Shown here piece after piece: positions 1 through 64,000 of a stretch of 64,000 nt of DNA. A program made the translations under genes and the position numbers. This stretch comes from Burkholderiaceae bacterium (lineage in GTDB: Bacteria; Pseudomonadota; Gammaproteobacteria; Burkholderiales; Burkholderiaceae_C): NCBI GenBank assembly GCA_017992055.1, contig JAGOPK010000003.1, positions 372,001 through 436,000 on the forward strand. The letters are read 5' to 3'. Position 1 is the first letter of the stretch. Every line of letters starts with the position of its first letter. The notes beneath the pieces were generated by a model. It was not told where the DNA came from and did not search any database. It saw only the letters and a list, made by a program, of their open reading frames with translations.

Positions 1-173
1 CGCGCCAGGCTGTCGGTCACGCCGCCGGCGGCATAGGGCACCAGCAGGGTCACGGTGCGCGGCAGCGCCACCGGCTCCTGGGCCTGGCTGTGCAGGGCCC
101 AGCCGAGCGCGGCGGCGGTCGCGAGCTGCAGCCAGCGGCGGCGTTGCGGCGATGCGGGGCGGTGGATGCTCAT
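1..173 (-). CDS. Bug/TctC-family solute-binding receptor, N-terminal fragment
   Basis: Only the first 57 codons are inside the window; the gene continues past the left edge. The start ATG reads from 173 leftward. The N-terminus has an arginine-rich segment (QRRRWLQL) followed by a hydrophobic stretch and AQA-type cleavage site, as in an exported protein. It is followed by LLVPYAAGGVTDSLA, the hallmark first loop of periplasmic Bug receptors of the tripartite tricarboxylate transporter class. These proteins bind small carboxylates in the periplasm. The gene is divergent from the acyl-CoA dehydrogenase operon at 388. It shares with that operon a short intergenic region bearing two similar TetR-like operators, so it probably delivers the substrate of that operon (inference). 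Confidence 0.85.
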   Translation of the reverse strand, partial: MSIHRPASPQRRRWLQLATAAALGWALHSQAQEPVALPRTVTLLVPYAAGGVTDSLA

Positions 174-186
174 GGTGCTGAAGTCA

Positions 187-204
187 TTAACCGATCGGTA
201 AGTG
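187..204. promoter_or_regulatory. Putative TetR operator, site 1
   Basis: The sequence contains the perfect 10-bp palindrome ACCGATCGGT (190-199). It lies 14 bases upstream of the Bug receptor start. Its reverse complement matches site 2 (358-375) at 14 of 18 positions. The ACCGATCGGT core resembles operators of TetR-family regulators of acyl-CoA catabolism (family knowledge). The candidate regulator is the TetR protein encoded at 5608 in the downstream operon. Confidence 0.55.
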
Positions 205-342
205 ACGGCATGCTAATCCGCGTTCCAACCCGCTGACAACCCAGAATGGCAGAGGGTTTTCCTGTAGTCGGGTCAGTCGCCAGGCCCCGGAGGTCCTCCC
301 ATTGAAATGCCCATGCGGCGGGCACGGAAACATCCCTAGGGA

Positions 343-356
343 CCAACCCTAGTTGG
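343..356. promoter_or_regulatory. Inverted repeat CCAAC-CCTA-GTTGG, unknown regulator
   Basis: A perfect 5-bp inverted repeat with a 4-base spacer lies just left of TetR-like site 2. It is preceded at 334-341 by the palindrome CCCTAGGG, so CCCTAG occurs twice in 20 bases. The placement, about 35-50 bases before the acyl-CoA dehydrogenase start, suits an activator site. No regulator is assigned. Confidence 0.35.
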
Positions 357-357
357 C

Positions 358-375
358 TACTTACCGGTCGTTTAG
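358..375. promoter_or_regulatory. Putative TetR operator, site 2
   Basis: This site reads TACTTACCGGTCGTTTAG and matches the reverse complement of site 1 at 14 of 18 positions. It ends 12 bases before the start of the first acyl-CoA dehydrogenase, so a bound repressor would overlap the promoter or leader. No clear Shine-Dalgarno sequence lies between this site and the ATG at 388. Confidence 0.5.
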
Positions 376-387
376 TAGATTTGCGGC

Positions 388-1566
388 ATGACCTCCGGAT
401 CCGCCCTTCCCGATGCCGCCGAGATCGACTACGACGCCTTCCGGCGCGAGGTCGATGCCTTCGCCCTGAGCCAGTGCCCTGGCGAACTGCGCGAGCGTGT
501 GCGCAGCAATGCCAAGCTGGGCCGCGAAGACTACGCCGCCTGGCAGCGCATCCTGCATGCGCGCGGCTGGGCCGCGCCAGGCTGGCCGCAGGCCTTTGGC
601 GGCACCGGCTGGGACATGCGCCAGCGCTACCTGTTCGAGTCGGTGATGGCCGAGCGCGACTGCCCGCCGCAATACCACCATGGCCTGGGCCACATCGGCC
701 CGGTGCTGCTGCACTTCGGCACGCCCGAGCAGCACCGGCGCTTCATCCCCGGCATCCTGGACGGCAGCGACTGGTGGTGCCAGGGCTATTCGGAACCCGG
801 CGCGGGCTCGGACCTGGCCTCGCTGAAGACCCGGGCCGTGCGCGAAGGTGACGACTATGTGGTCAGCGGCCAGAAGATCTGGACCTCGCATGCCCACGAG
901 GCCGACTGGATGTACACCCTGGTGCGCACCAGCAGCGAAGGCCGCAAGCAGGAGGGCATCACCCTGCTGCTGATCCCGCTGTCCACGCCGGGCATCCGCA
1001 TCCAGCCGATCCGCACCATCGACGCCTGGCACCATGTCAACGAGGTCTTCCTCGACGAGGTGCGCGTGCCGGTGGCCAACCGCCTGGGCGAAGAAGGCGG
1101 CGGCTGGAAGTGCGCCAAGTTCCTGCTCGACCGCGAGCGCCTGGCGCCGGCCATCGTGCTGCGCCTGGAGCGGCTGCTGCAGCAGGTGGCGGCCCAGGTG
1201 CAGGGCCAGGCCGCCTTTGCCGAGCGCCTGCTGCTGGCCGAGGCCGAGGTGCGCGCGGCGCGCGAGCTGCTGCTGTCGGCCATCGACGACGAGATGAACG
1301 GCCGGCTGCGTGCGGCCAAGTCCTCGGCGCTGAAGCTGCATTGCTCCGAGCTGGCGCAGCGCATCATCGGCATCGCCTTCGACGCGCTGGGCCCGCGCCG
1401 CGCCGCGCGCTTCGTGCCGCTGGCCGGCGACGGCAGCCTGCAGGTGGCCGAGGACGAGCAGAGCAACATGGTCCACAACTACCTGTTCTACCGCTCGCGC
1501 ACCATCGCCGGCGGCACCAGCGAAGTGCAGAAGAACGTGATCGCGCGCGAACTGTTCGGCGCTTGA
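388..1566 (+). CDS. Acyl-CoA dehydrogenase
   Basis: A 392-residue flavoprotein expected to oxidise an acyl-CoA to the 2,3-enoyl-CoA in the cytoplasm, passing electrons to an electron-transfer flavoprotein. The family FAD/substrate signature GYSEPGAGSDLASL is at about residues 133-146, and the C-terminal GGTSEVQKNVIA motif at about 375. Length is normal for the family. The ATG at 388 gives the typical N-terminal helix, although no good ribosome-binding site precedes it. It is the first gene of an operon of closely packed genes and is followed after 10 bases by a second, shorter acyl-CoA dehydrogenase. Such paired genes often form heteromeric enzymes acting on bulky (cyclic or steroid-like) acyl-CoAs, which is inference here. 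Confidence 0.92.
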   Translation: MTSGSALPDAAEIDYDAFRREVDAFALSQCPGELRERVRSNAKLGREDYAAWQRILHARGWAAPGWPQAFGGTGWDMRQRYLFESVMAERDCPPQYHHGLGHIGPVLLHFGTPEQHRRFIPGILDGSDWWCQGYSEPGAGSDLASLKTRAVREGDDYVVSGQKIWTSHAHEADWMYTLVRTSSEGRKQEGITLLLIPLSTPGIRIQPIRTIDAWHHVNEVFLDEVRVPVANRLGEEGGGWKCAKFLLDRERLAPAIVLRLERLLQQVAAQVQGQAAFAERLLLAEAEVRAARELLLSAIDDEMNGRLRAAKSSALKLHCSELAQRIIGIAFDALGPRRAARFVPLAGDGSLQVAEDEQSNMVHNYLFYRSRTIAGGTSEVQKNVIARELFGA

Positions 1567-1576
1567 AGGAATCCCG

Positions 1577-2647
1577 ATGCAGTTTTCTGCCGACACCATG
1601 TTCCCCGGCGACCTGTTCGAGGCCGCCTCGCGTTTTGCCAGCGATGCCGTGGCCCGCGGCGACCGCCACGATGCCTGGCGCCAGGCCGCGGCCATGGGCT
1701 GGCCGGCTCTGCTGGTCGACGAGGCCCACGGCGGCGCCGGTGGCACGCTGGCCGACCTGGGCGCGGTGATCGAGGGCTGCTCGCGCCAGGCCCTGGGCCT
1801 GCCCCTGGTGCGCCGCTGCGCCCAGGCGCCGGCGCTGCTGATGGCCGCCAGTGCCCAGACCCGCAGCGAGACTGCCGACGAGGCGCTGCGCGCGCTGTGC
1901 GCCGGCGAGATCGACCTCGACGTGGTGGACGGCACTTCGCTGAGTGCCACGCCGCTGGCCGGCGGCGGGCTGCGCCTGGCCGGCACGCTGGAGGCGGTGG
2001 ACGCCGAGCTGCCCTTCACCCATGTGCTGGTGGCCACCGGCGAGCACCTGCTGCTGCTGCCCCAGGCCACGCTGCAGGCCGCCTCGCGCACCGCCTATGC
2101 CGGCATCGACGGCGCCCGCATCGCCGATCACACGGTCACCGGGCTGGAGCTGCCGGCCAGCGCGGTGCTGCAAAGCGGCCCGGCCGCGCGCCAGGCCGCC
2201 GCCACGGCGCAGGACCTGGCCATGCTGGCCACCACGCTGGACATGGCGGCCACGCTGGGCGCGTCCATCGAGCACTGCATCGCCTACCTCAGCGCCCGCG
2301 TGCAGTTCGGCGTGGCGCTGGCCAGCTTCCAGGTGCTGCGCCACAAGGTGGTGGAGCTGTATGTGGACTACGAAAGCGCCAGCGTGCTGCTGGCCCGTTT
2401 GGTGGCCGACACCGTGGCCAGCGGCCGGCTGGCCAGCCGCGACGCCATGCTGTGCAAGCTCTACCTGAACGAGCTGGCACGGCGTGGCGCCGAGGCCTCG
2501 ATCCAGCTGCATGGCGGCATGGGCATGACGGCCGAGCTGCCGGCCGCCCGCCTGGCGCGCCGCCTGCTGTGCGCCGAGTTCGAGCAGGGCGACCGCTTCA
2601 CCCAGCTGTCGCGGCTGCAGTCCCTGCCCACCGCGGCCCTGGCCTGA
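1577..2647 (+). CDS. Acyl-CoA dehydrogenase (second, short subunit type)
   Basis: A 356-residue acyl-CoA dehydrogenase family protein, preceded by AAGGA at good spacing. The C-terminal domain carries the family motif IQLHGGMGMTAELPAARLARRL from about residue 309, and the N-terminal part is more divergent than in the upstream paralogue. It lacks the clear SEPGAGSD signature of its neighbour. This fits the pattern of two-gene acyl-CoA dehydrogenases in which one subunit supplies part of the FAD site (inference by analogy with FadE heterotetramers). The stop is 10 bases before the next gene. Confidence 0.88.
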   Translation: MQFSADTMFPGDLFEAASRFASDAVARGDRHDAWRQAAAMGWPALLVDEAHGGAGGTLADLGAVIEGCSRQALGLPLVRRCAQAPALLMAASAQTRSETADEALRALCAGEIDLDVVDGTSLSATPLAGGGLRLAGTLEAVDAELPFTHVLVATGEHLLLLPQATLQAASRTAYAGIDGARIADHTVTGLELPASAVLQSGPAARQAAATAQDLAMLATTLDMAATLGASIEHCIAYLSARVQFGVALASFQVLRHKVVELYVDYESASVLLARLVADTVASGRLASRDAMLCKLYLNELARRGAEASIQLHGGMGMTAELPAARLARRLLCAEFEQGDRFTQLSRLQSLPTAALA

Positions 2648-2657
2648 GGACCCTGGC

Positions 2658-4769
2658 ATGCATGCGCTGCACCCCTTCTTCCACCCGCGCTCCATCGCCA
2701 TCATCGGCGCCTCGTCCGACCCCGAGCGCATCGGCGGCCGGCCGCTGCGCTTTCTGATCGAGGCCGGCTTTGCCGGCGCCATCTACCCGGTCAATACCAG
2801 CGGCCATGCCGAGCTGCAGGGACGGCGTGCCTGGCGCAGCGTGCTGGACATCGGCGAGCCCATCGACCATGCCATCGTCGCCGTGCCGCTGCCCGCGGTG
2901 GAGCAGGCGGTGGCCGACTGCGCGCGCCAGGGCGTGAAGGCGGTGCAGGTGTTCACCGCCGGCTTTGCCGAGGCCGGGCCCGAGGGCGCGGCGCTGCAGC
3001 GCCGCCTGGTCGAGATCGCCCGCGGCGCCGGCATGCGCCTGATCGGCCCCAATGCGCTGGGCCTGATCCACCCGGCCAGCGGCCTGTTCGCCACCTTCTC
3101 CACCCTGCTCAACGGCCTCAAGCCCGGCGCCGGCTGCATCGGCCTGGCCACGCAGAGCGGCGCCTTCGGCAGCGCCAGCTATGGCGCCGCGGCCCTGCGC
3201 GGCCTGGGCCTGTCGGTGGCCGTGGCCACCGGCAACGAGGCCGACGTGGACGTGGCCGAATGCATCGCCTACCTGGCGCAGGACCCGGACACGCGGGTGA
3301 TCTGCACCGCGCTCGAGGCCTGCCGCGACGGCACGGCGCTGCGCGCCGCGCTGCTGGCCGCGGCCGACGCCGGCAAGCCGGTGGTGGTGATGAAGATCGG
3401 CCGCTCGGCCCTGGGCGCGGCGGCCGCCGCCACCCACACCGGCGGCCTGGCCGGCAACGATGCGGTGTTCGATGCCGTGATCGAGGAATGCGGCGCGGTG
3501 CGCGCCTCCAGCATCGACGAGATGCTGGACATCGCCCAGTTCTTCAGCACCGGACAGGCTGCCGCCACCCTGCCCAACTTCCTGCCCACGGGCCCGCGCA
3601 TCGGCGTGGTCACCGGCTCGGGCGGCATCGGCGTGCTGATCGCCGACGAGGCCGAGCCGCTGGGCCTGAGCCTGCCGCCGCTGCCGGAGGCGGCCCAGCG
3701 CAGCCTGCGCGAGGTCCTGCCCTTCGTCACGCCGGCCAACCCCTACGACACCACGGCCCAGGTGACCTCGGTGCCGCAGGGCATAGAACGCACGGTCGAG
3801 GCCATGCTGGCCCACGGCGGCTGCGACACGGTGATCGCCTACCTGGCCCATGCCGGCCTGTCGCCGCAGCGTTTTGCTGGCACCGAGACCGCGCTGGCCG
3901 ACCTGGCCCGGCAGTACCCGCAGCAGCGGCTGATGGTGGTGATGCTGGCCACGCCCGAGGTGCAGCAGCGGCTGGCCGAGGCCGGCGTGGTGGTGTTTGC
4001 CGATGCCAGCCGCGCCGTGCGGGCCCTGGGTGCGGCCTGGGCGCTGCGCCAGCGGCGTGCGGCCCTGCACCGCGTGGCGCCGCCGCAGGCCGCGCGCGAG
4101 CCGCTGCCCGAGGTCGCCACCGAGGCCAGCGCCAAGGCCTGCCTGGCCGCGGCCGGCCTGCCGGTGCCGGCCGAGCACGCCTGCGCCACGCGCGAGGCCG
4201 CGGTGCGCGCCGCCGACACCCTCGGCTACCCGGTGGTGGCCAAGATCCTGTCGGCACACATCCCGCACAAGACCGAGGTCGGCGGCGTGATGCTGAACCT
4301 GGCCGATGCCGCCGCGGTGGCCTCGGCCTTTGACGAGCTGCTCAGACGCGCCGCCCGGCACCGGCCCGACGCCCGCATCGACGGCGTGCTGATCGCGCCG
4401 ATGCTGAGCGGCGGCGTCGAGACCATTGCCGGCGTGATCGTCGACCCGGCCTTCGGGCCGATGCTGATGTTCGGCCTGGGCGGCATCGCCACCGAGCTGT
4501 TCCGCGACGTGGCCTTCGCCTCGGCACCGCTGACGCAGGCCCGCGCCCAGGCGCTGATCAGCGCCACGCGCGCCGGCCAGCTGCTGGCCGGCTGGCGTGG
4601 CGCCCCGCCGGCCGACCGCGATGCGCTGGCCGATGCGCTGGTGAAGCTGTCCGAGTTTGCCGCTGCCCATGCCCACGAGCTGGCCGCGGTGGACATCAAC
4701 CCCCTGGTGGTGCGCGAACGTGGCTGCGCCTGCCTGGATGCCGTGATCGAACGTCGCCCCGCCCAATGA
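2658..4769 (+). CDS. Acyl-CoA synthetase, NDP-forming (acetate-CoA ligase family)
   Basis: A 703-residue single-chain NDP-forming acyl-CoA ligase. The N-terminal CoA-binding Rossmann domain starts at residues 13-20 (IAIIGASS). The middle succinyl-CoA-synthetase-like domain contains LATQSGAFG and ATHTGGLAGND, with His260 as the likely phosphorylated residue. The C-terminal part, from about residue 487, is an ATP-grasp domain (PVVAKILS, HKTEVGGV). It would activate a carboxylic acid to its CoA ester while making or using a nucleotide triphosphate. GAGGA precedes the ATG. Within the operon it supplies CoA esters to the two acyl-CoA dehydrogenases. A paralogue heads the second catabolic cluster at 33475. 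Confidence 0.9.
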   Translation: MHALHPFFHPRSIAIIGASSDPERIGGRPLRFLIEAGFAGAIYPVNTSGHAELQGRRAWRSVLDIGEPIDHAIVAVPLPAVEQAVADCARQGVKAVQVFTAGFAEAGPEGAALQRRLVEIARGAGMRLIGPNALGLIHPASGLFATFSTLLNGLKPGAGCIGLATQSGAFGSASYGAAALRGLGLSVAVATGNEADVDVAECIAYLAQDPDTRVICTALEACRDGTALRAALLAAADAGKPVVVMKIGRSALGAAAAATHTGGLAGNDAVFDAVIEECGAVRASSIDEMLDIAQFFSTGQAAATLPNFLPTGPRIGVVTGSGGIGVLIADEAEPLGLSLPPLPEAAQRSLREVLPFVTPANPYDTTAQVTSVPQGIERTVEAMLAHGGCDTVIAYLAHAGLSPQRFAGTETALADLARQYPQQRLMVVMLATPEVQQRLAEAGVVVFADASRAVRALGAAWALRQRRAALHRVAPPQAAREPLPEVATEASAKACLAAAGLPVPAEHACATREAAVRAADTLGYPVVAKILSAHIPHKTEVGGVMLNLADAAAVASAFDELLRRAARHRPDARIDGVLIAPMLSGGVETIAGVIVDPAFGPMLMFGLGGIATELFRDVAFASAPLTQARAQALISATRAGQLLAGWRGAPPADRDALADALVKLSEFAAAHAHELAAVDINPLVVRERGCACLDAVIERRPAQ

Positions 4770-4785
4770 CTGCTGGAGAAACTGC

Positions 4786-5562
4786 ATGAGTGACTGGAAG
4801 ACCCTGATCGTCGACGTGGCCGACAAGGTGGCCACCGTGACGCTGAACCGCCCGCCGGTGAACGCGCAGAACGCCGAGATGCGTGACGAGCTGACCGCGC
4901 TGTTCGACGAGCTGAGCGACCGCGACGACGTGATGGCCGTGGTGCTGACCGGCAACGGCAAGGTCTTCTCGGCCGGCGCCGACATCCGCGAGCGGCCCAA
5001 CCTGGGTGCCACGCCCGGCGCCTACGGCCGCCACAACCGCCGCGTGCGCGAGACGCACAACGCCATCGCCGAATGCAGCAAGCCGGTGATCGCCGCCGTC
5101 AACGGGGCGGCCCTGGGCGCCGGTTTCGGCCTGGTGATGGCCTCGGACATCTGGGTGGCCAGCGAAAGCGCCTACTTCTCGATGCCCGAGATCAATGTCG
5201 GCCTGGCGGGCGGCGTGTCCTTTCTGCAGCGCATCTTCGGCCAGTCGCGCGCCCGCCGCATGTTCTTCACCGGCTACCAGATCACGGCGCAGGAGATGTA
5301 CCGCCTGGGCCTGGTCGAGGCCTGCCTGCCGCCCGACGAGCTGCTGCCCTATGCCCAGGGCATCGCCCACGAGATCGCCAGCAAGTCGCCGGTGGCCGTG
5401 CGCCTGGCCAAGGAGGCCGCGCGCATGACCGAGGTCATGCCGCTGCGCGACGCCTACCGCTACGAACAGAGCAATACCGTGGCCCTGTCCAAGACCGAGG
5501 ACGCGCGCGAGGCGCAGATGGCCTTCCTGGAAAAGCGCAAGCCGGTCTACAAGGGCCGCTGA
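4786..5562 (+). CDS. Enoyl-CoA hydratase/isomerase family protein
   Basis: A 258-residue crotonase-fold protein with a GGAG ribosome-binding site. The oxyanion-hole segments are visible (FSAGADI and AALGAGFGL). The second catalytic glutamate is retained in the SMPEINVGL segment. At the position of the first hydratase glutamate (usual GGGLELA) it reads GAGFGLV, so a glycine replaces the acid. The reaction could therefore be isomerisation, hydrolysis or C-C cleavage rather than simple hydration. It is the fourth gene of the operon and is followed by the TetR regulator. Confidence 0.88.
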   Translation: MSDWKTLIVDVADKVATVTLNRPPVNAQNAEMRDELTALFDELSDRDDVMAVVLTGNGKVFSAGADIRERPNLGATPGAYGRHNRRVRETHNAIAECSKPVIAAVNGAALGAGFGLVMASDIWVASESAYFSMPEINVGLAGGVSFLQRIFGQSRARRMFFTGYQITAQEMYRLGLVEACLPPDELLPYAQGIAHEIASKSPVAVRLAKEAARMTEVMPLRDAYRYEQSNTVALSKTEDAREAQMAFLEKRKPVYKGR

Positions 5563-5607
5563 ATGCCGCGAGCCGACCGGCACAGGGCCTGAGCGAAGAT
5601 CGTGGAC

Positions 5608-6237
5608 ATGAACACCCCCTCCGTCCCCGACCTGTCCGACGGCCGCGAGGCCCAGCTGCTGGCCATCGCCCGGCGCCTGTTTGCGCAAAAGGGCTTTGAC
5701 GCCACCTCGCTACGCGACATCGCCGAGGCCGCGCAGATCACCAAGGCCGCGCTGTACTACTACTTCCCGAACAAGGATGCGTTGTACGAGCGTGTCGTCA
5801 TCGAGTCGATGGACTCGCTGCTGGCCGAGGTGCAGGCGGCCGTGGCCCGCGCGCCCACGCCGACGCAGAAGGTGCGCGCCTTCCTGCAGGCTTCGGCCGA
5901 GGAGATGGAGCAGCGCCGCGACCAGTGGGTGGCCGGCTCCAATGCCTTCTGGCAGGCCGGCGCCAACGGCCGCCGCGACCTGGCGCTGACCCAGCGCGAC
6001 GAGTACGAGAAGCTGCTGCGCCAGTGCATCGAGGCCGGCATCGCCTGCGGCGAGCTGCGCCCGGTGAACCCGGCCGTGGCCGGCCGGCTGCTGCTTTCGG
6101 GACTGAACCAGATGTCGCGCTGGCACCGCTCCGGCGGTCCGCTGAAGGCCGGCGAGGTGATCGACCAGTACCTGGACATCGTGCTGCTGGGCCTGCTCAA
6201 CCGCGCCGCCCCCACTGCCACGGCGGCGCCGCCCTGA
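5608..6237 (+). CDS. TetR/AcrR family transcriptional regulator
   Basis: About 209 residues. The N-terminal helix-turn-helix is clear: LLAIARRLFAQKGFDATSLR, followed by DIAEAAQITKAALYYYFPNK at roughly residues 35-55. The C-terminal ligand-binding domain is all-helical and poorly conserved. An in-frame GTG at 5602 is the alternative start; the ATG at 5608 is preferred because it lies farther from the weak GAAG upstream. It is encoded inside the operon, so autoregulation is likely. Two matching palindromic operators at 187-204 and 358-375 are the likely binding sites (inference). Confidence 0.88.
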   Translation: MNTPSVPDLSDGREAQLLAIARRLFAQKGFDATSLRDIAEAAQITKAALYYYFPNKDALYERVVIESMDSLLAEVQAAVARAPTPTQKVRAFLQASAEEMEQRRDQWVAGSNAFWQAGANGRRDLALTQRDEYEKLLRQCIEAGIACGELRPVNPAVAGRLLLSGLNQMSRWHRSGGPLKAGEVIDQYLDIVLLGLLNRAAPTATAAPP

Positions 6238-6266
6238 CCCCACAACCCCGAGAGGAGATACCGACC

Positions 6267-7922
6267 ATGCCCGCATCCCAACCCGCCCAGGCCGCCCGTC
6301 AAGAAGACCGCCCGCCGCTCGACGTCATCGTCGTCGGCGCCGGCTTCGGCGGCCTGTGCGCCGTGCACAAGTTCCGCGAGATGGGCCTGTCCATCCAGGG
6401 CTTCGAGGCCGGCGGCGACGTGGGCGGCGTCTGGTACTGGAACCGCTATCCCGGCGCGCGGGTGGACCTGCCCAGCATCGACTACAGCTTCGGTTTCTCC
6501 AAGGAGATCGAGCAGGAGTGGACCTGGTCGGAGTACTTCGCCGCCCAGCCCGAGCTGATGCGCTACTTCGACTTCGTGGCCACGCGGCTGGACCTGCGCA
6601 AGCACTACCGCTTCAACACCCGGGTGCAGCGCGCCGCCTGGGACGCCGATCGCCAGCTCTGGGTGGTGAGCACCCAGGCCGGCGAGGTCTTCGAGGCACG
6701 CTACTGCGTGATGGCCACCGGCCCGCTGTCGGTGCCGCGCGACCCGGACATCCCGGGCCTGGACCGCTTCCAGGGTGAGCTGTACCGCGCCGCCAAGTGG
6801 CCGCACAAGCCGGTCAGCTATGCCGGCAAGCGCGTGGCAGTGCTGGGCACCGGCTCCACCGGCATCCAGATCGTGCAGGAGGTCGGCCCCCAGGCCGGCG
6901 AGCTGTTCGTGCTGCAGCGCACGCCCAGCTTCACGATGCCGATGCGCAACTTCGACCTGACGCCCGAGTACGTGGCCGAGGTCAAGCGCCACTACCCCGG
7001 CCTGCGCGAGGCCGCGCGCAACAGCCCCGCCGGCGGCCTGCGACCGGCCAGCACGCGGGCCTTCTTCAGCGTGCGGCCCGAGGAGCGGCAGAGCCTGCTG
7101 GAGGACGCCTGGCGGCGCGGCGGCCTGGCCATGCTGGGCACCTTCTCGGACCTGCTGTTCAACGAAGAAGCCAACGAGCAGGTGGCCGAGTTCATCCGCG
7201 GCAAGATAGCCGAGGTGGTCAAGGACCCGGCCACGGCCGAGGCGCTGAAGCCGCGCGGCTACCCGGTGTTCGCCCGCCGGCCCTGCCTGGACTCCAGCTA
7301 CTACGAGACCTACAACCTGCCCAGCGTGCACCTGGTGGACCTGAACCAGGAACCCATCGTCGAGATCACCGAACGCGGCGTGCGCACGGCCAGCCGCGAG
7401 ATCGAGCTGGACATGCTGATCCTGGCCACCGGCTACGACGGCCTGACCGGCGCGCTGACCGCGTTCGACGTGGTCGGCAAGCGCGGCCAGACGGTGAACC
7501 AGAAATGGCAGGACGGCGCGCATTCGTACATGGGCCTGATGCTGGAGGGCTTTCCCAACCTGTTCATGACCACCGGCCCCAATGGGCCGGCGGCGCTGGC
7601 CAACATCGTGCGCATCAGCGAGAACGACGTGGACTGGATCGCCGCGCTGATCACGCACATGGACGCCCAGGGCCTGGCCACGGTCGAGCCGACGCGGCAG
7701 GCCGAGGACGAATGGATGCAGACCGTGGCCCAGCTGGCCCAGCGCACGCTGCTGTCCAAGGCCAAGACCTGGTACGTGGGCGCCAACGTGGCCGGCAAGG
7801 CCCAGGGGCTGACGCTGTACACCGGCGGCTTCCCGCGCTACCGCGAGCACTGCCAGCGCGTCATCGCCAACGGCTGGCGCGAGCTGAGCTTCACGCCGGT
7901 GCACGAGCCGGCCGAGGCCTGA
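6267..7922 (+). CDS. Flavin-containing (Baeyer-Villiger-type) monooxygenase
   Basis: A 551-residue NAD(P)H-dependent flavoprotein that would insert oxygen next to a ketone. The first Rossmann motif is VVGAGFGG at residues 22-29 (FAD). The second is VLGTGSTG near residue 193 (NADPH). The W-Y-W/NRYPGARVD segment typical of Baeyer-Villiger enzymes is present. The fingerprint FxGxxxHxxxWP is found at residues 168-179, but the central His is replaced by Arg174. AGAGGAGA precedes the ATG at 6267. It lies downstream of acyl-CoA genes, which suggests opening of a ring or branched ketone before beta-oxidation (inference). Confidence 0.9.
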   Translation: MPASQPAQAARQEDRPPLDVIVVGAGFGGLCAVHKFREMGLSIQGFEAGGDVGGVWYWNRYPGARVDLPSIDYSFGFSKEIEQEWTWSEYFAAQPELMRYFDFVATRLDLRKHYRFNTRVQRAAWDADRQLWVVSTQAGEVFEARYCVMATGPLSVPRDPDIPGLDRFQGELYRAAKWPHKPVSYAGKRVAVLGTGSTGIQIVQEVGPQAGELFVLQRTPSFTMPMRNFDLTPEYVAEVKRHYPGLREAARNSPAGGLRPASTRAFFSVRPEERQSLLEDAWRRGGLAMLGTFSDLLFNEEANEQVAEFIRGKIAEVVKDPATAEALKPRGYPVFARRPCLDSSYYETYNLPSVHLVDLNQEPIVEITERGVRTASREIELDMLILATGYDGLTGALTAFDVVGKRGQTVNQKWQDGAHSYMGLMLEGFPNLFMTTGPNGPAALANIVRISENDVDWIAALITHMDAQGLATVEPTRQAEDEWMQTVAQLAQRTLLSKAKTWYVGANVAGKAQGLTLYTGGFPRYREHCQRVIANGWRELSFTPVHEPAEA

Positions 7923-7940
7923 GGCTTGACGGGCTGCCCC

Positions 7941-9233
7941 ATGGCCGACGACGGCGCGCTGCAGGCCCTGGTCGAGCAGGCGGTCGAGTACGCCCTGCCC
8001 CTGCAGGTGATCGCCGCCACGCGCTGGCGCGCGGTGGCCGATGCCGCCAACCCCGAGCGCCATGCGCCCAATACGCTGAAGCATCTGCGCCGGCTGGCCG
8101 ACCACCGCAGCCGCTGGATCACCGCGCCCAACAACGACACGCTGTACTCCAACGCCTGGCTGGACCTGTCGGCCGGGCCGCTGCGGCTGCGCGTGGCCAC
8201 GCAGCCGGCGGGGCGCTACTGGTCCATCGCGCTGATGGACGCCTTCAGCAACCACTTCGCGATGCTGGGCCAGCGCCTGGACGGCTGCGGACCGGTGGAC
8301 GTGCTGATCGCCGGGCCCCGCGACCACGATGTGGACACGGCCGGCCCGGCCACACGGGTGATCCGCGCGCCGGGCGACGATGCCTGGCTGTTCGCGCGCT
8401 GCCTGGTCGACGGCCCCGAGGACCTGCCGCAGGCCCATGCGATGCAGGATCGCATCACGCTGCATCCCACCGTCGACGCGCTGCTGCCCTTGCCCGGCGC
8501 GCCGGGGGCCCTGGACGACCCACCGGCCTTTCTGGCCACGGTCAATGCGCTGCTGGCCCGCAACCCGGCGCCGGCGGCCGATGCGCCGCTGCTGCAGCGC
8601 TGCGCGCGCATCGGCCTGTGCCCGGGGCAGACCGATGTCTGGAGCCGGCTGGACGAGCCGGTGCGCGCCGCCTGGACGGCCCACATGGACGGTGCCATGG
8701 CCCGCGTGCGCCTGCAGGGCGCACAGGGTCGCCGGAACTTCCAGGGCTGGATCGCCGCGGCCGCGGACATCGGCAACTTCGGCTGCAACTACGCGCTGCG
8801 CGCGTCGGTGGCTCTCGGCGGCCTGGGCGCGCTGGAGCCCGACGAGGCCATGTACTTCGTGTGCTATGCCGACGCCGACGGCGCCGCGCTGGATGGACGC
8901 CATCGCTACCGCCTGGAGCTGCCGGCGCAGGGCATCCCCACCGATTCGTTCTGGTCGTTCACGATGTACCAGGCCACGCCCGATGGGCGCCGCTTCTTCG
9001 TCGACAACCCGATCGGACGCTATGCCATCGGCAACCGCACGCCGGGCCTGCACTGGGCCGACGACGGCTCGCTGGCACTGCTGCTGCAGCAGGCGGCACC
9101 GGACGGGCCGGCGGCGCTGGCCAACTGGCTGCCCGCACCGGCGTCGGGCTTCCAGATCGCGCTGCGCTGCTATTTGCCGCGGGCCGAGCTGCGCCAGGGC
9201 CTGGCGGCCATGCCGCGCATCGTCAGGCTGTAG
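7941..9233 (+). CDS. DUF1254/DUF1214 domain protein
   Basis: About 430 residues with no signal peptide. The N-terminal half has the DUF1254 pattern (APNNDTLYSNAWLDLSAGPL). The C-terminal half has the DUF1214 pattern (PTDSFWSFTMYQATPDGRRF, YAIGNRTPGL). The biochemical function of this family is not established. It is the last gene of the operon. A TTG start at 7926 is possible, but it would sit one base after its only purine-rich stretch, so the ATG at 7941 is preferred. It ends 15 bases from the converging chemotaxis gene, with no clear terminator between. Confidence 0.8.
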   Translation: MADDGALQALVEQAVEYALPLQVIAATRWRAVADAANPERHAPNTLKHLRRLADHRSRWITAPNNDTLYSNAWLDLSAGPLRLRVATQPAGRYWSIALMDAFSNHFAMLGQRLDGCGPVDVLIAGPRDHDVDTAGPATRVIRAPGDDAWLFARCLVDGPEDLPQAHAMQDRITLHPTVDALLPLPGAPGALDDPPAFLATVNALLARNPAPAADAPLLQRCARIGLCPGQTDVWSRLDEPVRAAWTAHMDGAMARVRLQGAQGRRNFQGWIAAAADIGNFGCNYALRASVALGGLGALEPDEAMYFVCYADADGAALDGRHRYRLELPAQGIPTDSFWSFTMYQATPDGRRFFVDNPIGRYAIGNRTPGLHWADDGSLALLLQQAAPDGPAALANWLPAPASGFQIALRCYLPRAELRQGLAAMPRIVRL

Positions 9234-9248
9234 GCCGCCACCGCAGGC

Positions 9249-10802
9249 TCAGCCGCGCAGCCTGAACACCGACACCGCCTGCACCAGCTGCCGGGCCTGT
9301 CCGTTCAGGCTTTCCGCTGCCGCCGCGCTCTCTTCCACCAGCGCCGCATTCTGCTGCGTCACCTGGTCCATCTGACCGACGGCGTCGCCGACCTGCTGAA
9401 TGCCTGCGCTCTGCTCGACGCTGGCCGAGCTGATCTCGGCAACGATGCTGCTGACGCGCTGGATCGAGCCGACGATCTCGCCCATGGTGCGGCCCGCCTG
9501 GTCCACCAACCGCGTGCCCTGCTCCACCTGGCCGACACTGCGCTCGATCAGCGACTTGATCTCCTTGGCCGCTGCGGCGCTGCGCTGGGCCAGGCTGCGC
9601 ACCTCGCTGGCCACCACGGCAAAGCCGCGGCCCTGCTCACCGGCCCGGGCGGCCTCCACGGCCGCATTCAGCGCCAGGATGTTGGTCTGGAAGGCGATGC
9701 CGTCGATCACGCCGATGATGTCGCCGATGCGCCGGCTGCTGTCGCTGATGCCCTGCATGGTGCTGACCACCTGACCCACCACCTCGCCGCCCTGCACGGC
9801 CACGCGCGAGGCCGTGCGCGCCAGCTGGTCGGCCTGACGGGCGCTGTCGGCGTTGTGGCGCACCGTGGTGCCCAGCTGTTCCATGGTGGCGGCGGTCTGC
9901 TGCAGGGCGCTGGCCTGCTCCTCGGTGCGCTGGCTCAGGTCCTGGTTGCCATGGGCGATCTGGTGGCTGGCCGTGGCCACGCTCTCGGAATTGCTGCGCA
10001 CCTTGGCCACCACCTGCGACAGCCGCGTCTGCATGGCCAGCAGCTGGGCCATCAGGCTCGTGGTGTCGCCGGGCCGCAGGCGGACCTGGCCGGTCAGGTC
10101 GCCTTCGGCCACGGCATTGGCCAGGGCCGCGGCATCGCCCGGCTCGGCACCGAGCTGCCGCGTCAGGCTGCGCACGATCCACACCGCCGCCGCCAGCGCC
10201 AGCAACACCGCGGCCGCGCTCAGCGAGGCCACCCACAGCTTGGCGCTGTGCGCCGCCGCGGAGGCCTGGTCCGAGGCCGTCTTCACCAGCGTGCCCTGGA
10301 AGGCGATCAGCTCGTCGACCGCGGCAAAGTACGACAGCTGCAGCGGCCGCGCCGTGCCGAGCAGATAGGCCCTGGCCTCGTCGGCCTTGCCACTGCCCAC
10401 CAGTTCGAGGAAACGCAGCTGGGCCGGCACGTAGCGGGTCCGGGCCTCGAAGATCCTGGCCAGCAGAGTCTGTCCCTGGTCGGTGTTGATCTCGGTCTTC
10501 AGCTGGTCGAGCAGCCTGCCGATGGCATCGCGCTCGGCGACGATCTGCTGCTGGCGCGCCTGGATGTCGGCGGCCTGGCTCATCAGGGCCGTGTCGCGCA
10601 TGGCCAGGCCGATCTGGTTGAGCCGGAACTTGACCTCGTTGAGCCGGGCGATGCGCGGCAGGCGCTGCTCGACCAACGAGGCCATGTTGGCCTCGATGCC
10701 CGCCAGCTTGAACAGCGCGGTGGCGGCCACCAGCGCCGTCAACAGCACCAAGGCGCCAAAGGCCAGGGCCAGGCGGGTGGAAACCTTCAGATCTCGGGAC
10801 AT
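9249..10802 (-). CDS. Methyl-accepting chemotaxis protein
   Basis: A 517-residue inner-membrane chemoreceptor. TM1 is at about residues 11-33. A periplasmic four-helix-bundle-type sensor follows, and TM2 lies near residues 190-215, followed by a HAMP domain. The cytoplasmic signalling tip has the highly conserved [20 protein letters not shown] and [18 protein letters not shown]. The periplasmic part resembles Tar/Tsr-type four-helix bundles, with ligand unknown. The start at 10802 is chosen because GAGGA precedes it by seven bases. A candidate FliA -10 box (GCCGATAA) is about 80 bases upstream. It converges with the DUF1254 gene. Confidence 0.92.
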
Positions 10803-10882
10803 GACTGCATCCTCGGTTCGAGCCGCAGCCACCGGCCGCCCTGTCGGGACCGGTGGATGCTGGCGTAGGGAAACCTAGATGC

Positions 10883-10890
10883 TTATCGGC
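10883..10890 (-). promoter_or_regulatory. Candidate sigma-28 (FliA) -10 element
   Basis: On the minus strand this reads GCCGATAA, the exact consensus -10 of flagellar sigma-28 promoters. It lies about 80 bases upstream of a chemoreceptor start, as expected for a motility regulon gene. The matching -35 region (consensus TAAAGTTT, 11 bases away) is poor, reading TTTGCCCC, so the assignment is tentative. Confidence 0.35.
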
Positions 10891-10955
10891 GAGACTGCCG
10901 CGGGGCAAAGCACCAATTTGGGTACTTTCACCGCATTGGCGCCCTATTCTGGTGC

Positions 10956-11762
10956 TCAGCCCGGCATGGCAACGCGTCGGCGCCAGCCCAGCAGGCCCAG
11001 GCCGGCCAGGGCCAGCAACCAGGAGCCCGGCTCGGGCACAGGCTGCAGCTGGTAGTTGGCGATGCTGGCGATCTGCGCCTCGCTCAGGCCTTGCAGGCGC
11101 GGCGCCGTCAGCAGCAGCAGACCGGTGTCGCGGGCCAGCAGCTGGTCTTGAGCGGTCGGCCCGCCCAGCTCGCTGGCCAGGAAGGCGAAGTTCAGCAGGG
11201 CCAGGCTCTGGCCCGGCGCCAGGCTGACGCTGAAGCTGGCGTTGTAGAAGTTGGGGCTGATGCCCGCCACGCCCAGGCCGTTGTTGCCCGACACCAGGGC
11301 CAGCACCGGCTGGTCGGCACACTGGCCGTCACCGCCGTCCATGCAGCTGACGATCAGGCCGTCGGCATCATGGCTGAGCAGTTCGTCGCCGTCCGAGCCC
11401 AGGTTGCCGAAGAAGTTGAGCGTGGTGCTGACGCTGGTGCTGCCGGTGTTGGTGAAGCTGTCGAAGAAGCGGAACACATTGCCGCTGAGCAGTTCCACCT
11501 GGCGCGTGTGCTGCAGCGCACCGACGCCGCTGTTGTAGAAGCCGAAGGCGTCGAAGGCGCCGTTGCCGCCGCCGACCACCGCGCCCAGCCATTCGTTGCT
11601 GGGCTCGATGGCACCGCCGGCGCCGCTGTAGCTGGCGCCGTAGGCACTGCCATCGAAGATGCTCTCGGCCGAGGCCTGGAACTGGGCCGCCTGGGCCGTC
11701 ACCGGCGCGGCCAGGCCCAGGGTCAGAGCGGCCATGGCCGCGCAGAGGATGTGTTTGGACAT
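10956..11762 (-). CDS. PEP-CTERM sorting domain protein
   Basis: A 268-residue secreted protein. It has an N-terminal Sec signal peptide (MSKHILCAAMAALTLGLAAP, with AQA cleavage). The C-terminus has VPEPGSWLLALAGLGLLGWRRR: the PEP motif, a membrane helix and a basic tail, which direct handling by an exosortase/EpsH-type enzyme. The central part is rich in Asn, Gly and Phe and has no recognised domain. Such proteins are usually exported to the surface or matrix in biofilm-forming Gram-negatives. GGAG precedes the ATG. The gene lies 26 bases downstream of the Tat-exported phosphoesterase on the same strand, so the two are likely co-transcribed. Confidence 0.9.
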   Translation of the reverse strand: MSKHILCAAMAALTLGLAAPVTAQAAQFQASAESIFDGSAYGASYSGAGGAIEPSNEWLGAVVGGGNGAFDAFGFYNSGVGALQHTRQVELLSGNVFRFFDSFTNTGSTSVSTTLNFFGNLGSDGDELLSHDADGLIVSCMDGGDGQCADQPVLALVSGNNGLGVAGISPNFYNASFSVSLAPGQSLALLNFAFLASELGGPTAQDQLLARDTGLLLLTAPRLQGLSEAQIASIANYQLQPVPEPGSWLLALAGLGLLGWRRRVAMPG

Positions 11763-11788
11763 GTGAAAAGACTCCGGGTTCTGGGCGA

Positions 11789-13852
11789 TCACGAGCGGCG
11801 GGCGGTCAGCCACTGGCTGGCCGGCAGCGGCTTGCCGACCAGGCGAACCTCGCCGATCCAGCCGTAGTAGCCGTCGTCGAGCACGCCGTTCCACCAGCCG
11901 GCGCCCAGGATCCAGGGCCGCGGCGGGTTCTGCGAGCGGGTGCCGGTCTCGGCGCTGGCCACATTGCGCAGCACCGGCGCGCCCTCCACATACAGCGTGG
12001 TGGTGCGGGTGGCGGGGTCGTTGACCACGGCGATGTGGTACCAGGTGTCGCGGATCAGCTCGCCCGACCAGTTGGTCTGCGCATAGTGCGAGTTGCTGGC
12101 CGGCACCACCTCCCACTGCACCTCGCGCAGGTTGGAGATGGCAAACAGCACGCTGGAGGCCTCGGGGTCGCCGCCCCAGTAGCCGCCGGGCACGTTGCCG
12201 CGGTTGCCCATGCGGCCGAGGATGTTGCCCCAGCGGTGCTTGCTGGCGTCCCAGTCGGCCGGGATCTTGACGAAGGCCTCGAAGGTGTAGCCGGCCCAGA
12301 AGCTGCGGCCGTTGACGCCGTCGGCATTGGCCGCGGTGGCAAAGGCACTGAGGCGGTTGAGGGTCTTGTCGGAGTTCAGGAAGCGCACGCTGCCCGGGGC
12401 CGACGACAAACGATGCTTGTCGGTGGACCAGACCACGTCGCCGGCCTGGGCGGCGCCGATCAGGCCGGTGCGCGCCATGTGGAAGCCGTTGACGATGTCG
12501 GGCAGGCTGTCGCCGACCTGCACCACCTGACCGTTGGCGATGGCCGCCGGCGCGCGCCAGTGGGCATAGGTCTCGCTGACGCTGGGGAAGTCGTTGGCAT
12601 CGGCCGGGGCGCGCACCACCGGCGGCGTCGGCTCCACATAACCCGCAATGTGCTCGGACCGCACCCGCGGCAGGATGGCCGCGCCATTGACCGACAGCGT
12701 GGGCTTGAAGCGCTGGAACCCGGCAAAGCGCTTCTTGAAGTTGATGGCGATCGAGAAGCGCTGGTTGGCCTGGCTCAGCTCGGCAAAGTCGAAGGGGTTC
12801 AGCGTGGCCTTGGGCTTGGCCAGCACCCAGGGCGAAAACGACATCACGTCGATGCGGTTGTTGACCAGGTCGAATTCGTACAGCCGCATCATGGCGTTGC
12901 CGCCCTGGTAGTCCATCTGATAGTCGACGACCATCTGATGCACCTCGTTGCCGAAGTTGTTGACCTTGCGCAGGTAGGCGGCCCCGTGGTGGTGGCCGTT
13001 CAGCGTCATGAAGATCTGGTCGTTGTCGCGGATCAGCCGCTCCCACAGCATGCGGCCGTAGTCGGTCTCCTGCGGCTTGACGCCGTCGTTGGCGATGTTC
13101 AGCAGCTGGTGGTTGGACAGGATCACCGGCAGCGTGGGGTTGGCCGCGATGACGCGCCGCGCCCAGGCGATGCCGGCGTCCGAGATGCGCCAGGACAGCG
13201 ACAGCACCATGAAGCTCACGCCATGGGCCTGGAACACATGGGCCTCATGAAAGCCCGAGCTGTCGCGCTCGCGGAAGCTGGCCTGGCGCGCCGCCCGGCT
13301 GGTGGGGAACCAGCGCAGATAGGGCTCGGCCGACAGGTTGCGCTGGGCATCGGTGCCCGAGTTCTGGTCCGAGGGCTGGTGGTAGTCGAGGTCGCTGATG
13401 ACGTCGTGGTTGCCGGCCAGGATGGAGTACGGCACGCCGGCCGCCTCCAGCTTCTTCATCGCCGCATCGGCCACCGCCCACTGGTTGGGCTTGCCCTGCT
13501 GGTCGACCACATCGCCCAGGTGCACGACAAACGGGATGTTGTAGGCCTGGGCATGGGCGGCGATCCAGCCGGTCTGCGCGTCAAACGGCGTGGAGCCGTA
13601 GCGCAGCTGGAACTGCTGGCCCTCGTCGGTGGTGGCGTAGCGCGAATAGAACTGCGTATCGGGCAGCACCGCGAGGGCAAAGCTGGTCACGGCGCCCGCC
13701 GCCTGGGCGGTGCCAGGGCCGGCCACCAGGCCGCCCGCGGCCATCGCGGTCAGGCCGGCCGCGCCACGCAGCAGGCTGCGGCGGTCGGTGGGGATCGGCA
13801 GGTCATCGCAGGCGGCACGGCTGGCGTCCGCGTCCTGGATCGGGTCGGTCAC
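11789..13852 (-). CDS. Tat-exported calcineurin-like metallophosphoesterase with C-terminal LamG-like domain
   Basis: A 687-residue protein. A twin-arginine signal (DRRSLLRGAAGLTAMAAGG) lies near residues 29-47. The phosphoesterase domain carries the family motifs in order: LPDTQFYS, GDVVDQ, GNHD, SNHQLL and GHHHG, which supply the two-metal site. The first motif has PDTQ in place of the usual DxH, a known variant among secreted members. The last 250 residues look like a laminin-G/concanavalin-type jelly roll (FEAFVKIPADW, DTWYHIAVVND, YGWIGEVRL), likely binding carbohydrate. A GTG start at 13852 is chosen because AAGGA precedes it by six bases. It probably hydrolyses phosphoesters outside the inner membrane; the substrate is unknown. 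Confidence 0.85.
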   Translation of the reverse strand: MTDPIQDADASRAACDDLPIPTDRRSLLRGAAGLTAMAAGGLVAGPGTAQAAGAVTSFALAVLPDTQFYSRYATTDEGQQFQLRYGSTPFDAQTGWIAAHAQAYNIPFVVHLGDVVDQQGKPNQWAVADAAMKKLEAAGVPYSILAGNHDVISDLDYHQPSDQNSGTDAQRNLSAEPYLRWFPTSRAARQASFRERDSSGFHEAHVFQAHGVSFMVLSLSWRISDAGIAWARRVIAANPTLPVILSNHQLLNIANDGVKPQETDYGRMLWERLIRDNDQIFMTLNGHHHGAAYLRKVNNFGNEVHQMVVDYQMDYQGGNAMMRLYEFDLVNNRIDVMSFSPWVLAKPKATLNPFDFAELSQANQRFSIAINFKKRFAGFQRFKPTLSVNGAAILPRVRSEHIAGYVEPTPPVVRAPADANDFPSVSETYAHWRAPAAIANGQVVQVGDSLPDIVNGFHMARTGLIGAAQAGDVVWSTDKHRLSSAPGSVRFLNSDKTLNRLSAFATAANADGVNGRSFWAGYTFEAFVKIPADWDASKHRWGNILGRMGNRGNVPGGYWGGDPEASSVLFAISNLREVQWEVVPASNSHYAQTNWSGELIRDTWYHIAVVNDPATRTTTLYVEGAPVLRNVASAETGTRSQNPPRPWILGAGWWNGVLDDGYYGWIGEVRLVGKPLPASQWLTARRS

Positions 13853-13860
13853 GTTCAATC

Positions 13861-13885
13861 CTTGTTGATCATCTGGATCAACAAG
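13861..13885 (-). promoter_or_regulatory. Perfect 10-bp hairpin overlapping the phosphoesterase ribosome-binding site
   Basis: The arms CTTGTTGATC (13861-13870) and GATCAACAAG (13876-13885) are perfectly complementary around a 5-base loop. The left arm (the 3' arm in the minus-strand transcript) overlaps AAGGA, the ribosome-binding site of the GTG start at 13852. No T-run follows, so a simple intrinsic terminator for the upstream transporter gene is unlikely. It may be an operator or an RNA hairpin controlling translation. Confidence 0.5.
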
Positions 13886-13935
13886 TCTGACGATTGGACA
13901 AGGCTTGGCTGTGAAGCCCGGATGATCCGTCCGGA

Positions 13936-14910
13936 TCAGCCGCGATGGGAGAGCGCGGCCGCGGCACGGCGCCGCGGCCAGATCGGGCGCGCACCGACCA
14001 GGCCGATGCCCAGCAGCACCATCAGGCTGCCGGCCACAAAGGCCGGCTCCAACACTTCGCCCAGCAGCTGCACGCCCAGCACCACGCCGAACAGCGGCGT
14101 GAGAAAACAGAACACCCCCAGCCTCGACGCCAGATAGCGGCGCAGCAGCCAGCACCAGGCCAGAAAGCTGCCCAGCGAGACGACCAGGCTCTGGAAGCCC
14201 AGGTGGGCCCAGACCACGGCCGAGGGCTGGAACTGCCACTGGCCACTGAGCCAGGCGGCCGGCAGCAGCAGCACCAAGGCGCCCAGCAACTGGTACAGCA
14301 GGGTCTCGGTGGCGGGAGCCGAGGCCAGGCTGGAGCAGCGCAGCGTGACCGTGGTGGCGCCCCAGGCCGCGCCGGCCAGCAGTGCCAGGCCATCCCCCAG
14401 CAGCGCGTCGGCCTCCGATCCAGCGCCCGCGCCACCGCCGCCGAGAAAGGCGCAGGCGATGCCGCCGAAGGCCATGGCGATGCCGGCCATCTGCTGCCCG
14501 CCCAGGCGCTCGGCCGGCAACCGCAGGTGCAGGCCCAGGGCCGAGAAGATCGGCGCGGTGTAGAGAAACACCACCACATGCGAGGCACCGGTCAGGCGCA
14601 GCGCCTGGGCCACCAGCAGGTACTCCAGGCCGAACAGCGCAGCCACGGCCAGGCCCGCCTTCCAGCGTGCCGGCGCCGGCAGCTCGCCACGGCGGCGCAT
14701 CAGCAGCGCCAGCAGCAATGCGGCGATGGCCGAGCGCAGCGCAATCATCAGCATCGGACTGACCTGTGCGGCCACGGCCTTCAGCGAGATCTGCTGCAGG
14801 CTCCAGATCAGGCACAGCAGCGTCATCGCGGCAGCCGCCGGGGCATCGACCGGGCCGGGCGTCGCGGGCTGCTGGGCCATGGCAGAGGGGGATCGGGTCA
14901 GCGCGTTCAT
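13936..14910 (-). CDS. EamA-family drug/metabolite transporter (DMT superfamily)
   Basis: About 324 residues with ten hydrophobic helices in two EamA-type halves. Typical features are IWSLQQISLKA at the first helix, VVFLYTAPIFSALG in the first half and FCFLTPLFGVVLGVQLLGE in the second. It would export or exchange a small metabolite across the inner membrane; the substrate is unknown. The start is uncertain: the ATG at 14910 is used, and a GTG at 14922 is an alternative. The gene is divergent from a LysR-type regulator 78 bases away, the classic arrangement for regulator-controlled transporters. Confidence 0.85.
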   Translation of the reverse strand: MNALTRSPSAMAQQPATPGPVDAPAAAAMTLLCLIWSLQQISLKAVAAQVSPMLMIALRSAIAALLLALLMRRRGELPAPARWKAGLAVAALFGLEYLLVAQALRLTGASHVVVFLYTAPIFSALGLHLRLPAERLGGQQMAGIAMAFGGIACAFLGGGGAGAGSEADALLGDGLALLAGAAWGATTVTLRCSSLASAPATETLLYQLLGALVLLLPAAWLSGQWQFQPSAVVWAHLGFQSLVVSLGSFLAWCWLLRRYLASRLGVFCFLTPLFGVVLGVQLLGEVLEPAFVAGSLMVLLGIGLVGARPIWPRRRAAAALSHRG

Positions 14911-14988
14911 GGAGGGCCGCACTCTGAGACATTCCGAGGCTGGTGGGTAGCGGATAATTCAACAGGTAGCCATTCGAAAATCGAAATC

Positions 14989-15849
14989 ATGGCCGACCTG
15001 CAGATCGACTGGTTGAAGAGCTTTGTCGCGGCCATCGACGCGGGTTCGCTGTCCAGCGCCGCCCCCGAGGTCCATCGCTCCCAGTCGGCGGTGAGCATGC
15101 AGCTGAAGAAGCTGGAAGCGGCTGTCGGTCGCCCCCTGCTGCTGCGCGGACCGCGCCAGCTCAGGCTCACGCACGAGGGGCAGACGCTGCTGAGCTATGC
15201 GCGGCGCATGCTGGACCTGCATGCCGAGGCGCTGTCGGCCCTGCAGGGCGAGGCGGTCTCCGGCCTGGTGCGGCTGGGCGTGCCCGACGACTACGCGGGC
15301 AAGTACCTGACGCCGGTGCTCAAGCGCTTTGCGCCGCGGCACGGCGGCGTCGAGATCCAGCTGGACTGCGAACAATCGACCTCGCTGATCCCGCGCGTGG
15401 CACGCGGCGAGCTGGACATCGCGCTGGTCTCGCGCGATCACGCCCGGCGCGGCACGCTGCTGTTCCACGAGCCCATGGTCTGGGTCGGCTCGGCGCAGTT
15501 CGATGTGTGGAGCCGCGACCCGCTGCCGATCGCCGTGTACGAGCAGGCCAGCCTGGGCCGACGCAGCGCCATCCAGTCGCTGGCCCAGCAGGGCCGGGCC
15601 TACAAGGTGGTCTACAACAGCTCCAGCCTGGCGGGACAGATCGCCGCCGTGGAGAGCGGCCTGGCCATCGCGGCGCTGACCCAGTGCAGCGCGCCGGAAC
15701 ACCTGCAGGTGCTGGGCCGCGCCCAGGGCCTGGGGCCGCTGGAGCCGATGCAGGTGGCCGTCTACCGCAGCGCCGCCTCGCGCAGCTCCAAGGCCGTGGA
15801 CAGCCTGCACCACATGCTGCTGCAGACGCTGCGCCACGCCCGGTCCTGA
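14989..15849 (+). CDS. LysR-family transcriptional regulator
   Basis: A 286-residue LysR-type protein. The N-terminal winged helix-turn-helix covers about residues 4-62 (WLKSFVAAIDAGSLSSAA, RSQSAVSMQLKKLEAAVG). The C-terminal periplasmic-binding-like co-inducer domain follows (GLVRLGVPDDYAGKYL onward). The short intergenic region contains TTCGA-AAA-TCGAA (14973-14985) immediately before the start and a GATAAT box at 14953-14958. It most likely regulates the divergent EamA transporter and itself. Confidence 0.9.
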   Translation: MADLQIDWLKSFVAAIDAGSLSSAAPEVHRSQSAVSMQLKKLEAAVGRPLLLRGPRQLRLTHEGQTLLSYARRMLDLHAEALSALQGEAVSGLVRLGVPDDYAGKYLTPVLKRFAPRHGGVEIQLDCEQSTSLIPRVARGELDIALVSRDHARRGTLLFHEPMVWVGSAQFDVWSRDPLPIAVYEQASLGRRSAIQSLAQQGRAYKVVYNSSSLAGQIAAVESGLAIAALTQCSAPEHLQVLGRAQGLGPLEPMQVAVYRSAASRSSKAVDSLHHMLLQTLRHARS

Positions 15850-15854
15850 GCTGC

Positions 15855-15880
15855 GCGGACCGGCCCCTATACTGGTCCGC
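15855..15880 (+). promoter_or_regulatory. Inverted repeat GCGGACC/GGTCCGC enclosing TATACT
   Basis: Seven-base perfect arms lie at 15855-15861 and 15874-15880 with a 12-base loop. The loop contains TATACT (15868-15873), a plausible sigma-70 -10 box for the sensor kinase gene starting at 15963. No convincing -35 box is seen at the matching distance. The structure lacks a T-run and sits 6 bases after the lysR stop, so it could act as either a weak terminator or an operator. Confidence 0.35.
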
Positions 15881-15962
15881 AAGCCCGCCAGCGCCTGCGG
15901 CTCCGCCCCCCTGCAGGCCGGAACCGGGCCTGGCGCGGCGTCACCGTCCCGATGTCTTCACG

Positions 15963-18506
15963 ATGATCACCTCCGCCGCACAGACGCGCAGCAGCCGGCT
16001 GATGGTCTGGCTGTCGGCGCTGCTGCTGCTGCTGGTGGCCGCCGGTGCCGGCCTGCTGTGGCTGCAGAGCGAACGGGCCCAGCAGGCCCTGCAGCGCGAG
16101 GCGTTGCAACGGGCCGAGCAACGCGCCCAGCAGCTCGCCGATGTGGTTGCGGCCCAGGCCCAGGCGCTGCTGGGCAGCATCGACCTGGCCTTGCTGCAGC
16201 TGCGGCGCGATTGGCGCGGGTCGCCGGCCGAGTTCGACGGGCGCGCCCGCGACGCGATGGCCGCCCTGCCGGAGGGCTCGGTCAGCCATGTCACGGTGGC
16301 CGATGCACAGGGCCGGGTGGTCTACAACAGCCTCGGCTCGACCGAACTGGTCAGCGTTGCCGACCGCGCGCACTTCCGCGCCCACCTGCAGGGCGGTGAT
16401 CGGCTGGTGGTCGGCCAGACGCTGCAGTCGCGGCTGGCCCACAAGACCTGGACCTTCGTCATCAACCGTCCGCTGCTGCGCGACGGTCGCTTTGCCGGCA
16501 CGGTGAACATCGTGGTGCCGAATGCCTTCTTCGCGCAGCGCTTTGCCGCGCTGGCCCTGGGCGAGCGCGATACGGTGACCTTGCTGCATGCCGACGGTTC
16601 GTTCGTCGCCCGCAGCCGCGACCATGACCAGGCCATGGGCCGCCGGCTGCCGGCCGAGCGGCCGTTCCTGCGCGATGGCAGCGGCCCGGGCGGCCTGTAC
16701 CGTGTGCCAGGCGAGGTCGATGGCGTGGCGCGCATCTATGCCTGGAAGCGGCTGCCCGCCACCGGCCTGGTGCTGGCCGTGGGCCTGGCCGAGGCCGATG
16801 CGCTGGTACCGCTGGCCGCAGGTCGCGAGCGTGAGCGCCTGCTGTTCAGCGTGCTGCTGGCCGTGGTGCTGGCGGCCAGCGCGGCGGTGGCCGCCCTGCT
16901 GTGGCAGGGCAGCCGCCGCCAGCGTGCGCTGGAGCGCAACGAGCGCCGCTACCGGGCACTGATCGACACCTCGCCCGACGCCATCTTCCTGGTGCGCGAG
17001 GGACGCTTCGCCTACGTCAATCCGGCCACGCTGGCGCTGTTCGGCGCCGATGATGCCGGGCAGTTGGTGGGCATGCCGGTCAAGGACCGCATCCATCCCG
17101 ACCTGCACGACCAGGTCGATGCCCGCCGCGAGACGCTGCACCGCCAGCGGCAGAGCGTGCCGGCCCTGGAGGAGCGCTACCTGCGCCTGGACGGCAGCGA
17201 GGTCGAGGTCGAGGTCATGGCCGCGCCCTTCGTCGACGAGCAGGGCGTGGCCAGCCAGGTCATCGTGCGCGACATCACCGAACGCCGCCGCACCGCACGC
17301 GCCTTGCAGCAGCTGGCCGCCGACCTGGAACAGCGGGTGCAGGACCGCACCGCCGAGCTGGAACGGGCCCGCGACACGGCCGAACGCGCCAACCGTGCCA
17401 AGAGCGAGTTCCTGTCGCGCATGAGCCACGAGCTGCGCACGCCGCTGAATGCCATCCTCGGCTTCGGCCAGCTGCTGGAGATGCAGTTGCAGCAGCCCGG
17501 CCCGCGCAGCCAGGTGCGGCAGATCCTGGACGCCGGCCAGCACCTGCTGACGCTGATCAACGACGTGCTCGACCTGGCCCGCATCGAGGCCGGCCACATG
17601 GCCGTGAGCAGCGAGGTGGTGGGCCTGCAGCCGCTGGTGGCCGACTGCCTGGCCCTGCTGCGGCCACAGGCGCAGGCGCGCCGGCTGCTGCTGTCGGCAC
17701 CGGCTGCGGGCGATCCGCGCCAGGTGCTGGCCGACCGCACCCGGCTCAAGCAGGTGCTGCTGAACCTGCTGTCCAATGCCGTCAAGTACACGCCGCCGGG
17801 CGGCAGCGTGCTGGTGCGCATCGAGGACCGCCAGGACTGCTGGCGCCTGTGCGTGGACGACACCGGTCCCGGGCTGGACGAGCAGCAGCAGCAGCGGCTG
17901 TTCGTGCCCTTCGAGCGCCTGGGGGCGGCCACCACCGCGGTCGAGGGCACGGGCATCGGCCTGGCGATCTCGCGCCGCCTGGTGGAGCTGATGCACGGCC
18001 GCATCGGCGTGAACAGCGAGCGCGGCCGCGGCAGCAGCTTCTGGGTCGATCTGCCCAAGGCCGCCGATCTGGCGCCGCCCGAGGTGCTGGCGCTGCCGCC
18101 GGCGCTGCCCGGCGATGCAGGCGCCGTGGCCTCTGCCGTCCGGCGCGAGCTGCTCTACATCGAGGACAACCCGGTCAACCTGCTGCTGGTCCAGCATGTG
18201 CTGGCGCTGCGGCCGCAATGGCAGCTGCTGGCCGCCAGCACGCCATCGCAGGGCCTGGAACTGGCGCGAACCCGCCGGCCGCGGCTGGTGCTGCTGGACA
18301 TCCACCTGCCCGAGATGGACGGCTGGGCGGTGATGCGCGTGCTGCGCGAAGACCCGGCCACGCGCCACATCCCGGTGGTGGCGGTCAGCGCCCAGGCCAT
18401 GCCGTCGGACCTGGAGCGTGGCCGCGCCGCCGGCTTTGCCGACTATCTGACCAAGCCACTGGACCTGAAGCGCATGCTGGCGCTGCTGGACGCCCAGCCC
18501 GACTGA
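15963..18506 (+). CDS. Hybrid sensor histidine kinase/response regulator
   Basis: An 847-residue membrane kinase. TM1 is at about residues 13-33. A periplasmic Cache-like sensor spans roughly 40-285, with repeated aromatic and charged segments such as DRAHFRAHLQGGDRLVVGQT. TM2 is near 293-314. A PAS domain lies at about 325-440 (YRALIDTSPDAIFLVREGRF). A coiled coil follows, then the HisKA domain with His489 in MSHELRTPLNAIL. The HATPase domain has NLLSNAVKYTPPGG and GTGIGLAISRRLVELM. A C-terminal receiver domain carries Glu734/Asp735 and the phosphoacceptor Asp779 in LLDIHLPEMDGW. No separate response regulator is adjacent. The next genes encode a MacAB-type exporter, which it may control (inference). 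Confidence 0.92.
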   Translation: MITSAAQTRSSRLMVWLSALLLLLVAAGAGLLWLQSERAQQALQREALQRAEQRAQQLADVVAAQAQALLGSIDLALLQLRRDWRGSPAEFDGRARDAMAALPEGSVSHVTVADAQGRVVYNSLGSTELVSVADRAHFRAHLQGGDRLVVGQTLQSRLAHKTWTFVINRPLLRDGRFAGTVNIVVPNAFFAQRFAALALGERDTVTLLHADGSFVARSRDHDQAMGRRLPAERPFLRDGSGPGGLYRVPGEVDGVARIYAWKRLPATGLVLAVGLAEADALVPLAAGRERERLLFSVLLAVVLAASAAVAALLWQGSRRQRALERNERRYRALIDTSPDAIFLVREGRFAYVNPATLALFGADDAGQLVGMPVKDRIHPDLHDQVDARRETLHRQRQSVPALEERYLRLDGSEVEVEVMAAPFVDEQGVASQVIVRDITERRRTARALQQLAADLEQRVQDRTAELERARDTAERANRAKSEFLSRMSHELRTPLNAILGFGQLLEMQLQQPGPRSQVRQILDAGQHLLTLINDVLDLARIEAGHMAVSSEVVGLQPLVADCLALLRPQAQARRLLLSAPAAGDPRQVLADRTRLKQVLLNLLSNAVKYTPPGGSVLVRIEDRQDCWRLCVDDTGPGLDEQQQQRLFVPFERLGAATTAVEGTGIGLAISRRLVELMHGRIGVNSERGRGSSFWVDLPKAADLAPPEVLALPPALPGDAGAVASAVRRELLYIEDNPVNLLLVQHVLALRPQWQLLAASTPSQGLELARTRRPRLVLLDIHLPEMDGWAVMRVLREDPATRHIPVVAVSAQAMPSDLERGRAAGFADYLTKPLDLKRMLALLDAQPD

Positions 18507-18629
18507 CATCCTGCCCGCCGCCGACTGCGGCTGGTCCCTGCGATGCTGCAGTTCATCGCGAGACGCGACGCGGCAGCCCCGCGCAGACGCTACATTGCGC
18601 AGCCCGACGGAGCGGTGGCAGGGAGCGGC

Positions 18630-19835
18630 ATGGGGACAACACCACACAAGAGCGGCCGGTTGCGGCAGCGCTGGCAGCGCCACACCCGGCTGCGCTGGCT
18701 GCCGATTGGGCTGCTGCTGGCCGCGGCCTATGGCGGCTGGCACTGGCTGAAACCACCGCCGCCGCCGGCGCCGCCGCCCAACGCCAAGGTGGCCAGGGCC
18801 GACATCACCCAGCTGGTGCAGGCCGCCGGCGTGCTGCAGGCCAAGACGCGGGTGGATGTCGGGGCCCAGGTCAGCGGCCAGATCCAGACCCTGCATGTGC
18901 AGCTGGGCCAGCAGGTGAAGAAGGGCGAGCTGCTGGTCAGTCTGGACCCGGAGCTGGCACGCAACGACGTGGCCCGTGCCGAGGCCGCGCTGCTGCAGCA
19001 GCGCGCGCTGCTGGAGTCACGCCAGATCGACCTGGCCAGCGCCCGCCGCGAGGCCGACCGCCAGCGCCGCCTGCTGGCCGGCGATGCCACCGCGGCGCTG
19101 GAAGCCGAGCGCGCCGACAGCGAGCTGGCCAAGCTGGAGGCCGATGTGCGTGGCCAGAGCGCGGTGATGAGCCGTCTGCAGGCCGACCTGGCGCAGGCCC
19201 AGGTGCGGCTGGGCTACACCCGCATCACCGCACCGATGGACGGCACCGTGGTCAGCCTGCCGGTGCAGGTGGGCCAGACCGTGATCGCCGTGCAGATCAC
19301 GCCGGTGATGCTGACGCTGGCCGACCTGGACACCATCACCGTGCGCACCAAGGTGCCCGAGGCCGACATCCAGAGCATCCAGGTCGGCCAGCTGGCGCGC
19401 TTTGCCACGCTGTCCGGCGAGGGCCGGCGCTACGAGGGCCGGCTGCGCGTGATCCAGCCCATTCCCGAGCGGGTCGGCAACGCCGTCTTCTACAACGTGC
19501 TGTTCGAGGTCGACAACCGGGCCCGCCAGCTGTACTCGGACATGACCGTGCAGGTCGACGTGGCCACCGGCAGCGCCAGCCAGGTGCTGGCCATGCCCAT
19601 GGTGGCGCTGGGCGAGCGCGACAAGGACGGGCGCTACCGCGTCACCGTGCTGGACGCCGGCGGCAAGCAGAGTGCGCGCCAGGTGCGCGCCGGCCTGCAG
19701 GACGGCAGCCGGGTGCAGATCCTGGAGGGGCTGAAGGAAGGCGAGTCTGTGCTGCTGGCCCCGCCCTCGGCGGCCGATGCCGCCGCGGCCGCGGCCTCGG
19801 CCGCCTCTGCCGCCTCTGCCGGCGGCAGCCGCTGA
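18630..19835 (+). CDS. macA: MacA-like periplasmic adaptor (membrane fusion) protein
   Basis: A 401-residue HlyD/MacA-family adaptor that links an inner-membrane ABC exporter to an outer-membrane channel. A single N-terminal membrane anchor covers about residues 22-40 (WLPIGLLLAAAYGGWHWL). It is followed by the lipoyl half-motif (VDVGAQVSGQIQTLHVQLGQ), a helical hairpin (about 95-165) and the second lipoyl/beta-barrel part (YTRITAPMDGTVVSL). GGGAG precedes the ATG at 18630. The C-terminus is an alanine/serine-rich low-complexity tail encoded by repeated gcc/tct codons. Its stop overlaps the macB start by one base (TGATG), implying translational coupling. The symbol rests on family resemblance and gene order. 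Confidence 0.88.
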   Translation: MGTTPHKSGRLRQRWQRHTRLRWLPIGLLLAAAYGGWHWLKPPPPPAPPPNAKVARADITQLVQAAGVLQAKTRVDVGAQVSGQIQTLHVQLGQQVKKGELLVSLDPELARNDVARAEAALLQQRALLESRQIDLASARREADRQRRLLAGDATAALEAERADSELAKLEADVRGQSAVMSRLQADLAQAQVRLGYTRITAPMDGTVVSLPVQVGQTVIAVQITPVMLTLADLDTITVRTKVPEADIQSIQVGQLARFATLSGEGRRYEGRLRVIQPIPERVGNAVFYNVLFEVDNRARQLYSDMTVQVDVATGSASQVLAMPMVALGERDKDGRYRVTVLDAGGKQSARQVRAGLQDGSRVQILEGLKEGESVLLAPPSAADAAAAAASAASAASAGGSR

Positions 19836-21832
19836 TGGCGCTGATCGAGCTGCGCGGCGTCTCGCGCCGCTACACGCTGGGCGAGATCGAGGTGCGCGCC
19901 CTCGATGGCATCAGCCTGGCCATCGAGGCTGGCGAGTTCGTGGCCATCATGGGCCAGTCGGGCTCGGGCAAGAGCACGCTGATGAATGTGCTGGGCTGTC
20001 TGGACAGCCCCACCGAAGGTCAGTTCCTGATCGACGGCCAGGACGCAGGCCAGCTCGGCCCGGATGCGCTGGCCGCGCTGCGCCGCGAGCGCTTCGGCTT
20101 CATCTTCCAGCGCTACCACCTGCTGCCGCACCTGGATGCACGCGGCAATGCGGCGCTGCCGGCGGTGTATGCCGGCATCTCCCATGGCCAGCGCAGCGCA
20201 CGCGCCCAGGCCCTGCTGCAGCGCCTGGGACTGGGAGAGCGCCTGCACCACCGGCCCAACGAGCTGTCGGGCGGCCAGCAGCAGCGGGTGTCGATCGCCC
20301 GGGCGCTGATGAACGGCGGCCAGATCATCCTCGCCGACGAGCCCACCGGCGCGCTGGATTCGGCCAGCGGTGCCGAGATGCTGGGTCTGCTCAAGGAGCT
20401 TCACGCGGCCGGCCACACCATCATCCTGGTGACCCACGATCCTGGCGTGGCCGCCCATGCCCGGCGCGTGATCGAGCTGCGCGACGGCCATGTGGTCAGG
20501 GACGACGGCACGCCCGCCCAGGCCGCGGCACCGGCACCCCGGCCGGCGGCCGGCGAGGCGCCGCCGCCGGCCGCCACCGGCGGCTGGCTGCACCGTCTGC
20601 AGGTGCAGTGGCGCGAGGCCCTGGCCACGGCCTGGCTGTCGCTGCAAGGCAACCGGCTGCGCAGCTTTCTGTCGATGCTGGGCATCAGCATCGGCATCGC
20701 CTCGGTGGTCAGCATCGTCGCGCTGACCAGCGCGGCGCGCAGCACCTTCGAGGGCGAGTTCATGAGCGTGATGAGCGGCAAGATCTGGATCTGGCGCGGC
20801 AACAACGACCTGCCGCCCGGCGCCGAGGCGCCATCGTTCCGGCTCACCGAGCTGGATGCGCTGCGTGGACTGCCAGGCGTGTCCGGGGTGCAGGGTGAGC
20901 GGCAGCAGCAGATGCTGCTGCGCCAGCGCGCGCGCGACGCCAGCCTGCAGGTCCGCGGCGCCGACCGCGGCACCCTGATCGAGCGCAAGCTCAAGCTCGA
21001 CCAGGGCCGCTTCTTCAGCGCCTACGAGCTGGACCAGGGCGCGCAGGTGCTGGTGCTCGACGAGCAGTCGAGGAAGGCCTTGTTCAAGGACAGCGAATCG
21101 CCGCTGGGCAAGACCGTGCTGCTCAGCGGCCTGGGCGGCGGCGCGCCGGGCGAGGCGGTGAATGCGCCGCTGCCCTTTGTCGTCATCGGCACCGTCAAGG
21201 CCGACTCGCAGCTGGGCTTCAACTTCGGCAACGGCAACGCCTATGTGCCCGAGCGCACCTACATCCACAAGATCGACTCGCGGCCCAGCGTCGATGCCTT
21301 CAGCGTGCAGATGGACTTCAGCCTGCCGCCCGACGAGGTGCTGCGCCACCTCAAGCACCGGCTGCGCGCGCTGCGCGGTCTGGAGAACTTCTCCAGCTGG
21401 AGCGGCGACTCCGAGTTCCGCAAGATGCAGAGCTTCACCGCCGGCTTTGCCGCGCTGTTTGCCGGGGTCGGCGCGATTGCGCTGCTGGTCGGCGGCGTGG
21501 GCGTGATGAACATCATGCTGGTGTCGGTGAGCGAGCGCACGCGCGAGATCGGCATCCGCATGGCCGTGGGCGCACGCCAGGCCGATGTGCGGCTGCAATT
21601 CCTGATCGAGGCGGTGCTGCTGTGCTGCCTGGGCGGCCTGGTCGGCGTGGCCTTCAGCTGGGCCGGCGCGCAGGTGCTCAACGCCGCGCAGGACACGCTG
21701 CAGGTGCGCATCAGCTGGGCCGCGCTGGGCGTGGCCTTCGCCGTGTCCAGCGGCGTGGGCCTGGTCTTCGGCACCGTGCCGGCGCGGCGGGCTGCAGCCA
21801 TGAGCCCGGTGGACGCACTGGCCCGCGAATGA
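19835..21832 (+). CDS. macB: MacB-like ABC exporter (ATPase-permease fusion)
   Basis: A 665-residue protein. The N-terminal ATPase has Walker A GQSGSGKST at residues 40-48, signature LSGGQQQRVSIARAL, Walker B IILADEPTGALDS and a switch His in VTHD. A linker leads to four predicted membrane helices: near 275-297 (SMLGISIGIASVVSIVAL), near 535-560 (ALFAGVGAIALLVGGVGVMN), near 590-606 and near 633-650. A large periplasmic domain lies between the first and second. This is the MacB topology. The complex would use ATP to drive export of macrolides, lipopeptides or other products from the periplasm through the partner channel. The substrate is not predictable here. Confidence 0.92.
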   Translation: MALIELRGVSRRYTLGEIEVRALDGISLAIEAGEFVAIMGQSGSGKSTLMNVLGCLDSPTEGQFLIDGQDAGQLGPDALAALRRERFGFIFQRYHLLPHLDARGNAALPAVYAGISHGQRSARAQALLQRLGLGERLHHRPNELSGGQQQRVSIARALMNGGQIILADEPTGALDSASGAEMLGLLKELHAAGHTIILVTHDPGVAAHARRVIELRDGHVVRDDGTPAQAAAPAPRPAAGEAPPPAATGGWLHRLQVQWREALATAWLSLQGNRLRSFLSMLGISIGIASVVSIVALTSAARSTFEGEFMSVMSGKIWIWRGNNDLPPGAEAPSFRLTELDALRGLPGVSGVQGERQQQMLLRQRARDASLQVRGADRGTLIERKLKLDQGRFFSAYELDQGAQVLVLDEQSRKALFKDSESPLGKTVLLSGLGGGAPGEAVNAPLPFVVIGTVKADSQLGFNFGNGNAYVPERTYIHKIDSRPSVDAFSVQMDFSLPPDEVLRHLKHRLRALRGLENFSSWSGDSEFRKMQSFTAGFAALFAGVGAIALLVGGVGVMNIMLVSVSERTREIGIRMAVGARQADVRLQFLIEAVLLCCLGGLVGVAFSWAGAQVLNAAQDTLQVRISWAALGVAFAVSSGVGLVFGTVPARRAAAMSPVDALARE

Positions 21833-21845
21833 GGCAGACACGAGC

Positions 21846-23225
21846 ATGCTGGTGATGAGCCCCTCCCGTCCCCTGCGCCAGGTGCTGGCGCCGATGCTGG
21901 GCGCAAGCCTGCTGCTGGGCGGCTGCGCCGTGCCCGGCCCGCCGCGGCCGCCGCCGGACCCGGTGCCCACGCACTGGCAGGCCGAGCCCGACAGCGGCCC
22001 GCAGGCCGACTGGGCCTTGCTCGCCGATGCCGAGCTGGCGGCCCTGCTGCAGCGCGCCGAAGAGGTCAACCGCGACCTGGTTCAGGCCGCGCTGCGCCTG
22101 CAGCAGGCAGGCACCCAGGCCGGCCTGGGCGAGCTGCGGCTGACGCCCTCGGCCAGTGGCAGCGCCAGCCTGAGCCGGCCGCTGGACCCGCCCGGCGCCC
22201 TGCCGGCACGCAGCAGTCGCAGCCACGGCGCCAGCCTGGGCCTGGGCTATGAGGCCGACCTGTGGGGCCGGCTGGCGGCCTTGCGCACCGCCGACGCGGC
22301 CCAGCTGCAGGCGGCACGCGCCGACCTGCACGCCGCGCGGCTGCTGTTGCGCCAGCGCGTGGCCGAAAGCTACTGGCAGCTGGCCTCGGCCCGGGTGCAG
22401 GCCGAGCTGGCCGGGCAACAGCAGGCCCTGAACCGCGAGCTGCTGGCGGCCACCCGGCTGCGCGTGCGCGAGGGCAAGCTGCTGCCGATCGAGATCGACC
22501 GCGCTGCGGCCACGCTGCAGCAGGCCGAGCTGCGCATCGCCGACCTGCAGGCCGACATGGTGCAGCAGCGGCTGCAGCTGGCGCTGTTGCTGGACCTGCC
22601 GCCGCCCGGCCCGGCGCTGCCGCGGGCGCGGCTGCCGGGCGAGCTGCCACCCCGCTGGCGCGTCGGCGCCGATCCGGCCGCGGTGCTCGAGCGCCGGCCC
22701 GATGTGCAGCGCGCCCGCGCCCAGGTGGACGCGGCCCTGGCCCGTGCCCAGGCCACCGCAGCCCAGCGCTATCCGGCGCTGAGCTTCAGCGCCAGCCTGG
22801 GCAGCGGCGGCGAAACGCCTGCCGACTGGCTGGCCAATCCGGTGGCCGCGCTGGCCGGCAACCTGGTGGTGCCGTTGATCGACTGGCGCCGGCTGGATCT
22901 GCAGCGCGACGCCGCCCGCAGCGAACTGGAGCTGGCTGCACTGGCCCTGCGCGACACCCTGGCCCGGGCGCTGGTGGAGATCGAGACCGTGCTGATCGAG
23001 GGCCAGAGGCTGCAGCAGCAGCTCGATGCCAATGCCACGCGGCTGCACGAAGCCCGGGCCGCCGAGCGCCTGGCCGCGCTGCGGCTCGAAGTGGGCGCCA
23101 TCGCCCGTGCCGACCACCTGCAGGCGGTCAACGCACGACTGGAAGCCGAGCAGGGGCGGCTGCAGCTGCAGCTGCGCGCCTGGCTCAACCGCGGGCTGCT
23201 GGCCAGGGCGCTGGCCCTGGGTTGA
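21846..23225 (+). CDS. Outer-membrane efflux lipoprotein (NodT/OprM type)
   Basis: A 459-residue TolC-superfamily channel. The lipoprotein signal ends in LLLGGCAVP, with the lipidated Cys near residue 27. Two long helical repeats typical of outer-membrane factors follow, with characteristic segments such as LGLGYEADLWGRL and ERRPDVQRARAQVDAALARAQA. An in-frame ATG at 21855 is a possible alternative start. It follows macB by 13 bases and completes a three-gene export system: adaptor, ATPase-permease, channel. The arrangement macA-macB-nodT is common in Burkholderiales. Confidence 0.9.
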   Translation: MLVMSPSRPLRQVLAPMLGASLLLGGCAVPGPPRPPPDPVPTHWQAEPDSGPQADWALLADAELAALLQRAEEVNRDLVQAALRLQQAGTQAGLGELRLTPSASGSASLSRPLDPPGALPARSSRSHGASLGLGYEADLWGRLAALRTADAAQLQAARADLHAARLLLRQRVAESYWQLASARVQAELAGQQQALNRELLAATRLRVREGKLLPIEIDRAAATLQQAELRIADLQADMVQQRLQLALLLDLPPPGPALPRARLPGELPPRWRVGADPAAVLERRPDVQRARAQVDAALARAQATAAQRYPALSFSASLGSGGETPADWLANPVAALAGNLVVPLIDWRRLDLQRDAARSELELAALALRDTLARALVEIETVLIEGQRLQQQLDANATRLHEARAAERLAALRLEVGAIARADHLQAVNARLEAEQGRLQLQLRAWLNRGLLARALALG

Positions 23226-23295
23226 CGGAACAAGGGATGACCGGGCCGTGCGGCGGCCGACACAATGCGATCCTCGGACCGCGGGGGATCCCATC

Positions 23296-24408
23296 ATGCG
23301 TCTGGCCGTCTACAACGTGGAGAACCTGTTCGACCGGCCGAAGGCCATGAACCTCGGGACCTGGAGCGAGGGCAAGGCCATCCTCCAGGACTTTGCGGCG
23401 CTGAGCGAGCTGCTCGGCGAGCTGCACTACAGCGCGGCGCGCAAGAAGCGCATGGCCGAGTTGATGGTCCGCCTCGGGCTGGACAGGCGCGATGACGCGC
23501 CGTTCGTCATCCTGCGACGCAACCGCGGCCAGTTGCTGCGACGCCCGAAGATCGGCGGCATCGAGATCATCGCCGAGGGTCGCGCCGACTGGGCCGGATC
23601 GCTGGAGCTGCGGGACGCGCCGGTCGACGAAGTCGCGATGCGCCACACCGCGCGCGTGATCCACGACCTGAAGGCCGACGTGCTGGCGGTGGTCGAGGTC
23701 GAGAGCCGGCCGGTCCTGCAGCAGTTCAACCAGCAGCTGCTCAAGGCCGTCGGCGGGCGAGCGTTCCGGCACGTCATGGTCGTCGACGGCAACGACAGCC
23801 GCGGCATCGACGTCGGGCTGATGACCAGCAAGGACCACCCGATCGGCCTGATGCGCAGCCACGTCGACGACCGCGACGGCCAGGGCCAGTCCATCTTTTC
23901 GCGCGACTGCCCGGAGTACGCCGTCCGGTTGCCGAGCGGCGGCACGCTCTGGGTGCTCGTCAACCACCTGAAGAGCAAGGGCTATGGCAGCAAGCCCGCC
24001 TCGGACCGCAAGCGCAAGGCCCAGGCCATGCGCATCAAGGCCATCTACGAAGCCAGGGTGGCGGCCGGGGACGGACTGGTCGCCATCGCCGGCGACCTCA
24101 ACGACACGCCCGGCAGCGATCCGCTGGCCCCGCTGCTGCAGCACACCGACCTGAAGGACGTGTTCGGGCATCCGGCCTTCGACAACGGCGGCCACCCCGG
24201 CACTTACGGCCCGTGCAAGGCCGGCGACAAGATCGACTACATCCTGCTGTCACCGCAGCTCTACCAGCGCGTGCAGGCAGGTGGGGTGATGCGCCAGGGC
24301 ATGTGGCCTGGCGTCCAACCCAGGCGCTGGGCGACCTACGAGGAGCTGGACGATCCCAAGAACGCCGCGTCCGACCACGCCGCGCTGTGGGTCGACCTCG
24401 ACCTCTGA
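23296..24408 (+). CDS. Endonuclease/exonuclease/phosphatase family protein
   Basis: A 370-residue protein without a signal peptide. The fold's catalytic motifs are in order: YNVENLF (residues 6-12), VVEVES with the metal-binding Glu, VNHLKSKG, AGDLNDTPGSD and ASDHAALWVDL with the terminal catalytic His. These bind a divalent metal and cleave phosphodiesters or phosphomonoesters. The substrate class (DNA, lipid or nucleotide) cannot be assigned. Valine codons are mainly GTC rather than the GTG that dominates in neighbours, which may reflect separate acquisition. No partner gene is evident, and it converges with the 3-hydroxyacyl-CoA dehydrogenase gene 19 bases away. Confidence 0.88.
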   Translation: MRLAVYNVENLFDRPKAMNLGTWSEGKAILQDFAALSELLGELHYSAARKKRMAELMVRLGLDRRDDAPFVILRRNRGQLLRRPKIGGIEIIAEGRADWAGSLELRDAPVDEVAMRHTARVIHDLKADVLAVVEVESRPVLQQFNQQLLKAVGGRAFRHVMVVDGNDSRGIDVGLMTSKDHPIGLMRSHVDDRDGQGQSIFSRDCPEYAVRLPSGGTLWVLVNHLKSKGYGSKPASDRKRKAQAMRIKAIYEARVAAGDGLVAIAGDLNDTPGSDPLAPLLQHTDLKDVFGHPAFDNGGHPGTYGPCKAGDKIDYILLSPQLYQRVQAGGVMRQGMWPGVQPRRWATYEELDDPKNAASDHAALWVDLDL

Positions 24409-24427
24409 ACGGCCCGCGTCCCGGGCT

Positions 24428-25774
24428 TCACGGGCGACGAAGATCGGGACGCCAGTCGGCGAAGCCCAGGCCCTGGCCAGCCAGCTGCAGCAGCAGCGGC
24501 GCCGGTTCCCACCAGTCGCCCAGCTCGGCATGCAGGGCCTGCACGCGTGCGGCAATGTGCCTCAGGCCGATGCGGTCGGCCATGTGCATCGGCCCACCCT
24601 GGGCCGCCGGGAAGCCGTAGCCGGTGAGGTAGACCAAATCGATGTCGCCCGGCCGCAGCGCAATGCCCAGTTGCAGCAGGCGCGCGCCTTCGTTGACCAT
24701 GCCATACAGGCAGCGCTCCAGGATCTCCTCGTCGGAGATGTCGCGGCGCCGGATGCCCCGCTGCTGCGCATAGTCGACGATGAAGGCCTCCAGTTCCGGG
24801 TCACGGTGGGGCTTGCGATCACCGGCCTCGTAGCGGTACCAGCCGCGCCCGCTCTTCTGACCCAGGCGCCCGGCATCGACCAGGGCCATGATCAGATCGT
24901 TCCAGCGCCGCTTTGGATCGCGGGTGGCCATCTGCGCCTTGCGCGTGGGATGGCCGACGTCGTTGCCGGCCATGTCGTGCACGGCGAAGATGCCCATGGC
25001 ATAGCCGAAGCGCGTCAGCGCCGCATCCACCTGGTGCGGCAGCGCGCCGTCCTCGACCAGGAAATGCGCCTCGCGGTTGTATTGGCGGAACAGCGCATTG
25101 CCGATGAAGCCCGGATAGACCCGGGCCAGCACCGCCACCTTGCCCAGGCGCGGGCCCAGGGCCATCAGCGTGGCGATCACCTCGTCGGCCGTGACCTCGG
25201 TGCGCACCACCTCCAGCAGCCGCATCACCTGGGCCGGGCTGAAGAAATGCGCACCCACCACATCCTGCGGCCGGCGGGTGACGGCGGCGATGGCCGCGAT
25301 GTCCAGGCCCGAGGTGTTGGTGGCCAGGATGGCGCCGGGTCGCGCCACCGCGTCCAGCTCACGGAACAGGCGCTGCTTGAGCGCCAGGTCCTCGAACACC
25401 GCCTCGATGAACAGGTCGGCGTCGGCGGCATCGGCCAGCGCCAGCGTGCCACGGATCAAGGCCAGGCGCTGGGCCATCTCGGCCTCGCCCAGCCGGCCTC
25501 GCTGCACGCTCTGGCGGTAGTTGTCGCGGATGCGTGCCAGGCCGCGCTCCAGGCCGGCGGCGTCGGCATCGATCAGCCACACCGGCAGACCGGCATTGGC
25601 AAAGGCCATGGCAATGCCGCCGCCCATGGTGCCGGCACCGATCACCGCCGCGCAGCGCACCGGCCGCTGCGGCGTGTCGGCCGGCAGACCGGTGCGGGAG
25701 GCCTCGGCCGTGGCCCGCGCCACATGCTCGGCCGAAGCCGCACGATCGGCATCGCTCAGGTCGAACACCGACAT
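24428..25774 (-). CDS. 3-hydroxyacyl-CoA dehydrogenase (NAD-dependent)
   Basis: A 448-residue enzyme. The NAD-binding Rossmann motif AAVIGAGTMGGGIAMAFANA lies near residues 43-62. The catalytic His is in VVGAHFFSPAQVM, with the conserved GFIGNAL downstream. Two C-terminal dehydrogenase domains follow; the second contains RCLYGMVNEGARLL and YGFPAAQGGPM. The architecture is that of FadB without its hydratase half. It would oxidise 3-hydroxyacyl-CoA to 3-ketoacyl-CoA. Its ATG overlaps the upstream crotonase stop (TGATG), and GGAGG lies seven bases before it. It is the last gene of the leftward arm of the catabolic cluster. Confidence 0.92.
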   Translation of the reverse strand: MSVFDLSDADRAASAEHVARATAEASRTGLPADTPQRPVRCAAVIGAGTMGGGIAMAFANAGLPVWLIDADAAGLERGLARIRDNYRQSVQRGRLGEAEMAQRLALIRGTLALADAADADLFIEAVFEDLALKQRLFRELDAVARPGAILATNTSGLDIAAIAAVTRRPQDVVGAHFFSPAQVMRLLEVVRTEVTADEVIATLMALGPRLGKVAVLARVYPGFIGNALFRQYNREAHFLVEDGALPHQVDAALTRFGYAMGIFAVHDMAGNDVGHPTRKAQMATRDPKRRWNDLIMALVDAGRLGQKSGRGWYRYEAGDRKPHRDPELEAFIVDYAQQRGIRRRDISDEEILERCLYGMVNEGARLLQLGIALRPGDIDLVYLTGYGFPAAQGGPMHMADRIGLRHIAARVQALHAELGDWWEPAPLLLQLAGQGLGFADWRPDLRRP

Positions 25775-26580
25775 CACCGGCCCTCCCCGTCGGCACCTTC
25801 GCCACGCAGTGGCTTGGCACGGCCCTCGACAAATTCGCGCAGCCGCTGCTCAACCTCGGGCGGCCGGGCCATGGCCGAATTGAGCTGCTCCATGAACAGG
25901 CCGTCGTCGTGCGACAGGTCCATCACCCGCGGCAATACGTTGACGATCTTCCAGTTGGTCTCGAGGGTGTTCTGCGCAATGCGCGCGGCCAGCGCACGCG
26001 CCTTGTCCAGCGCCTGACCTTCGGGCTCGACATAGCGCACCAGATGCTCAGCCAGGGCCTCGTCGGGGTTGAGCAGCCGGCCGGTGAGCATCATGTCGGT
26101 CATCACCGTGGTGCCGACCACGCGCTGGATGCGCACCGTGCCACCGCCGCCGACGAAGATGCCACGCTGGCCTTCGGGCAGGCCGAAGAAGGCGCTGCGG
26201 TCGCACACGCGCACATGGGCGGCCATGGCCAGCTCCAGGCCGCCGCCGACCACCGCACCCTGCAACGCCGCGACAAAGGGGATGGGGCCACGCTCGATCT
26301 CATCGAACACCACATGCCAGTTGTGGCGCTTGCGCTTGCGCGCTGCCATGATCTTGCCGGTGGCCCGCGCCAGGGCCTCGGCCAGGTCCAGGCCGGCGCA
26401 GAAGTTGGCGCCATGGCCATGCAGCACGGCCACCTGGGCCTCGTCGTGGGCACGTTGCACGGCGGCCTGCAGGGCCTGGATCACCGCATCGTTGATGGCA
26501 TTGCGCTTGTCGGGGCGGTTCAGGCCGATCAGCGCCACGGCGCCATCGAGTTGGTAGCTGACCAGGTTGTCGTCGCTCAT
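25774..26580 (-). CDS. Enoyl-CoA hydratase/isomerase (crotonase)
   Basis: A 268-residue crotonase-family protein. Both acid positions of true hydratases are present: GGGLELAMAA (first Glu) and GLPEGQRGIF (second Glu). The oxyanion-hole segment is GANFCAGLDL. An insertion rich in Arg/Lys (MAARKRKRHNWH) lies near residue 82. It would hydrate an enoyl-CoA for the adjacent 3-hydroxyacyl-CoA dehydrogenase. ATG and stop overlaps with both neighbours (ATGA upstream, TGATG downstream) show it is translationally coupled in the leftward operon. Confidence 0.9.
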   Translation of the reverse strand: MSDDNLVSYQLDGAVALIGLNRPDKRNAINDAVIQALQAAVQRAHDEAQVAVLHGHGANFCAGLDLAEALARATGKIMAARKRKRHNWHVVFDEIERGPIPFVAALQGAVVGGGLELAMAAHVRVCDRSAFFGLPEGQRGIFVGGGGTVRIQRVVGTTVMTDMMLTGRLLNPDEALAEHLVRYVEPEGQALDKARALAARIAQNTLETNWKIVNVLPRVMDLSHDDGLFMEQLNSAMARPPEVEQRLREFVEGRAKPLRGEGADGEGR

Positions 26581-27548
26581 CAAAGGTCCAGTTCGATCAT
26601 CGGGGTCTTGGCGCCGGAGCAGCAGATCATCATCCGCCGGCCCTCGGCCTTCTCGGCGTCGCTGAGCACCAGGTCGCGGTGCTCGGGCACGCCGCACAGC
26701 ACCTGCGTCTCGCAGGTGCCGCACACGCCTTCGCGGCAGGAATGGGGCGGCTCGATGCCGATGGCCAGCAGCGCATCCAGGATGCTCTGGCCAGCGGCCA
26801 CCTGCAGGCTGCGGCCGCTGCGCGCCAGCCGCAGCTCGAAGCCGCCCTGCGGCGCGGCATCGCGCACGCCGGCAAAGCGCTCCAGGTGCACGCGCTCGCG
26901 CGGCAATGCCGCGGTGGCGGCCTCGAAGGCATCCAGCAATCCAGCCGGGCCGCAGGCATAGACATGGGCACCCGCGGGCAGTGCCGCGACGATGGCATCC
27001 AGGTCCAGCGGCGCATCGGCAGCGCCGGGCTCCTGGTCGCAGCGCAGGTCCAGGCGGGCCCCGGCCTGCTCGGCCAGGCTGCGCAGCTCGGCCACGAAGG
27101 CCATCTGCGCACGCCGTCGCGCCGCATAGTGCAGGGTCCAGGGGCGACCCAGGGCCGTGAGCCGGCGCGCCATGGCCAGCAGCGGCGTGATGCCGATGCC
27201 GCCAGCGATCAGCACCGAGTGCGTGGCATCCTCGCGCAGCATGAAGTGGTTGCGCGGCCCGTCGGCCTGCAGCACGGCGCCGGGGCGCAGCGACTCGTGC
27301 AGCCAGCGCGAGCCGCCGCGGCTGGCGGCGTCCAGGTTGACCGCGATGCACCAGCGCTCGTGCTCGCCCGGCCGGATCAGCGAATAGCTGCGCACCAGGC
27401 CGTTGCCCAGGTGCAGGTCCACATGGGCTCCGGCCTCGGCCACGGGCAACCGCCCGGCCGGGTCCAGCGGACGCAGCTCGATGCCCAGGATGCCCTCGGC
27501 CTCCCAGGTCAGCGCATGCACGCGCAGCAGTCGCAAGGCGGTGCTCAC
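26580..27548 (-). CDS. Rieske oxygenase reductase (VanB/phthalate-dioxygenase-reductase type)
   Basis: A 322-residue iron-sulfur flavoprotein that passes electrons from NAD(P)H to a Rieske oxygenase. The flavin domain has RSYSLIRP. The nucleotide domain has GGIGITPLLAMARRL and YACGPAGLLDAF. A C-terminal plant-type [2Fe-2S] domain carries Cys ligands in SCREGVCGTCETQVLC and a distal MICCSGAK. This order (flavin, nucleotide, ferredoxin) defines class IA reductases. The GTG start overlaps the Rieske oxygenase stop (GTGA). It is the only reductase in the cluster, although two oxygenases are present. Confidence 0.92.
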   Translation of the reverse strand: MSTALRLLRVHALTWEAEGILGIELRPLDPAGRLPVAEAGAHVDLHLGNGLVRSYSLIRPGEHERWCIAVNLDAASRGGSRWLHESLRPGAVLQADGPRNHFMLREDATHSVLIAGGIGITPLLAMARRLTALGRPWTLHYAARRRAQMAFVAELRSLAEQAGARLDLRCDQEPGAADAPLDLDAIVAALPAGAHVYACGPAGLLDAFEAATAALPRERVHLERFAGVRDAAPQGGFELRLARSGRSLQVAAGQSILDALLAIGIEPPHSCREGVCGTCETQVLCGVPEHRDLVLSDAEKAEGRRMMICCSGAKTPMIELDL

Positions 27549-28828
27549 AGGTCGATCACCGTGATCTCGCGCTGCGGCACGCCCAGCGCCGCCTCGCTGG
27601 CCCGGCGCACCGCATCGGGCTGGCCGGCATGGAAGATGAAGCCCTGCAGCAGCGTGCGCCACTTCGGGTGGCGCAGATAGTCCTCGCGCGGCAGGCCGTG
27701 CAGGAAGAACTCGCGGTGGTCGCTGGGCAGGCGCAGCGGGTGGTTGGCTGCCGCATCGCGCAGCACGCCCTTGGGGTCGTGGCCGGCGGCCACCGCCTCG
27801 ATGTCGTTGAACAGCTGGCGCCGCAGCATGGCGATGCCACGGTCGCTGGCACCCAGCAGCTCGCGGCCGCGGTCGGTGACCGTGCCCTGGCCGACCCAGG
27901 CCACGATGTCCTGGTTGATGACGTGGCTGGTGATCCAGCGGCCGCTGCCGGCATCGCGGATCGGGCTGCTCCAGGTCGGGATCTCGCCCTGCACATAGGG
28001 CTCGCTTTCACGCGGCACGCGGATGAAGCTCCAGGTCACCGACAGCGTATTGCCGTCGTCGATGGGCACGCGCCATTCGAAGTGGTCGCCCAGGAAAAAT
28101 CCGTTGGGCCACAGGCAGACGCGGCCGATGGTCCACAGCGGGTTGTGCTCGTCGGTGTCCTCGCTGATGCGCTTGTAGACGAAACCGTGCTCGAACTCCT
28201 CGAAGGCCAGCTTCAGGTGGCGCGGCGCATAGGGCGCGCCGCGGCCGGCCAGGCGGCGACTCCAGTTGGCGTGCATCCACTCGAAGTGCACCGGGTCGAT
28301 GGAGTTCTCCTGCGTCTGCAGCCAGTTGCAGGGCACCTCGGAGAACACCGCCTGAACAAAGCCGTTGCGCCAGTGGAAGGGCTCCCAGTCCGGCAGCTCG
28401 GGCGCCGGCAGCGGGCCGATGTAAGCCCACAGCAGGCCAGCCCGGGCGCGCACCAAACCGGCCTGCAAACAGGCCTTGGCACGCAGGCGCTGCTGCGCAT
28501 CGACCACGTCCTCGAAGGGCTGTTCGATGCAGCGGCCGTCGACCGCGTACTGCCAGCCGTGGTAGCTGCAGCGTATGCCCTGCTGCTCGACGATGCCATA
28601 GGCCAGGTCGGCATTGCGATGGCGGCAGCGCCGCTCCACCAGGCCATAGTCGCCCGACAGGCTGCGAAAGACCACGAAGTCCTCGCCCATCAGGCGCAGC
28701 GGCTTGATCGGGCTGCGCTCCAACTCGTCCACGCCGGCCACCGGGTGCCATTGGCGGCGCAACACCTCGCCCATGGGCGTGCCGGGGCCCACCTCGGTGA
28801 GCTGCCGGTTCTTGTCAGCGCTGAGCAT
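27545..28828 (-). CDS. Rieske [2Fe-2S] aromatic oxygenase, alpha subunit (first)
   Basis: A 427-residue oxygenase. Rieske ligands are Cys68, His70, Cys87 and His90 (RRCRH ... CSYHGW). The mononuclear iron site is in ENSIDPVHFEWMH, with His181 and His186. It resembles the one-component-oxygenase group that includes phthalate 4,5-dioxygenase and vanillate O-demethylase, so it would hydroxylate or demethylate an aromatic acid using electrons from the reductase at 26580. No separate beta subunit is present, as usual for that group. It follows the Bug receptor and is translationally coupled to the reductase. Confidence 0.92.
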   Translation of the reverse strand: MLSADKNRQLTEVGPGTPMGEVLRRQWHPVAGVDELERSPIKPLRLMGEDFVVFRSLSGDYGLVERRCRHRNADLAYGIVEQQGIRCSYHGWQYAVDGRCIEQPFEDVVDAQQRLRAKACLQAGLVRARAGLLWAYIGPLPAPELPDWEPFHWRNGFVQAVFSEVPCNWLQTQENSIDPVHFEWMHANWSRRLAGRGAPYAPRHLKLAFEEFEHGFVYKRISEDTDEHNPLWTIGRVCLWPNGFFLGDHFEWRVPIDDGNTLSVTWSFIRVPRESEPYVQGEIPTWSSPIRDAGSGRWITSHVINQDIVAWVGQGTVTDRGRELLGASDRGIAMLRRQLFNDIEAVAAGHDPKGVLRDAAANHPLRLPSDHREFFLHGLPREDYLRHPKWRTLLQGFIFHAGQPDAVRRASEAALGVPQREITVIDL

Positions 28829-28842
28829 GGCGGCGCCCCCGC

Positions 28843-29829
28843 TCAGCTGGGCTTGAAGCCCGAGGCCTGGATGATCGGCCCCCAGTAGGCCAGCTCGGCG
28901 CGCAGCAGCGCATCGGTCTCGCGGGCATTGCGGAACAGCGGCTGGGCCCAGAGCTTGGTGGTCAGCACCTGCTGCACCTCGGGCTCGGCCAGGATCTTGC
29001 GCACCGCCTCCTGCATGCGCTGCAGCGCCGCCGCCGGCGTGCCCGCCTTGGCCCACATGCCGGTCCAGCCCTCGCCCGAGGTGACGGCAATGCCCTGCTC
29101 GGCCAGCGTGGGGATGTCCGGCATCAGCGGCGAACGCTGCCGGCTGAAGATGCCCACCACGCGGATCTTGCCGGCCTTGTGCTGGGCCAGCATGCCGTCG
29201 AGCAGGCTGATGGCCGCCGGCACCTGGCCGCCGACCAGATCGGACACCATCGGCGGCGATCCCTTGTACGGGATGACCTGCAGATCCAGGCCGGCGGCCT
29301 TGGAGAAGGCAATGCCCAGAAAGTGGTTCTGCCCACCCAGGCCGGGCGTGCCAAAGGCCGCCAGCGCGGGATTGGCCTTGGCCCAGGCGACGAAGGACTG
29401 GGCATTGCTGGCGCCGGTGTTCAGCGCCACGCCCATGCCCAGCGGATAGGTGACGAAGGCGCCGACCGCGGCGAAGTCGCGCAGCATGTCCCAGCGCAGC
29501 TGGTCCTTGTAGACCAGGGTCTGGAAGGTCGGCGTGGCATTCGGCGCGATCATGTAGGTCAGGCCGTCGGCCGGTGCGGCCAGCACCGCATCGGCCGCCA
29601 GCCGGCCGCCGATGCCGGGTTTGTTGTCGACGATCACCGGCTGGCCCAGCAGCGCGGGCAGGCGGTCGGTGATGACGCGGGCGATGGCATCGGTGGCGCC
29701 GCCGGGCGGAAAGCCCACCAGCACACGGATCGGCGCCTTGTCGGCATGGGGCGCCTGGGCGCGCAACGCACCGGGCAGGGCCAGGGCGGCGCCGGCGGCG
29801 GCCACCCACTGTCGGCGCGACGGGTTCAT
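28843..29829 (-). CDS. Bug/TctC-family periplasmic solute-binding protein
   Basis: A 328-residue periplasmic receptor. The signal peptide is MNPSRRQWVAAAGAALALPG with RAQA cleavage. The first binding loop is LVGFPPGGATDAIARV and the second is NKPGIGGRLAADAV. The C-terminal WAKAGTPAAALQRM segment is typical. These proteins bind organic or aromatic carboxylates and hand them to a membrane transporter, which is not encoded in this window. Its position between two Rieske oxygenase genes indicates the ligand is probably the cluster substrate. It overlaps the upstream oxygenase by ATGA. Confidence 0.92.
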   Translation of the reverse strand: MNPSRRQWVAAAGAALALPGALRAQAPHADKAPIRVLVGFPPGGATDAIARVITDRLPALLGQPVIVDNKPGIGGRLAADAVLAAPADGLTYMIAPNATPTFQTLVYKDQLRWDMLRDFAAVGAFVTYPLGMGVALNTGASNAQSFVAWAKANPALAAFGTPGLGGQNHFLGIAFSKAAGLDLQVIPYKGSPPMVSDLVGGQVPAAISLLDGMLAQHKAGKIRVVGIFSRQRSPLMPDIPTLAEQGIAVTSGEGWTGMWAKAGTPAAALQRMQEAVRKILAEPEVQQVLTTKLWAQPLFRNARETDALLRAELAYWGPIIQASGFKPS

Positions 29830-31067
29830 GCCGCCACCTCGGTGAGCACGCGCCAGTCGCTGCCGCTGGGCAGCACGCCACCAATGGAGCGGATCTGACG
29901 GTAGTCCAGCTCGGGGTTGTCGGCCAGCGTCGGCGTCTTGCCGGCCTGGAACTCGCGCACCGACTTCAGCAGCGCCTGGCGCACGCGCAGCACCGCGCCA
30001 TCGGCCGAGCACAGCTGCTCCTGGCTGCGGTCGTAGATCGGCCCCTGGCTGAGGAACATCGCGAAGTCCTCGGTGCCCAGGTGCTGCGGAAAGCCGGTGG
30101 CATGGCCGCGTCGCATCAGATCGCGGTTCTGGCCCCAGTTGTCGTCGGGGCCACCGGGCGGCAGCGGCGGGAAGTTCCACACATCGGGCGAGGCCGACAT
30201 ATTGGTCATGCCCAGCGGCTTGGCCGGATTGAAGTGCACGAACCAGGCGCGGTGCGTGACGTCGTCGACCGGCGTGCTGAAGAACACCGTGCTGGGCCCG
30301 CCTTCGTTGGGCGGGCAGATGATGCCGTACCAGGGCATCACGAAGTTGTTGACGCGCGCATAGATCCGGTCGTCACCAACGGCGCGCACGGCCGCGTATC
30401 GGTAGCCATAGGGTCGGTCCTCGAACTCCAGCTTGGGCGCGATGGCCTGGTTCATCAGCAGGCGCTGATTGCCACCGCCGGCGCTCATCTGCGTGGACGA
30501 TTCGTGCAGCACGCTGACATGCGAGCTGTCCATCGAGGCCTCGACGCCCTGCACCCAGTTGGTGGGCACCTCGGTGCTGGTCACCGAGCGCTGCGCCTCG
30601 GGCAGGTCGACGAAGGGCAGGTCGGGAAAGCGCGGCGGCACATCGCCGCGGCCCAGCCAGGCCCAGACGATGCCGCCACGGTCCACCGCGCGGTAGCGGT
30701 TGACGCGCACATGCTTGCAGAACTGCGCCTGGTCGCCCGTGTGGTTGGGCGCGTCGATGACGGCGCCATCGGGCGCCACCTTCCAGCCGTGGTAGATGCA
30801 GCGCAGGCCCTCGGGCTCGTTGCGCGCCAGCGCCATCGAGGCGCGGCGGTGCGGGCAGCGCTCGTCGATCACACCCACCGTGCCATCGGGGCTGCGCAGG
30901 GCCACGTAGTCGGTGCCCAGCAGGCGGATGCGGTACGGGCGGCCGCCGGCCTCCAGCTTGCTGGACGGGATGGCCGGGATCCAGTAGTGCTGGCGGATCA
31001 TCTCGCCCATGGGCGCGCCGTTCTCGACGCGGCACAGCAGCTCGTTGTCTTCGCGGGTCATGGCCAT
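29826..31067 (-). CDS. Rieske [2Fe-2S] aromatic oxygenase, alpha subunit (second)
   Basis: A 413-residue oxygenase of the phthalate-4,5-dioxygenase type. Rieske ligands are Cys71, His73, Cys90 and His93 (ERCPHRR ... CIYHGWK). The mononuclear iron site is in ASMDSSHVSVLHE, with His183 and His188. The N-terminal MTREDNELLCRVENGAPMGE is characteristic of this subgroup. AGGAG precedes the ATG at 31067, 13 bases downstream of the amidohydrolase. It shares the reductase at 26580 with the first oxygenase. The two proteins differ clearly in sequence, so they probably act on different substrates or successive steps. Confidence 0.92.
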   Translation of the reverse strand: MAMTREDNELLCRVENGAPMGEMIRQHYWIPAIPSSKLEAGGRPYRIRLLGTDYVALRSPDGTVGVIDERCPHRRASMALARNEPEGLRCIYHGWKVAPDGAVIDAPNHTGDQAQFCKHVRVNRYRAVDRGGIVWAWLGRGDVPPRFPDLPFVDLPEAQRSVTSTEVPTNWVQGVEASMDSSHVSVLHESSTQMSAGGGNQRLLMNQAIAPKLEFEDRPYGYRYAAVRAVGDDRIYARVNNFVMPWYGIICPPNEGGPSTVFFSTPVDDVTHRAWFVHFNPAKPLGMTNMSASPDVWNFPPLPPGGPDDNWGQNRDLMRRGHATGFPQHLGTEDFAMFLSQGPIYDRSQEQLCSADGAVLRVRQALLKSVREFQAGKTPTLADNPELDYRQIRSIGGVLPSGSDWRVLTEVAA

Positions 31068-31080
31068 GGTGGCGGCTCCT

Positions 31081-32076
31081 TCAGTCCTTCTTGAACGCGC
31101 GGCTGTACAGGCGGCGGCAGTTGCATTCGAAGATGTCGGCACGGTCGGCGGCGCTGAGCCAGCCGATGTTCTCGATCACCGGCTTCATGTCGTCGTAGTC
31201 GCGGCCGGTCTCGGGATCGCGGGCACTGCCGGTGCCCGGCTTCTCGGTGCCGAAGACCACGTTCTTCACGCCGGCCACCTTGAGCAGCAGCTCGATCGAG
31301 TCCTGGCTGTAGTTGCAGGTGTCGAAGTGCAGCTGCCGCAGTTGCGCGTCGAACGGGATCTTGTCGCCACGGCGCACGCTCCAGCTGCGAAAGCGCCCCA
31401 TCTGGTAGGGAATGGCGCCGCCGCCGTGGGCGACGATGATCTTCAGCTGCGGGAACTTCTGGAACACATCCGAGGACAGCAGCGAGATCACCGCGATGCT
31501 TTCCTCGTTGATGAACTTCAGCGTATAGCTCTCGCGTGGGCTGCAGCTGCCGGCCGAATGGATCAGCGCGGGCACGTCCAGGCGCACCATGGCCGCGTAC
31601 AACGGATGCCAGAATGCATCGCCCAGGCCCGGCGGCGGCAGTTCCGAGCCCTCTGTCGGGTCCGGGTTGAGCAGACAGCCGACGAAGCCCAGCTGCTCGA
31701 CACAGCGCTCCAGCTCGGCCACGCAGCGCTCGGCCGGCGACTCGTGCAGGTACTGCGGCAGACCGGCCACGCCGCGGAAGCGGTCGGGAAAGCAGTCGAC
31801 CACGCGGGCGATGATGTTGTTGCAGTGGCGGGTCCAGATCTCGGTCACGCGCGCCGGCTTCACCGAGTGCATCTGCAGATAGGGCCGTGGCGAGATGAAC
31901 TGCAGGTCGGTGCCGACGCTGTCGTTGATGGCCACCAGCTCCTGGGCCACCTTGCGCACCGCCTCGTCGGGGATCTTCGGCGGCACCGACGGGTTGCCGC
32001 GGCCACCCACCAGCTCGGCCATGAAGCGAAAGCTCTGCGGCGGCATCACCACATGGGCGTGGGAATCGATGATCAA
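31081..32076 (-). CDS. Amidohydrolase family protein, LigJ-like (4-oxalomesaconate hydratase-like)
   Basis: A 331-residue amidohydrolase-2 family protein. Metal ligands are seen in DSHAHVV (residues 4-10) and AHGGGAIPYQMGRF. Segments such as DCFPDRFRGVAGLPQ, CLLNPDPTEG and HFDTCNYSQ recall LigJ/GalB hydratases of the protocatechuate-4,5 and gallate pathways. It could also be a 2-pyrone hydrolase or decarboxylase. A TTG start at 32076 is chosen because AGGAG lies seven bases upstream and the protein then begins with the canonical MIIDSHAH. Together with the LigB-like dioxygenase and RraA aldolases across the divergent promoter, it suggests a meta-cleavage pathway (inference). Confidence 0.82.
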   Translation of the reverse strand: MIIDSHAHVVMPPQSFRFMAELVGGRGNPSVPPKIPDEAVRKVAQELVAINDSVGTDLQFISPRPYLQMHSVKPARVTEIWTRHCNNIIARVVDCFPDRFRGVAGLPQYLHESPAERCVAELERCVEQLGFVGCLLNPDPTEGSELPPPGLGDAFWHPLYAAMVRLDVPALIHSAGSCSPRESYTLKFINEESIAVISLLSSDVFQKFPQLKIIVAHGGGAIPYQMGRFRSWSVRRGDKIPFDAQLRQLHFDTCNYSQDSIELLLKVAGVKNVVFGTEKPGTGSARDPETGRDYDDMKPVIENIGWLSAADRADIFECNCRRLYSRAFKKD

Positions 32077-32102
32077 GTCGTGTCTCCTGGGAAGTGAAAG
32101 CG

Positions 32103-32480
32103 TCAGGCGATCCAGGCCAGCACCTCGAGCTGCACCTGCTGGCCATGGCCCAGCGGCTGCACCGCGATGTGGCGCGCGGGGCGCTGGTCGGCATCGGGAT
32201 AACAGGCCAGCCACTGCGCATTGACCACGTTGCGCAGGCCGTCGTCGGCCAGCGTCACCGCCAGCTTGACCACATGCTCCGGCCCGCCGCCGCCGGCGGC
32301 CAGCAAGGCGCGCAGATTGGCAAAGGCATGGGCCACCTGCGTGGCGCCATCGGCCGGCAGCGAACCGTCCGACGGGTCCTTGCCAGCGATGGCCGACGAG
32401 CACAGCAGCGGCCCGACGCGTGCGCCCAGCGGGATGGGAGCGCGGTGACCGACCTGGGGCAGGTGCAGGCTGCGGGCCAT
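32103..32480 (-). CDS. RidA/YjgF family deaminase-like protein
   Basis: A 125-residue RidA-family protein. Family features are the Arg-containing PARHIAVQPLG near the C-terminus (Arg binds the substrate carboxylate) and EVLAWIA at the end. Classical members hydrolyse reactive enamines/imines; many Burkholderiales paralogues sit in aromatic catabolic operons with unknown roles, sometimes hydrolysing ring-derived intermediates. It is translationally coupled to the upstream GntR gene by overlap (ATG and stop share bases at 32480). Confidence 0.85.
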   Translation of the reverse strand: MARSLHLPQVGHRAPIPLGARVGPLLCSSAIAGKDPSDGSLPADGATQVAHAFANLRALLAAGGGGPEHVVKLAVTLADDGLRNVVNAQWLACYPDADQRPARHIAVQPLGHGQQVQLEVLAWIA

Positions 32481-33217
32481 CAGGCTTCGGCCTCGGTGTC
32501 GAAGAAACTGGCCGGCACCTTGGCCAGGAACTCCGAGAAGCCGGTGTTGCCGGCCGGCACATGCAGCGACATGGCCTGCCAGGCCGCGGCCTCGTCGCCG
32601 CTCTGGATGGCGCGGGCGATGCGCAGATGGTCCTGCAGCGACTGCGCGATGTGGGCCTTGTTCTGGAAGTCGCGCACGCGGTAGCGCTGGCTCATGCGCC
32701 GCGCATGGCGGATCTGCTCGGCCAGATAGGGGTTGCGGCTGCCGGCGTAGATGGCCTCGTGGAACAGCGCATTGGCCAGCGTGTACTCGGCCACGCCACC
32801 GGCCACGGCCGCCTCCTGGCAGCGTGCCAGCGTGGCATCCAGGCGCTGCGACAGCTCGTCGTCGACGCGCCGCGCGGCGAACTTGGCCGCCAGTGCCTCC
32901 AGCTCGGCGATGTACTCCAGCATCGCGCGCAACTTGGCGATGGACAGCCGCGCCACGGTGACGCCCTGGCGCGGCGCAATGCGCACCAGGTCCAGCGCCG
33001 CCAGCTGCTGCAAGGCCTCGCGCACCGGCGTGCGGCTGACGCCGAAGCGCGCCGCCAGCGCACGCTCGTCCAGCGGCGCACCCGGCGGCAGGGCGCCGGA
33101 CTCGATCTCGTCCTGCAGCACTGTCCGCACGTCGGCGGCTCGGCCGCCACCGCCCCCACCACGTGGGCGCAGGTCGTCGGCATTCGGCTCTTCGGGTCTG
33201 AGGGTCTCGTCGGTCAT
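32480..33217 (-). CDS. GntR-family transcriptional regulator (FCD/FadR-type)
   Basis: A 245-residue regulator. The winged helix-turn-helix lies near residues 28-92 (LDERALAARFGVSRTPVREALQQL). The FCD ligand-binding domain covers about 100-225, with the metal-binding Asp/His pattern. The first 25 residues are an unusual extension with six consecutive glycines. It is the first gene of the leftward arm and sits next to a gap containing a perfect 16-bp palindrome and several TGGCAT half-sites, its likely targets. It probably represses both arms until a pathway intermediate binds (inference). Confidence 0.92.
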   Translation of the reverse strand: MTDETLRPEEPNADDLRPRGGGGGGRAADVRTVLQDEIESGALPPGAPLDERALAARFGVSRTPVREALQQLAALDLVRIAPRQGVTVARLSIAKLRAMLEYIAELEALAAKFAARRVDDELSQRLDATLARCQEAAVAGGVAEYTLANALFHEAIYAGSRNPYLAEQIRHARRMSQRYRVRDFQNKAHIAQSLQDHLRIARAIQSGDEAAAWQAMSLHVPAGNTGFSEFLAKVPASFFDTEAEA

Positions 33218-33248
33218 CGTGGGCACCTGCCTGGGTTGGGTCGAAAGA

Positions 33249-33271
33249 ATGCCAAAACAAGTCTGTGGCAT
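33249..33271. promoter_or_regulatory. Paired ATGCCA/TGGCAT half-sites near the GntR gene
   Basis: ATGCCA at 33249-33254 and TGGCAT at 33266-33271 form an inverted pair 12 bases apart. They lie 32-54 bases upstream of the GntR start. The same hexamer forms the core of the palindrome at 33452-33467. The location suits autoregulation. Confidence 0.45.
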
Positions 33272-33451
33272 ACATAATGGTAAATCATGAGTGCCAGCAG
33301 ACCGCCTCCACCAGGCTCTCCATAGACAGGAATAAGCGATTGATTTACATGATATTTTTTGACTGGTGGGGTTTTCGTGTTGCGCATCGACCTGGTGAAT
33401 ACCCCGACTTTGGCATCCACATAGACCACGTCTGGCATATTGAACAGCATT

Positions 33452-33467
33452 GTCTGGCATGCCAGAC
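33452..33467. promoter_or_regulatory. Perfect 16-bp palindrome GTCTGGCATGCCAGAC, likely GntR operator
   Basis: This is a perfect palindrome, 7 bases before the acyl-CoA ligase ATG. A second copy of its left half (GTCTGGCAT) lies at 33430-33438 and a TGGCAT at 33411-33416. Size and symmetry fit a dimeric FCD-type GntR regulator. Occupancy here would block transcription or translation of the rightward arm. Confidence 0.6.
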
Positions 33468-33474
33468 TGGCGGC

Positions 33475-35634
33475 ATGAATGCTCACCCGCCCTTCCCCGA
33501 CCAGGCCCGTGCGCTGCAAGCCCTGCTGCGCCCGTCGTCCATCGCCCTGGTCGGCGCCTCATCGGATGCACGCAGCTTTGGCGGCTTTGTGCTCGGCAAT
33601 CTGCTGCGCTTCGGCTATGCCGGTGCCCTGCACCTGGTCAGCCGCAGCAGCACCGAGATCCAGGGCCTGGCCTGCGTGGACAGCATCCAGGCGCTGCCGG
33701 ACACACTGGACCTGGCGGTGCTGGCCATTCCCGAGGCCGGCGTGCTGGAGGCGCTGCACACGCTGGCGGCCAAGGGCTGCCGCGCGGCCGTGTTGTTTGC
33801 CTCCGGCTATGCCGAGGCCGGCGAGGCCGGTCGACTCAAGCAGAACGCCCTGGCCGAGCTGGCCCGCGACAGCGGCATGCTGCTGCTGGGCCCCAATTGC
33901 ATGGGCTTCACCAACTACCGGGATGCGGTGCCGCTGACCTTCGAGGCGCTGGCACCCCAGCCGCAGTGCGCCAGCGGCCAGCCCGGCATCGGCGTGCTGG
34001 CGCAAAGCGGCGCCATGGCCGCCAACCTGCGCGACGCCTTCCTCGGCCGCGGCCTGGTCGTGCCCTGCGTCTGCTCCACGGGCAACGAGGCCTCGGTGAC
34101 GGTGGAGGACGTGCTGGCGCATTACCTGGCCGATGCGCAGATCCGCGTCATCGCCTTGTATGCCGAGCAGATCCGCCGGCCGGCGCTGTTCCTGCAGCTG
34201 GCGCGCCAGGCACGGCTGGCCGGCAAGCCCATCGTGCTGTTGATGCCCGGACGCAGTGCCCGCGCCCGCGAGGCCGCGGCCTCGCACACCGGCGCGCTGG
34301 CCGGCGACCATGCCAGCGCCACCGCCCTGCTGCGGCGCGAGGCGGTGGTCATCGTCGAGTCGGTCGACGAGCTGTACGACACCACCGCCGTGCTGCTGCG
34401 CCACCCGCAACCGCCGGCCGGTGGCACGGCCTTCGTCACCGGCTCGGGGGCGATGAAGAACCTGGCGCTGGACTTCGCCGACGACATCGGCCTGGAGCTG
34501 CCGGCGCTGGCGGCCAGCACCACGGCGGCGCTGGCCGCGCTGCTGCCGGACTATGCGGTGGCCGAGAACCCGCTGGACTACACCACCATCGGCGTGCGCC
34601 AGCCGGGCCTGATCGGCGAGCTGATCCACACCATGCTGGCCGATGGGGCGATCGGCAATGCGGTGCTGGCCATTCCCGTGGGCCCCGAGGTGGCGCAGCG
34701 CGACAAGGCCGAGCACATCGTGCCGGCGCTGGCCCGTGCCACCAAGCCGGCGGTGCTGGTGCTGACCGGCGATGCCGGCCCGATCCAGCCCTTCTTCACC
34801 GAGGCCATCCAGGCCAGCGGCCTGCCGCTGTTTCGCTCGCCCGACCGGGCACTGCGCGCGCTGCGCCGCGTGGCTCAGTACGGCGAGGCGCTGCAGCGGG
34901 CACAGCGCGCCGATGCGGTGGCCGCCACCGACGCCGCGCCAGCCAGGGCGCTGCCGCTGCCCGGCCCGGTGCCCGCCGACGGCGTGCTGGCCGAGTACCA
35001 GGGCAAGGCCTGGCTGCGCGCCATGGGCCTGGCCACACCGGCCGGTGCGCTGGCCCAGGACGTGGACCAGGCCCTGGACATCGCCGACGATATCGGCTGG
35101 CCGGTGGTGCTCAAGGCCCAGGCCGGGGCCTTGCCGCACAAGAGCGACGCCGGCGGCGTGATCGTCGGCCTGGGCGACGCGGCGGCGCTGCGTGCCGGCT
35201 GGGCCACGCTGCGGGCCAACCTGGCCCGGCACCGGCCGGGCCTGCTGCTCGATGGCGTGCTGGTCGAGGCCATGGGGCCGCGTGGCATCGAGCTGATCGT
35301 CGGCGCACGCCGCGATCCCGACTGGGGTCCGGTGCTGATGGTCGGCCTGGGCGGGGTGTGGATCGAGGCGCTGAAGGACGTGCGCCTGCTGCCCGCCAAT
35401 CTGGCCGAGGCGGACATCGTGGTCGAGCTGCAGCGGCTGAAGGCGGCACCGGTGCTGCGCGGCCTGCGCGGCCAGGCCGGCGCCGACCTGCAGGCGGTGG
35501 CGCGGGTGGTGGCGGCGCTGGGCGCGCAGATGCGCGCCCAGCCGCGCATCGCCGAGGTCGACATCAATCCGCTGCTGGCCTATCCCGACCGCGTGCTGGC
35601 GCTGGATGCGCTGCTGTGCCTGAGGACCGACTGA
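33475..35634 (+). CDS. Acyl-CoA synthetase, NDP-forming (acetate-CoA ligase family)
   Basis: A 719-residue single-chain ligase. The CoA-binding domain begins with SIALVGASSDARSFGG near residue 22. The likely phosphohistidine is His271 in AASHTGALAGDH. The C-terminal ATP-grasp domain starts near residue 500 (EYQGKAWLRAMGL, PVVLKAQAG, HKSDAGGV). It is a paralogue of the protein at 2658. It would form the CoA thioester of an aromatic or side-chain acid. ATG 33475 is chosen because it gives the usual family N-terminus; the longer upstream open frame runs through the operator. It is the first gene of the rightward arm and overlaps the next gene (TGATG). Confidence 0.9.
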   Translation: MNAHPPFPDQARALQALLRPSSIALVGASSDARSFGGFVLGNLLRFGYAGALHLVSRSSTEIQGLACVDSIQALPDTLDLAVLAIPEAGVLEALHTLAAKGCRAAVLFASGYAEAGEAGRLKQNALAELARDSGMLLLGPNCMGFTNYRDAVPLTFEALAPQPQCASGQPGIGVLAQSGAMAANLRDAFLGRGLVVPCVCSTGNEASVTVEDVLAHYLADAQIRVIALYAEQIRRPALFLQLARQARLAGKPIVLLMPGRSARAREAAASHTGALAGDHASATALLRREAVVIVESVDELYDTTAVLLRHPQPPAGGTAFVTGSGAMKNLALDFADDIGLELPALAASTTAALAALLPDYAVAENPLDYTTIGVRQPGLIGELIHTMLADGAIGNAVLAIPVGPEVAQRDKAEHIVPALARATKPAVLVLTGDAGPIQPFFTEAIQASGLPLFRSPDRALRALRRVAQYGEALQRAQRADAVAATDAAPARALPLPGPVPADGVLAEYQGKAWLRAMGLATPAGALAQDVDQALDIADDIGWPVVLKAQAGALPHKSDAGGVIVGLGDAAALRAGWATLRANLARHRPGLLLDGVLVEAMGPRGIELIVGARRDPDWGPVLMVGLGGVWIEALKDVRLLPANLAEADIVVELQRLKAAPVLRGLRGQAGADLQAVARVVAALGAQMRAQPRIAEVDINPLLAYPDRVLALDALLCLRTD

Positions 35635-36818
35635 TGCGCCTGCATTTCAGCGCCGACGAAGAGGCTTTCCGCCTGCAGGTGCGCGAGTTCGTGCGCACCC
35701 AGTTGCCGGCGGACATCCGTCGCAAGGTCGAACTGGGCCTGCGCCTGGAGCATGCGGACTACGTGACCTGGTTCAACCGGCTGGAAGCGCGCGGCTGGCT
35801 CACGCCGAACTGGCCGGTCGAGCACGGCGGCCCCGGCTGGAGCCCCATCCAGCGCTACCTGTTCGACGAAGAAACCCTGCTCGGCAGTGCGCCGCGCATC
35901 ATCGCCAGCGGCATCCAGATGCTGGGGCCGGTGCTGATCGCGCACGGCACGCCCGAGCAGAAGGCCCGCTACCTGCCCGACATCCGCGCCAGCCGCACCT
36001 GGTGGGCGCAGGGCTTCAGCGAACCCGGCTCGGGCTCGGACCTGGCCTCGCTGCGCACCAGCGCCGTGCTGGACGGCGACCACTTCATCGTCAGCGGCCA
36101 CAAGATCTGGACCAGCTATGCCAGCTGGTGCTCGATGATGTTTGCGCTGGTGCGCACCGACGCTCAGGCGGCCAAGCCGCAGCAGGGCATCAGCTTCCTG
36201 CTGCTGGACATGGCCAGCCCCGGCGTGACCGTGCGGCCGATCCGCATGCTGGAGGGCGGCAGCGACCTGAACGAGGTCTTCCTCGACGAGGTGCGGGTGC
36301 CGCGCGAGAACCTGGTCGGCGAGCTGCACCAGGGCTGGGCCCTGGGCAAGTTCCTGCTGGGCCATGAGCGCACCGGCATCGCCGGCATCGGCTCGTGCAA
36401 GCAGCAGCTGGCGCGCGCGCGCCGGCTTGCGGCCCGCCAAGGGCTGGACGGCGACGCCGAATGGCAGGCCCGGCTGGCGCAGTTCGAGATCGAGCTGATC
36501 GCGCTGGAGACCACCGCACTGCGCCTGCTCAGCCCGGGCCAGCGCAGTGCCATCCCGCAAGTCGAGGCCTCGATGCTCAAGCTGCGCGGCACCGAGCTGC
36601 GCCAGGCCATCCACGAGGCCTTGTTCGAGATCGCGGGACCGCTGGCCCTGCCCTTCGACGCAGACGCCCTGTTCCTCGACACCCTGGGCGACATGCCCAC
36701 CGACCCCGAGCTGGGCACGCTGGCGGCCAACCTGCTGGACAGCCGCAAGCTGTCGATCTACGGCGGCAGCAACGAGGTCCAGCGCAATGTCATCGCCCAG
36801 GCCCTGCTGAAGGTCTGA
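35634..36818 (+). CDS. Acyl-CoA dehydrogenase
   Basis: A 394-residue acyl-CoA dehydrogenase. The signature GFSEPGSGSDLASLRTSAV lies near residues 126-144. The conserved KIWTSYA segment follows, and the C-terminus carries YGGSNEVQRNVIAQALL. It resembles the protein at 388, including the HGTPEQ and WWAQGFSEPGSGSD context. It would desaturate the CoA ester made by the ligase with which it overlaps. It is followed by a shorter family member, so the pair may form a heteromer as in the first operon (inference). Confidence 0.92.
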   Translation: MRLHFSADEEAFRLQVREFVRTQLPADIRRKVELGLRLEHADYVTWFNRLEARGWLTPNWPVEHGGPGWSPIQRYLFDEETLLGSAPRIIASGIQMLGPVLIAHGTPEQKARYLPDIRASRTWWAQGFSEPGSGSDLASLRTSAVLDGDHFIVSGHKIWTSYASWCSMMFALVRTDAQAAKPQQGISFLLLDMASPGVTVRPIRMLEGGSDLNEVFLDEVRVPRENLVGELHQGWALGKFLLGHERTGIAGIGSCKQQLARARRLAARQGLDGDAEWQARLAQFEIELIALETTALRLLSPGQRSAIPQVEASMLKLRGTELRQAIHEALFEIAGPLALPFDADALFLDTLGDMPTDPELGTLAANLLDSRKLSIYGGSNEVQRNVIAQALLKV

Positions 36819-36836
36819 GCCAACGCCGATCCGACC

Positions 36837-37967
36837 ATGGACTTGACCCTCAACGACGACCATCTGGCACTGCGCGAGGCCGTGCGCCGCTGCTGCGATG
36901 GCGAATACCCGGCGCCGCAGCGCGGAGTGCCCGAAGACGAGGCGCTGTCCGCGCAGCGCCAGGCCGCTCTGGCCGGACTGGGCCTGTTCGGCCTGCAACT
37001 GCCCGAGAGCCATGGCGGCAGCGGCCTGGGGCCGGTGGAGGCCATGCTGGCCGGCCATGAGCTGGGCCGTGCCCTGGCCGGCCCGGCCTGGCTGGCCGGC
37101 ACGGCCCTGGTGGCGCCGCTGCTGCAGGCCCTGGGCAGTGAGCAGCAGCAGCAACGCTGGCTGCCCGCGCTGGCCAGCGGACAGCTGCGCGCCGCGCTGG
37201 CCTGCGAGGAAGCCCATGCGCGCTGGGATGCGCTGGACCTGCGCACCCAGGCCGGCCAGGACACCGAGGGCTGGCGGCTCGATGGCGCCAAGACCGGCGT
37301 GCTGGGCGGCGATGCCGCCGATCTGCTGCTGGTGCTGGCGCTGGCGCCCGCCGGGCCGACGCTGTTCGCCGTGGCCGCCGACGCCGCTGGCCTGCAGCGC
37401 CGCAGCCACCGGCTGATCGATGGCCGCGGCGCCGCCCATCTGCAGCTGCAATCGGTGCGGGCCGAGGTGGTCGGCCCACCCGGCGGCGCCGCGGCGGCCT
37501 TGGGGCAGGCGCTGGACCAGGCCGGCGCGGCCCTGGTGGCCGATACCGCCGGCGCCGCCGAGGCCCTGCTGGAGCTGACGCTGGAGCACTTGCGCACGCG
37601 CCGGCAGTTCGGCAAACCGCTGGCCGCCTTCCAGGCTCTGCAGCACCGCGTGGCCGACCAGGCCGTGGCGCTGGAGCAGCTCAAGTCCATGGCCTGCGTG
37701 GCCGCGCTGTCCCTGCTGGCAGCCGATGACGCCGAGCGCGTGCGGGGCGTTGCCGCTGCACGCACGCTGGCCGCCCAGCTGGGCCGCCGTGCCGCGCTGG
37801 ATGCGATCCAGCTGCATGGCGCCATGGGCATGACCGAGGAGTGTGCGGCCGCCCGCTATGCCAAGCGGCTGCTGGCCAACGGCGCGTTGTTCGGCGACGC
37901 CGCATTCCACCGGCAGCGCTTCGCCGCGCTGCAGGTTCAACCAGACGCACAAGGAGACAGGACATGA
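36837..37967 (+). CDS. Acyl-CoA dehydrogenase (second, divergent subunit)
   Basis: A 376-residue acyl-CoA dehydrogenase. The N-terminal helices (LNDDHLALREAVRRCCDGEY) and C-terminal IQLHGAMGMTEECAAARYAKRL are recognisable. The central FAD-loop signature is degenerate compared with the upstream partner. It ends with an ATGA overlap to the Bug receptor gene. The gene pair mirrors 388-2647 in order and type. Confidence 0.88.
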   Translation: MDLTLNDDHLALREAVRRCCDGEYPAPQRGVPEDEALSAQRQAALAGLGLFGLQLPESHGGSGLGPVEAMLAGHELGRALAGPAWLAGTALVAPLLQALGSEQQQQRWLPALASGQLRAALACEEAHARWDALDLRTQAGQDTEGWRLDGAKTGVLGGDAADLLLVLALAPAGPTLFAVAADAAGLQRRSHRLIDGRGAAHLQLQSVRAEVVGPPGGAAAALGQALDQAGAALVADTAGAAEALLELTLEHLRTRRQFGKPLAAFQALQHRVADQAVALEQLKSMACVAALSLLAADDAERVRGVAAARTLAAQLGRRAALDAIQLHGAMGMTEECAAARYAKRLLANGALFGDAAFHRQRFAALQVQPDAQGDRT

Positions 37968-38947
37968 GCCCCACCATCAACCGCCGCAAGTCGCTGGCCG
38001 CGCTGGCCGCGCTGGCCGCAGGCGGCAGCGCCCTGGCCCAGGGCGACAAGCCCATCCGCATCCTGGTCGGCTTTCCGCCGGGCGGCGCGGCCGACACCAT
38101 CGCCCGCGTGCTGGCCGACAAGCTGCCGCCGCTGCTCAAGCAGCCGGTGATCGTCGAGAGCCGGCCCGGCGTGGGCGGGCGCCTGGCGGCCCAGGCGGTC
38201 AAGGCCGCGGCACCCGACGGGCTGACCTACATGGTCGCGCCCAACGCCACCTTCGTGTTCCAGCACCTGACCTATCCGGTCAGCACCCTGGGCTATGACA
38301 TGACGCGCGACTTCACCTCGGTGGCGCGCATCAACAGCTATCCGATGGCCATGGTCGTCAACGCCGGCACCGGCGCGCGCAACGTCAAGGACTATCTGGC
38401 CTGGCGCAGGACCGCCGCCGCCCAGCCCACCTTCGGCACCGCCGGCCTGGGCGGCGATACGCACTTCAACGGCCTGGTGCTGGGCAAGGTGGCCAAGGTC
38501 GAGATGTCGGTCGTGCCCTACCGCGGCAACGGCCCGCTGGTCACCGATCTGCTCGGCGGCCAGATCATGGCCGGCAACATGGTCGCCGGCGATGCGCTGC
38601 AGCATGTGCGCGCCGGCAAGCTCCACTACCTGGGCGTGTACGCGAAGAAGCGCTCGCCGCTGCTGCCCGATGTGCCGACCATGGCCGAGCAGGGCTTCGA
38701 CACCGGGGGCGACGAGGGCTGGATGGGCATGTGGGCGCCGGCCGGCCTGGGCCGCGAGCCTCTGGAGCGCATGCAGAGCGCACTGCAGTTCGTGCTGGGC
38801 CTGCCCGAGGTCAAGGAGCTGATGGCCTCGCGCTACCTGCAGCTGGCCGACTACCGGCCCGGCAGCGACGTCGACAAGACCCTGGCCGCCGAGCTCGCCC
38901 ACTGGGGGCCGGTCATCAAGGCCTCGGGCTTCACGCCGCAGCAGTGA
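37964..38947 (+). CDS. Bug/TctC-family periplasmic solute-binding protein
   Basis: A 327-residue receptor. The signal peptide is RRKSLAALAALAAGGSALAQ. The binding loops are LVGFPPGGAADTIARV and SRPGVGGRLAAQAV. AAGGAG precedes the ATG at 37964. It resembles the receptor at 28843 in length and in the loop sequences. Two related receptors, one in each arm of the divergent cluster, suggest uptake of two related acids. No TctA/TctB membrane partners are nearby, which is common for Bug receptors. Confidence 0.92.
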   Translation: MSPTINRRKSLAALAALAAGGSALAQGDKPIRILVGFPPGGAADTIARVLADKLPPLLKQPVIVESRPGVGGRLAAQAVKAAAPDGLTYMVAPNATFVFQHLTYPVSTLGYDMTRDFTSVARINSYPMAMVVNAGTGARNVKDYLAWRRTAAAQPTFGTAGLGGDTHFNGLVLGKVAKVEMSVVPYRGNGPLVTDLLGGQIMAGNMVAGDALQHVRAGKLHYLGVYAKKRSPLLPDVPTMAEQGFDTGGDEGWMGMWAPAGLGREPLERMQSALQFVLGLPEVKELMASRYLQLADYRPGSDVDKTLAAELAHWGPVIKASGFTPQQ

Positions 38948-38955
38948 GCCACGCC

Positions 38956-40173
38956 ATGAGCCTGAACGGAGCCGCCGCCATCGTCGGTGCCTGGGAGCAT
39001 CCCACGCGCCTGGCCGAGAACCTGTCGGTGCTGCGCCTGCATGCCGACTGCGCGCTGGGCGCGCTGGCCGATGCCGGCCTGCACAAGTCCGAGGTCGACG
39101 CGGTGTTCTGCGCCGGCGACCTGCCCGGCCTGGGCGCCGCCACCCTGGTCGAGTACCTGGGGCTGAACCCCCGCCACATCGACAGCACCGAGTGCGGTGG
39201 CTCGGCGCCCATCCTGCATGTGGCCCATGCGGCAGCGGCCATTGCCGCCGGCCGTTGCCGCGTGGCCCTGATCACGCTGGCCGGCCGGCCGCGTGCGGCC
39301 ATGGCCGAAGCCAAGGCCCGGGCCGAAGCGGCCGGCAAGACCGGCAGTGGCCGCGCCCCGCTGGCGCTGCGCCCGCCCGATCCCGACTGCCCGGAGCTGG
39401 CCTTCGAGCTGCCCTATGGCCCGGCGACGCAGAACCTGTATGCGCTGGTGGCGCGCCGCCACATGCACGAGTTCGGCACCACCCCCGAGCAGCTGGCCTG
39501 GATCAAGGTCGCCGCCTCGCAGCATGCCCAGCACAACCCCCACGCCATGCTGCGCAAGCCGGTGACGGTGGACGAGGTGCTGGACTCGCCAATGGTGTCC
39601 GACCCGCTGCACCGCCTGGACTGCTGCGTGATGAGCGACGGCGGCGGCGCGGTCATCGTCGCCCACCCCGAGATCGCGCGGCGCCTGCAGCGGCCGCTGG
39701 TCCTGGTGCGCGGCACCGGCGAAGCGCAGAAGAACGCCGCCGGCGGCCGCATCGACCTGAGCTGCAGCGCCGCCGCTGCCTCGGGCCCACGGGCCTTTGC
39801 CGAGGCCGGCATCACACCCGCACAGATCCAGTACGCATCGCTGTACGACAGCTTCACCATCACCGTGCTGATGCAGCTGGAGGACCTGGGCTTCTGCGCC
39901 AAGGGCGAAGGCGGGCGCTTCGTGATGGACGGCAACCTGATCTCCGGCCGCGGCCGGCTGCCGTTCAACACCGACGGCGGCGGCCTGTGCAGCAACCACC
40001 CGGCCAACCGCGGTGGCATCACCAAGATCATCGAGGCCGTGCGCCAGCTGCGCGGCGAGGCCCATCCCGCCGTGCAGGTGCCGGGCTGTACCTGGGCCCT
40101 GGCCAATGGCATCGGCGGTGCACTGGCCTCGCGCCACACCGCCGCCACCCTGATCCTGGAGCGTGTGGCATGA
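38956..40173 (+). CDS. Thiolase-family protein (SCP2/lipid-transfer-like)
   Basis: A 405-residue thiolase-fold protein. The nucleophile position is Cys80 in STECGGSAP. The C-terminal catalytic region has NTDGGGLCSNHPANRGG and WALANGIGG, in the SCP2-thiolase style rather than the classical CxG arrangement. It is translationally coupled to the DUF35 gene by ATGA overlap. Such thiolase/DUF35 pairs form either beta-ketothiolases (as in BbsAB) or retro-aldolases acting on CoA thioesters (as in Ltp2 with its DUF35 partner). Which reaction applies here is not decidable from sequence. Confidence 0.88.
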   Translation: MSLNGAAAIVGAWEHPTRLAENLSVLRLHADCALGALADAGLHKSEVDAVFCAGDLPGLGAATLVEYLGLNPRHIDSTECGGSAPILHVAHAAAAIAAGRCRVALITLAGRPRAAMAEAKARAEAAGKTGSGRAPLALRPPDPDCPELAFELPYGPATQNLYALVARRHMHEFGTTPEQLAWIKVAASQHAQHNPHAMLRKPVTVDEVLDSPMVSDPLHRLDCCVMSDGGGAVIVAHPEIARRLQRPLVLVRGTGEAQKNAAGGRIDLSCSAAAASGPRAFAEAGITPAQIQYASLYDSFTITVLMQLEDLGFCAKGEGGRFVMDGNLISGRGRLPFNTDGGGLCSNHPANRGGITKIIEAVRQLRGEAHPAVQVPGCTWALANGIGGALASRHTAATLILERVA

Positions 40174-40562
40174 GGAAGATCCCCCGCCCGATGGTGCAGC
40201 CCGAGACCGCCGCCTACTGGCAGGCCGCCGACGAAGGCCGGCTGCTGCTCAAGCACTGCACGGCCTGCGGCGAGCACCACCACTACCCGCGCGACATCTG
40301 CCCCTTCTGCGGCAGCCTGGCCACCGACTGGCGCCAGGCCGCCGGCACCGGCACGGTCTACAGCCACAGCACCATGGGCCAGGGCGAGGCCGCCTACACC
40401 CTGGCCCATGTGACGCTGGACGAAGGCCCGACGCTGCTGACCAATCTGGTCGGTGACGGTCCGTTCGCCACCGGCCAGCGCGTCCAGGTGGTCTTCGTGC
40501 CCAGCGACGGCGGCCCCGCCGTGCCCATGTTCGCGCCCCTCCAAACCTCCGATGGAGCCTGA
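40170..40562 (+). CDS. DUF35 OB-fold zinc-ribbon protein (thiolase partner)
   Basis: A 130-residue protein with the N-terminal rubredoxin-like zinc ribbon: Cys30, Cys33, Cys44 and Cys47 (CTACGEHHHYPRDICPFCG). The C-terminal OB-fold domain follows, with TGTVYSHSTM and VQVVFVPSDGG. Members bind CoA substrates as the small subunit of a thiolase or aldolase. Its ATG overlaps the stop of the thiolase gene, which strongly suggests a complex. Confidence 0.9.
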   Translation: MRKIPRPMVQPETAAYWQAADEGRLLLKHCTACGEHHHYPRDICPFCGSLATDWRQAAGTGTVYSHSTMGQGEAAYTLAHVTLDEGPTLLTNLVGDGPFATGQRVQVVFVPSDGGPAVPMFAPLQTSDGA

Positions 40563-40566
40563 ACCG

Positions 40567-41757
40567 ATGCGACCCGGCGCCCTCGCCCGCTACACCATCC
40601 TGGATGCCACGCGCGTGCGCGCCGGACCCACCGCCGTGCGCACCTTCGCCGACCTGGGCGCACGCGTCATCAAGCTGGAGATTCCGCCCGGCGCGCCCGG
40701 CGGCGACGACATGATCGGCGGCCGCGACCACAACCGTGCCGACTACGAGAACCTGCATCGCAACAAGGAAAGCCTGACGCTGAACATGAAGTCGGCCGAA
40801 GGCCGCAAGATCCTGATGGAGCTGGTGGCCCGCGCCGACGTGTTCATCGAGAACTACCGACCCGACGTCAAGCACCGGCTGGGCATCGATGCCGAGGCTC
40901 TGCGTGCGGTCAACCCGCGCCTGGTCTATGCCAGCATCTCCGGCTTCGGCCAGGACGGTCCCTATGCCGGCTGGCCCGGCTTCGACAGCATCGCCCAGGG
41001 CATGGGCGGACTGATGAGCGTGACCGGCGAGCCCGGCCGCGGCCCGATGCGCGTGGGCATCCCGATCGCAGACCTGTGCGCCGGGCACTTCTGCGCCATG
41101 GGCATCCTGGCCGCGCTGCTGGAGCGCGAAACCACCGGCCGCGGCCAGTGGGTGCAGACCTCGCTGCTGGAAAGCCAGATCGCGATGCTGGACTTCCAGG
41201 CCGCGCAATGGCTGATCGACGGCAAGCTGCCAGGACAAAACGGCAACGAGCATCCGCTGACCGTGCCCACCGGCGTGTTCAAGACGGCCGACGGCTACCT
41301 CAACGTGGCCGCCATCGGCCAGACCATGTGGCGCCGGCTGTGCGAGGCGCTGGAGGTGCCACAGCTGGTCGACGAGCCCGACTTTGCCGACGATCCGGCG
41401 CGTGTACGCCACCGCGAGCGCGTCAACGCCGCGGTGGGCGCGGCCTTTGCCCGCCGCAGCACCGCCGAGTGGACCGACCGCCTGCTCGCCGCCGGCGTGC
41501 CCTGCGGGCCCATCCACCGCATCGACCAGGTGTTCGACGATCCGCAGGTGCGCCACCTGGGCATGGCCTGGCCGGTGCAGCTGGATGGCCGCGGCCCGGC
41601 GGCCCTGGTACGTTCGCCCTTCCGGCTGTCGGAGCACGCCGGCGACGAGCCCCCCCGCCCCGCGCCACACCAGGGCGACCACACCGACGCCATCCTCAAC
41701 GAACTGGGCTACGACGCCACGCGCATCGCCGGGCTGCGCCAGCGCCTCGTGGTCTGA
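40567..41757 (+). CDS. CaiB/BaiF family CoA-transferase (class III)
   Basis: A 396-residue family III CoA-transferase. The catalytic Asp169 lies in GIPIADLCAG, at the position known in CaiB-type enzymes. N-terminal RVRAGPTAVRTFADLGARVIK and the SGFGQDGPYAGWPGFD loop are typical. It would move CoA between two carboxylates without ATP. The start at 40567 is preferred because GGAG lies upstream. An in-frame ATG at 40552 would overlap the previous gene. Confidence 0.9.
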   Translation: MRPGALARYTILDATRVRAGPTAVRTFADLGARVIKLEIPPGAPGGDDMIGGRDHNRADYENLHRNKESLTLNMKSAEGRKILMELVARADVFIENYRPDVKHRLGIDAEALRAVNPRLVYASISGFGQDGPYAGWPGFDSIAQGMGGLMSVTGEPGRGPMRVGIPIADLCAGHFCAMGILAALLERETTGRGQWVQTSLLESQIAMLDFQAAQWLIDGKLPGQNGNEHPLTVPTGVFKTADGYLNVAAIGQTMWRRLCEALEVPQLVDEPDFADDPARVRHRERVNAAVGAAFARRSTAEWTDRLLAAGVPCGPIHRIDQVFDDPQVRHLGMAWPVQLDGRGPAALVRSPFRLSEHAGDEPPRPAPHQGDHTDAILNELGYDATRIAGLRQRLVV

Positions 41758-41772
41758 ACCCGGAGTCTCGAC

Positions 41773-42789
41773 ATGGCCCGACTGGTTGCTGCCTTCGGCA
41801 GCTCGCACAGCATCATGCTGGTGGCGCAACGCGAGGACTGGATGCATGGCTTTCGCGCCATCGATCCCAAGAACCCGCACTACTTCGACAAGGCCGGCCG
41901 CAAGACCGACTATGCGGCCCTGCTGGCCCAGGCCCGGGACCGGCCGGACGCGGAGGCGCTGCAGACGCCCGAGCTGCTGAGCCGGCGCTACGACCAGGCC
42001 CAGGCAGCCATGGACCGGGTGCGCGCGGCGATCGCCGCGGCGCGGCTGGATGTGCTGGTCATCGTCGGCGACGACCAGACCGAGCTGTTTCGCACCAGCA
42101 ACAACCCGGCCATCGCCATCTTCCACGGGCCCAGCATCCGCAACACCGCCCGCGAGCCGGCACGGCCCGGCGACGGCTGGGTCAAGTCGGCGCGCATGTG
42201 GCGCCACGAGCCCGAGGCCGACCGCGACTACCCGGTCAAGGCCAACCTCGCGGCCTGGCTGATCCGCCGTCTGTGCGACCGCGACTTCGACATCACCGCG
42301 ATGGACGGCCTGGAGCGCGGCCAGTTCGAGGGCCATGCCTTCCAGTTCGTGCACCGCCGGCTGATGGACGAGCCGCAGCGCAGCGGCCTGCCGGTGATCC
42401 CGGTGATCCTCAACACCTTCGACCCGCCCAACCAGCCCACGCCGCGCCGTTGCGTGGCCCTGGGCCAGGCCCTGCGCGAGCTGATCGCCGAATGGCCCGA
42501 GGACCTGCGCGTGGGCGTCATCGCCAGCGGCGGACTCAGCCACTTTGTCGTCGACGAGGACCTCGACGGCCAGGTGCTGGACGCCATACGGCGCAAGGAC
42601 AGCGCGGCCCTGGCCGCGCTGGACCCGGCCCTGCTGCAGGCCGGCAGCTCGGAGATCCGCAACTGGATCGTCGTCGGCGCCATGGCCCGCGACCTGGAGC
42701 TGGGCCAGGTCGACTACATCCCCGGCTACCGCAGCCCGGCGCTCACCGGCACCGGTCTGGCCTTCGCCACCTGGAACACCCTGGACTGA
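41773..42789 (+). CDS. LigB-like class III extradiol ring-cleavage dioxygenase
   Basis: A 338-residue protein of the LigB family, which opens dihydroxylated aromatic rings next to the hydroxyls. Conserved sites are His12 in GSSHSIML (metal), His257 in GGLSHF (acid/base) and Glu294 in SSEIRNWI (metal), matching LigB His12, His195 and Glu242 in order. The second metal His of LigB (NDHxxxF) reads GDDQTELF here, with Gln102 in its place. The protein is longer than LigB and has no separate LigA-like small subunit nearby. It is followed directly by three aldolase-like genes, consistent with a meta-cleavage pathway. Confidence 0.85.
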   Translation: MARLVAAFGSSHSIMLVAQREDWMHGFRAIDPKNPHYFDKAGRKTDYAALLAQARDRPDAEALQTPELLSRRYDQAQAAMDRVRAAIAAARLDVLVIVGDDQTELFRTSNNPAIAIFHGPSIRNTAREPARPGDGWVKSARMWRHEPEADRDYPVKANLAAWLIRRLCDRDFDITAMDGLERGQFEGHAFQFVHRRLMDEPQRSGLPVIPVILNTFDPPNQPTPRRCVALGQALRELIAEWPEDLRVGVIASGGLSHFVVDEDLDGQVLDAIRRKDSAALAALDPALLQAGSSEIRNWIVVGAMARDLELGQVDYIPGYRSPALTGTGLAFATWNTLD

Positions 42790-42797
42790 CCCACGAC

Positions 42798-43478
42798 ATG
42801 AGCGACAACTTCGTGCAACGCCTGCGCAAGCTGGATGCCTGCGCCGTGTCCGACGCGCTGGACAAGCTGGGCCTGACCGGCGCCGTCACCGGCCTCGCGC
42901 AGCGCAGCGGCGCCGAGGCCGGCGGCGGCCGCGTCGCCGGCCGCGCGGTGACGATGAAAGTCGGCCCCGGCCAGCCGCCGCCCGGCCCGCCGCGCCACCT
43001 GGGCTGCACGGCCATCGAACTGGCCGGCGCCGACGATGTGATCGTGGTCGAGCAGCGCAGCGGCATCGAGGCCGGCTGCTGGGGCGGCCTGCTGACCCTG
43101 GGCGCCAGGCAGCGCCGCGTCGCTGGCGTCGTCGCCGACGGCCCGCTGCGCGACGTGGACGAGGCCATCGCGCTGGGCTATCCGGTGTGGTCGCGCAGCC
43201 TCACCTCGCTCACCGCCCGCGGTCGCGTGGTCGAGCTGGGCACCCAGGTGCCGGTGCAGCTGGGACAGGGCCGCGTGAATGTGGCGGTCCACCCTGGCGA
43301 CTACGTGCTGGCCGACCGCAGCGCGGTGATCGTCATCGCCGCGGCCGACATCGGTCGCGTGCTGGACGCTGCCGAGCAGATCGTGGCCCGCGAGGCGGCG
43401 ATGGCCCGGGCCATCCTGGCCGGCACGCCGATCTCGCAGGTCATGGGTGGAGCTTACGAACACATGTTGCAGAACTGA
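42798..43478 (+). CDS. RraA/HMG-aldolase family protein (copy 1)
   Basis: A 226-residue RraA-fold protein. The family motif DGxxRD is present as ADGPLRD (Asp114, Arg118, Asp119). The upstream WG[DE] motif reads WGG (residues 95-97), so the acidic residue is missing. Active aldolases of this family cleave 4-hydroxy-4-methyl- or 4-carboxy-4-hydroxy-2-oxo acids to pyruvate plus a second oxo acid. With the acid lost, this copy may act on a different substrate or serve as a non-catalytic subunit (inference). It follows the extradiol dioxygenase by 8 bases. Confidence 0.85.
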   Translation: MSDNFVQRLRKLDACAVSDALDKLGLTGAVTGLAQRSGAEAGGGRVAGRAVTMKVGPGQPPPGPPRHLGCTAIELAGADDVIVVEQRSGIEAGCWGGLLTLGARQRRVAGVVADGPLRDVDEAIALGYPVWSRSLTSLTARGRVVELGTQVPVQLGQGRVNVAVHPGDYVLADRSAVIVIAAADIGRVLDAAEQIVAREAAMARAILAGTPISQVMGGAYEHMLQN

Positions 43479-43491
43479 GGCTGGAGAACCG

Positions 43492-44157
43492 ATGACCCCC
43501 GAACAAGACGCCAACGTCGCGCGCGCCGCGCGGCTGGACACGGCCACGCTCAGCGATGCGCTGGACAAGCTGGGCATCGCCGGCCAGTGCCAGCGCATCA
43601 AGCCGCGCAGCAGCGGCTTTCGCATGGCCGGCCGGGCCTGGACCCTGCTCTACGGCCCGGCCGGCCAGCCCGCCGGCACCGTGGGCGACTACATCGACGA
43701 CGTGCCGCCGGGCAGCGTGGTGGTGCTGGACAACGGCGGCCGCGACAACGCCACCGTGTGGGGCGACATCCTGACCGAGATCGCCCACCGCCGCGGCATC
43801 GCCGGCACGCTGATCGACGGCATCTGCCGCGACACCGCGCTGTGCCTGGAACTGGGCTATCCAGTGTTCAGCCGTGACCACTGGATGCGCACCGGCAAGG
43901 ACCGCGTGCAGGTCGAGGCCACCGGCGTGCCGGTGAACATCGGCGATGCCCGTGTCGCGCCCGGCGACCTGGTCAAGGGCGATGCCGACGGCGTGCTGGT
44001 GATCCCGCGCGAACACGAGGACCGCGTGCTCGACACCGCCGAGGCCATCGAGCGTGCCGAGGACGCCATCCGCCAGGCCGTGCGTGGCGGCATGCGCCTG
44101 GACGAGGCGCGGCGCCAGCACCGCTACCACCAGCTGCAGACGCGGAGCCCGCAATGA
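43492..44157 (+). CDS. RraA/HMG-aldolase family protein (copy 2)
   Basis: A 221-residue paralogue. It contains IDGICRD (Asp109) and TVWGDIL (acidic residue Asp92), so the metal and pyruvate-binding motifs look intact. GGAG precedes the ATG. It is the best candidate for a working LigK-like aldolase together with copy 3. Its stop overlaps the copy 3 ATG (ATGA). Confidence 0.87.
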   Translation: MTPEQDANVARAARLDTATLSDALDKLGIAGQCQRIKPRSSGFRMAGRAWTLLYGPAGQPAGTVGDYIDDVPPGSVVVLDNGGRDNATVWGDILTEIAHRRGIAGTLIDGICRDTALCLELGYPVFSRDHWMRTGKDRVQVEATGVPVNIGDARVAPGDLVKGDADGVLVIPREHEDRVLDTAEAIERAEDAIRQAVRGGMRLDEARRQHRYHQLQTRSPQ

Positions 44158-44822
44158 GCACGCCCCGCTTCGACTGGAACAGCACCACGCGGCGCGAGCC
44201 CGCCGGGGTCGACGCCGACAGCGTGGCCGCGGCGCGCCGCCTGCCCACGGCCACGCTGCATGAGGCCGCCGGCAAGCTGGGCGCCCTGCCCTCGGCCATC
44301 AAGCCGGTGGCCGCGGGCATGGCCCTGGCCGGCCCGGCGCTGACCGTGCATTCGCCGCCCGGTGACAACCTGTGGCTGCACCGCGCACTCGACATCGCCC
44401 GCCCCGGCGAGGTGCTGGTGGTGCATTGCAGCGGCGCCCACGAGCACGGCTACTGGGGCGAGATCATGGCCACCATGGCGCTGGCCCGAGGCCTGGCCGG
44501 CCTGGTCATCGACGGCTGCGTGCGCGACGGCGCGCTGCTGGCACAGCTGGGCTTTCCGGTGTTTGCACGCGGCCTGTGCATGCGCGGCACCGGCAAGGAT
44601 TTCGGCGCCGTCGGCTGGCTCAACCATCCGGTGTGGATGGGCGAGGTGGCGGTGCAGGCCGGTGACCTGATCGTCGGCGACGGCGACGGCGTGCTGGCCT
44701 TGCCCCAGGCGCGCGCGGCCGAGATCGTGGCCCGCGGACGGCAGCGAGAAACCGACGAAGCCGACATCCTGCGCCGCCTGCAGGCCGGCGCCTCGACGCT
44801 GGACGTGTATGGCTGGCGCTGA
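44154..44822 (+). CDS. RraA/HMG-aldolase family protein (copy 3)
   Basis: A 222-residue paralogue. It contains IDGCVRDG (Asp120) and GYWGEIM (acidic residue Glu103). It has a longer N-terminal extension (STPRFDWNSTTRREPAG) than the other copies. Motifs appear intact. The 3' end overlaps the crotonase gene by 14 bases. Confidence 0.87.
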   Translation: MSTPRFDWNSTTRREPAGVDADSVAAARRLPTATLHEAAGKLGALPSAIKPVAAGMALAGPALTVHSPPGDNLWLHRALDIARPGEVLVVHCSGAHEHGYWGEIMATMALARGLAGLVIDGCVRDGALLAQLGFPVFARGLCMRGTGKDFGAVGWLNHPVWMGEVAVQAGDLIVGDGDGVLALPQARAAEIVARGRQRETDEADILRRLQAGASTLDVYGWR

Positions 44823-45573
44823 ACCGACGCTGCAAATCGCCGGCGCAGTGGCCACCGTCACGCTGCGCCGCCCGGTGGTGGCCAACCGGCTGGAGCTGGA
44901 GGACCTGGCGCGCCTGCAGCAGTTCCTGCAGCAGGTGGATGACGATGCCTCGCTGCGCGTGCTGCTGCTGCGCGGCGAGGGCCGGCATTTCTGCAGCGGC
45001 TTCAATGTCGAGCGTGTCGGCGCCGACGGCGCCGCCGCCGGCCCGCGCTTCGAGGCCCTGGCCGATGCGCTGGAACAGGCCCGGCCGGTGACCGTGCTGC
45101 AGCTGCAGGGTGGGGCCTATGGCGGTGCGGTGGATCTGGCGCTGGCCGCCGACTTCCGCATCGGCGGGCCGGCGTCCGAGCTGCGCGTGCCGGCGGCCCG
45201 GTTGGGCCTGCACTTCTACCGCGGCGGCCTGGAGCGGGCCGTGGCACGCATCGGCCTGCCCTGGGCCCGACGGCTGTTCGTGGCCGCGGACACGCTGGAT
45301 GCCACCACGCTGCATGGCGCCGGCCTGCTCGACCGCTTGGCCGACAGCAGCGAGGCGGTCGAGGCCACCGCGACCGGCTTCTGCGAGCAACTGGCTGGCC
45401 TGGCGCCGCTGGCCCTGCTGGGCATGAAAAAGCACCTCAACCGCATCGCCCGCGGCCGGCTCGACGCGCAGGATCTGGCACGCGACATCGCCGCAGCCGA
45501 TGCCTCGGCCGACCTGCAGGAAGGCGCACGCGCCTGGCGCGAGAAGCGACCGCCGCGCTTCGAAGGCCGCTGA
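44809..45573 (+). CDS. Crotonase-family protein lacking both hydratase glutamates
   Basis: A 254-residue crotonase-fold protein. The oxyanion segment GRHFCSGFNV is present. The first acid position reads GGAVDLALAAD (Asp for Glu), and the second, usually PE, reads RVPAARLGL (Ala for Glu). It is therefore unlikely to be a normal enoyl-CoA hydratase and may be an isomerase, hydrolase or decarboxylase of the superfamily. The ATG at 44809 lies inside the preceding gene; no better start is visible downstream without losing the first beta strand. Confidence 0.82.
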   Translation: MAGAEPTLQIAGAVATVTLRRPVVANRLELEDLARLQQFLQQVDDDASLRVLLLRGEGRHFCSGFNVERVGADGAAAGPRFEALADALEQARPVTVLQLQGGAYGGAVDLALAADFRIGGPASELRVPAARLGLHFYRGGLERAVARIGLPWARRLFVAADTLDATTLHGAGLLDRLADSSEAVEATATGFCEQLAGLAPLALLGMKKHLNRIARGRLDAQDLARDIAAADASADLQEGARAWREKRPPRFEGR

Positions 45574-45583
45574 GCTCAACCGC

Positions 45584-47194
45584 ATGGACATGGAATTCGA
45601 TTACGTCATCGTCGGCGCCGGCACCGCCGGCTGCGTGCTGGCCAACCGCCTGAGCGCCGATGGCCGCCACCGCGTGCTGCTGCTGGAGGCCGGTGGCGGC
45701 GACAGCCATCCGTGGATCCGCATGCCGCTGGGCTTTCTGCGCGCGTTGCAGCAGCCGCGCTTCACCTGGGGTTACCACAGCGAGCCCGAGCCGGCCCTGG
45801 GCGGGCGGGTGCTGCCGGTGCCGCGCGGCCGGCTGCTGGGCGGCTCGTCGTCGATCAACGGCATGTTCCATATCCGCGGCGACCGGCGCGACTTCGACGA
45901 CTGGGCCGCCGCCGGCTGCAGCGGCTGGTCCTACGACGAGCTGCTGCCCTACTTCAAGCGCAGCGAGTCCAGCTGGCGCGGCGACGGTCCCTGGCACGGC
46001 GGCAGCGGCCCGCTGCAGGTCAACCGCATCGATGACCGCCACCTGCTGCCCGGCCCGCTGCGCGAGGCCGCAAAGGCCGCCGGCCACCGCCTCAACGACG
46101 ACTACGACGGCGAGCACCACGACGGACTGGCCGCCGGCGAAGTGGCCATCGACCGGCGCGGACGGCGCCACAGCAGCGCCCGGGCCTACCTGCACCCGGT
46201 GCGCGCTCGTGCCAACCTGCAGGTCTGGACCCAGGCGCGCAGCGAGCGCCTGCTGTTCGAGGCCGGTCGCGCCAGCGGCGTGCAGCTGCAGCGTGGCGGG
46301 CAGCGCATCACGGTGCGGGCGCGGCGGGAGGTGCTGCTTGCCGGAGGCGCCTACGGCAGTCCGCAGCTGCTGATGCTGTCGGGCATCGGACCTGGCGAGC
46401 CGCTGCAGCGCCTGGGCATCCCGGTGCTGCGAGACCTGCCCGGCGTGGGTGCCAACCTGATCGAGCATCCGCGCATGCCGCTGCAGTTCACGCTGAAGCG
46501 GCCGCTGAGCTTTCTCAACCAGCTGCGGCTGGACCGCGCCGTGCTGTCGGTGCTGCGCTGGGCCTTCACCGGCCGTGGCGCCTTCGCCACCCAGGTCTGC
46601 CATGGCACGCTGCTGCTGAAGACCGATGCCGGGCTGGACCGGCCCGACTTCCAGCTGCTGTGCAACCCGGTGCGGCTGGATGCGCGGCTGTGGTTCCCAG
46701 GCATCGCGCCAGCCCAGCCGCATGCCTTCTACGTCACCGTCTGCCAGCTCTATGCCAAGAGCCGTGGCCAGGTGACGCTGCGCTCGCCCGATGCCGCCGA
46801 GGCGCCGCGCATCGCGCTGAACCTGTTCAGCCATGACGACGATCGGCGCAGCATGCGCGAGGCCCTGCGCGCCGCGCGGCGGCTGTATGCCACGCCGCCA
46901 TTGACGGACCTGATCGACATCGAGACCCTGCCCGGCGCCGCGCTGCGCAGCGACGCCGAACTGGACCAGGCCATCCGCGAGCTGGGTGGCATCACCCACC
47001 ACCCGGTGGGCACCTGCGCCATGGGCACCGGGCCGCAGGCGGTGGTCGACCCGCGGCTGCGCGTGCACGGCCTGGCCGGCCTGCGCGTGGCCGACGCCTC
47101 GGTGATGCCTGGCATCGTCGGTGGCAACACCAATGCGGCCACGCTGATGATTGCCGAGAAGGCCGCCGACATGATCCTGGAGGACGCACTGTGA
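45584..47194 (+). CDS. GMC-family FAD oxidoreductase (choline dehydrogenase-like)
   Basis: A 536-residue flavoprotein. The FAD-binding motif VIVGAGTAGCVLAN starts at residue 8. The GMC signature is RGRLLGGSSSINGMFHIRG. Catalytic His is in ITHHPVGTCAMG and the conserved Asn in VGGNTNAATLMIAEKAADM. It would oxidise a primary alcohol to an aldehyde with electrons passed to FAD. Its stop overlaps the GTG of the aldehyde dehydrogenase, suggesting successive alcohol and aldehyde oxidation. Confidence 0.92.
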   Translation: MDMEFDYVIVGAGTAGCVLANRLSADGRHRVLLLEAGGGDSHPWIRMPLGFLRALQQPRFTWGYHSEPEPALGGRVLPVPRGRLLGGSSSINGMFHIRGDRRDFDDWAAAGCSGWSYDELLPYFKRSESSWRGDGPWHGGSGPLQVNRIDDRHLLPGPLREAAKAAGHRLNDDYDGEHHDGLAAGEVAIDRRGRRHSSARAYLHPVRARANLQVWTQARSERLLFEAGRASGVQLQRGGQRITVRARREVLLAGGAYGSPQLLMLSGIGPGEPLQRLGIPVLRDLPGVGANLIEHPRMPLQFTLKRPLSFLNQLRLDRAVLSVLRWAFTGRGAFATQVCHGTLLLKTDAGLDRPDFQLLCNPVRLDARLWFPGIAPAQPHAFYVTVCQLYAKSRGQVTLRSPDAAEAPRIALNLFSHDDDRRSMREALRAARRLYATPPLTDLIDIETLPGAALRSDAELDQAIRELGGITHHPVGTCAMGTGPQAVVDPRLRVHGLAGLRVADASVMPGIVGGNTNAATLMIAEKAADMILEDAL

Positions 47195-48666
47195 CCCCTG
47201 ACGCCGGCCCCGCGCCTGCCAGCTTCCCCACCCGGCTGCTGATCGATGGCCGCTGGTGCGACGCCATCGACGGCGCCACGCTGCCGGTGACCGACCCCTG
47301 CAGCGGCGCCGTGTTCGCCCAGGTCGCCGCCGGTGGCGCGGCCGACATCGACGCCGCGGTGGCCGCGGCACGGCGTGCCTTCGACGGCCCGTGGTCGGCC
47401 ACCAGGCCGGCGCAGCGTGCGCGTCTGCTGTGGCGCCTGGCCGAGCTGATCGACGCCCATGCCGACGAGCTGGCTGCGCTGGAGGTGCGCAATACCGGCA
47501 AGCCGCTGGCCATGGCGCAGCGCTTCGACGTGGCCATGGCCGCCGAATGCCTGCGTTATCACGCCGGCTGGTGCACCAAGCTGGAAGGATCCACGCGAAC
47601 CCTGTCCCTGCCCGGCGAATGGCATGCCTACACCCGGCGCGAGCCACTGGGCGTGGCCGGCCTGATCGTGCCCTGGAACGTGCCGCTGCCGATGGCCGTG
47701 GGCAAGATTGCGCCCGCCCTGGCGGCCGGCTGCACGGCGGTGCTCAAGCCGGCCGAGCTGACGCCGCTGACCGCCTTGCGCCTGGGCGAGCTGGCGCTGC
47801 AGGCCGGCCTGCCGCCGGGCGTGCTGAACATCGTCAGCGGCCTCGGCGCCACGGCCGGCCAGGCCCTGGTCGAGCATGCGGGCGTGGACAAGCTGTCGTT
47901 CACCGGCAGCACCGCGGTGGGCCAGCGCATCCTGGCCGCCGCCGCCGGCAACCTGAAGCGCGTGTCGCTGGAGCTGGGCGGCAAGAGCCCGGTGTTCATC
48001 TTCCCGGATGCCGACCTGGAGCGGGCCATCCCGGCCGCCGCGGCCGGCATCTTTGCCAATGCCGGCCAGGTCTGCGCCGCCGGCTCGCGGCTGTACCTGC
48101 ACCGGCGCATCGCCGAGCGGGTGCTGGAGGGCGTGGCCGAACGAGCCCGCAGCCTGCGCGTGGCACCGGGCCTGCAAGCCGATGCCGAGATGGGCCCCCT
48201 GATCAGCGAGCGCCAACGCGAGCGTGTGCTCGACTATGTGGACAGCGGACGCCGCGAAGGTGCATCGGTGCTGACCGGTGGCAGCGCCCTGCCCGGCCCG
48301 GGCTTCTTCGTGCAGCCCACGGTGATGGTGGACACGCGCCCGGACATGGCCATGGTGCGCGATGAAATCTTCGGCCCGGTGCTGGCCACCTTCGTCTTCG
48401 ACGACGAGGACCTGCCGGCCCTGGCTGCCCTCGGCAACGACACGGCCTACGGACTGTCGGCCTCGATCTGGACCCGCGACCTGGGTCGCGCCCACCGCCT
48501 GGCGGCGCGGCTGAAGGCCGGCAATGTGCGGGTCAACGCGGCGGTGGCACCGGATTTCGCCATGCCCTTCGGCGGCATGAAGCTGTCGGGCTGGGGCCGC
48601 GAGAACGGTCGCGAAGGCATCGAGGGCTTCACCGAGCTGAAGTCGGTGGCCATGCAGCTGGACTGA
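47191..48666 (+). CDS. Aldehyde dehydrogenase
   Basis: A 491-residue NAD(P)-dependent aldehyde dehydrogenase. Catalytic Cys295 lies in GQVCAAGS, the general base Glu261 in LELGGKSPVF, and the conserved Asn163 in PWNVPL. Length is normal. The GTG start at 47191 has GGAGG seven bases upstream. It follows the GMC oxidoreductase with an overlap, so it probably oxidises that enzyme's aldehyde product to a carboxylate. Confidence 0.93.
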   Translation: MTPDAGPAPASFPTRLLIDGRWCDAIDGATLPVTDPCSGAVFAQVAAGGAADIDAAVAAARRAFDGPWSATRPAQRARLLWRLAELIDAHADELAALEVRNTGKPLAMAQRFDVAMAAECLRYHAGWCTKLEGSTRTLSLPGEWHAYTRREPLGVAGLIVPWNVPLPMAVGKIAPALAAGCTAVLKPAELTPLTALRLGELALQAGLPPGVLNIVSGLGATAGQALVEHAGVDKLSFTGSTAVGQRILAAAAGNLKRVSLELGGKSPVFIFPDADLERAIPAAAAGIFANAGQVCAAGSRLYLHRRIAERVLEGVAERARSLRVAPGLQADAEMGPLISERQRERVLDYVDSGRREGASVLTGGSALPGPGFFVQPTVMVDTRPDMAMVRDEIFGPVLATFVFDDEDLPALAALGNDTAYGLSASIWTRDLGRAHRLAARLKAGNVRVNAAVAPDFAMPFGGMKLSGWGRENGREGIEGFTELKSVAMQLD

Positions 48667-48680
48667 CAGGAGAGCGGACC

Positions 48681-49463
48681 ATGGATCTGGGCATCACCGG
48701 ACGCAAGGCCCTGGTCTGCGCCTCCTCGCAGGGGCTGGGCCTGGCCTGCGCCACCGCGCTGGCCGAGGCCGGCTGCGAGGTCTGGCTCAATGGCCGCGAC
48801 GCCGGGCGGCTGCAGGCCGCGGCCGCGTCGCTGCGCGGCCTGGGCGCGGCCGGCGTGCACGAGGCAGCCGCCGACCTCAACACCGAAGCCGGTCGCCAGC
48901 AGCTGCTGGCCGCCTGCCCGGCGCCGGACATCCTGGTCAACAACAACGCCGGCCCCCCGCCAGGCGAGCTGGCCGACTGGGACCATGCGGCCTGGACCGC
49001 GGCGCTGGAGGCCAATCTGATCGCCGGCGTGCTGCTGATCCGCGCCGTGCTGCCCGGCATGCGCGCGCGGCGCTTCGGCCGCATCGTCAACATCACCAGC
49101 GCGATGGTCAAGACGCCGCATGCGGCGATGGGCCTGTCCACCGCGGCACGCGCCGGGCTGACCGCCGTCAGCAAGGCGCTGGCGCGCGAGGCAGTGGTGG
49201 ACAACGTGACGATCAACCAGCTGCTGCCCGAACGCTTTGACACCGCGCGCCAGGCCTTCATGGCGCGGCGGCTGATGGCCGCAGAGCCGGAACTGACGCT
49301 GCAGCAGGCGCGCCAGCGCATTGCCGACACGGTGCCGGCACGGCGCTTCGGCCGGCCCGAGGAGTTTGGCGCGGCCTGTGCCTTCTTCTGCAGCGCCCAG
49401 GCCGGCTTCATCACCGGCCAGAACCTGCAGCTGGATGGGGGGGCCTACGCCGGCCTGGTCTGA
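48681..49463 (+). CDS. Short-chain dehydrogenase/reductase family protein with altered active site
   Basis: A 260-residue SDR-fold protein. The cofactor motif is ASSQGLGLACA near residue 14 and the NNNAG motif is intact. The usual YxxxK reads SxxxR (Ser153, Arg157) 13 residues after Ser140, so both catalytic residues are replaced. Related SDR-like proteins without the Tyr are known, often annotated as 3-oxoacyl-ACP reductases but not shown to have that activity. AGGAG precedes the ATG. Confidence 0.85.
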   Translation: MDLGITGRKALVCASSQGLGLACATALAEAGCEVWLNGRDAGRLQAAAASLRGLGAAGVHEAAADLNTEAGRQQLLAACPAPDILVNNNAGPPPGELADWDHAAWTAALEANLIAGVLLIRAVLPGMRARRFGRIVNITSAMVKTPHAAMGLSTAARAGLTAVSKALAREAVVDNVTINQLLPERFDTARQAFMARRLMAAEPELTLQQARQRIADTVPARRFGRPEEFGAACAFFCSAQAGFITGQNLQLDGGAYAGLV

Positions 49464-49520
49464 GTCGGACACGTCGCCGCCGGTGATACTGGTGGCCCTG
49501 CCACTGCACGGAATCGGTCG

Positions 49521-50270
49521 ATGAACCAAGCCCTTGATTTCAGCGGCCAGCGCGTGCTGGTGGTCGGCGGCTCCAGCGGCATCGGCAACGGCGTGGCCCA
49601 GGCCTTCCGCGGCCAGGGTGCCGAGGTCCATGTCTGGGGCACGCGCGCCAGCGCCGCCGACTATGCGGGCGTGGCCGGCAGCGATCTGCAGGGCCTGCAC
49701 TATGCCGGCGTCGACGTGGCCGATGCCGGTCAGGTGGACGCTGCGCCCCAGCCCGGAGGCGACGGCGCGCGGCTGGATGTGCTGGTGCTGTGCCAGGGCA
49801 CGGTGGTCTACCAGCGTGGCGAGTTCGAGCGCGAGGGCTGGCAGCGCGTGATGGCCGTCAACCTGGACAGCCTGATGCACTGCTGCCGGCGCCTGCGGCC
49901 GGCGCTGCAGGGCGGCGGCCGCATCGTCATCGTCAGCTCCATTGCCGGCCTGGGCGCCAACATCGGCAACCCGGCTTACGCGGCGTCCAAGGCCGGTGCC
50001 ATCAGCCTGACGCGCACCCTGGGCGTGGCCTGGGCGCCCGAGGGCATACGCGTCAACGGCCTGGCGCCAGGCCTGGTGGACACCAAGCTGACCGAGGTCA
50101 CGACGCGCCACCCCAAGCGCCTGCAGGGCGCGCTGGCGGCCATTCCAGCGGGCCGGCTGGGCACGCCCGAGGACATGGCCGGCGTGGTGCTGTTCCTGGC
50201 CTCGCCGCTGGCCGCCTACCTGGCCGGCCAGACCATCGCCTGCGACGGCGGGCTGTCGCTGGCGCGCTGA
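49521..50270 (+). CDS. Short-chain dehydrogenase/reductase
   Basis: A 249-residue classical SDR. The NAD(P) motif is VVGGSSGIGNG near residue 13. The active site has SSIAG followed by Tyr153 and Lys157 (YAASK), and the C-terminus has LAGQTIACDGG. It would oxidise or reduce a hydroxyl/keto group of a pathway intermediate. It is the last gene of the rightward arm. It converges with the giant exoprotein gene, with only 2 bases between the stops and no terminator seen. Confidence 0.9.
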   Translation: MNQALDFSGQRVLVVGGSSGIGNGVAQAFRGQGAEVHVWGTRASAADYAGVAGSDLQGLHYAGVDVADAGQVDAAPQPGGDGARLDVLVLCQGTVVYQRGEFEREGWQRVMAVNLDSLMHCCRRLRPALQGGGRIVIVSSIAGLGANIGNPAYAASKAGAISLTRTLGVAWAPEGIRVNGLAPGLVDTKLTEVTTRHPKRLQGALAAIPAGRLGTPEDMAGVVLFLASPLAAYLAGQTIACDGGLSLAR

Positions 50271-50272
50271 AC

Positions 50273-53200
50273 TCAGCGGCCCGGGTCCAACTGGACCCGC
50301 GTGGTGGCGGCGCTGCCGTCGTCGGCGCGGGCCGTGACCACCAGGTCCACCACCGCCGGGGCGCCTGCCGGAGGCTGGCCGCTGAGCACGCCGGTGACCG
50401 GGTCCAGCTTCAGCCAGGCCGGCAGTGGCCGGCCATCGGCCAGGCGGGCGCTGTAGTTGACGCTGGCCTGCGCCGGGCGCTCGAAGCTGACGCTGGTGTC
50501 CAGACGCAGACTGAGCCCTGGCGTCAGCGCGATCCGGGTCAGCGGCATGACGCTGGCCAGGCGCGCGGCGGACTCGGGCCGGCTGCTGTCACCGCCCACG
50601 CCCGCACCGGCACCTGTGGCACCTGTGCTGGTGACCGGCACGGCCGGTGCAGCAGGCACCGCCGACGGGGTGGGATCGGCACCGGCCGGCAGGGCCATGC
50701 CGCCACCCAGCACGGCCAGGGTGCCCGGTTGGCCTGGCGTGACGCCGCCGCCTGCGGTGGTCGGCGCGGGCAACTGGGGCGTGGCCGGGGCGATGCCGAC
50801 CTGGGTGCTCAGGTTCTCGGCCTTGACACCGGCCGAGGGCTTGACCACCAGCCGGCCCTGCACGTATTGCAGCTCGTAGTTGGCCGCCACGCCGCTGCCC
50901 GGCACGATGCTGTAGTCGCCCGGCGGCAGACCGGCGCCACCCGGGGCGCTGAGGATCAGGCCCGAGATCACGTCGCGGGTGTCGGCATGGCGCAGCTGGG
51001 TGCCGTCGACACGCCAGGTCAGCAGCGGATCGCTCTCGCCAGCCGTCTTGCTCTGGTCATCGGCCGTCACCGTCAGCGCCGCCTTGGCCACGCTCAGGCT
51101 GCCATCGGCCAGCACGATGCGGTAGTTGGCAGCGATGCCACCCGCAGCGCTGATGGCATGCACGCCGGCCGTGGCCGCCGCGCCGGTGGCGGTGGCCAGC
51201 TGCACGCCGCTGACCACGGCCGCGGTGTCGGCGTACTTCAGCTGCGCGGCATTGACCGTGTAGCTCAGCGCCGGATCGGCATCGCCATAGGTCTTGCTCT
51301 TGGCATCGGCCGTCACGCCCAGCGTGGCCTTGTCCACCGTCAGCGTGCCGGCGGTGTGGCCCAGCTCGTAGTTGGCCGCCATGCCGCCTGAAGCGCTGAT
51401 GGCATGCGTGCCCGCCGTGGCCGCTGCGCCAGTGACGGTGCTGAGCTGCACGCCGCTGACCACGGCCGCCGTGTCCGCATACTTCAGCTGCGCCGTGTTG
51501 ACGGTGTAGCTCAGCGCCGGATCGGCATCGCCATAGGTCTTGCCCTTGGCATCGGCTGTCACGCCCAGCGTGGCCTTGGCCACGGTCAGCGTGCCGTTGC
51601 CGAGGCTCAGCTCGTAGTTGGCCGCCATGCCACCGCTGGCGCTGATGGCATGCGTGCCCGCCGTGGCCGCTGCGCCAGTGACGGTGCTGAGCTGCACGCC
51701 GCTGACCACGGCCGCCGTGTCCGCATACTTCAGCTGCGCCACATTGACGCTGTAGCTCAGCGCCGGATCGGCATCGCCATAGGTCTTGCCCTTGGCATCG
51801 GCCGTCAAGCCCAGCTGGGCCTTGGCCACCGTCAGCGTGCCGTTGCCGAGGCTCAGCTCGTAGTTGGTCGCCATGCCACCGCTGGCGCTGATGGCATGCG
51901 TGCCCGCCGCGGCCGCTGCGCCAGTGACGGTGCTGAGCTGCACGCCGCTGACCACCGCGGCTGTGTCGGCGTACTTCAGCTGCGCCGTGTTGACGGTGTA
52001 GCTCAGCGTCGGGTCGGCATCGCCGTAAGTCTTGCTCTTGGCGTCTGCCGTCACGCCCAGCGTGGCCTTGGCCACCGCCAGCGTGCCGGCGGTATAGCCC
52101 AGCTCGTAGTTGGCCGCCGTGCCGCCACTGGCAAAGATGGCATGCGTGCCCGCCGTGGCCGCCGCCCCGCTGGCAGTGGCCAGCTGCACGCCGCTGACCA
52201 CGGCCGCCGTGTCCGCATACTTCAGCTGCGCCGTGTTGACGGTGTAGCTCAGCGTCGGGTCGGCATCGCCGTAAGTCTTGCTCTTGGCGTCCGCCGTCAC
52301 GCCCAGCGTGGCCTTGGCCACGGTCAGCGTGCCGGCGGTGTGGCCCAGCTCGTAGTTGGCCGCCGTGCCGCCACTGGCATTGATCGCATGCGTGCCCGCC
52401 GTGGCCGCCGCGCCGCTGGCGGTGGCCAGCTGCACGCCGCTGACCACGGCTGCGGTATCCGCATACTTCAGCTGCGCGGCATTGACGCTGTAGCTCAGCG
52501 TCGGGTCGGCATCGCCATAGGTCTTGCTCTTGGCATCGGCACTCACGCCCAGCTGGGCCTTGGCCACGCTGAGGTTGCTGCCAGCCAGCACCAGATCGTA
52601 GTTGGCCGAGGTGCCGCCGCTGGCGCTGATGGCATGGCTGCCGGCCGTGGCCGCCGCGCCAGTGGCGGTGGCCAGCTGCACGCCGCTGACCACGGCCGCC
52701 GTGTCGGCGTACTTCAGCTGCGCGGTGTTGACGGTGTAGCTCAGCGTCGGATCGGCATCGCCGTAGGTCTTGCTCTTGGCATCCGCCGTCACCTCCAGGC
52801 TGGCCCTGGCCACCGTCAGCGTCCCGGCGGTGTAGCCCAGCTCGTAGTTGGCCGCCGTGCCACCGCTGGCGCTGATGGCATGCGCGCCCGCCGTGGCTGC
52901 CGCGCCGGTGGCGGTGGCCAGCTGCACGCCGCTGACCACCGAGGCCGTGTCGGCGTACTTCAGCTGCGCGGTGTTGACGGTGTAGCTCAGCGTCGGATCG
53001 GCATCGCCATAGGTCTTGCTCTTGGCGTCGGCGCTCACGCCCAGCATGGCCTTGGCCACCGTCAGCGTGCCGGCGGTGTAGCCCAGCTCGTAGTTGGCGG
53101 CCAGGCCGCCGCTGGCGCTGATGGCATGCGTGCCGGCCGTGGCTGCCGCGCCGGTGGCAGTGGCCAGCTGCACGCCGCTGACCACCGAGGCCGTGTCGGC

Positions 53201-56200
53201 GTACTTCAGCTGCGCGGTATTGACGCTGTAGCTCAGCGTCGGGTCGGCATCGCCATAGGTCTTGCTCTGGGCATCGGCGCTCACGCCCAGCGTGGCCTTG
53301 GCCACCGTCAGCGTACTGCCAGCCAGCACCAGGTCGTAGTTGGCGGCGGCGCCACCGCTGGCGCCGATGACATGGCTGCCCGCGGTCGCCGCCGCGCCGG
53401 TGGCGGTGGACAACTGCACGCCGCTGACCACGGCCGCGGTGTCCGCATACTTCAGCTGCGCCGTGTTGACGGTGTAGCTCAGCGTCGGGTCGGCATCGCC
53501 GTAGGTCTTGCTCTGGGCGTCCGCCGTCACGCCCAGCGTGGCCTTGGCCACCGTCAGCGTGCCGGCGGTGTAGCCCAGCTCGTAGTTGGCGGCCAGGCCG
53601 CCGCTGGCGCTGATGGCATGCGTGCCGGCCGTGGCTGCCGCGCCGGTGGCAGTGGCCAGCTGCACGCCGCTGACCACCGAAGCCGTGTCCGCATACTTCA
53701 GCTGCGCGGTGTTGACGGTGTAGCTCAGCGTCGGGTCGGCATCGCCGTAAGTCTTGCTCTTGGCGTCCGCCGTCACGCCCAGGGTGGCCTTGGCCACCGT
53801 CAGCGTGCCGGCGGTGTAGCCCAGCTCGTAGTTGGCCGCCGTGCCGCCACTGGCATTGATCGCATGCGTGCCCGCCGTGGCCGCCGCGCCGCTGGCGGTG
53901 GCCAGCTGCACGCCGCTGACCACGGCCGCGGTGTCGGCGTACTTCAGCTGCGCGGCATTGACCGTGTAGCTCAGCGTCGGATCGGCATCGCCATAGGTCT
54001 TGCCCTTGGCATCGGCGCTCACGCCCAGCGTGGCCTTGGCCACCGTCAGCGTGCCAGCCGTGTAGCTGCCCAGCTGGTAGTTCGCATTGCCCAGGCTCAG
54101 CGAGCCTTGCTGGATGGCATGGCTGCCGGCCGTGGCCGCGGCACCGGTGGCCGTGCTCAGCGCGCCGCTGAACACCGTGGCCGCGGTGTCCGCACCCACC
54201 AGGCCCAGGCCGCCGATGCCAAAGCCCAGTGTCGGCTCCGGGTCGCCATAGGTCTTGGCGGCATTGTTGGCGGTGACGTCGATGCTGCGCCGCTGGATCT
54301 CGGCCTGTGCCGTCAGGGCAGACAGGCTGTAGTTGCCGGCCGCGGCGCCGCTCAGGCCCAGGCCGCTGGTGCTGATGCTCTTGGCCGAGCCGGCATTGGC
54401 ATCGGCAAACTGCGCCGCCAGGGTGCCGGTCAGGGTCACGCTGTCGCTGCCGACCACACCGGCCAGGCCGGCCGTGCCGCTGAACTGGGCCGTGCTCGTG
54501 CCGTCGTAGACCTTGTCCTGCGCCGTCAGCCCGCTGACGCTCAGCGCTTTGGGGGTGATGGTCGCCACCTGGCTGCCCTGGCTGAGCGTGTAGTTGCCGG
54601 CCTGGGCACCGCCCAGGCTGAGGCCGCCGAAGCTCACGCTGCTGGCGCCGGCCACGGTGGCCGCGTCATAGCTGCCAGTGGCCGTGCCGCCGAGCGTGAC
54701 GGTGTCGCCGCTGTAGGGCTTGCCGTCGCTGCTGCTGCCGCTGCCCACGGCCTGGGCCGTCAGCAGGCTGGCCGTGCCCAGCACGCTGGCCGAGGTGTTG
54801 CCGTCGTAGACCTTGCTGGCCGCCACGCTCAGGCCGTTCAGCGTCAAGGCCTTGGGCGTGATGTCGGCGGTGACCGAACCGGCGCTGATGCTGTAGTTGG
54901 CGCCGTCGGGGCCGCCGACGGTCAGGCCCGACAGCGTCACGCTCTTGCCGGTGCCGGCGTGGCGGTCGGCAAAGGCGCCGCTGGCCACGCCGGCCAGCGT
55001 CACCGAGTCGGCATCGAAGACCTTGCCGTCGCTGCCATTGGCACCGCCGCCCTGCAGGCTGGCCGTGCCGGTGACGGTGGTGCTGGTGCTGCCGTCGTAG
55101 ACCTTGCTGCTGGCGCTCAGGCCGCTGAGGTTGACCGGCTTGGGTTGCACCGTCAGGGTGCTGGACCCCGTCACGACGCTGATGCTGTAGCCCAGGTTGC
55201 TGGCCAGCGTGCCCTGGCCGTTGAGCGTGAGCGTGTAGCTGCCCGCCGGGATGAAGCCGGCGCTGCTGGGCGTGTAGGCGCTCAGCGAGCTGTTGACGCT
55301 GCCGGTGGTGGCATTGGCCAGGGTGTCGCCGTCCAGGAAGCCGGTCACGCCCACGGTGGGCGTCGAGCTGCTGGCGCCATAGGTGATGGTGCTGCCGCCG
55401 CCCACGCTGACCGTCAGCGTGGGCGCCACGCTGTACAGGAACCAGTTGCCGCTGCCGGCATAGGCCGGCGTGCTGCCGGCGCTGTAGGCCTGGGCATAGT
55501 GCCGGTTGTAGCCGCTCATGGCCTCGGTGCTGTCGGCCGGGTTGGTCGAATACACCAGGTAGCGGCCATTGCCGGCCACCAGGCCGGTGTCGCCGGGGTT
55601 GTTGTTGATGAAGTGGCGGCCGGCGGCCAGCACCAGGTTGCCGTTGCTGCTGGAGACCACGCCGTCCAGGGTCAGGTCGGCGCTGGCACCGCTGGCCTGC
55701 AGCACCAGCTGGTTGTCGGCCGACAGGCCGTCGCTGCCGATGACGGTGCTGCCGCTGGTCTTCAGGTCCAGGCTGCCGAAGTTGCCGGCCAGGCTGGCGA
55801 TGCTGTTGCTGCCGGCCGTGAGCGTGGCGCTGCCATTGCCACCAAAAAACACCCGGCTGGCATTGAGCACACTGCCGCTGGACTGCGAGACGGCGCCGTC
55901 AAAGCTGCTGAAGCGCAGATTGCCGGTGCTGGCCGTGACCACCGAGGACGCACCCAGCGCGATCGTGCCGTCGTAGGTGAACAGCTCCAGCTGGCGATCG
56001 GCGGCGGCGCCTGACTTCAACACACCGGTGATGCTGATGCCGCCGCCACCGCCCGCGATGCGCAGATCGGCATCCAGCGTGGCGGCACCGCGCAGCATGG
56101 CGGCCTGGCTGAAGTCCAGCGCGCTCAGCACGGTGGCGCCGGCCTGGTCGGTGCGGCCGAACTGCAGCGTGGCCGTGCCCGAGCTTTGCTGGATCACCGC

Positions 56201-59200
56201 GCCGATCTCGGCGCTGCTGAGCACCAGGCCGGTGCCGGACGAGGCGCCCAGGCGCAGCGCATCGCCGGTGTTCGCCGGCGCGACGCTCAGCGTATCGGCG
56301 GCGCGCAGCTGTGTGTCCGAGGCCAGCACCAGGCCGCCGCCGGCGGCGCTGTTGCCACCCAGCTGCAGCTCCAGGCGCTGGGTGCCGCTGCCGCCCAGCA
56401 CCGCGCCGTCGTTGAAGCGCATGCCGCGGCCCTCGCCGCTGCCGTCCAGGCCGGCATTGGTCAGGTAGATGTTGCCGCCGTCCACGCTGGCCAGGCGCAG
56501 GGTGCCGGCGGCATTGCTGGTCTTGTCGCTGCTGTCCAGCAGGCTCAGCGTCACGCTGGCGCTGCCGGCGTTGATGCTGGTGCCGGCGGCCTGGCTGATC
56601 AGGGACACGCAGCTGCTGCAGTCACCGTCGACCACGCCATTGGCCACGCTCTGGTTGGCGATGGCGGTGAAGGCGCCGTTGTCGGTGGTGATGTTGGCGC
56701 GCAGATGCACCGAGCGCCCGGCCTCCAGCGTCAGGTTGCCGCCCTGGCCGCCGGCCGAGACCAGGATGTCGCGCAGCACGGTGATGTCATTGCTGGCCTG
56801 CAGCGTCACCGAGGTGCCGGCATTGAGCAGGGCCGTCAGCGCGGTGGGGGTGATGACCAGGTCGCTGCCGCTGTTGGCACTGAAGCCCAGCAGGCCGGTG
56901 CCGGCATTGCCACCCACGGCATTGAGGCCGCTGCTGTCGTTGACATACTGGCTGCCGCTCCAGTTGGCATTGCCGCCGCTGCCATTGATCTGGTCGCTGC
57001 TGGTGGGCGTGACGGCATTGTCGGCCAGCACGGTGAGTGCCAGCGCCCGGCTGGCATTGGCGCCGTTGTTCGGCGCCACCCACACCAGCGGCCGCCAGGC
57101 CACCTGCTCGGCAGCGGTCACCGCCGTGGGCAGCACGGTGGCGCGCAGATCGGTGCTGTAGAACGCGCCGTCGAAGCCGCTGGTGCTGAGGCCGTCGGCG
57201 GCGCTGGCCAGGCCGGTGAGGCTGTTGCGCCAGCCGACCAGGCCGGCCGCGCCATGGCTGCCCGACAGCAGGGTCACGGCGCCGGCATTGGGCACTTCGC
57301 AATAGGCCAGGCTGCTCAGGAACAGCAGGTCGCCGGTGGCCTGCTGCTGGCCGTTCACCTCACGGGTCAGGGTGATGGACTGGCCACCCACGCCGTCGCC
57401 GCTGGCACTGCCGACCAGGCTGTTGGCCACCGACACCACCGCGCCGGTGCCGGACTCGCCATGGGCGCGGCCGGTGCTGCCGTCGACCCAGGTCACCGCC
57501 CCGGCGCCGACGCCGGGGTTGCCGTCGCCCGTGCCGTAAGGATTGGTCCAGTTCACCGAGCGCACCACGTAGTTCGTGCCGGTGGCCGAGTCCACGGCCA
57601 TCACGCCGCGGTCGATCTTGGCCGCCCAGGTATAGGGGTCGTAGCTGCTGAGGCTCTGGCCCACATGGTCGCCGGCCGTGCCGCCGACCAGGCTGTTGCT
57701 GCTGCTGACCACGCCGGCCAGGCCCCCGGCGCTGGCAAAGCTCACCGCGCCGACGTTGGCCACGGCGCCGTTGCTCCACCAGGGGCTGGCCACGGCATAA
57801 CGTCCGCCGGCCAGCGCCGTCACGCCCGAGGCCACATAGTGCTGGCCCGAATACGGATCGATCCACGGCGAGTAGCCCACGGCATCGCCGGCCTGGCCGC
57901 CGACCAGGCTGTTGGCGGCGCCGACCGTGCCGCCGGCCGCGCCGTTGATCAGCTGGCCGTTGCTGCCGTTGATCCAGGTCACCGCGCCCAGCGAGCTGGG
58001 GGCCGCGGTCTGGGTCCAGGCCGTGCTCTGGCTCCACAGTGGCGAGCCGACCACCGCATGGCCGTCGGCCAGCGCGGTGACACCGCCATAACCGACACGG
58101 TCGCCGGCCAGATCGGACTTGCGGTCGATCCAGTCGCCGTTGAGGACGGCGGCGCCGCCGACGATGCGGTACAGCTCGTTGGGCGTGCTCAGCGAAAGCG
58201 AGGCCGGGTCCGAGCCGGTGCTGCCCACCAGGCTGTTGGCCGCCGACACCGTGCCGGCCATGCCGGCCGTGCCGCTGCCCCAGGTGACGGCGCCGCGCTC
58301 CTCATGCCACTGCGGGTTGATCAGCAGGAAGTTGCCATTGCTCAGTTCGGCCACGCCGTCCACTGGCAGGCGAAAGCCCAGCAGGTCGCCGCTGTGGCTG
58401 CCCACCAGGCTGTTGGCGGCCGACACCGTGCCGCCCAGGCCACCCCCCACCAGCGCACCGGTGCTGCCGTTGATCCAGGTGATGGCGCCGGCCAGCGTGG
58501 CGCTGCCGTCGTTCCAGCCCGGGCTGGCCAGCAGCACATGGCCGTTGCCCAGTTCCTTGACGATGGGATAGCCGTTGAACTGGAAGCCGGTGCTCAGATA
58601 GCCCCAGTCCTCCACCAGGCTGGCATTGCGCGGCGGCGTGACCGAATAGGACTTGCCCAGCACCACGCTGCCGCCTCCGCTGTACCAGGACAGGGTCGTG
58701 ATGTTGCCGGAGCTGCCGAAGGAATACGGCGCCGACGGCCGGAACGCGGACGTGGTGTAGTTCAGGCCGCCCACCGTGGCCTCGCTGATCACCGGCACCA
58801 CCCAGCTGGTGCTGGGCAGGGTGCCCAGCCGGTCACCGGTGGCGGTGATGGCGCTGTGGTTGGCATCGGCATAGGTGTCGGGCGTGCTGCCGACCAGGCT
58901 GTTGGCGCTGCTCACCGTGCCCGTGCGGTTGCCGCTGCCCACCCAGGTGACGGCGCCGCGGCCGCCATTCCAGTAGGGGCTGATGGCCAGGTAGTTGCCG
59001 TTGGACAGGGCCTGGCCCAGCAGGCCCAGATGGTCGCCGGTGGTGGTCAGGTGGTAGGTCGTGTCGGTGAAGCTCATGCCGGCGCGGCTGGCGCCGACGG
59101 TGCTGGTGCTGATCACGTCGGCCGTGCTGCCGACCAGGCTGTTGGACGAGGACACCGCACCGCTCAGGCCGGCATTTCCGTCGCCCCAGGTGATGGCGCC

Positions 59201-62200
59201 GCGGCCCGCGTTCCAGCCCGGGCTGCGCACCACATAGTCGCCATTGGCCAGCACCTCCACGCTGCTGCTGAGCGAGGCATTCCAGCCGCTCAGGATCTGC
59301 TGCAGCTCGCTGCCGTCGCTCTTGGGCGTGGTGCTGCGGTGGTCGCCATAGTGGATGCTGCCCACGTAGTCGCCGGCATGGCTGCCCACCAGGCTGTTGG
59401 ACGAGGACAGCAGGCCGCCGGTGGCGCTCTGGCCACTGGCGTGGCCATTGCTGCCGTCGATCCAGGTCACCGCGCCATAGGCCACATTGCTGACCGAGCT
59501 GCTGCGGTTGCCCCATTGCGGGCTGAGCACGATGGCATGGGCCCGCAGGCCCTGGCCGTCGAGGCTGCCCACCGGCAGTGCGCCGCCCGAGCCCAGCTTG
59601 TCGCTGGCATGGTTGCCGTAGAGGCTGTTGCCGGTGCTGAGCGCGCCCTGCACGCCCAGGCTGCCCGAGCCCCAGCTGGCGGCGCCGCCATCCACCGCGC
59701 CCAGATCGGCCAGCGGCGACAGCACCAGGTAGTTGCTGCCCGACAGCTCGACCACGGCCGTGCCCACCGCATCGGCGGCGGTGGTGCCCACCAGGCTGTT
59801 GCTGGCGCTCACCGTGCCGGCCAGGCCGAGCCCGCCATCAGCGAAGCTGACCGCACCGCGCCCGCCGGTCCAGGCCTGGTTGACCACCAGGTAGTTGCCG
59901 TTGCGCAGCACGGTGACGCCACCGCCGCCGCTGGCCAGCAGCCGCGTGCTGCTGGCATAGCTGGTGACGCCGGGCCAGCTGACATCGTTGCGCGAGGTTT
60001 CCGGGCTGCTGGTGGACGTGTCGCGGGCCCCGGTCATGGCCCCGGCGGGGCCGATCAGGCTGTTGCTGCCATCGACCGTGGCGCCCAGGCCACCACCAAA
60101 CACCTGGCCGCTGCCGCCGTCGACCCAGGTCACCGCGCCATTGGGATTGTTCTGGAGATACAGACCCACGGCCGCATTGCCCAGGTCGCTCCAGTAGGGG
60201 CTGGCGATCACGTAGTGGCCGCCGCTGCTGCCCACGGTGAACACGCCACCACTGCCGACAAAGTCATAGGCCGAGCCACCGACCACGCTGTTGCCGGTGG
60301 CGACGCTGCCGGCCCGGCCCCCGGACGGCGCATGGGTCACGGCGCCGGCATAGCTTTGGCCGCCATTGCTCCACAAGGGGCTGACCACCGCATAGCCCCC
60401 GTCGGGCAGCAGGGTCAGCGATTGGCCCACCGAGTCACCCGCCGCCCCGGGCGGTGCCTGGCGCCGGTTGCTGCCGTTGTCCTGGTAGGTGTAGCGCAGC
60501 GCCTGATCCAGACCGATGACATAGACCTTCTTGCCATTGCTGTCGGTGTCCACCGGCGCCTGGCTGCGGATGCCGGTGCTGCCGACCAGGGCCGTACTGG
60601 CCGACACCTCGCCGCCCGCCGCCGCATTGACCAGCGCACCGGTGCTGCCGTTGATCCAGGCCACGGCACCACGGCCGTTGAACCAGTTGGGCGCCGCGAC
60701 GGCCACATTGCCATCGGCCAGCACATGGATCGTCGTCGTGCCCTGGGTCGCCACCCCGCCCCAGGCGTCGTAGCTGGTGACATTGCCCAGGCGGTCGTTG
60801 GCCGCGATGCTCACGCTGCCCAGGTTGTTGATGGTGTTGCCGCTGTATGAGTAGCGCGTCACCGAGTCGGTGTTGGCCGTGCTGCCCAGCAGGCTGTTGC
60901 CGCTGGCGATGCTCAGCGCACCGCTGCCGCTGCCGCTCTGCCAGGTGATGGCGCCGGCCGAGGCGCTGGTGTTCAGCTGGATGGCATAGGCGCTGGCGCT
61001 GGCCACCGTGTACGCATCGTTGGTGCCGAGGCTGAAGGTGTTGACGCCGCTGACCGTGCCATAGCTCGGGCTCAGCACCAGGTAGTTGTTGTTGGCGAGC
61101 ACCTGCACGCCGGCGCTGCCGGCATGGTCGCCGGCCTGGCTGCCACGCAGATCGCTGAGCAGGGCCCCGGTCTGGCTGTTGAACAGATAGACCGCGCCGG
61201 TGCCGGCCTGGCCTCCGGTGCTGGCATCGGGCGCGGTGATGATCACGTTGCCATTGGGCAGCACCTTCAGCGTGCTGCCGAAGCCGTTAGACGCCGACGG
61301 CGTGGGATCGGCCAGGTTCAGGCTGGCCAGCGAGTTGCCGGCGTTGTCGATCAGGATGTTGCGCGGGTCCAGCAGCAGGCTGCCGGCCCGGCCCTGGGGC
61401 GCGGCCAGGTCGGCCGTGCCGGCAAACACCAGGTCGATCTTGCCCGACACCTCGGCCAGGCCGCCGTTGCCGCCCAGCACGCCGCCGCGGGCGCTGAGCT
61501 GGCCGCCATACACCGTGCTGCCATCGGACCACAGCACCACCTGGCCGCCGTCACCGGCGCGTGTGGCATCGGCGCGCAGCACCGTGTGGCCGTTGACGCC
61601 CAGCTCGCGCGCATGGGCCAGGTCGCTGTCGCCGCCCTGGAAGCCGCCGCCCACGCGGATGCGACCGCCACCACTGGCGCCGCTGGCGTCCAGCGTGGCC
61701 GCCCGCAGCTGCAGGCTGTCGGCGGTGACGGCGATGTCGCCGCCCTGCCCTTGCGCGCCCTGGGCGCTGAGCGTGGCCGAGCTGTAGAGGCGCTGGCCGG
61801 CCTCGATGCGGATGCTGCCGCCGCTGTGGCCATCGGCCAGCAGCCGGGCCTGGGCGGTCTGCACCACGGAATCGGCGGCCAGCAGGATCTGCCCGGCCGT
61901 CGCGGCGGTTTGGCCGACATCGAGCGTGCCGCCCTGGCCGATGTGGTCGGCCTGCACGGCGATGCGCCCGGCGCGGGTGCTGCCGCCCAGGTTGACCGTG
62001 CTGCCGTCCACGGCCACGGCACCGCCGGTGGCCTGGATCTGGCCGGTCTGCGCCACCAGGCGCAGCACGCCGCCATCGTCCACCAGGGCATTGGCGCCGG
62101 CCTGGCCGGCCACGGCCTGCTCACGCAGGCGCTGCGCGGCCCCGGCGCTCAGGATCACCTGGCCGCCCTCGGCCTGCACCAGCTGGCGGTTCTCGACCAG

Positions 62201-62989
62201 GGCGCGCATCGTCGCCGGATCGACCTTCACGCCCAGCAGGCTGCTGCCGGCCACTTCCAGCGTGACGGCGTCGCCGGCGGCCAGCGCCACCGTGCCCAGC
62301 TGGGCGCTGACCACGCCCTCGTTGATGACCTCGGGCGCCAGCAGGGCCACATAACCGCCATCGGCAGCGTGCAGGCTGCCCTGGTTGAGGATGGAGCCCT
62401 TGGCCGAGCCACGCTTGAAGTCCAGCCGGCCGGCCATGAAGTCGGTCTCGGCCAGGTCCAGCGTGCTGGCCACCAGGCCGCCCACATCAACCCGCGAGCC
62501 CTGCCCGAAGACGATGCCATTGGGGTTGACCAGCAGCACCTGGCCGTTGGCCTGCAGCTTGCCGAAGATCGCCGACGGATCGGCGCCCAGCACGCGGTTG
62601 AGCAGCACCGATTGGGCATTGGGCTGCTGGATGTGGACCTGGGCCGCGCTGCCGATGTTGAAGCTCTGCCACTGGATGGCCGCCCTGGCGCTGGCCTGCT
62701 GGATGTCCATGCGGTTGCCCGACTGCTGCAGCTGGGCCTGGCCGGCCACCACGCTGCCGCCGCTGGGCAGGGCGCCGGCCGCAGGCGGATCGGCCGCCCA
62801 GGCGCTGCCTGTGGCCGCGCCGATCAACAGGCCCGAAGCCAGCAGCACGCGCGCCATGCCGGTGCCCCCTGCCGCCGCGGGATGGCCGCCACCCCGGGCC
62901 GACTCGGCCACCGGCACCATGGCCCCGGTGCGGGCATTGCGGACAAGGCGATAGACGCGGTTCAGCGAACCAGGGCCGGTGTTCTTCAA
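50273..62989 (-). CDS. TpsA-type giant exoprotein (filamentous haemagglutinin family, MBG/YDG repeats)
   Basis: A 4238-residue secreted adhesin-like protein. The N-terminal extended signal peptide (LNRVYRLVRNARTGAMVPVAE, near residues 9-29) precedes the hydrophobic signal core. The TPS haemagglutination-activity domain covers about residues 75-330 (NGQVLLVNPNGIVFGQGSRV). A region of about 15 NSLVGS-type repeats spans roughly residues 695-1940. Three YDG repeats lie near 2615-2905 and twelve identical-length MBG repeats at 2988-3971. A C-terminal Ig-like (He_PIG-type) segment (LPAWLKLDPVTGVLSGQP) ends the protein. The TTG start at 62989 is chosen because GGGAG lies upstream and no ATG precedes the extended signal. 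Its likely exporter is the TpsB protein encoded just upstream. The role is probably adhesion or biofilm formation. Confidence 0.9.
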   Translation of the reverse strand: MKNTGPGSLNRVYRLVRNARTGAMVPVAESARGGGHPAAAGGTGMARVLLASGLLIGAATGSAWAADPPAAGALPSGGSVVAGQAQLQQSGNRMDIQQASARAAIQWQSFNIGSAAQVHIQQPNAQSVLLNRVLGADPSAIFGKLQANGQVLLVNPNGIVFGQGSRVDVGGLVASTLDLAETDFMAGRLDFKRGSAKGSILNQGSLHAADGGYVALLAPEVINEGVVSAQLGTVALAAGDAVTLEVAGSSLLGVKVDPATMRALVENRQLVQAEGGQVILSAGAAQRLREQAVAGQAGANALVDDGGVLRLVAQTGQIQATGGAVAVDGSTVNLGGSTRAGRIAVQADHIGQGGTLDVGQTAATAGQILLAADSVVQTAQARLLADGHSGGSIRIEAGQRLYSSATLSAQGAQGQGGDIAVTADSLQLRAATLDASGASGGGRIRVGGGFQGGDSDLAHARELGVNGHTVLRADATRAGDGGQVVLWSDGSTVYGGQLSARGGVLGGNGGLAEVSGKIDLVFAGTADLAAPQGRAGSLLLDPRNILIDNAGNSLASLNLADPTPSASNGFGSTLKVLPNGNVIITAPDASTGGQAGTGAVYLFNSQTGALLSDLRGSQAGDHAGSAGVQVLANNNYLVLSPSYGTVSGVNTFSLGTNDAYTVASASAYAIQLNTSASAGAITWQSGSGSGALSIASGNSLLGSTANTDSVTRYSYSGNTINNLGSVSIAANDRLGNVTSYDAWGGVATQGTTTIHVLADGNVAVAAPNWFNGRGAVAWINGSTGALVNAAAGGEVSASTALVGSTGIRSQAPVDTDSNGKKVYVIGLDQALRYTYQDNGSNRRQAPPGAAGDSVGQSLTLLPDGGYAVVSPLWSNGGQSYAGAVTHAPSGGRAGSVATGNSVVGGSAYDFVGSGGVFTVGSSGGHYVIASPYWSDLGNAAVGLYLQNNPNGAVTWVDGGSGQVFGGGLGATVDGSNSLIGPAGAMTGARDTSTSSPETSRNDVSWPGVTSYASSTRLLASGGGGVTVLRNGNYLVVNQAWTGGRGAVSFADGGLGLAGTVSASNSLVGTTAADAVGTAVVELSGSNYLVLSPLADLGAVDGGAASWGSGSLGVQGALSTGNSLYGNHASDKLGSGGALPVGSLDGQGLRAHAIVLSPQWGNRSSSVSNVAYGAVTWIDGSNGHASGQSATGGLLSSSNSLVGSHAGDYVGSIHYGDHRSTTPKSDGSELQQILSGWNASLSSSVEVLANGDYVVRSPGWNAGRGAITWGDGNAGLSGAVSSSNSLVGSTADVISTSTVGASRAGMSFTDTTYHLTTTGDHLGLLGQALSNGNYLAISPYWNGGRGAVTWVGSGNRTGTVSSANSLVGSTPDTYADANHSAITATGDRLGTLPSTSWVVPVISEATVGGLNYTTSAFRPSAPYSFGSSGNITTLSWYSGGGSVVLGKSYSVTPPRNASLVEDWGYLSTGFQFNGYPIVKELGNGHVLLASPGWNDGSATLAGAITWINGSTGALVGGGLGGTVSAANSLVGSHSGDLLGFRLPVDGVAELSNGNFLLINPQWHEERGAVTWGSGTAGMAGTVSAANSLVGSTGSDPASLSLSTPNELYRIVGGAAVLNGDWIDRKSDLAGDRVGYGGVTALADGHAVVGSPLWSQSTAWTQTAAPSSLGAVTWINGSNGQLINGAAGGTVGAANSLVGGQAGDAVGYSPWIDPYSGQHYVASGVTALAGGRYAVASPWWSNGAVANVGAVSFASAGGLAGVVSSSNSLVGGTAGDHVGQSLSSYDPYTWAAKIDRGVMAVDSATGTNYVVRSVNWTNPYGTGDGNPGVGAGAVTWVDGSTGRAHGESGTGAVVSVANSLVGSASGDGVGGQSITLTREVNGQQQATGDLLFLSSLAYCEVPNAGAVTLLSGSHGAAGLVGWRNSLTGLASAADGLSTSGFDGAFYSTDLRATVLPTAVTAAEQVAWRPLVWVAPNNGANASRALALTVLADNAVTPTSSDQINGSGGNANWSGSQYVNDSSGLNAVGGNAGTGLLGFSANSGSDLVITPTALTALLNAGTSVTLQASNDITVLRDILVSAGGQGGNLTLEAGRSVHLRANITTDNGAFTAIANQSVANGVVDGDCSSCVSLISQAAGTSINAGSASVTLSLLDSSDKTSNAAGTLRLASVDGGNIYLTNAGLDGSGEGRGMRFNDGAVLGGSGTQRLELQLGGNSAAGGGLVLASDTQLRAADTLSVAPANTGDALRLGASSGTGLVLSSAEIGAVIQQSSGTATLQFGRTDQAGATVLSALDFSQAAMLRGAATLDADLRIAGGGGGISITGVLKSGAAADRQLELFTYDGTIALGASSVVTASTGNLRFSSFDGAVSQSSGSVLNASRVFFGGNGSATLTAGSNSIASLAGNFGSLDLKTSGSTVIGSDGLSADNQLVLQASGASADLTLDGVVSSSNGNLVLAAGRHFINNNPGDTGLVAGNGRYLVYSTNPADSTEAMSGYNRHYAQAYSAGSTPAYAGSGNWFLYSVAPTLTVSVGGGSTITYGASSSTPTVGVTGFLDGDTLANATTGSVNSSLSAYTPSSAGFIPAGSYTLTLNGQGTLASNLGYSISVVTGSSTLTVQPKPVNLSGLSASSKVYDGSTSTTVTGTASLQGGGANGSDGKVFDADSVTLAGVASGAFADRHAGTGKSVTLSGLTVGGPDGANYSISAGSVTADITPKALTLNGLSVAASKVYDGNTSASVLGTASLLTAQAVGSGSSSDGKPYSGDTVTLGGTATGSYDAATVAGASSVSFGGLSLGGAQAGNYTLSQGSQVATITPKALSVSGLTAQDKVYDGTSTAQFSGTAGLAGVVGSDSVTLTGTLAAQFADANAGSAKSISTSGLGLSGAAAGNYSLSALTAQAEIQRRSIDVTANNAAKTYGDPEPTLGFGIGGLGLVGADTAATVFSGALSTATGAAATAGSHAIQQGSLSLGNANYQLGSYTAGTLTVAKATLGVSADAKGKTYGDADPTLSYTVNAAQLKYADTAAVVSGVQLATASGAAATAGTHAINASGGTAANYELGYTAGTLTVAKATLGVTADAKSKTYGDADPTLSYTVNTAQLKYADTASVVSGVQLATATGAAATAGTHAISASGGLAANYELGYTAGTLTVAKATLGVTADAQSKTYGDADPTLSYTVNTAQLKYADTAAVVSGVQLSTATGAAATAGSHVIGASGGAAANYDLVLAGSTLTVAKATLGVSADAQSKTYGDADPTLSYSVNTAQLKYADTASVVSGVQLATATGAAATAGTHAISASGGLAANYELGYTAGTLTVAKAMLGVSADAKSKTYGDADPTLSYTVNTAQLKYADTASVVSGVQLATATGAAATAGAHAISASGGTAANYELGYTAGTLTVARASLEVTADAKSKTYGDADPTLSYTVNTAQLKYADTAAVVSGVQLATATGAAATAGSHAISASGGTSANYDLVLAGSNLSVAKAQLGVSADAKSKTYGDADPTLSYSVNAAQLKYADTAAVVSGVQLATASGAAATAGTHAINASGGTAANYELGHTAGTLTVAKATLGVTADAKSKTYGDADPTLSYTVNTAQLKYADTAAVVSGVQLATASGAAATAGTHAIFASGGTAANYELGYTAGTLAVAKATLGVTADAKSKTYGDADPTLSYTVNTAQLKYADTAAVVSGVQLSTVTGAAAAAGTHAISASGGMATNYELSLGNGTLTVAKAQLGLTADAKGKTYGDADPALSYSVNVAQLKYADTAAVVSGVQLSTVTGAAATAGTHAISASGGMAANYELSLGNGTLTVAKATLGVTADAKGKTYGDADPALSYTVNTAQLKYADTAAVVSGVQLSTVTGAAATAGTHAISASGGMAANYELGHTAGTLTVDKATLGVTADAKSKTYGDADPALSYTVNAAQLKYADTAAVVSGVQLATATGAAATAGVHAISAAGGIAANYRIVLADGSLSVAKAALTVTADDQSKTAGESDPLLTWRVDGTQLRHADTRDVISGLILSAPGGAGLPPGDYSIVPGSGVAANYELQYVQGRLVVKPSAGVKAENLSTQVGIAPATPQLPAPTTAGGGVTPGQPGTLAVLGGGMALPAGADPTPSAVPAAPAVPVTSTGATGAGAGVGGDSSRPESAARLASVMPLTRIALTPGLSLRLDTSVSFERPAQASVNYSARLADGRPLPAWLKLDPVTGVLSGQPPAGAPAVVDLVVTARADDGSAATTRVQLDPGR
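51077..54028 (-). repeat. Twelve in-frame 246-bp tandem MBG repeats
   Basis: The array is exactly 2952 bases, twelve units of 246 bases (82 residues each). Each unit carries TADAKSKTYGDADPTLSY, LKYADTAAVVSGVQL and AANYEL-type motifs. Units differ at few positions; the end segment alternates between GYTAGTLTVAKA, LAGSTLTVAKA and LGNGTLTVAKA. One divergent copy flanks each side: AAKTYGDPEP before the array and QSKTAGESDP after it. The high identity suggests recent expansion by recombination. Confidence 0.9.
54280..55145 (-). repeat. Three YDG-type repeats
   Basis: Three copies of about 290-300 bases each begin near KVYDG(S/N/T) motifs, whose coding positions are about 55091-55105, 54801-54815 and 54501-54515. 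Each unit contains SVTLxG and an NYxLS/NYSIS-type end. They lie between a first MBG-like domain and the twelve-copy array. Confidence 0.75.
57180..60910 (-). repeat. About fifteen NSLVGS/GAVTW-type repeats
   Basis: Variable-length units (about 180-400 bases) each contain a NSLVGS(x)xGDxVG segment, a LSNGNYLVxSPxW-type strand and a GAVTWxxGxxG strand. Counting NSLVG variants (including NSLLG, TALVG, NSVVG, NSLIG, NSLYG and NSLTG) gives 15 copies. The periodic strands suggest a beta-propeller or beta-solenoid. I do not recognise a named domain. Confidence 0.7.
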
Positions 62990-63116
62990 GGCAGGGACTC
63001 CCAGGGCATTTGGAGAATGGGGATCGGGCGGGGCAGGGGCCCATCGCGGTACGGCCTGGTCGCAATGGCTCGGGCGGGCGCGAGATCACGCGCCGCCTCT
63101 CCCGCATCGGCAAAGA

Positions 63117-64000
63117 TCAGAAGATCTTGAGCAAGGACAGATAGGTGCGCGGATTGCGGCGGGTGCCGTCGCTGTCGGCGCCGGTGGCCGGATTGCGCAC
63201 CGGGTTGTCGCCATGGCGCCAGGCCACGGCTGCGCGCAGCAGCAGCTGGTCGGCACGGCCCCAGCTCAGGCCCAGGCCGCTGCCGGTCAGGCTGAAGCGG
63301 TTGGGCTGCAGCGAGCCTGCGTTTTCGCTGTGGTCGCGCTGCAGCCTTGCACGCTCGTGATAGGCCGACAGCATCAGGCGGTCATTGAGCTCGTGGCGCC
63401 ATTCGGCGCTGAGCATCTGGCCGTGGTCACCACTGGGCTCCGAGCTGCTGTAGGCGCGCACGCCGGCCTGGCCGGTGGCGCCAAACTTCTCGGCCGAGTC
63501 GAGGTTGCGGCTGGCCCGCTGGCCGGTGTAGTTGAGGGCCAGCGTATCGGCCCGGCTGATGCGCTGCAGCCGCAGCAGGGACCAGCCGATCTTGTGGAAC
63601 GAGCCCTGGCGGCGCGGCCCGGCCTGGTCGGCGGCCAGATCGGAGGCCAGGGCCGACAGGTCCAGCCGGCCCTGGCTCAGCGTCAGGCTGAACTGGGTCA
63701 GGCCGCCGCCGTAGAAGCTGTCGCTGACATCGCCGCTGAAGGCCAGCGCCGTGACCTGCAAGCGCTTGTCGTTCAGCGCCACACCGGCCACGGCATTGTC
63801 GAAGTCCTTGCGCTCGTGGCCGAGCTGGACATTGAGGTTCAGGCCCGGGCTGCGCAGCACCGGATAGGCCAGGCTCAGGCCCAGCACCGCGGCCGAGCCG
63901 CTGTACTCGCTGGCCGCCAGCGTATAGCCATAGTCCAGCTGCGAGGCATTGACCGTGGCGCGCAGGCCGTCGTGGCCCAGCGGCAGGCCGTAGCTGGCGC
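63117..64000 (-). CDS. TpsB-type outer-membrane transporter (ShlB/FhaC/HecB family), C-terminal fragment
   Basis: The last 294 codons of a gene whose start lies beyond the right edge. The sequence alternates short amphipathic strands typical of a 16-strand barrel (LGLSLAYPVL, NVQLGHERKDFD, FHKIGWSLLRLQRI, ADTLALNYTGQ, MLSAEWRHELND). It ends in TYLSLLKIF, a terminal aromatic residue as in many Omp85-type barrels. The POTRA domains are not in the window. Located 127 bases upstream of the exoprotein gene on the same strand, it is the probable dedicated exporter. Confidence 0.85.
   Translation of the reverse strand, partial: ASYGLPLGHDGLRATVNASQLDYGYTLAASEYSGSAAVLGLSLAYPVLRSPGLNLNVQLGHERKDFDNAVAGVALNDKRLQVTALAFSGDVSDSFYGGGLTQFSLTLSQGRLDLSALASDLAADQAGPRRQGSFHKIGWSLLRLQRISRADTLALNYTGQRASRNLDSAEKFGATGQAGVRAYSSSEPSGDHGQMLSAEWRHELNDRLMLSAYHERARLQRDHSENAGSLQPNRFSLTGSGLGLSWGRADQLLLRAAVAWRHGDNPVRNPATGADSDGTRRNPRTYLSLLKIF

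Follow-up and report, generated by a model that had tools for sequence, protein, structure and literature searches.

A divergent Burkholderiales gene cluster with a LigY-type hydrolase and an acyl-CoA arm, predicted to act on a bulky lignin-type aromatic

A stretch of 64,000 nucleotides (the window) from a Burkholderiaceae genome (assembly GCA_017992055.1, contig JAGOPK010000003.1) carries Rieske oxygenases, ring-cleavage enzymes and acyl-CoA enzymes side by side, raising the question of which substrate they serve and by what chemistry. From the families present, the target looks like a bulky lignin-type aromatic, of which one ring would be demethylated and opened and the rest of the molecule split off, in the manner of a described lignin-dimer pathway though with other follow-up enzymes.

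Organisation and conservation of the cluster

According to gene calling and Pfam matches, the interval 24428-50270 holds 25 genes, which diverge as two arms from a single GntR control region, supporting one catabolic cluster. The initial annotation, which described two divergent operons of about 25 genes meeting at one GntR-type region, is borne out in this respect; the enzymes that it listed are all present, but the RidA protein, the 3-hydroxyacyl-CoA dehydrogenase and the crotonases were left unnamed.

The minus-strand arm holds nine genes: a 3-hydroxyacyl-CoA dehydrogenase with 3HCDH_N/3HCDH domains that is kept in relatives (g19, 24428..25774), a crotonase/enoyl-CoA hydratase of the PRK08150 family, 53% to a crotonase of the Sphingobium SYK-6 DDVA cluster (g20, 25774..26580), a Rieske reductase with NAD-binding and C-terminal 2Fe-2S domains (g21, 26580..27548), a Rieske oxygenase (g22, 27545..28828), a TctC/Bug solute receptor (g23, 28843..29805), a second Rieske oxygenase (g24, 29826..31067), an amidohydrolase (g25, 31081..32076), a RidA-family protein (g26, 32103..32480) and the GntR/FCD regulator (g27, 32480..33217, its start probably 33217 and not 33121). 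The plus-strand arm holds sixteen. It opens with an NDP-forming acyl-CoA ligase (g28, 33475..35634) and two acyl-CoA dehydrogenases (g29, 35634..36818, whose nearest NCBIfam model, pimeloyl-CoA dehydrogenase large subunit, scores below cut-off, and g30, 36837..37967), followed by a second TctC/Bug receptor (g31, 37964..38947), a thiolase matching PRK08142 above cut-off (g32, 38956..40173), a DUF35/ChsH2-type partner (g33, 40191..40562) and a family III CoA-transferase (g34, 40567..41757). By Pfam, g32 and g33 are adjacent Thiolase_C and zf-ChsH2/OB proteins, as expected of a side-chain thiolase and its DUF35 partner, which may act by thiolysis or by aldol cleavage. Then come a LigB-fold dioxygenase (g35, 41773..42789), three RraA-fold proteins (g36, 42798..43478; g37, 43492..44157; g38, 44154..44822), an enoyl-CoA hydratase/isomerase (g39, 44848..45573), a GMC oxidoreductase (g40, 45584..47194), an aldehyde dehydrogenase (g41, 47191..48666) and two SDRs (g42, 48681..49463, and g43, 49521..50270).

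The predicted operator between the arms (33249..33464) contains six TGGCAT/ATGCCA half-sites, at 33249, 33266, 33411, 33433, 33455 and 33459. This motif was chosen once the sequences had been inspected; across 18 orthologous intergenic regions it is found 49 times, where shuffled sequence gave 3.6 on average, and through the predicted sites g27 may govern both arms. Simple GntR-type patterns were not conserved, and the strict palindrome TGGCATAC-NN-GTATGCCA was rejected as operator after yielding 0 matches.

The cluster is more than a chance assembly, as 26 of the 80 loci fetched, belonging to 25 genomes (L040-L063, L068 and L071), share its gene order by the criterion that at least four neighbouring cluster genes keep the same relative order. 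These loci are mostly from Burkholderiales, judged by title, and isolates that have the cluster include Variovorax sp. YR216 and Polaromonas sp. C04. In the left arm, g19 to g27 are complete and in order in six of ten left-arm regions fetched (nine of the ten having been chosen for possession of g22), and three others keep 8, 8 and 6 of the nine genes. In Acidocella g19, g20, g21 (32%) and g24 are present and g22 and g23 absent. The borders are variable, with g40, g41 and g42 occurring in some genomes only and at other places; g42 adjoins g19 in several relatives. Comparison of the 80 loci gave no support for g43 as a conserved member. The open-access literature searched yielded no description of the same gene order, in keeping with the initial view that no described pathway has the full set, although that view missed a close parallel in the DDVA cluster of SYK-6.

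Affiliation of the ring-cleavage enzymes

The amidohydrolase g25 had been taken for a LigJ-like hydratase. A PDB search returned LigY at 279 bits and LigJ at 240 bits, and in trees g25 falls in the LigY superclade (support 100/100), apart from a LigJ clade that is itself separated with support of 100/100 on a branch of 1.34; the path from g25 measures 1.93 to LigY and 3.02 to LigJ. Of 36 diagnostic sites, 15 in g25 agree with LigY, 6 with LigJ and 15 with neither enzyme, and g25 makes up a clade of its own next to LigY proper, not inside it. The trees rule out g25 as LigJ and leave the cluster without a LigJ-clade hydratase; the host's LigJ lies on another contig, and five further LigB-family genes are found elsewhere in the genome. 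As a member of the LigY superclade, in which the C-C hydrolase of the DDVA pathway is placed, g25 is a predicted meta-cleavage-product C-C hydrolase.

The Rieske oxygenase g22 nests in the LigXa clade (21 rows, FastTree local support 100) and is 57% to SYK-6 LigXa, so that the LigXa-clade oxygenase of the DDVA pathway also has its counterpart. It is present at 60% identity or above in 15 of 25 genomes; nine of the 25, all g35-carrying and some of them incomplete MAGs, gave no match at threshold, and a tenth has a 41% match alone. Since g22 is missing from many genomes that carry g35, the LigXa-type step appears not to be essential and g22 is regarded as accessory. The second oxygenase, g24, has a LigXa_C Pfam match but lies in a clade separate from LigXa, and is phthalate-4,5-dioxygenase-like.

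The LigB-like extradiol dioxygenase of the initial annotation is confirmed in g35, which has the LigB fold and belongs to the LigZ family. With its start corrected to 41773 it comprises 338 aa, and the apparent lack of the first iron-ligand His proved to be an artefact of a wrong start codon. The metal site reads His12-Gln102-Glu294 against the canonical LigB His-His-Glu of protocatechuate 4,5- and gallate dioxygenases. SYK-6 LigZ is homologous (37%) and has the same Gln motif; in the tree, however, g35 lies outside the LigZ clade: LigZ belongs to a group of 12 rows, and g35 to its sister group, which has 63. The nearest relatives beyond the cluster are about 50% identical, and no LigY-type gene was seen in their loci. 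At two loci (L069 and L072) the g35 relative is accompanied by g36, RidA and a g21-like reductase, together with genes that we take to resemble phthalate/protocatechuate enzymes, and at G325 a g35 homologue and a g24-like Rieske protein (59%) occur together with a LigJ-type enzyme. It might be argued that Gln abolished the activity of g35, given that Gln102 aligns on the canonical His in a profile alignment and that Gln stands at this position in 71 of 75 rows, but this is highly improbable: the gene taken as SYK-6 ligZ bears the same Gln, and its product is named OH-DDVA dioxygenase in the available text of PMC6874591.

Aldolases of the HMG/CHA type with the RraA fold carry the motif Asp/Glu-x20-Arg-Asp. 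It is present in g37 (Asp in 42 of 42 rows) and in the LigK-like CHA/HMG aldolase g38 (Glu in 29 and Asp in 7 of 36 rows), and is broken in g36, where Gly replaces the acidic residue in 48 of 48 rows. In SYK-6 two RraA genes separate ligZ from ligY, and g36 and g37 match them at 55% and 73% respectively, g36 the gene after ligZ and g37 the gene before ligY. With weak HMM matches set aside, a strong LigY-type match marks 26 loci, of which 25 have g36 and 24 have g37; neither occurs in any of the four loci with a strong LigJ-type match alone, and g36 is also present in two loci without LigY.

A putative route and its alternatives

Family placement, synteny and conserved motifs are consistent with LigX/LigZ/LigY logic applied to a 3-methoxy-4-hydroxy-5-R-benzoate-like (5-R-vanillate-like) ring, a proposal whose chances we consider evenly balanced. 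The O-methyl group would be stripped by g22 and/or g24 with reductase g21 to give a catechol, which g35 would cut adjacent to R. Hydrolysis of a C-C bond by g25 would then release R-COOH and 4-carboxy-2-hydroxypentadienoate (CHPD), the latter being hydrated and its product split to two pyruvates by g36/g37, with g38. The CoA-transferase, NDP-forming ligase, acyl-CoA dehydrogenases, crotonases, 3-hydroxyacyl-CoA dehydrogenase and thiolase/DUF35 pair may degrade R-COOH and/or, at an earlier stage, shorten a C3 side chain whose alcohol would be oxidised by the GMC oxidoreductase and aldehyde dehydrogenase. No role falls to the RidA protein g26 in the proposed route, and this is counted against it. 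An alkyl- or alkoxy-substituted aromatic acid, as originally guessed, is possible as substrate.

For the hydration step g36 is a candidate, given its conserved Gly and its occurrence alongside LigY-type genes. A broader proposal is offered tentatively, as rather improbable: that g36, like the homologous gene beside ligZ in SYK-6, encodes a distinct, Gly-bearing RraA-fold CHPD hydratase of LigY-type pathways, acting alone or complexed with the intact aldolase g37, and that the LigZ family are extradiol dioxygenases with a natural His-Gln-Glu iron site. Table 2 of a 2025 paper (PMC12673573) lists CHPD hydration in SYK-6 as 'not identified', and g36 with g37 would be a concrete candidate for the step that lacks an enzyme there.

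The initial annotation had favoured gallate-type cleavage, with oxalomesaconate formed directly by the dioxygenase and passed on to LigJ-like hydration and RraA aldolase cleavage. The LigK-like g38, and the LigJ-type enzymes beside some g35 homologues (G325, L039 and L087), would suit it. The placement of g25 outside the LigJ clade, the LigJ and the other LigB-family genes elsewhere in the host, and the g36/g37 pair, seen with LigY types and absent from the LigJ-only loci, speak against it. Gallate-type chemistry thus appears decidedly unlikely, because g25 is LigY-type, g22 LigXa-clade and g35 LigZ-family, and g36/g37 match the SYK-6 pair. A different role for the oxygenases would make g24 a true, phthalate-dioxygenase-like ring dihydroxylase and the SDR g42 its dihydrodiol dehydrogenase, acting on a non-methoxylated substituted benzoate, with the resulting catechol passed to the LigZ/LigY-type enzymes. 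For g24 the best-matching PDB chain indeed bears the name putative phthalate 4,5-dioxygenase, Acidocella without g22 retains g24 as its Rieske protein, and a g42-like SDR (58%) is also found in the compact G325 cluster; yet g22, which belongs to the LigXa clade of O-demethylases, is retained in most relatives and the position of g42 shifts between genomes, and we regard this reading as quite unlikely.

The substrate might instead be a 5-5' (biphenyl) lignin dimer, either DDVA or a precursor bearing C3 side chains, for instance a diferulate; the acyl-CoA arm would trim these chains before LigXa/LigZ/LigY-type enzymes cut the DDVA-like core. The relationship of g22 to LigXa argues for this, as do the homologues common to the SYK-6 cluster, including ligase, crotonase, thiolase and DUF35, and the position of a Polymorphobacter LigY (70% to SYK-6 LigY) near an acetate--CoA-ligase-family gene and a p-hydroxycinnamoyl-CoA hydratase/lyase. 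However, g35 and g25 fall outside LigZ and LigY proper, and with SYK-6 LigW (5-carboxyvanillate decarboxylase) as query the best host match was 26% over 251 aa among the six of ten PF04909 places compared, none being an orthologue. We consider a 5-5' dimer unlikely. DDVA itself seems doubtful, because no LigW orthologue was found and g35 lies outside the LigZ clade.

Comparison with known systems

The ifc isoflavone cluster of Variovorax (PMC11069340) likewise serves aromatic degradation in Comamonadaceae and includes ring cleavage and a hydrolase, but was rejected as a parallel. It differs in having an FAD monooxygenase, a glyoxalase-type dioxygenase, an alpha/beta hydrolase and cupins, and the main text of that paper nowhere mentions Rieske, RraA or amidohydrolase. 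The mhq DDVA route of Paenibacillus sp. B2 follows, in the part of PMC12673573 available, the order proposed here of demethylation, extradiol cleavage, C-C hydrolysis, hydration and HMG aldolase reaction, whereas its demethylase and dioxygenase are unrelated and UxuA is proposed as the hydratase. With the protocatechuate 4,5-cleavage/gallate pathway (LigAB, LigJ, LigK) the cluster has a LigB fold, a LigK-like aldolase and an amidohydrolase fold in common, but g25 is not LigJ, g35 has Gln for a His iron ligand, and the host's LigJ and other LigB-family genes lie elsewhere.

The DDVA cluster of SYK-6 (ligXa, ligZ, ligY, ddvK, ddvT) holds homologues of nine genes, g22, g25, g35, g36, g37, g20, g28, g32 and g33: a LigXa-clade Rieske oxygenase, a LigY-superclade hydrolase, a LigZ-family dioxygenase, two RraA proteins, a crotonase, an NDP-forming ligase, a thiolase and a DUF35 protein. 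No single SYK-6 ligase could be assigned as the counterpart of g28: its best match (47%) lies outside the DDVA cluster, with 43% inside it and 44% at a third site. In contrast to SYK-6, g35 and g25 stand in separate clades, a LigW orthologue was not found in the host, and Bug receptors take the place of DdvK/DdvT; a GntR regulator, a second Rieske oxygenase, RidA, the LigK-like g38, two acyl-CoA dehydrogenases, a CoA-transferase and a 3-hydroxyacyl-CoA dehydrogenase are added. The LigY-type C-C hydrolase route is familiar from sphingomonad lignin-dimer degraders; with the present cluster it would extend, in combination with an acyl-CoA arm, to a wide range of Burkholderiales as well as an Acidocella.

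Gene content and conservation of the cluster

Gene calling and Pfam searches bore out the gene list of the initial annotation, with nine genes running leftward from 33217 (g19-g27) and 16 rightward from 33475 (g28-g43), on contig C6 of the 5.9 Mb host genome. The start of the GntR regulator g27 is probably 33217; moving the start of the dioxygenase g35 to 41773 regained the first iron-ligand histidine. Positions 388-5562 of the window contain a second acyl-CoA cluster, with an NDP-forming acyl-CoA ligase, two acyl-CoA dehydrogenases and an ORF that is crotonase-like by sequence only; after these come an FMO-like and a DUF1254/DUF1214 protein. A 4,238 amino acid protein of the two-partner-secretion type (50273-62989; TPS, ESPR, 14 MBG and 13 DUF5650 stretches) and its adjoining ShlB/FhaC-like partner (63117-63887) are unrelated to the catabolic cluster.

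The cluster is real and conserved. A dioxygenase-family scan of genome contigs yielded at least 507 confirmed relatives, and window proteins were matched against the ORFs of the best 80 loci of these. At 26 of the 80 loci (L040-L063, L068 and L071; 25 genomes), four or more neighbouring genes of the cluster keep their relative order. This arrangement was not present at the other 54, several of which (for example L073, L074, L112 and L113) possess at least four homologues in differing orders. By title, the 26 loci belong to Comamonadaceae, other Burkholderiales, broadly named MAGs and the alphaproteobacterium Acidocella aquatica, the presence of which suggests that the cluster has probably moved between classes. 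Relatives of g35 at an E-value of 1e-10 occurred in 23 of 399 genomes sampled from the order, the host included, and were mostly distant partial matches; the distribution is therefore sporadic.

The left arm was examined in ten genomes, nine of which were picked for possession of the Rieske oxygenase g22. It was complete and ordered in six, with eight, eight and six of the nine genes in three others, although the ORF-overlap filter may hide some genes from these counts. The Acidocella left arm includes g19 (3HCDH), g20 (crotonase), g21 (Rieske reductase, 32%) and the second Rieske oxygenase g24; neither g22 nor the Bug receptor g23 was found there, and, instead of standing between the arms, the best matches to g27 (53%) and RidA (54%) are at the far end. 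Matches to g22 at 1e-80 or better were obtained in 16 of 25 genomes searched and, since one was just 41% identical, 15 are likely orthologues; no such match was found in the remaining nine, some of which are incomplete MAGs. Polaromonas sp. C04 (locus L023, genome G294) has a further set starting about 5 kb past the cluster, from about 7681, comprising another GntR (69% to g27), a g24-like Rieske protein (57%) and a reductase (40%).

The hexamer TGGCAT/ATGCCA occurs 49 times in 18 orthologous g27-g28 intergenic regions, against a mean of 3.6 and never more than 10 in 200 single-base shuffles, bearing in mind that the motif was picked from 8-mers shared by the same, related regions and that shuffling preserves base composition only. 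The whole window contains 84 occurrences, six inside 33249-33464. This pattern supports one predicted operator system serving both arms.

The predicted hydrolase g25 and the dioxygenase g35

The initial annotation had proposed a LigJ-like hydratase and gallate-type cleavage giving oxalomesaconate. That route was not borne out; the core reads better as a LigX/LigZ/LigY variant, the amidohydrolase g25 falling among LigY-type rows. In phmmer searches of the PDB, g25 scored 279 bits to LigY and 240 bits to LigJ. A careful tree of 42 rows, excluding ten remote or duplicate rows of an earlier quick tree, split ten LigJ-type rows (100/100, branch 1.34) from 32 LigY-type rows (100/100), among which g25 occupied an eight-row clade (99/98) with Polaromonas, Acidocella, Parasphingopyxis (two identical rows), Hephaestia and two further genomes. 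Of 36 sites at which LigY proper and LigJ are each fixed for a different residue, g25 agrees with LigY at 15, with LigJ at six and with neither at 15. The quick tree, which included four remote rows, placed the LigJ branch beside the clade of g25 (SH-aLRT 90), and the rooting is consequently unsure; distance and sequence motifs favour LigY. The host's own LigJ is encoded on contig C8, apart from the cluster, as are two genes that we take, by eye, to resemble LigI and LigC. Five other LigB-family genes lie elsewhere in the host.

When g35 was profile-aligned with three LigB-family proteins from the host, its Gln102 fell on the second histidine iron ligand. In a 75-row family alignment, from which 23 loci were dropped as near-duplicates, this position is Gln in 71 rows and His in four. 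The first His is invariant in the 73 rows reaching that position, and the catalytic His and Glu294 in all 75. LigZ of SYK-6 carries the same Gln, which therefore does not imply loss of function. The four His loci (L082, L084, L085 and L090) are Reyranella/Rhodospirillales and offer a natural comparison for the His/Gln ligand. In the g35 tree, LigZ and 11 others form one group; g35 belongs to the other, larger group, as do the dioxygenases of the sphingomonad relatives of g25.

The RidA gene g26 (32103-32480) directly adjoins g25, and in L073, L074 and G940 a RidA gene stands between those resembling LigZ and LigY; in the DDVA cluster of SYK-6, no homologue of RidA was detected. A compact locus, L028 (G325, 6081-13703), couples the dioxygenase family of g35 with the LigJ type: it comprises TctC, a g24-like Rieske protein (59%), a reductase, a g35 homologue, RidA, a LigJ-type hydratase and an SDR like g42.

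Proposed chemistry and the RraA pair

A LigY-type hydrolase acting on a meta-cleavage product of the form R-CO-CH=C(COOH)-CH=C(OH)-COOH would yield R-COOH and 4-carboxy-2-hydroxypentadienoate (CHPD). PMC12673573 describes a route in which CHPD is hydrated to 4-hydroxy-4-methyl-2-oxoglutarate and this is cleaved to two pyruvates; here the RraA proteins would act on CHPD, and the acyl-CoA genes would process R-COOH or a C3 side chain. Both sets of genes that make the cluster unusual, those for the RraA proteins and those of acyl-CoA metabolism, would thus be explained by release of R-COOH and CHPD. Each of four sphingomonad loci of the g25 clade (L073, L074, G940 and G1030) encodes a CoA-transferase 37-38% identical to g34, consistent with CoA activation of the released acid; a similar enzyme (35%) is present at G1063, a locus with LigY proper.

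The pair g36/g37, as candidate CHPD hydratase and aldolase, offers the most useful lead. HMMs built from the loci compared here were run over 103 loci. Of 29 with a LigY-type hit, 26 had g36 and 25 had g37; of five with a LigJ-type hit alone, one had g36 and one g37. Leaving aside weak hits (L046, L068 and L109, LigY type, at most 114 bits; L060, LigJ type, 145), g36 accompanied 25 and g37 24 (one weak) of 26 strong LigY-type hits (>400 bits), and neither was found at the four LigJ-only loci (>600 bits). At G1135, where both hydrolase types are present, neither of the two RraA genes was found. As the models were trained on the same, non-independent loci, this co-occurrence is a pattern and not a test. 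No g36 was found at 48 of the 69 loci that have a g35 relative but neither type of hydrolase, three of the 48 (L056, L058 and L059) being fragments of the cluster; the g35 family therefore extends beyond this pathway.

L069 (986-11391) and L072 (2016-11410) offer a second setting for g36 and speak against its exclusive link with the LigY type: there g36 (66% and 64%) is found with RidA, a g35 relative and a reductase like g21, and neither g37 nor a LigY type was seen within some 10 kb. Judged by their sequence starts, the neighbouring proteins resemble a dihydroxyphthalate decarboxylase, a protocatechuate 3,4-dioxygenase and a PanB-like enzyme. These loci slightly lowered our already guarded estimate of the reading in which g36 supplies the CHPD hydratase, alone or complexed with the aldolase g37, and the LigZ family has a natural His-Gln-Glu iron site; we now regard it as rather unlikely. 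The residue preceding x20-Arg-Asp is Gly in g36 (48/48), Asp in g37 (42/42) and Glu (29/36) or Asp (7/36) in g38, in rows assigned by best BLAST match, some sharing a genome.

A LigY-type hydrolase and RraA pair also occur on plasmids of Rhodococcus koreensis, Bradyrhizobium, Aminobacter and Novosphingobium aromaticivorans pNL1 (L034, L035, L037 and L038), with RidA in all except Aminobacter; the pNL1 stretch examined contained no LigB gene.

Comparison with the DDVA cluster of SYK-6

Genome G910, with a LigY matching the PDB sequence at 100% identity, was taken to be Sphingobium SYK-6. If DDVA were the substrate, 5-carboxyvanillate would be released and a decarboxylase required. For SYK-6 LigW (best PDB match 4icm), comparison with six of the ten host PF04909 places yielded no clear orthologue (best 26%), the remaining four being g25, LigJ, the LigI-like gene and a sub-cut-off fragment; a decarboxylase of a non-LigW family could do its job. 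Since g35 lies outside the LigZ clade and no clear LigW orthologue was found among the six places compared, the cluster is not classed as a DDVA pathway.

In the Rieske tree (FastTree), g22 falls within the LigXa clade (21 rows, 100) and g24 in a different one. The DDVA cluster (L162) begins with a TonB-receptor ORF, taken as ddvT, an NDP-forming ligase (42% to g28) and a crotonase (53% to g20), followed by a thiolase (34% to g32), a DUF35 protein (28% to g33) and an ORF resembling alpha/beta hydrolases. An ORF resembling MFS transporters, taken as ddvK, precedes LigZ (37% to g35) and two RraA proteins (55% to g36 and 73% to g37), and the cluster ends with LigY (45% to g25), a large ORF and LigXa (57% to g22; 29% to g24). 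PMC12997858 gives ligZ as SLG_07720 and ligY as SLG_07750; from the gene order between them, we infer that the two RraA genes are SLG_07730 and SLG_07740. Of six locus tags in the ligZ neighbourhood, the open-access literature searched mentioned that of ligZ alone, in a single paper. Table 2 of PMC12673573 lists CHPD hydration in SYK-6 as 'not identified'. A second LigY/LigZ-like set (L163, G910 C1:2088001-2108000) includes three RraA genes, a Rieske oxygenase and a LigY-like protein 61% identical to LigY. A variant of the LigX/LigZ/LigY scheme is our preferred reading of the host cluster's core.
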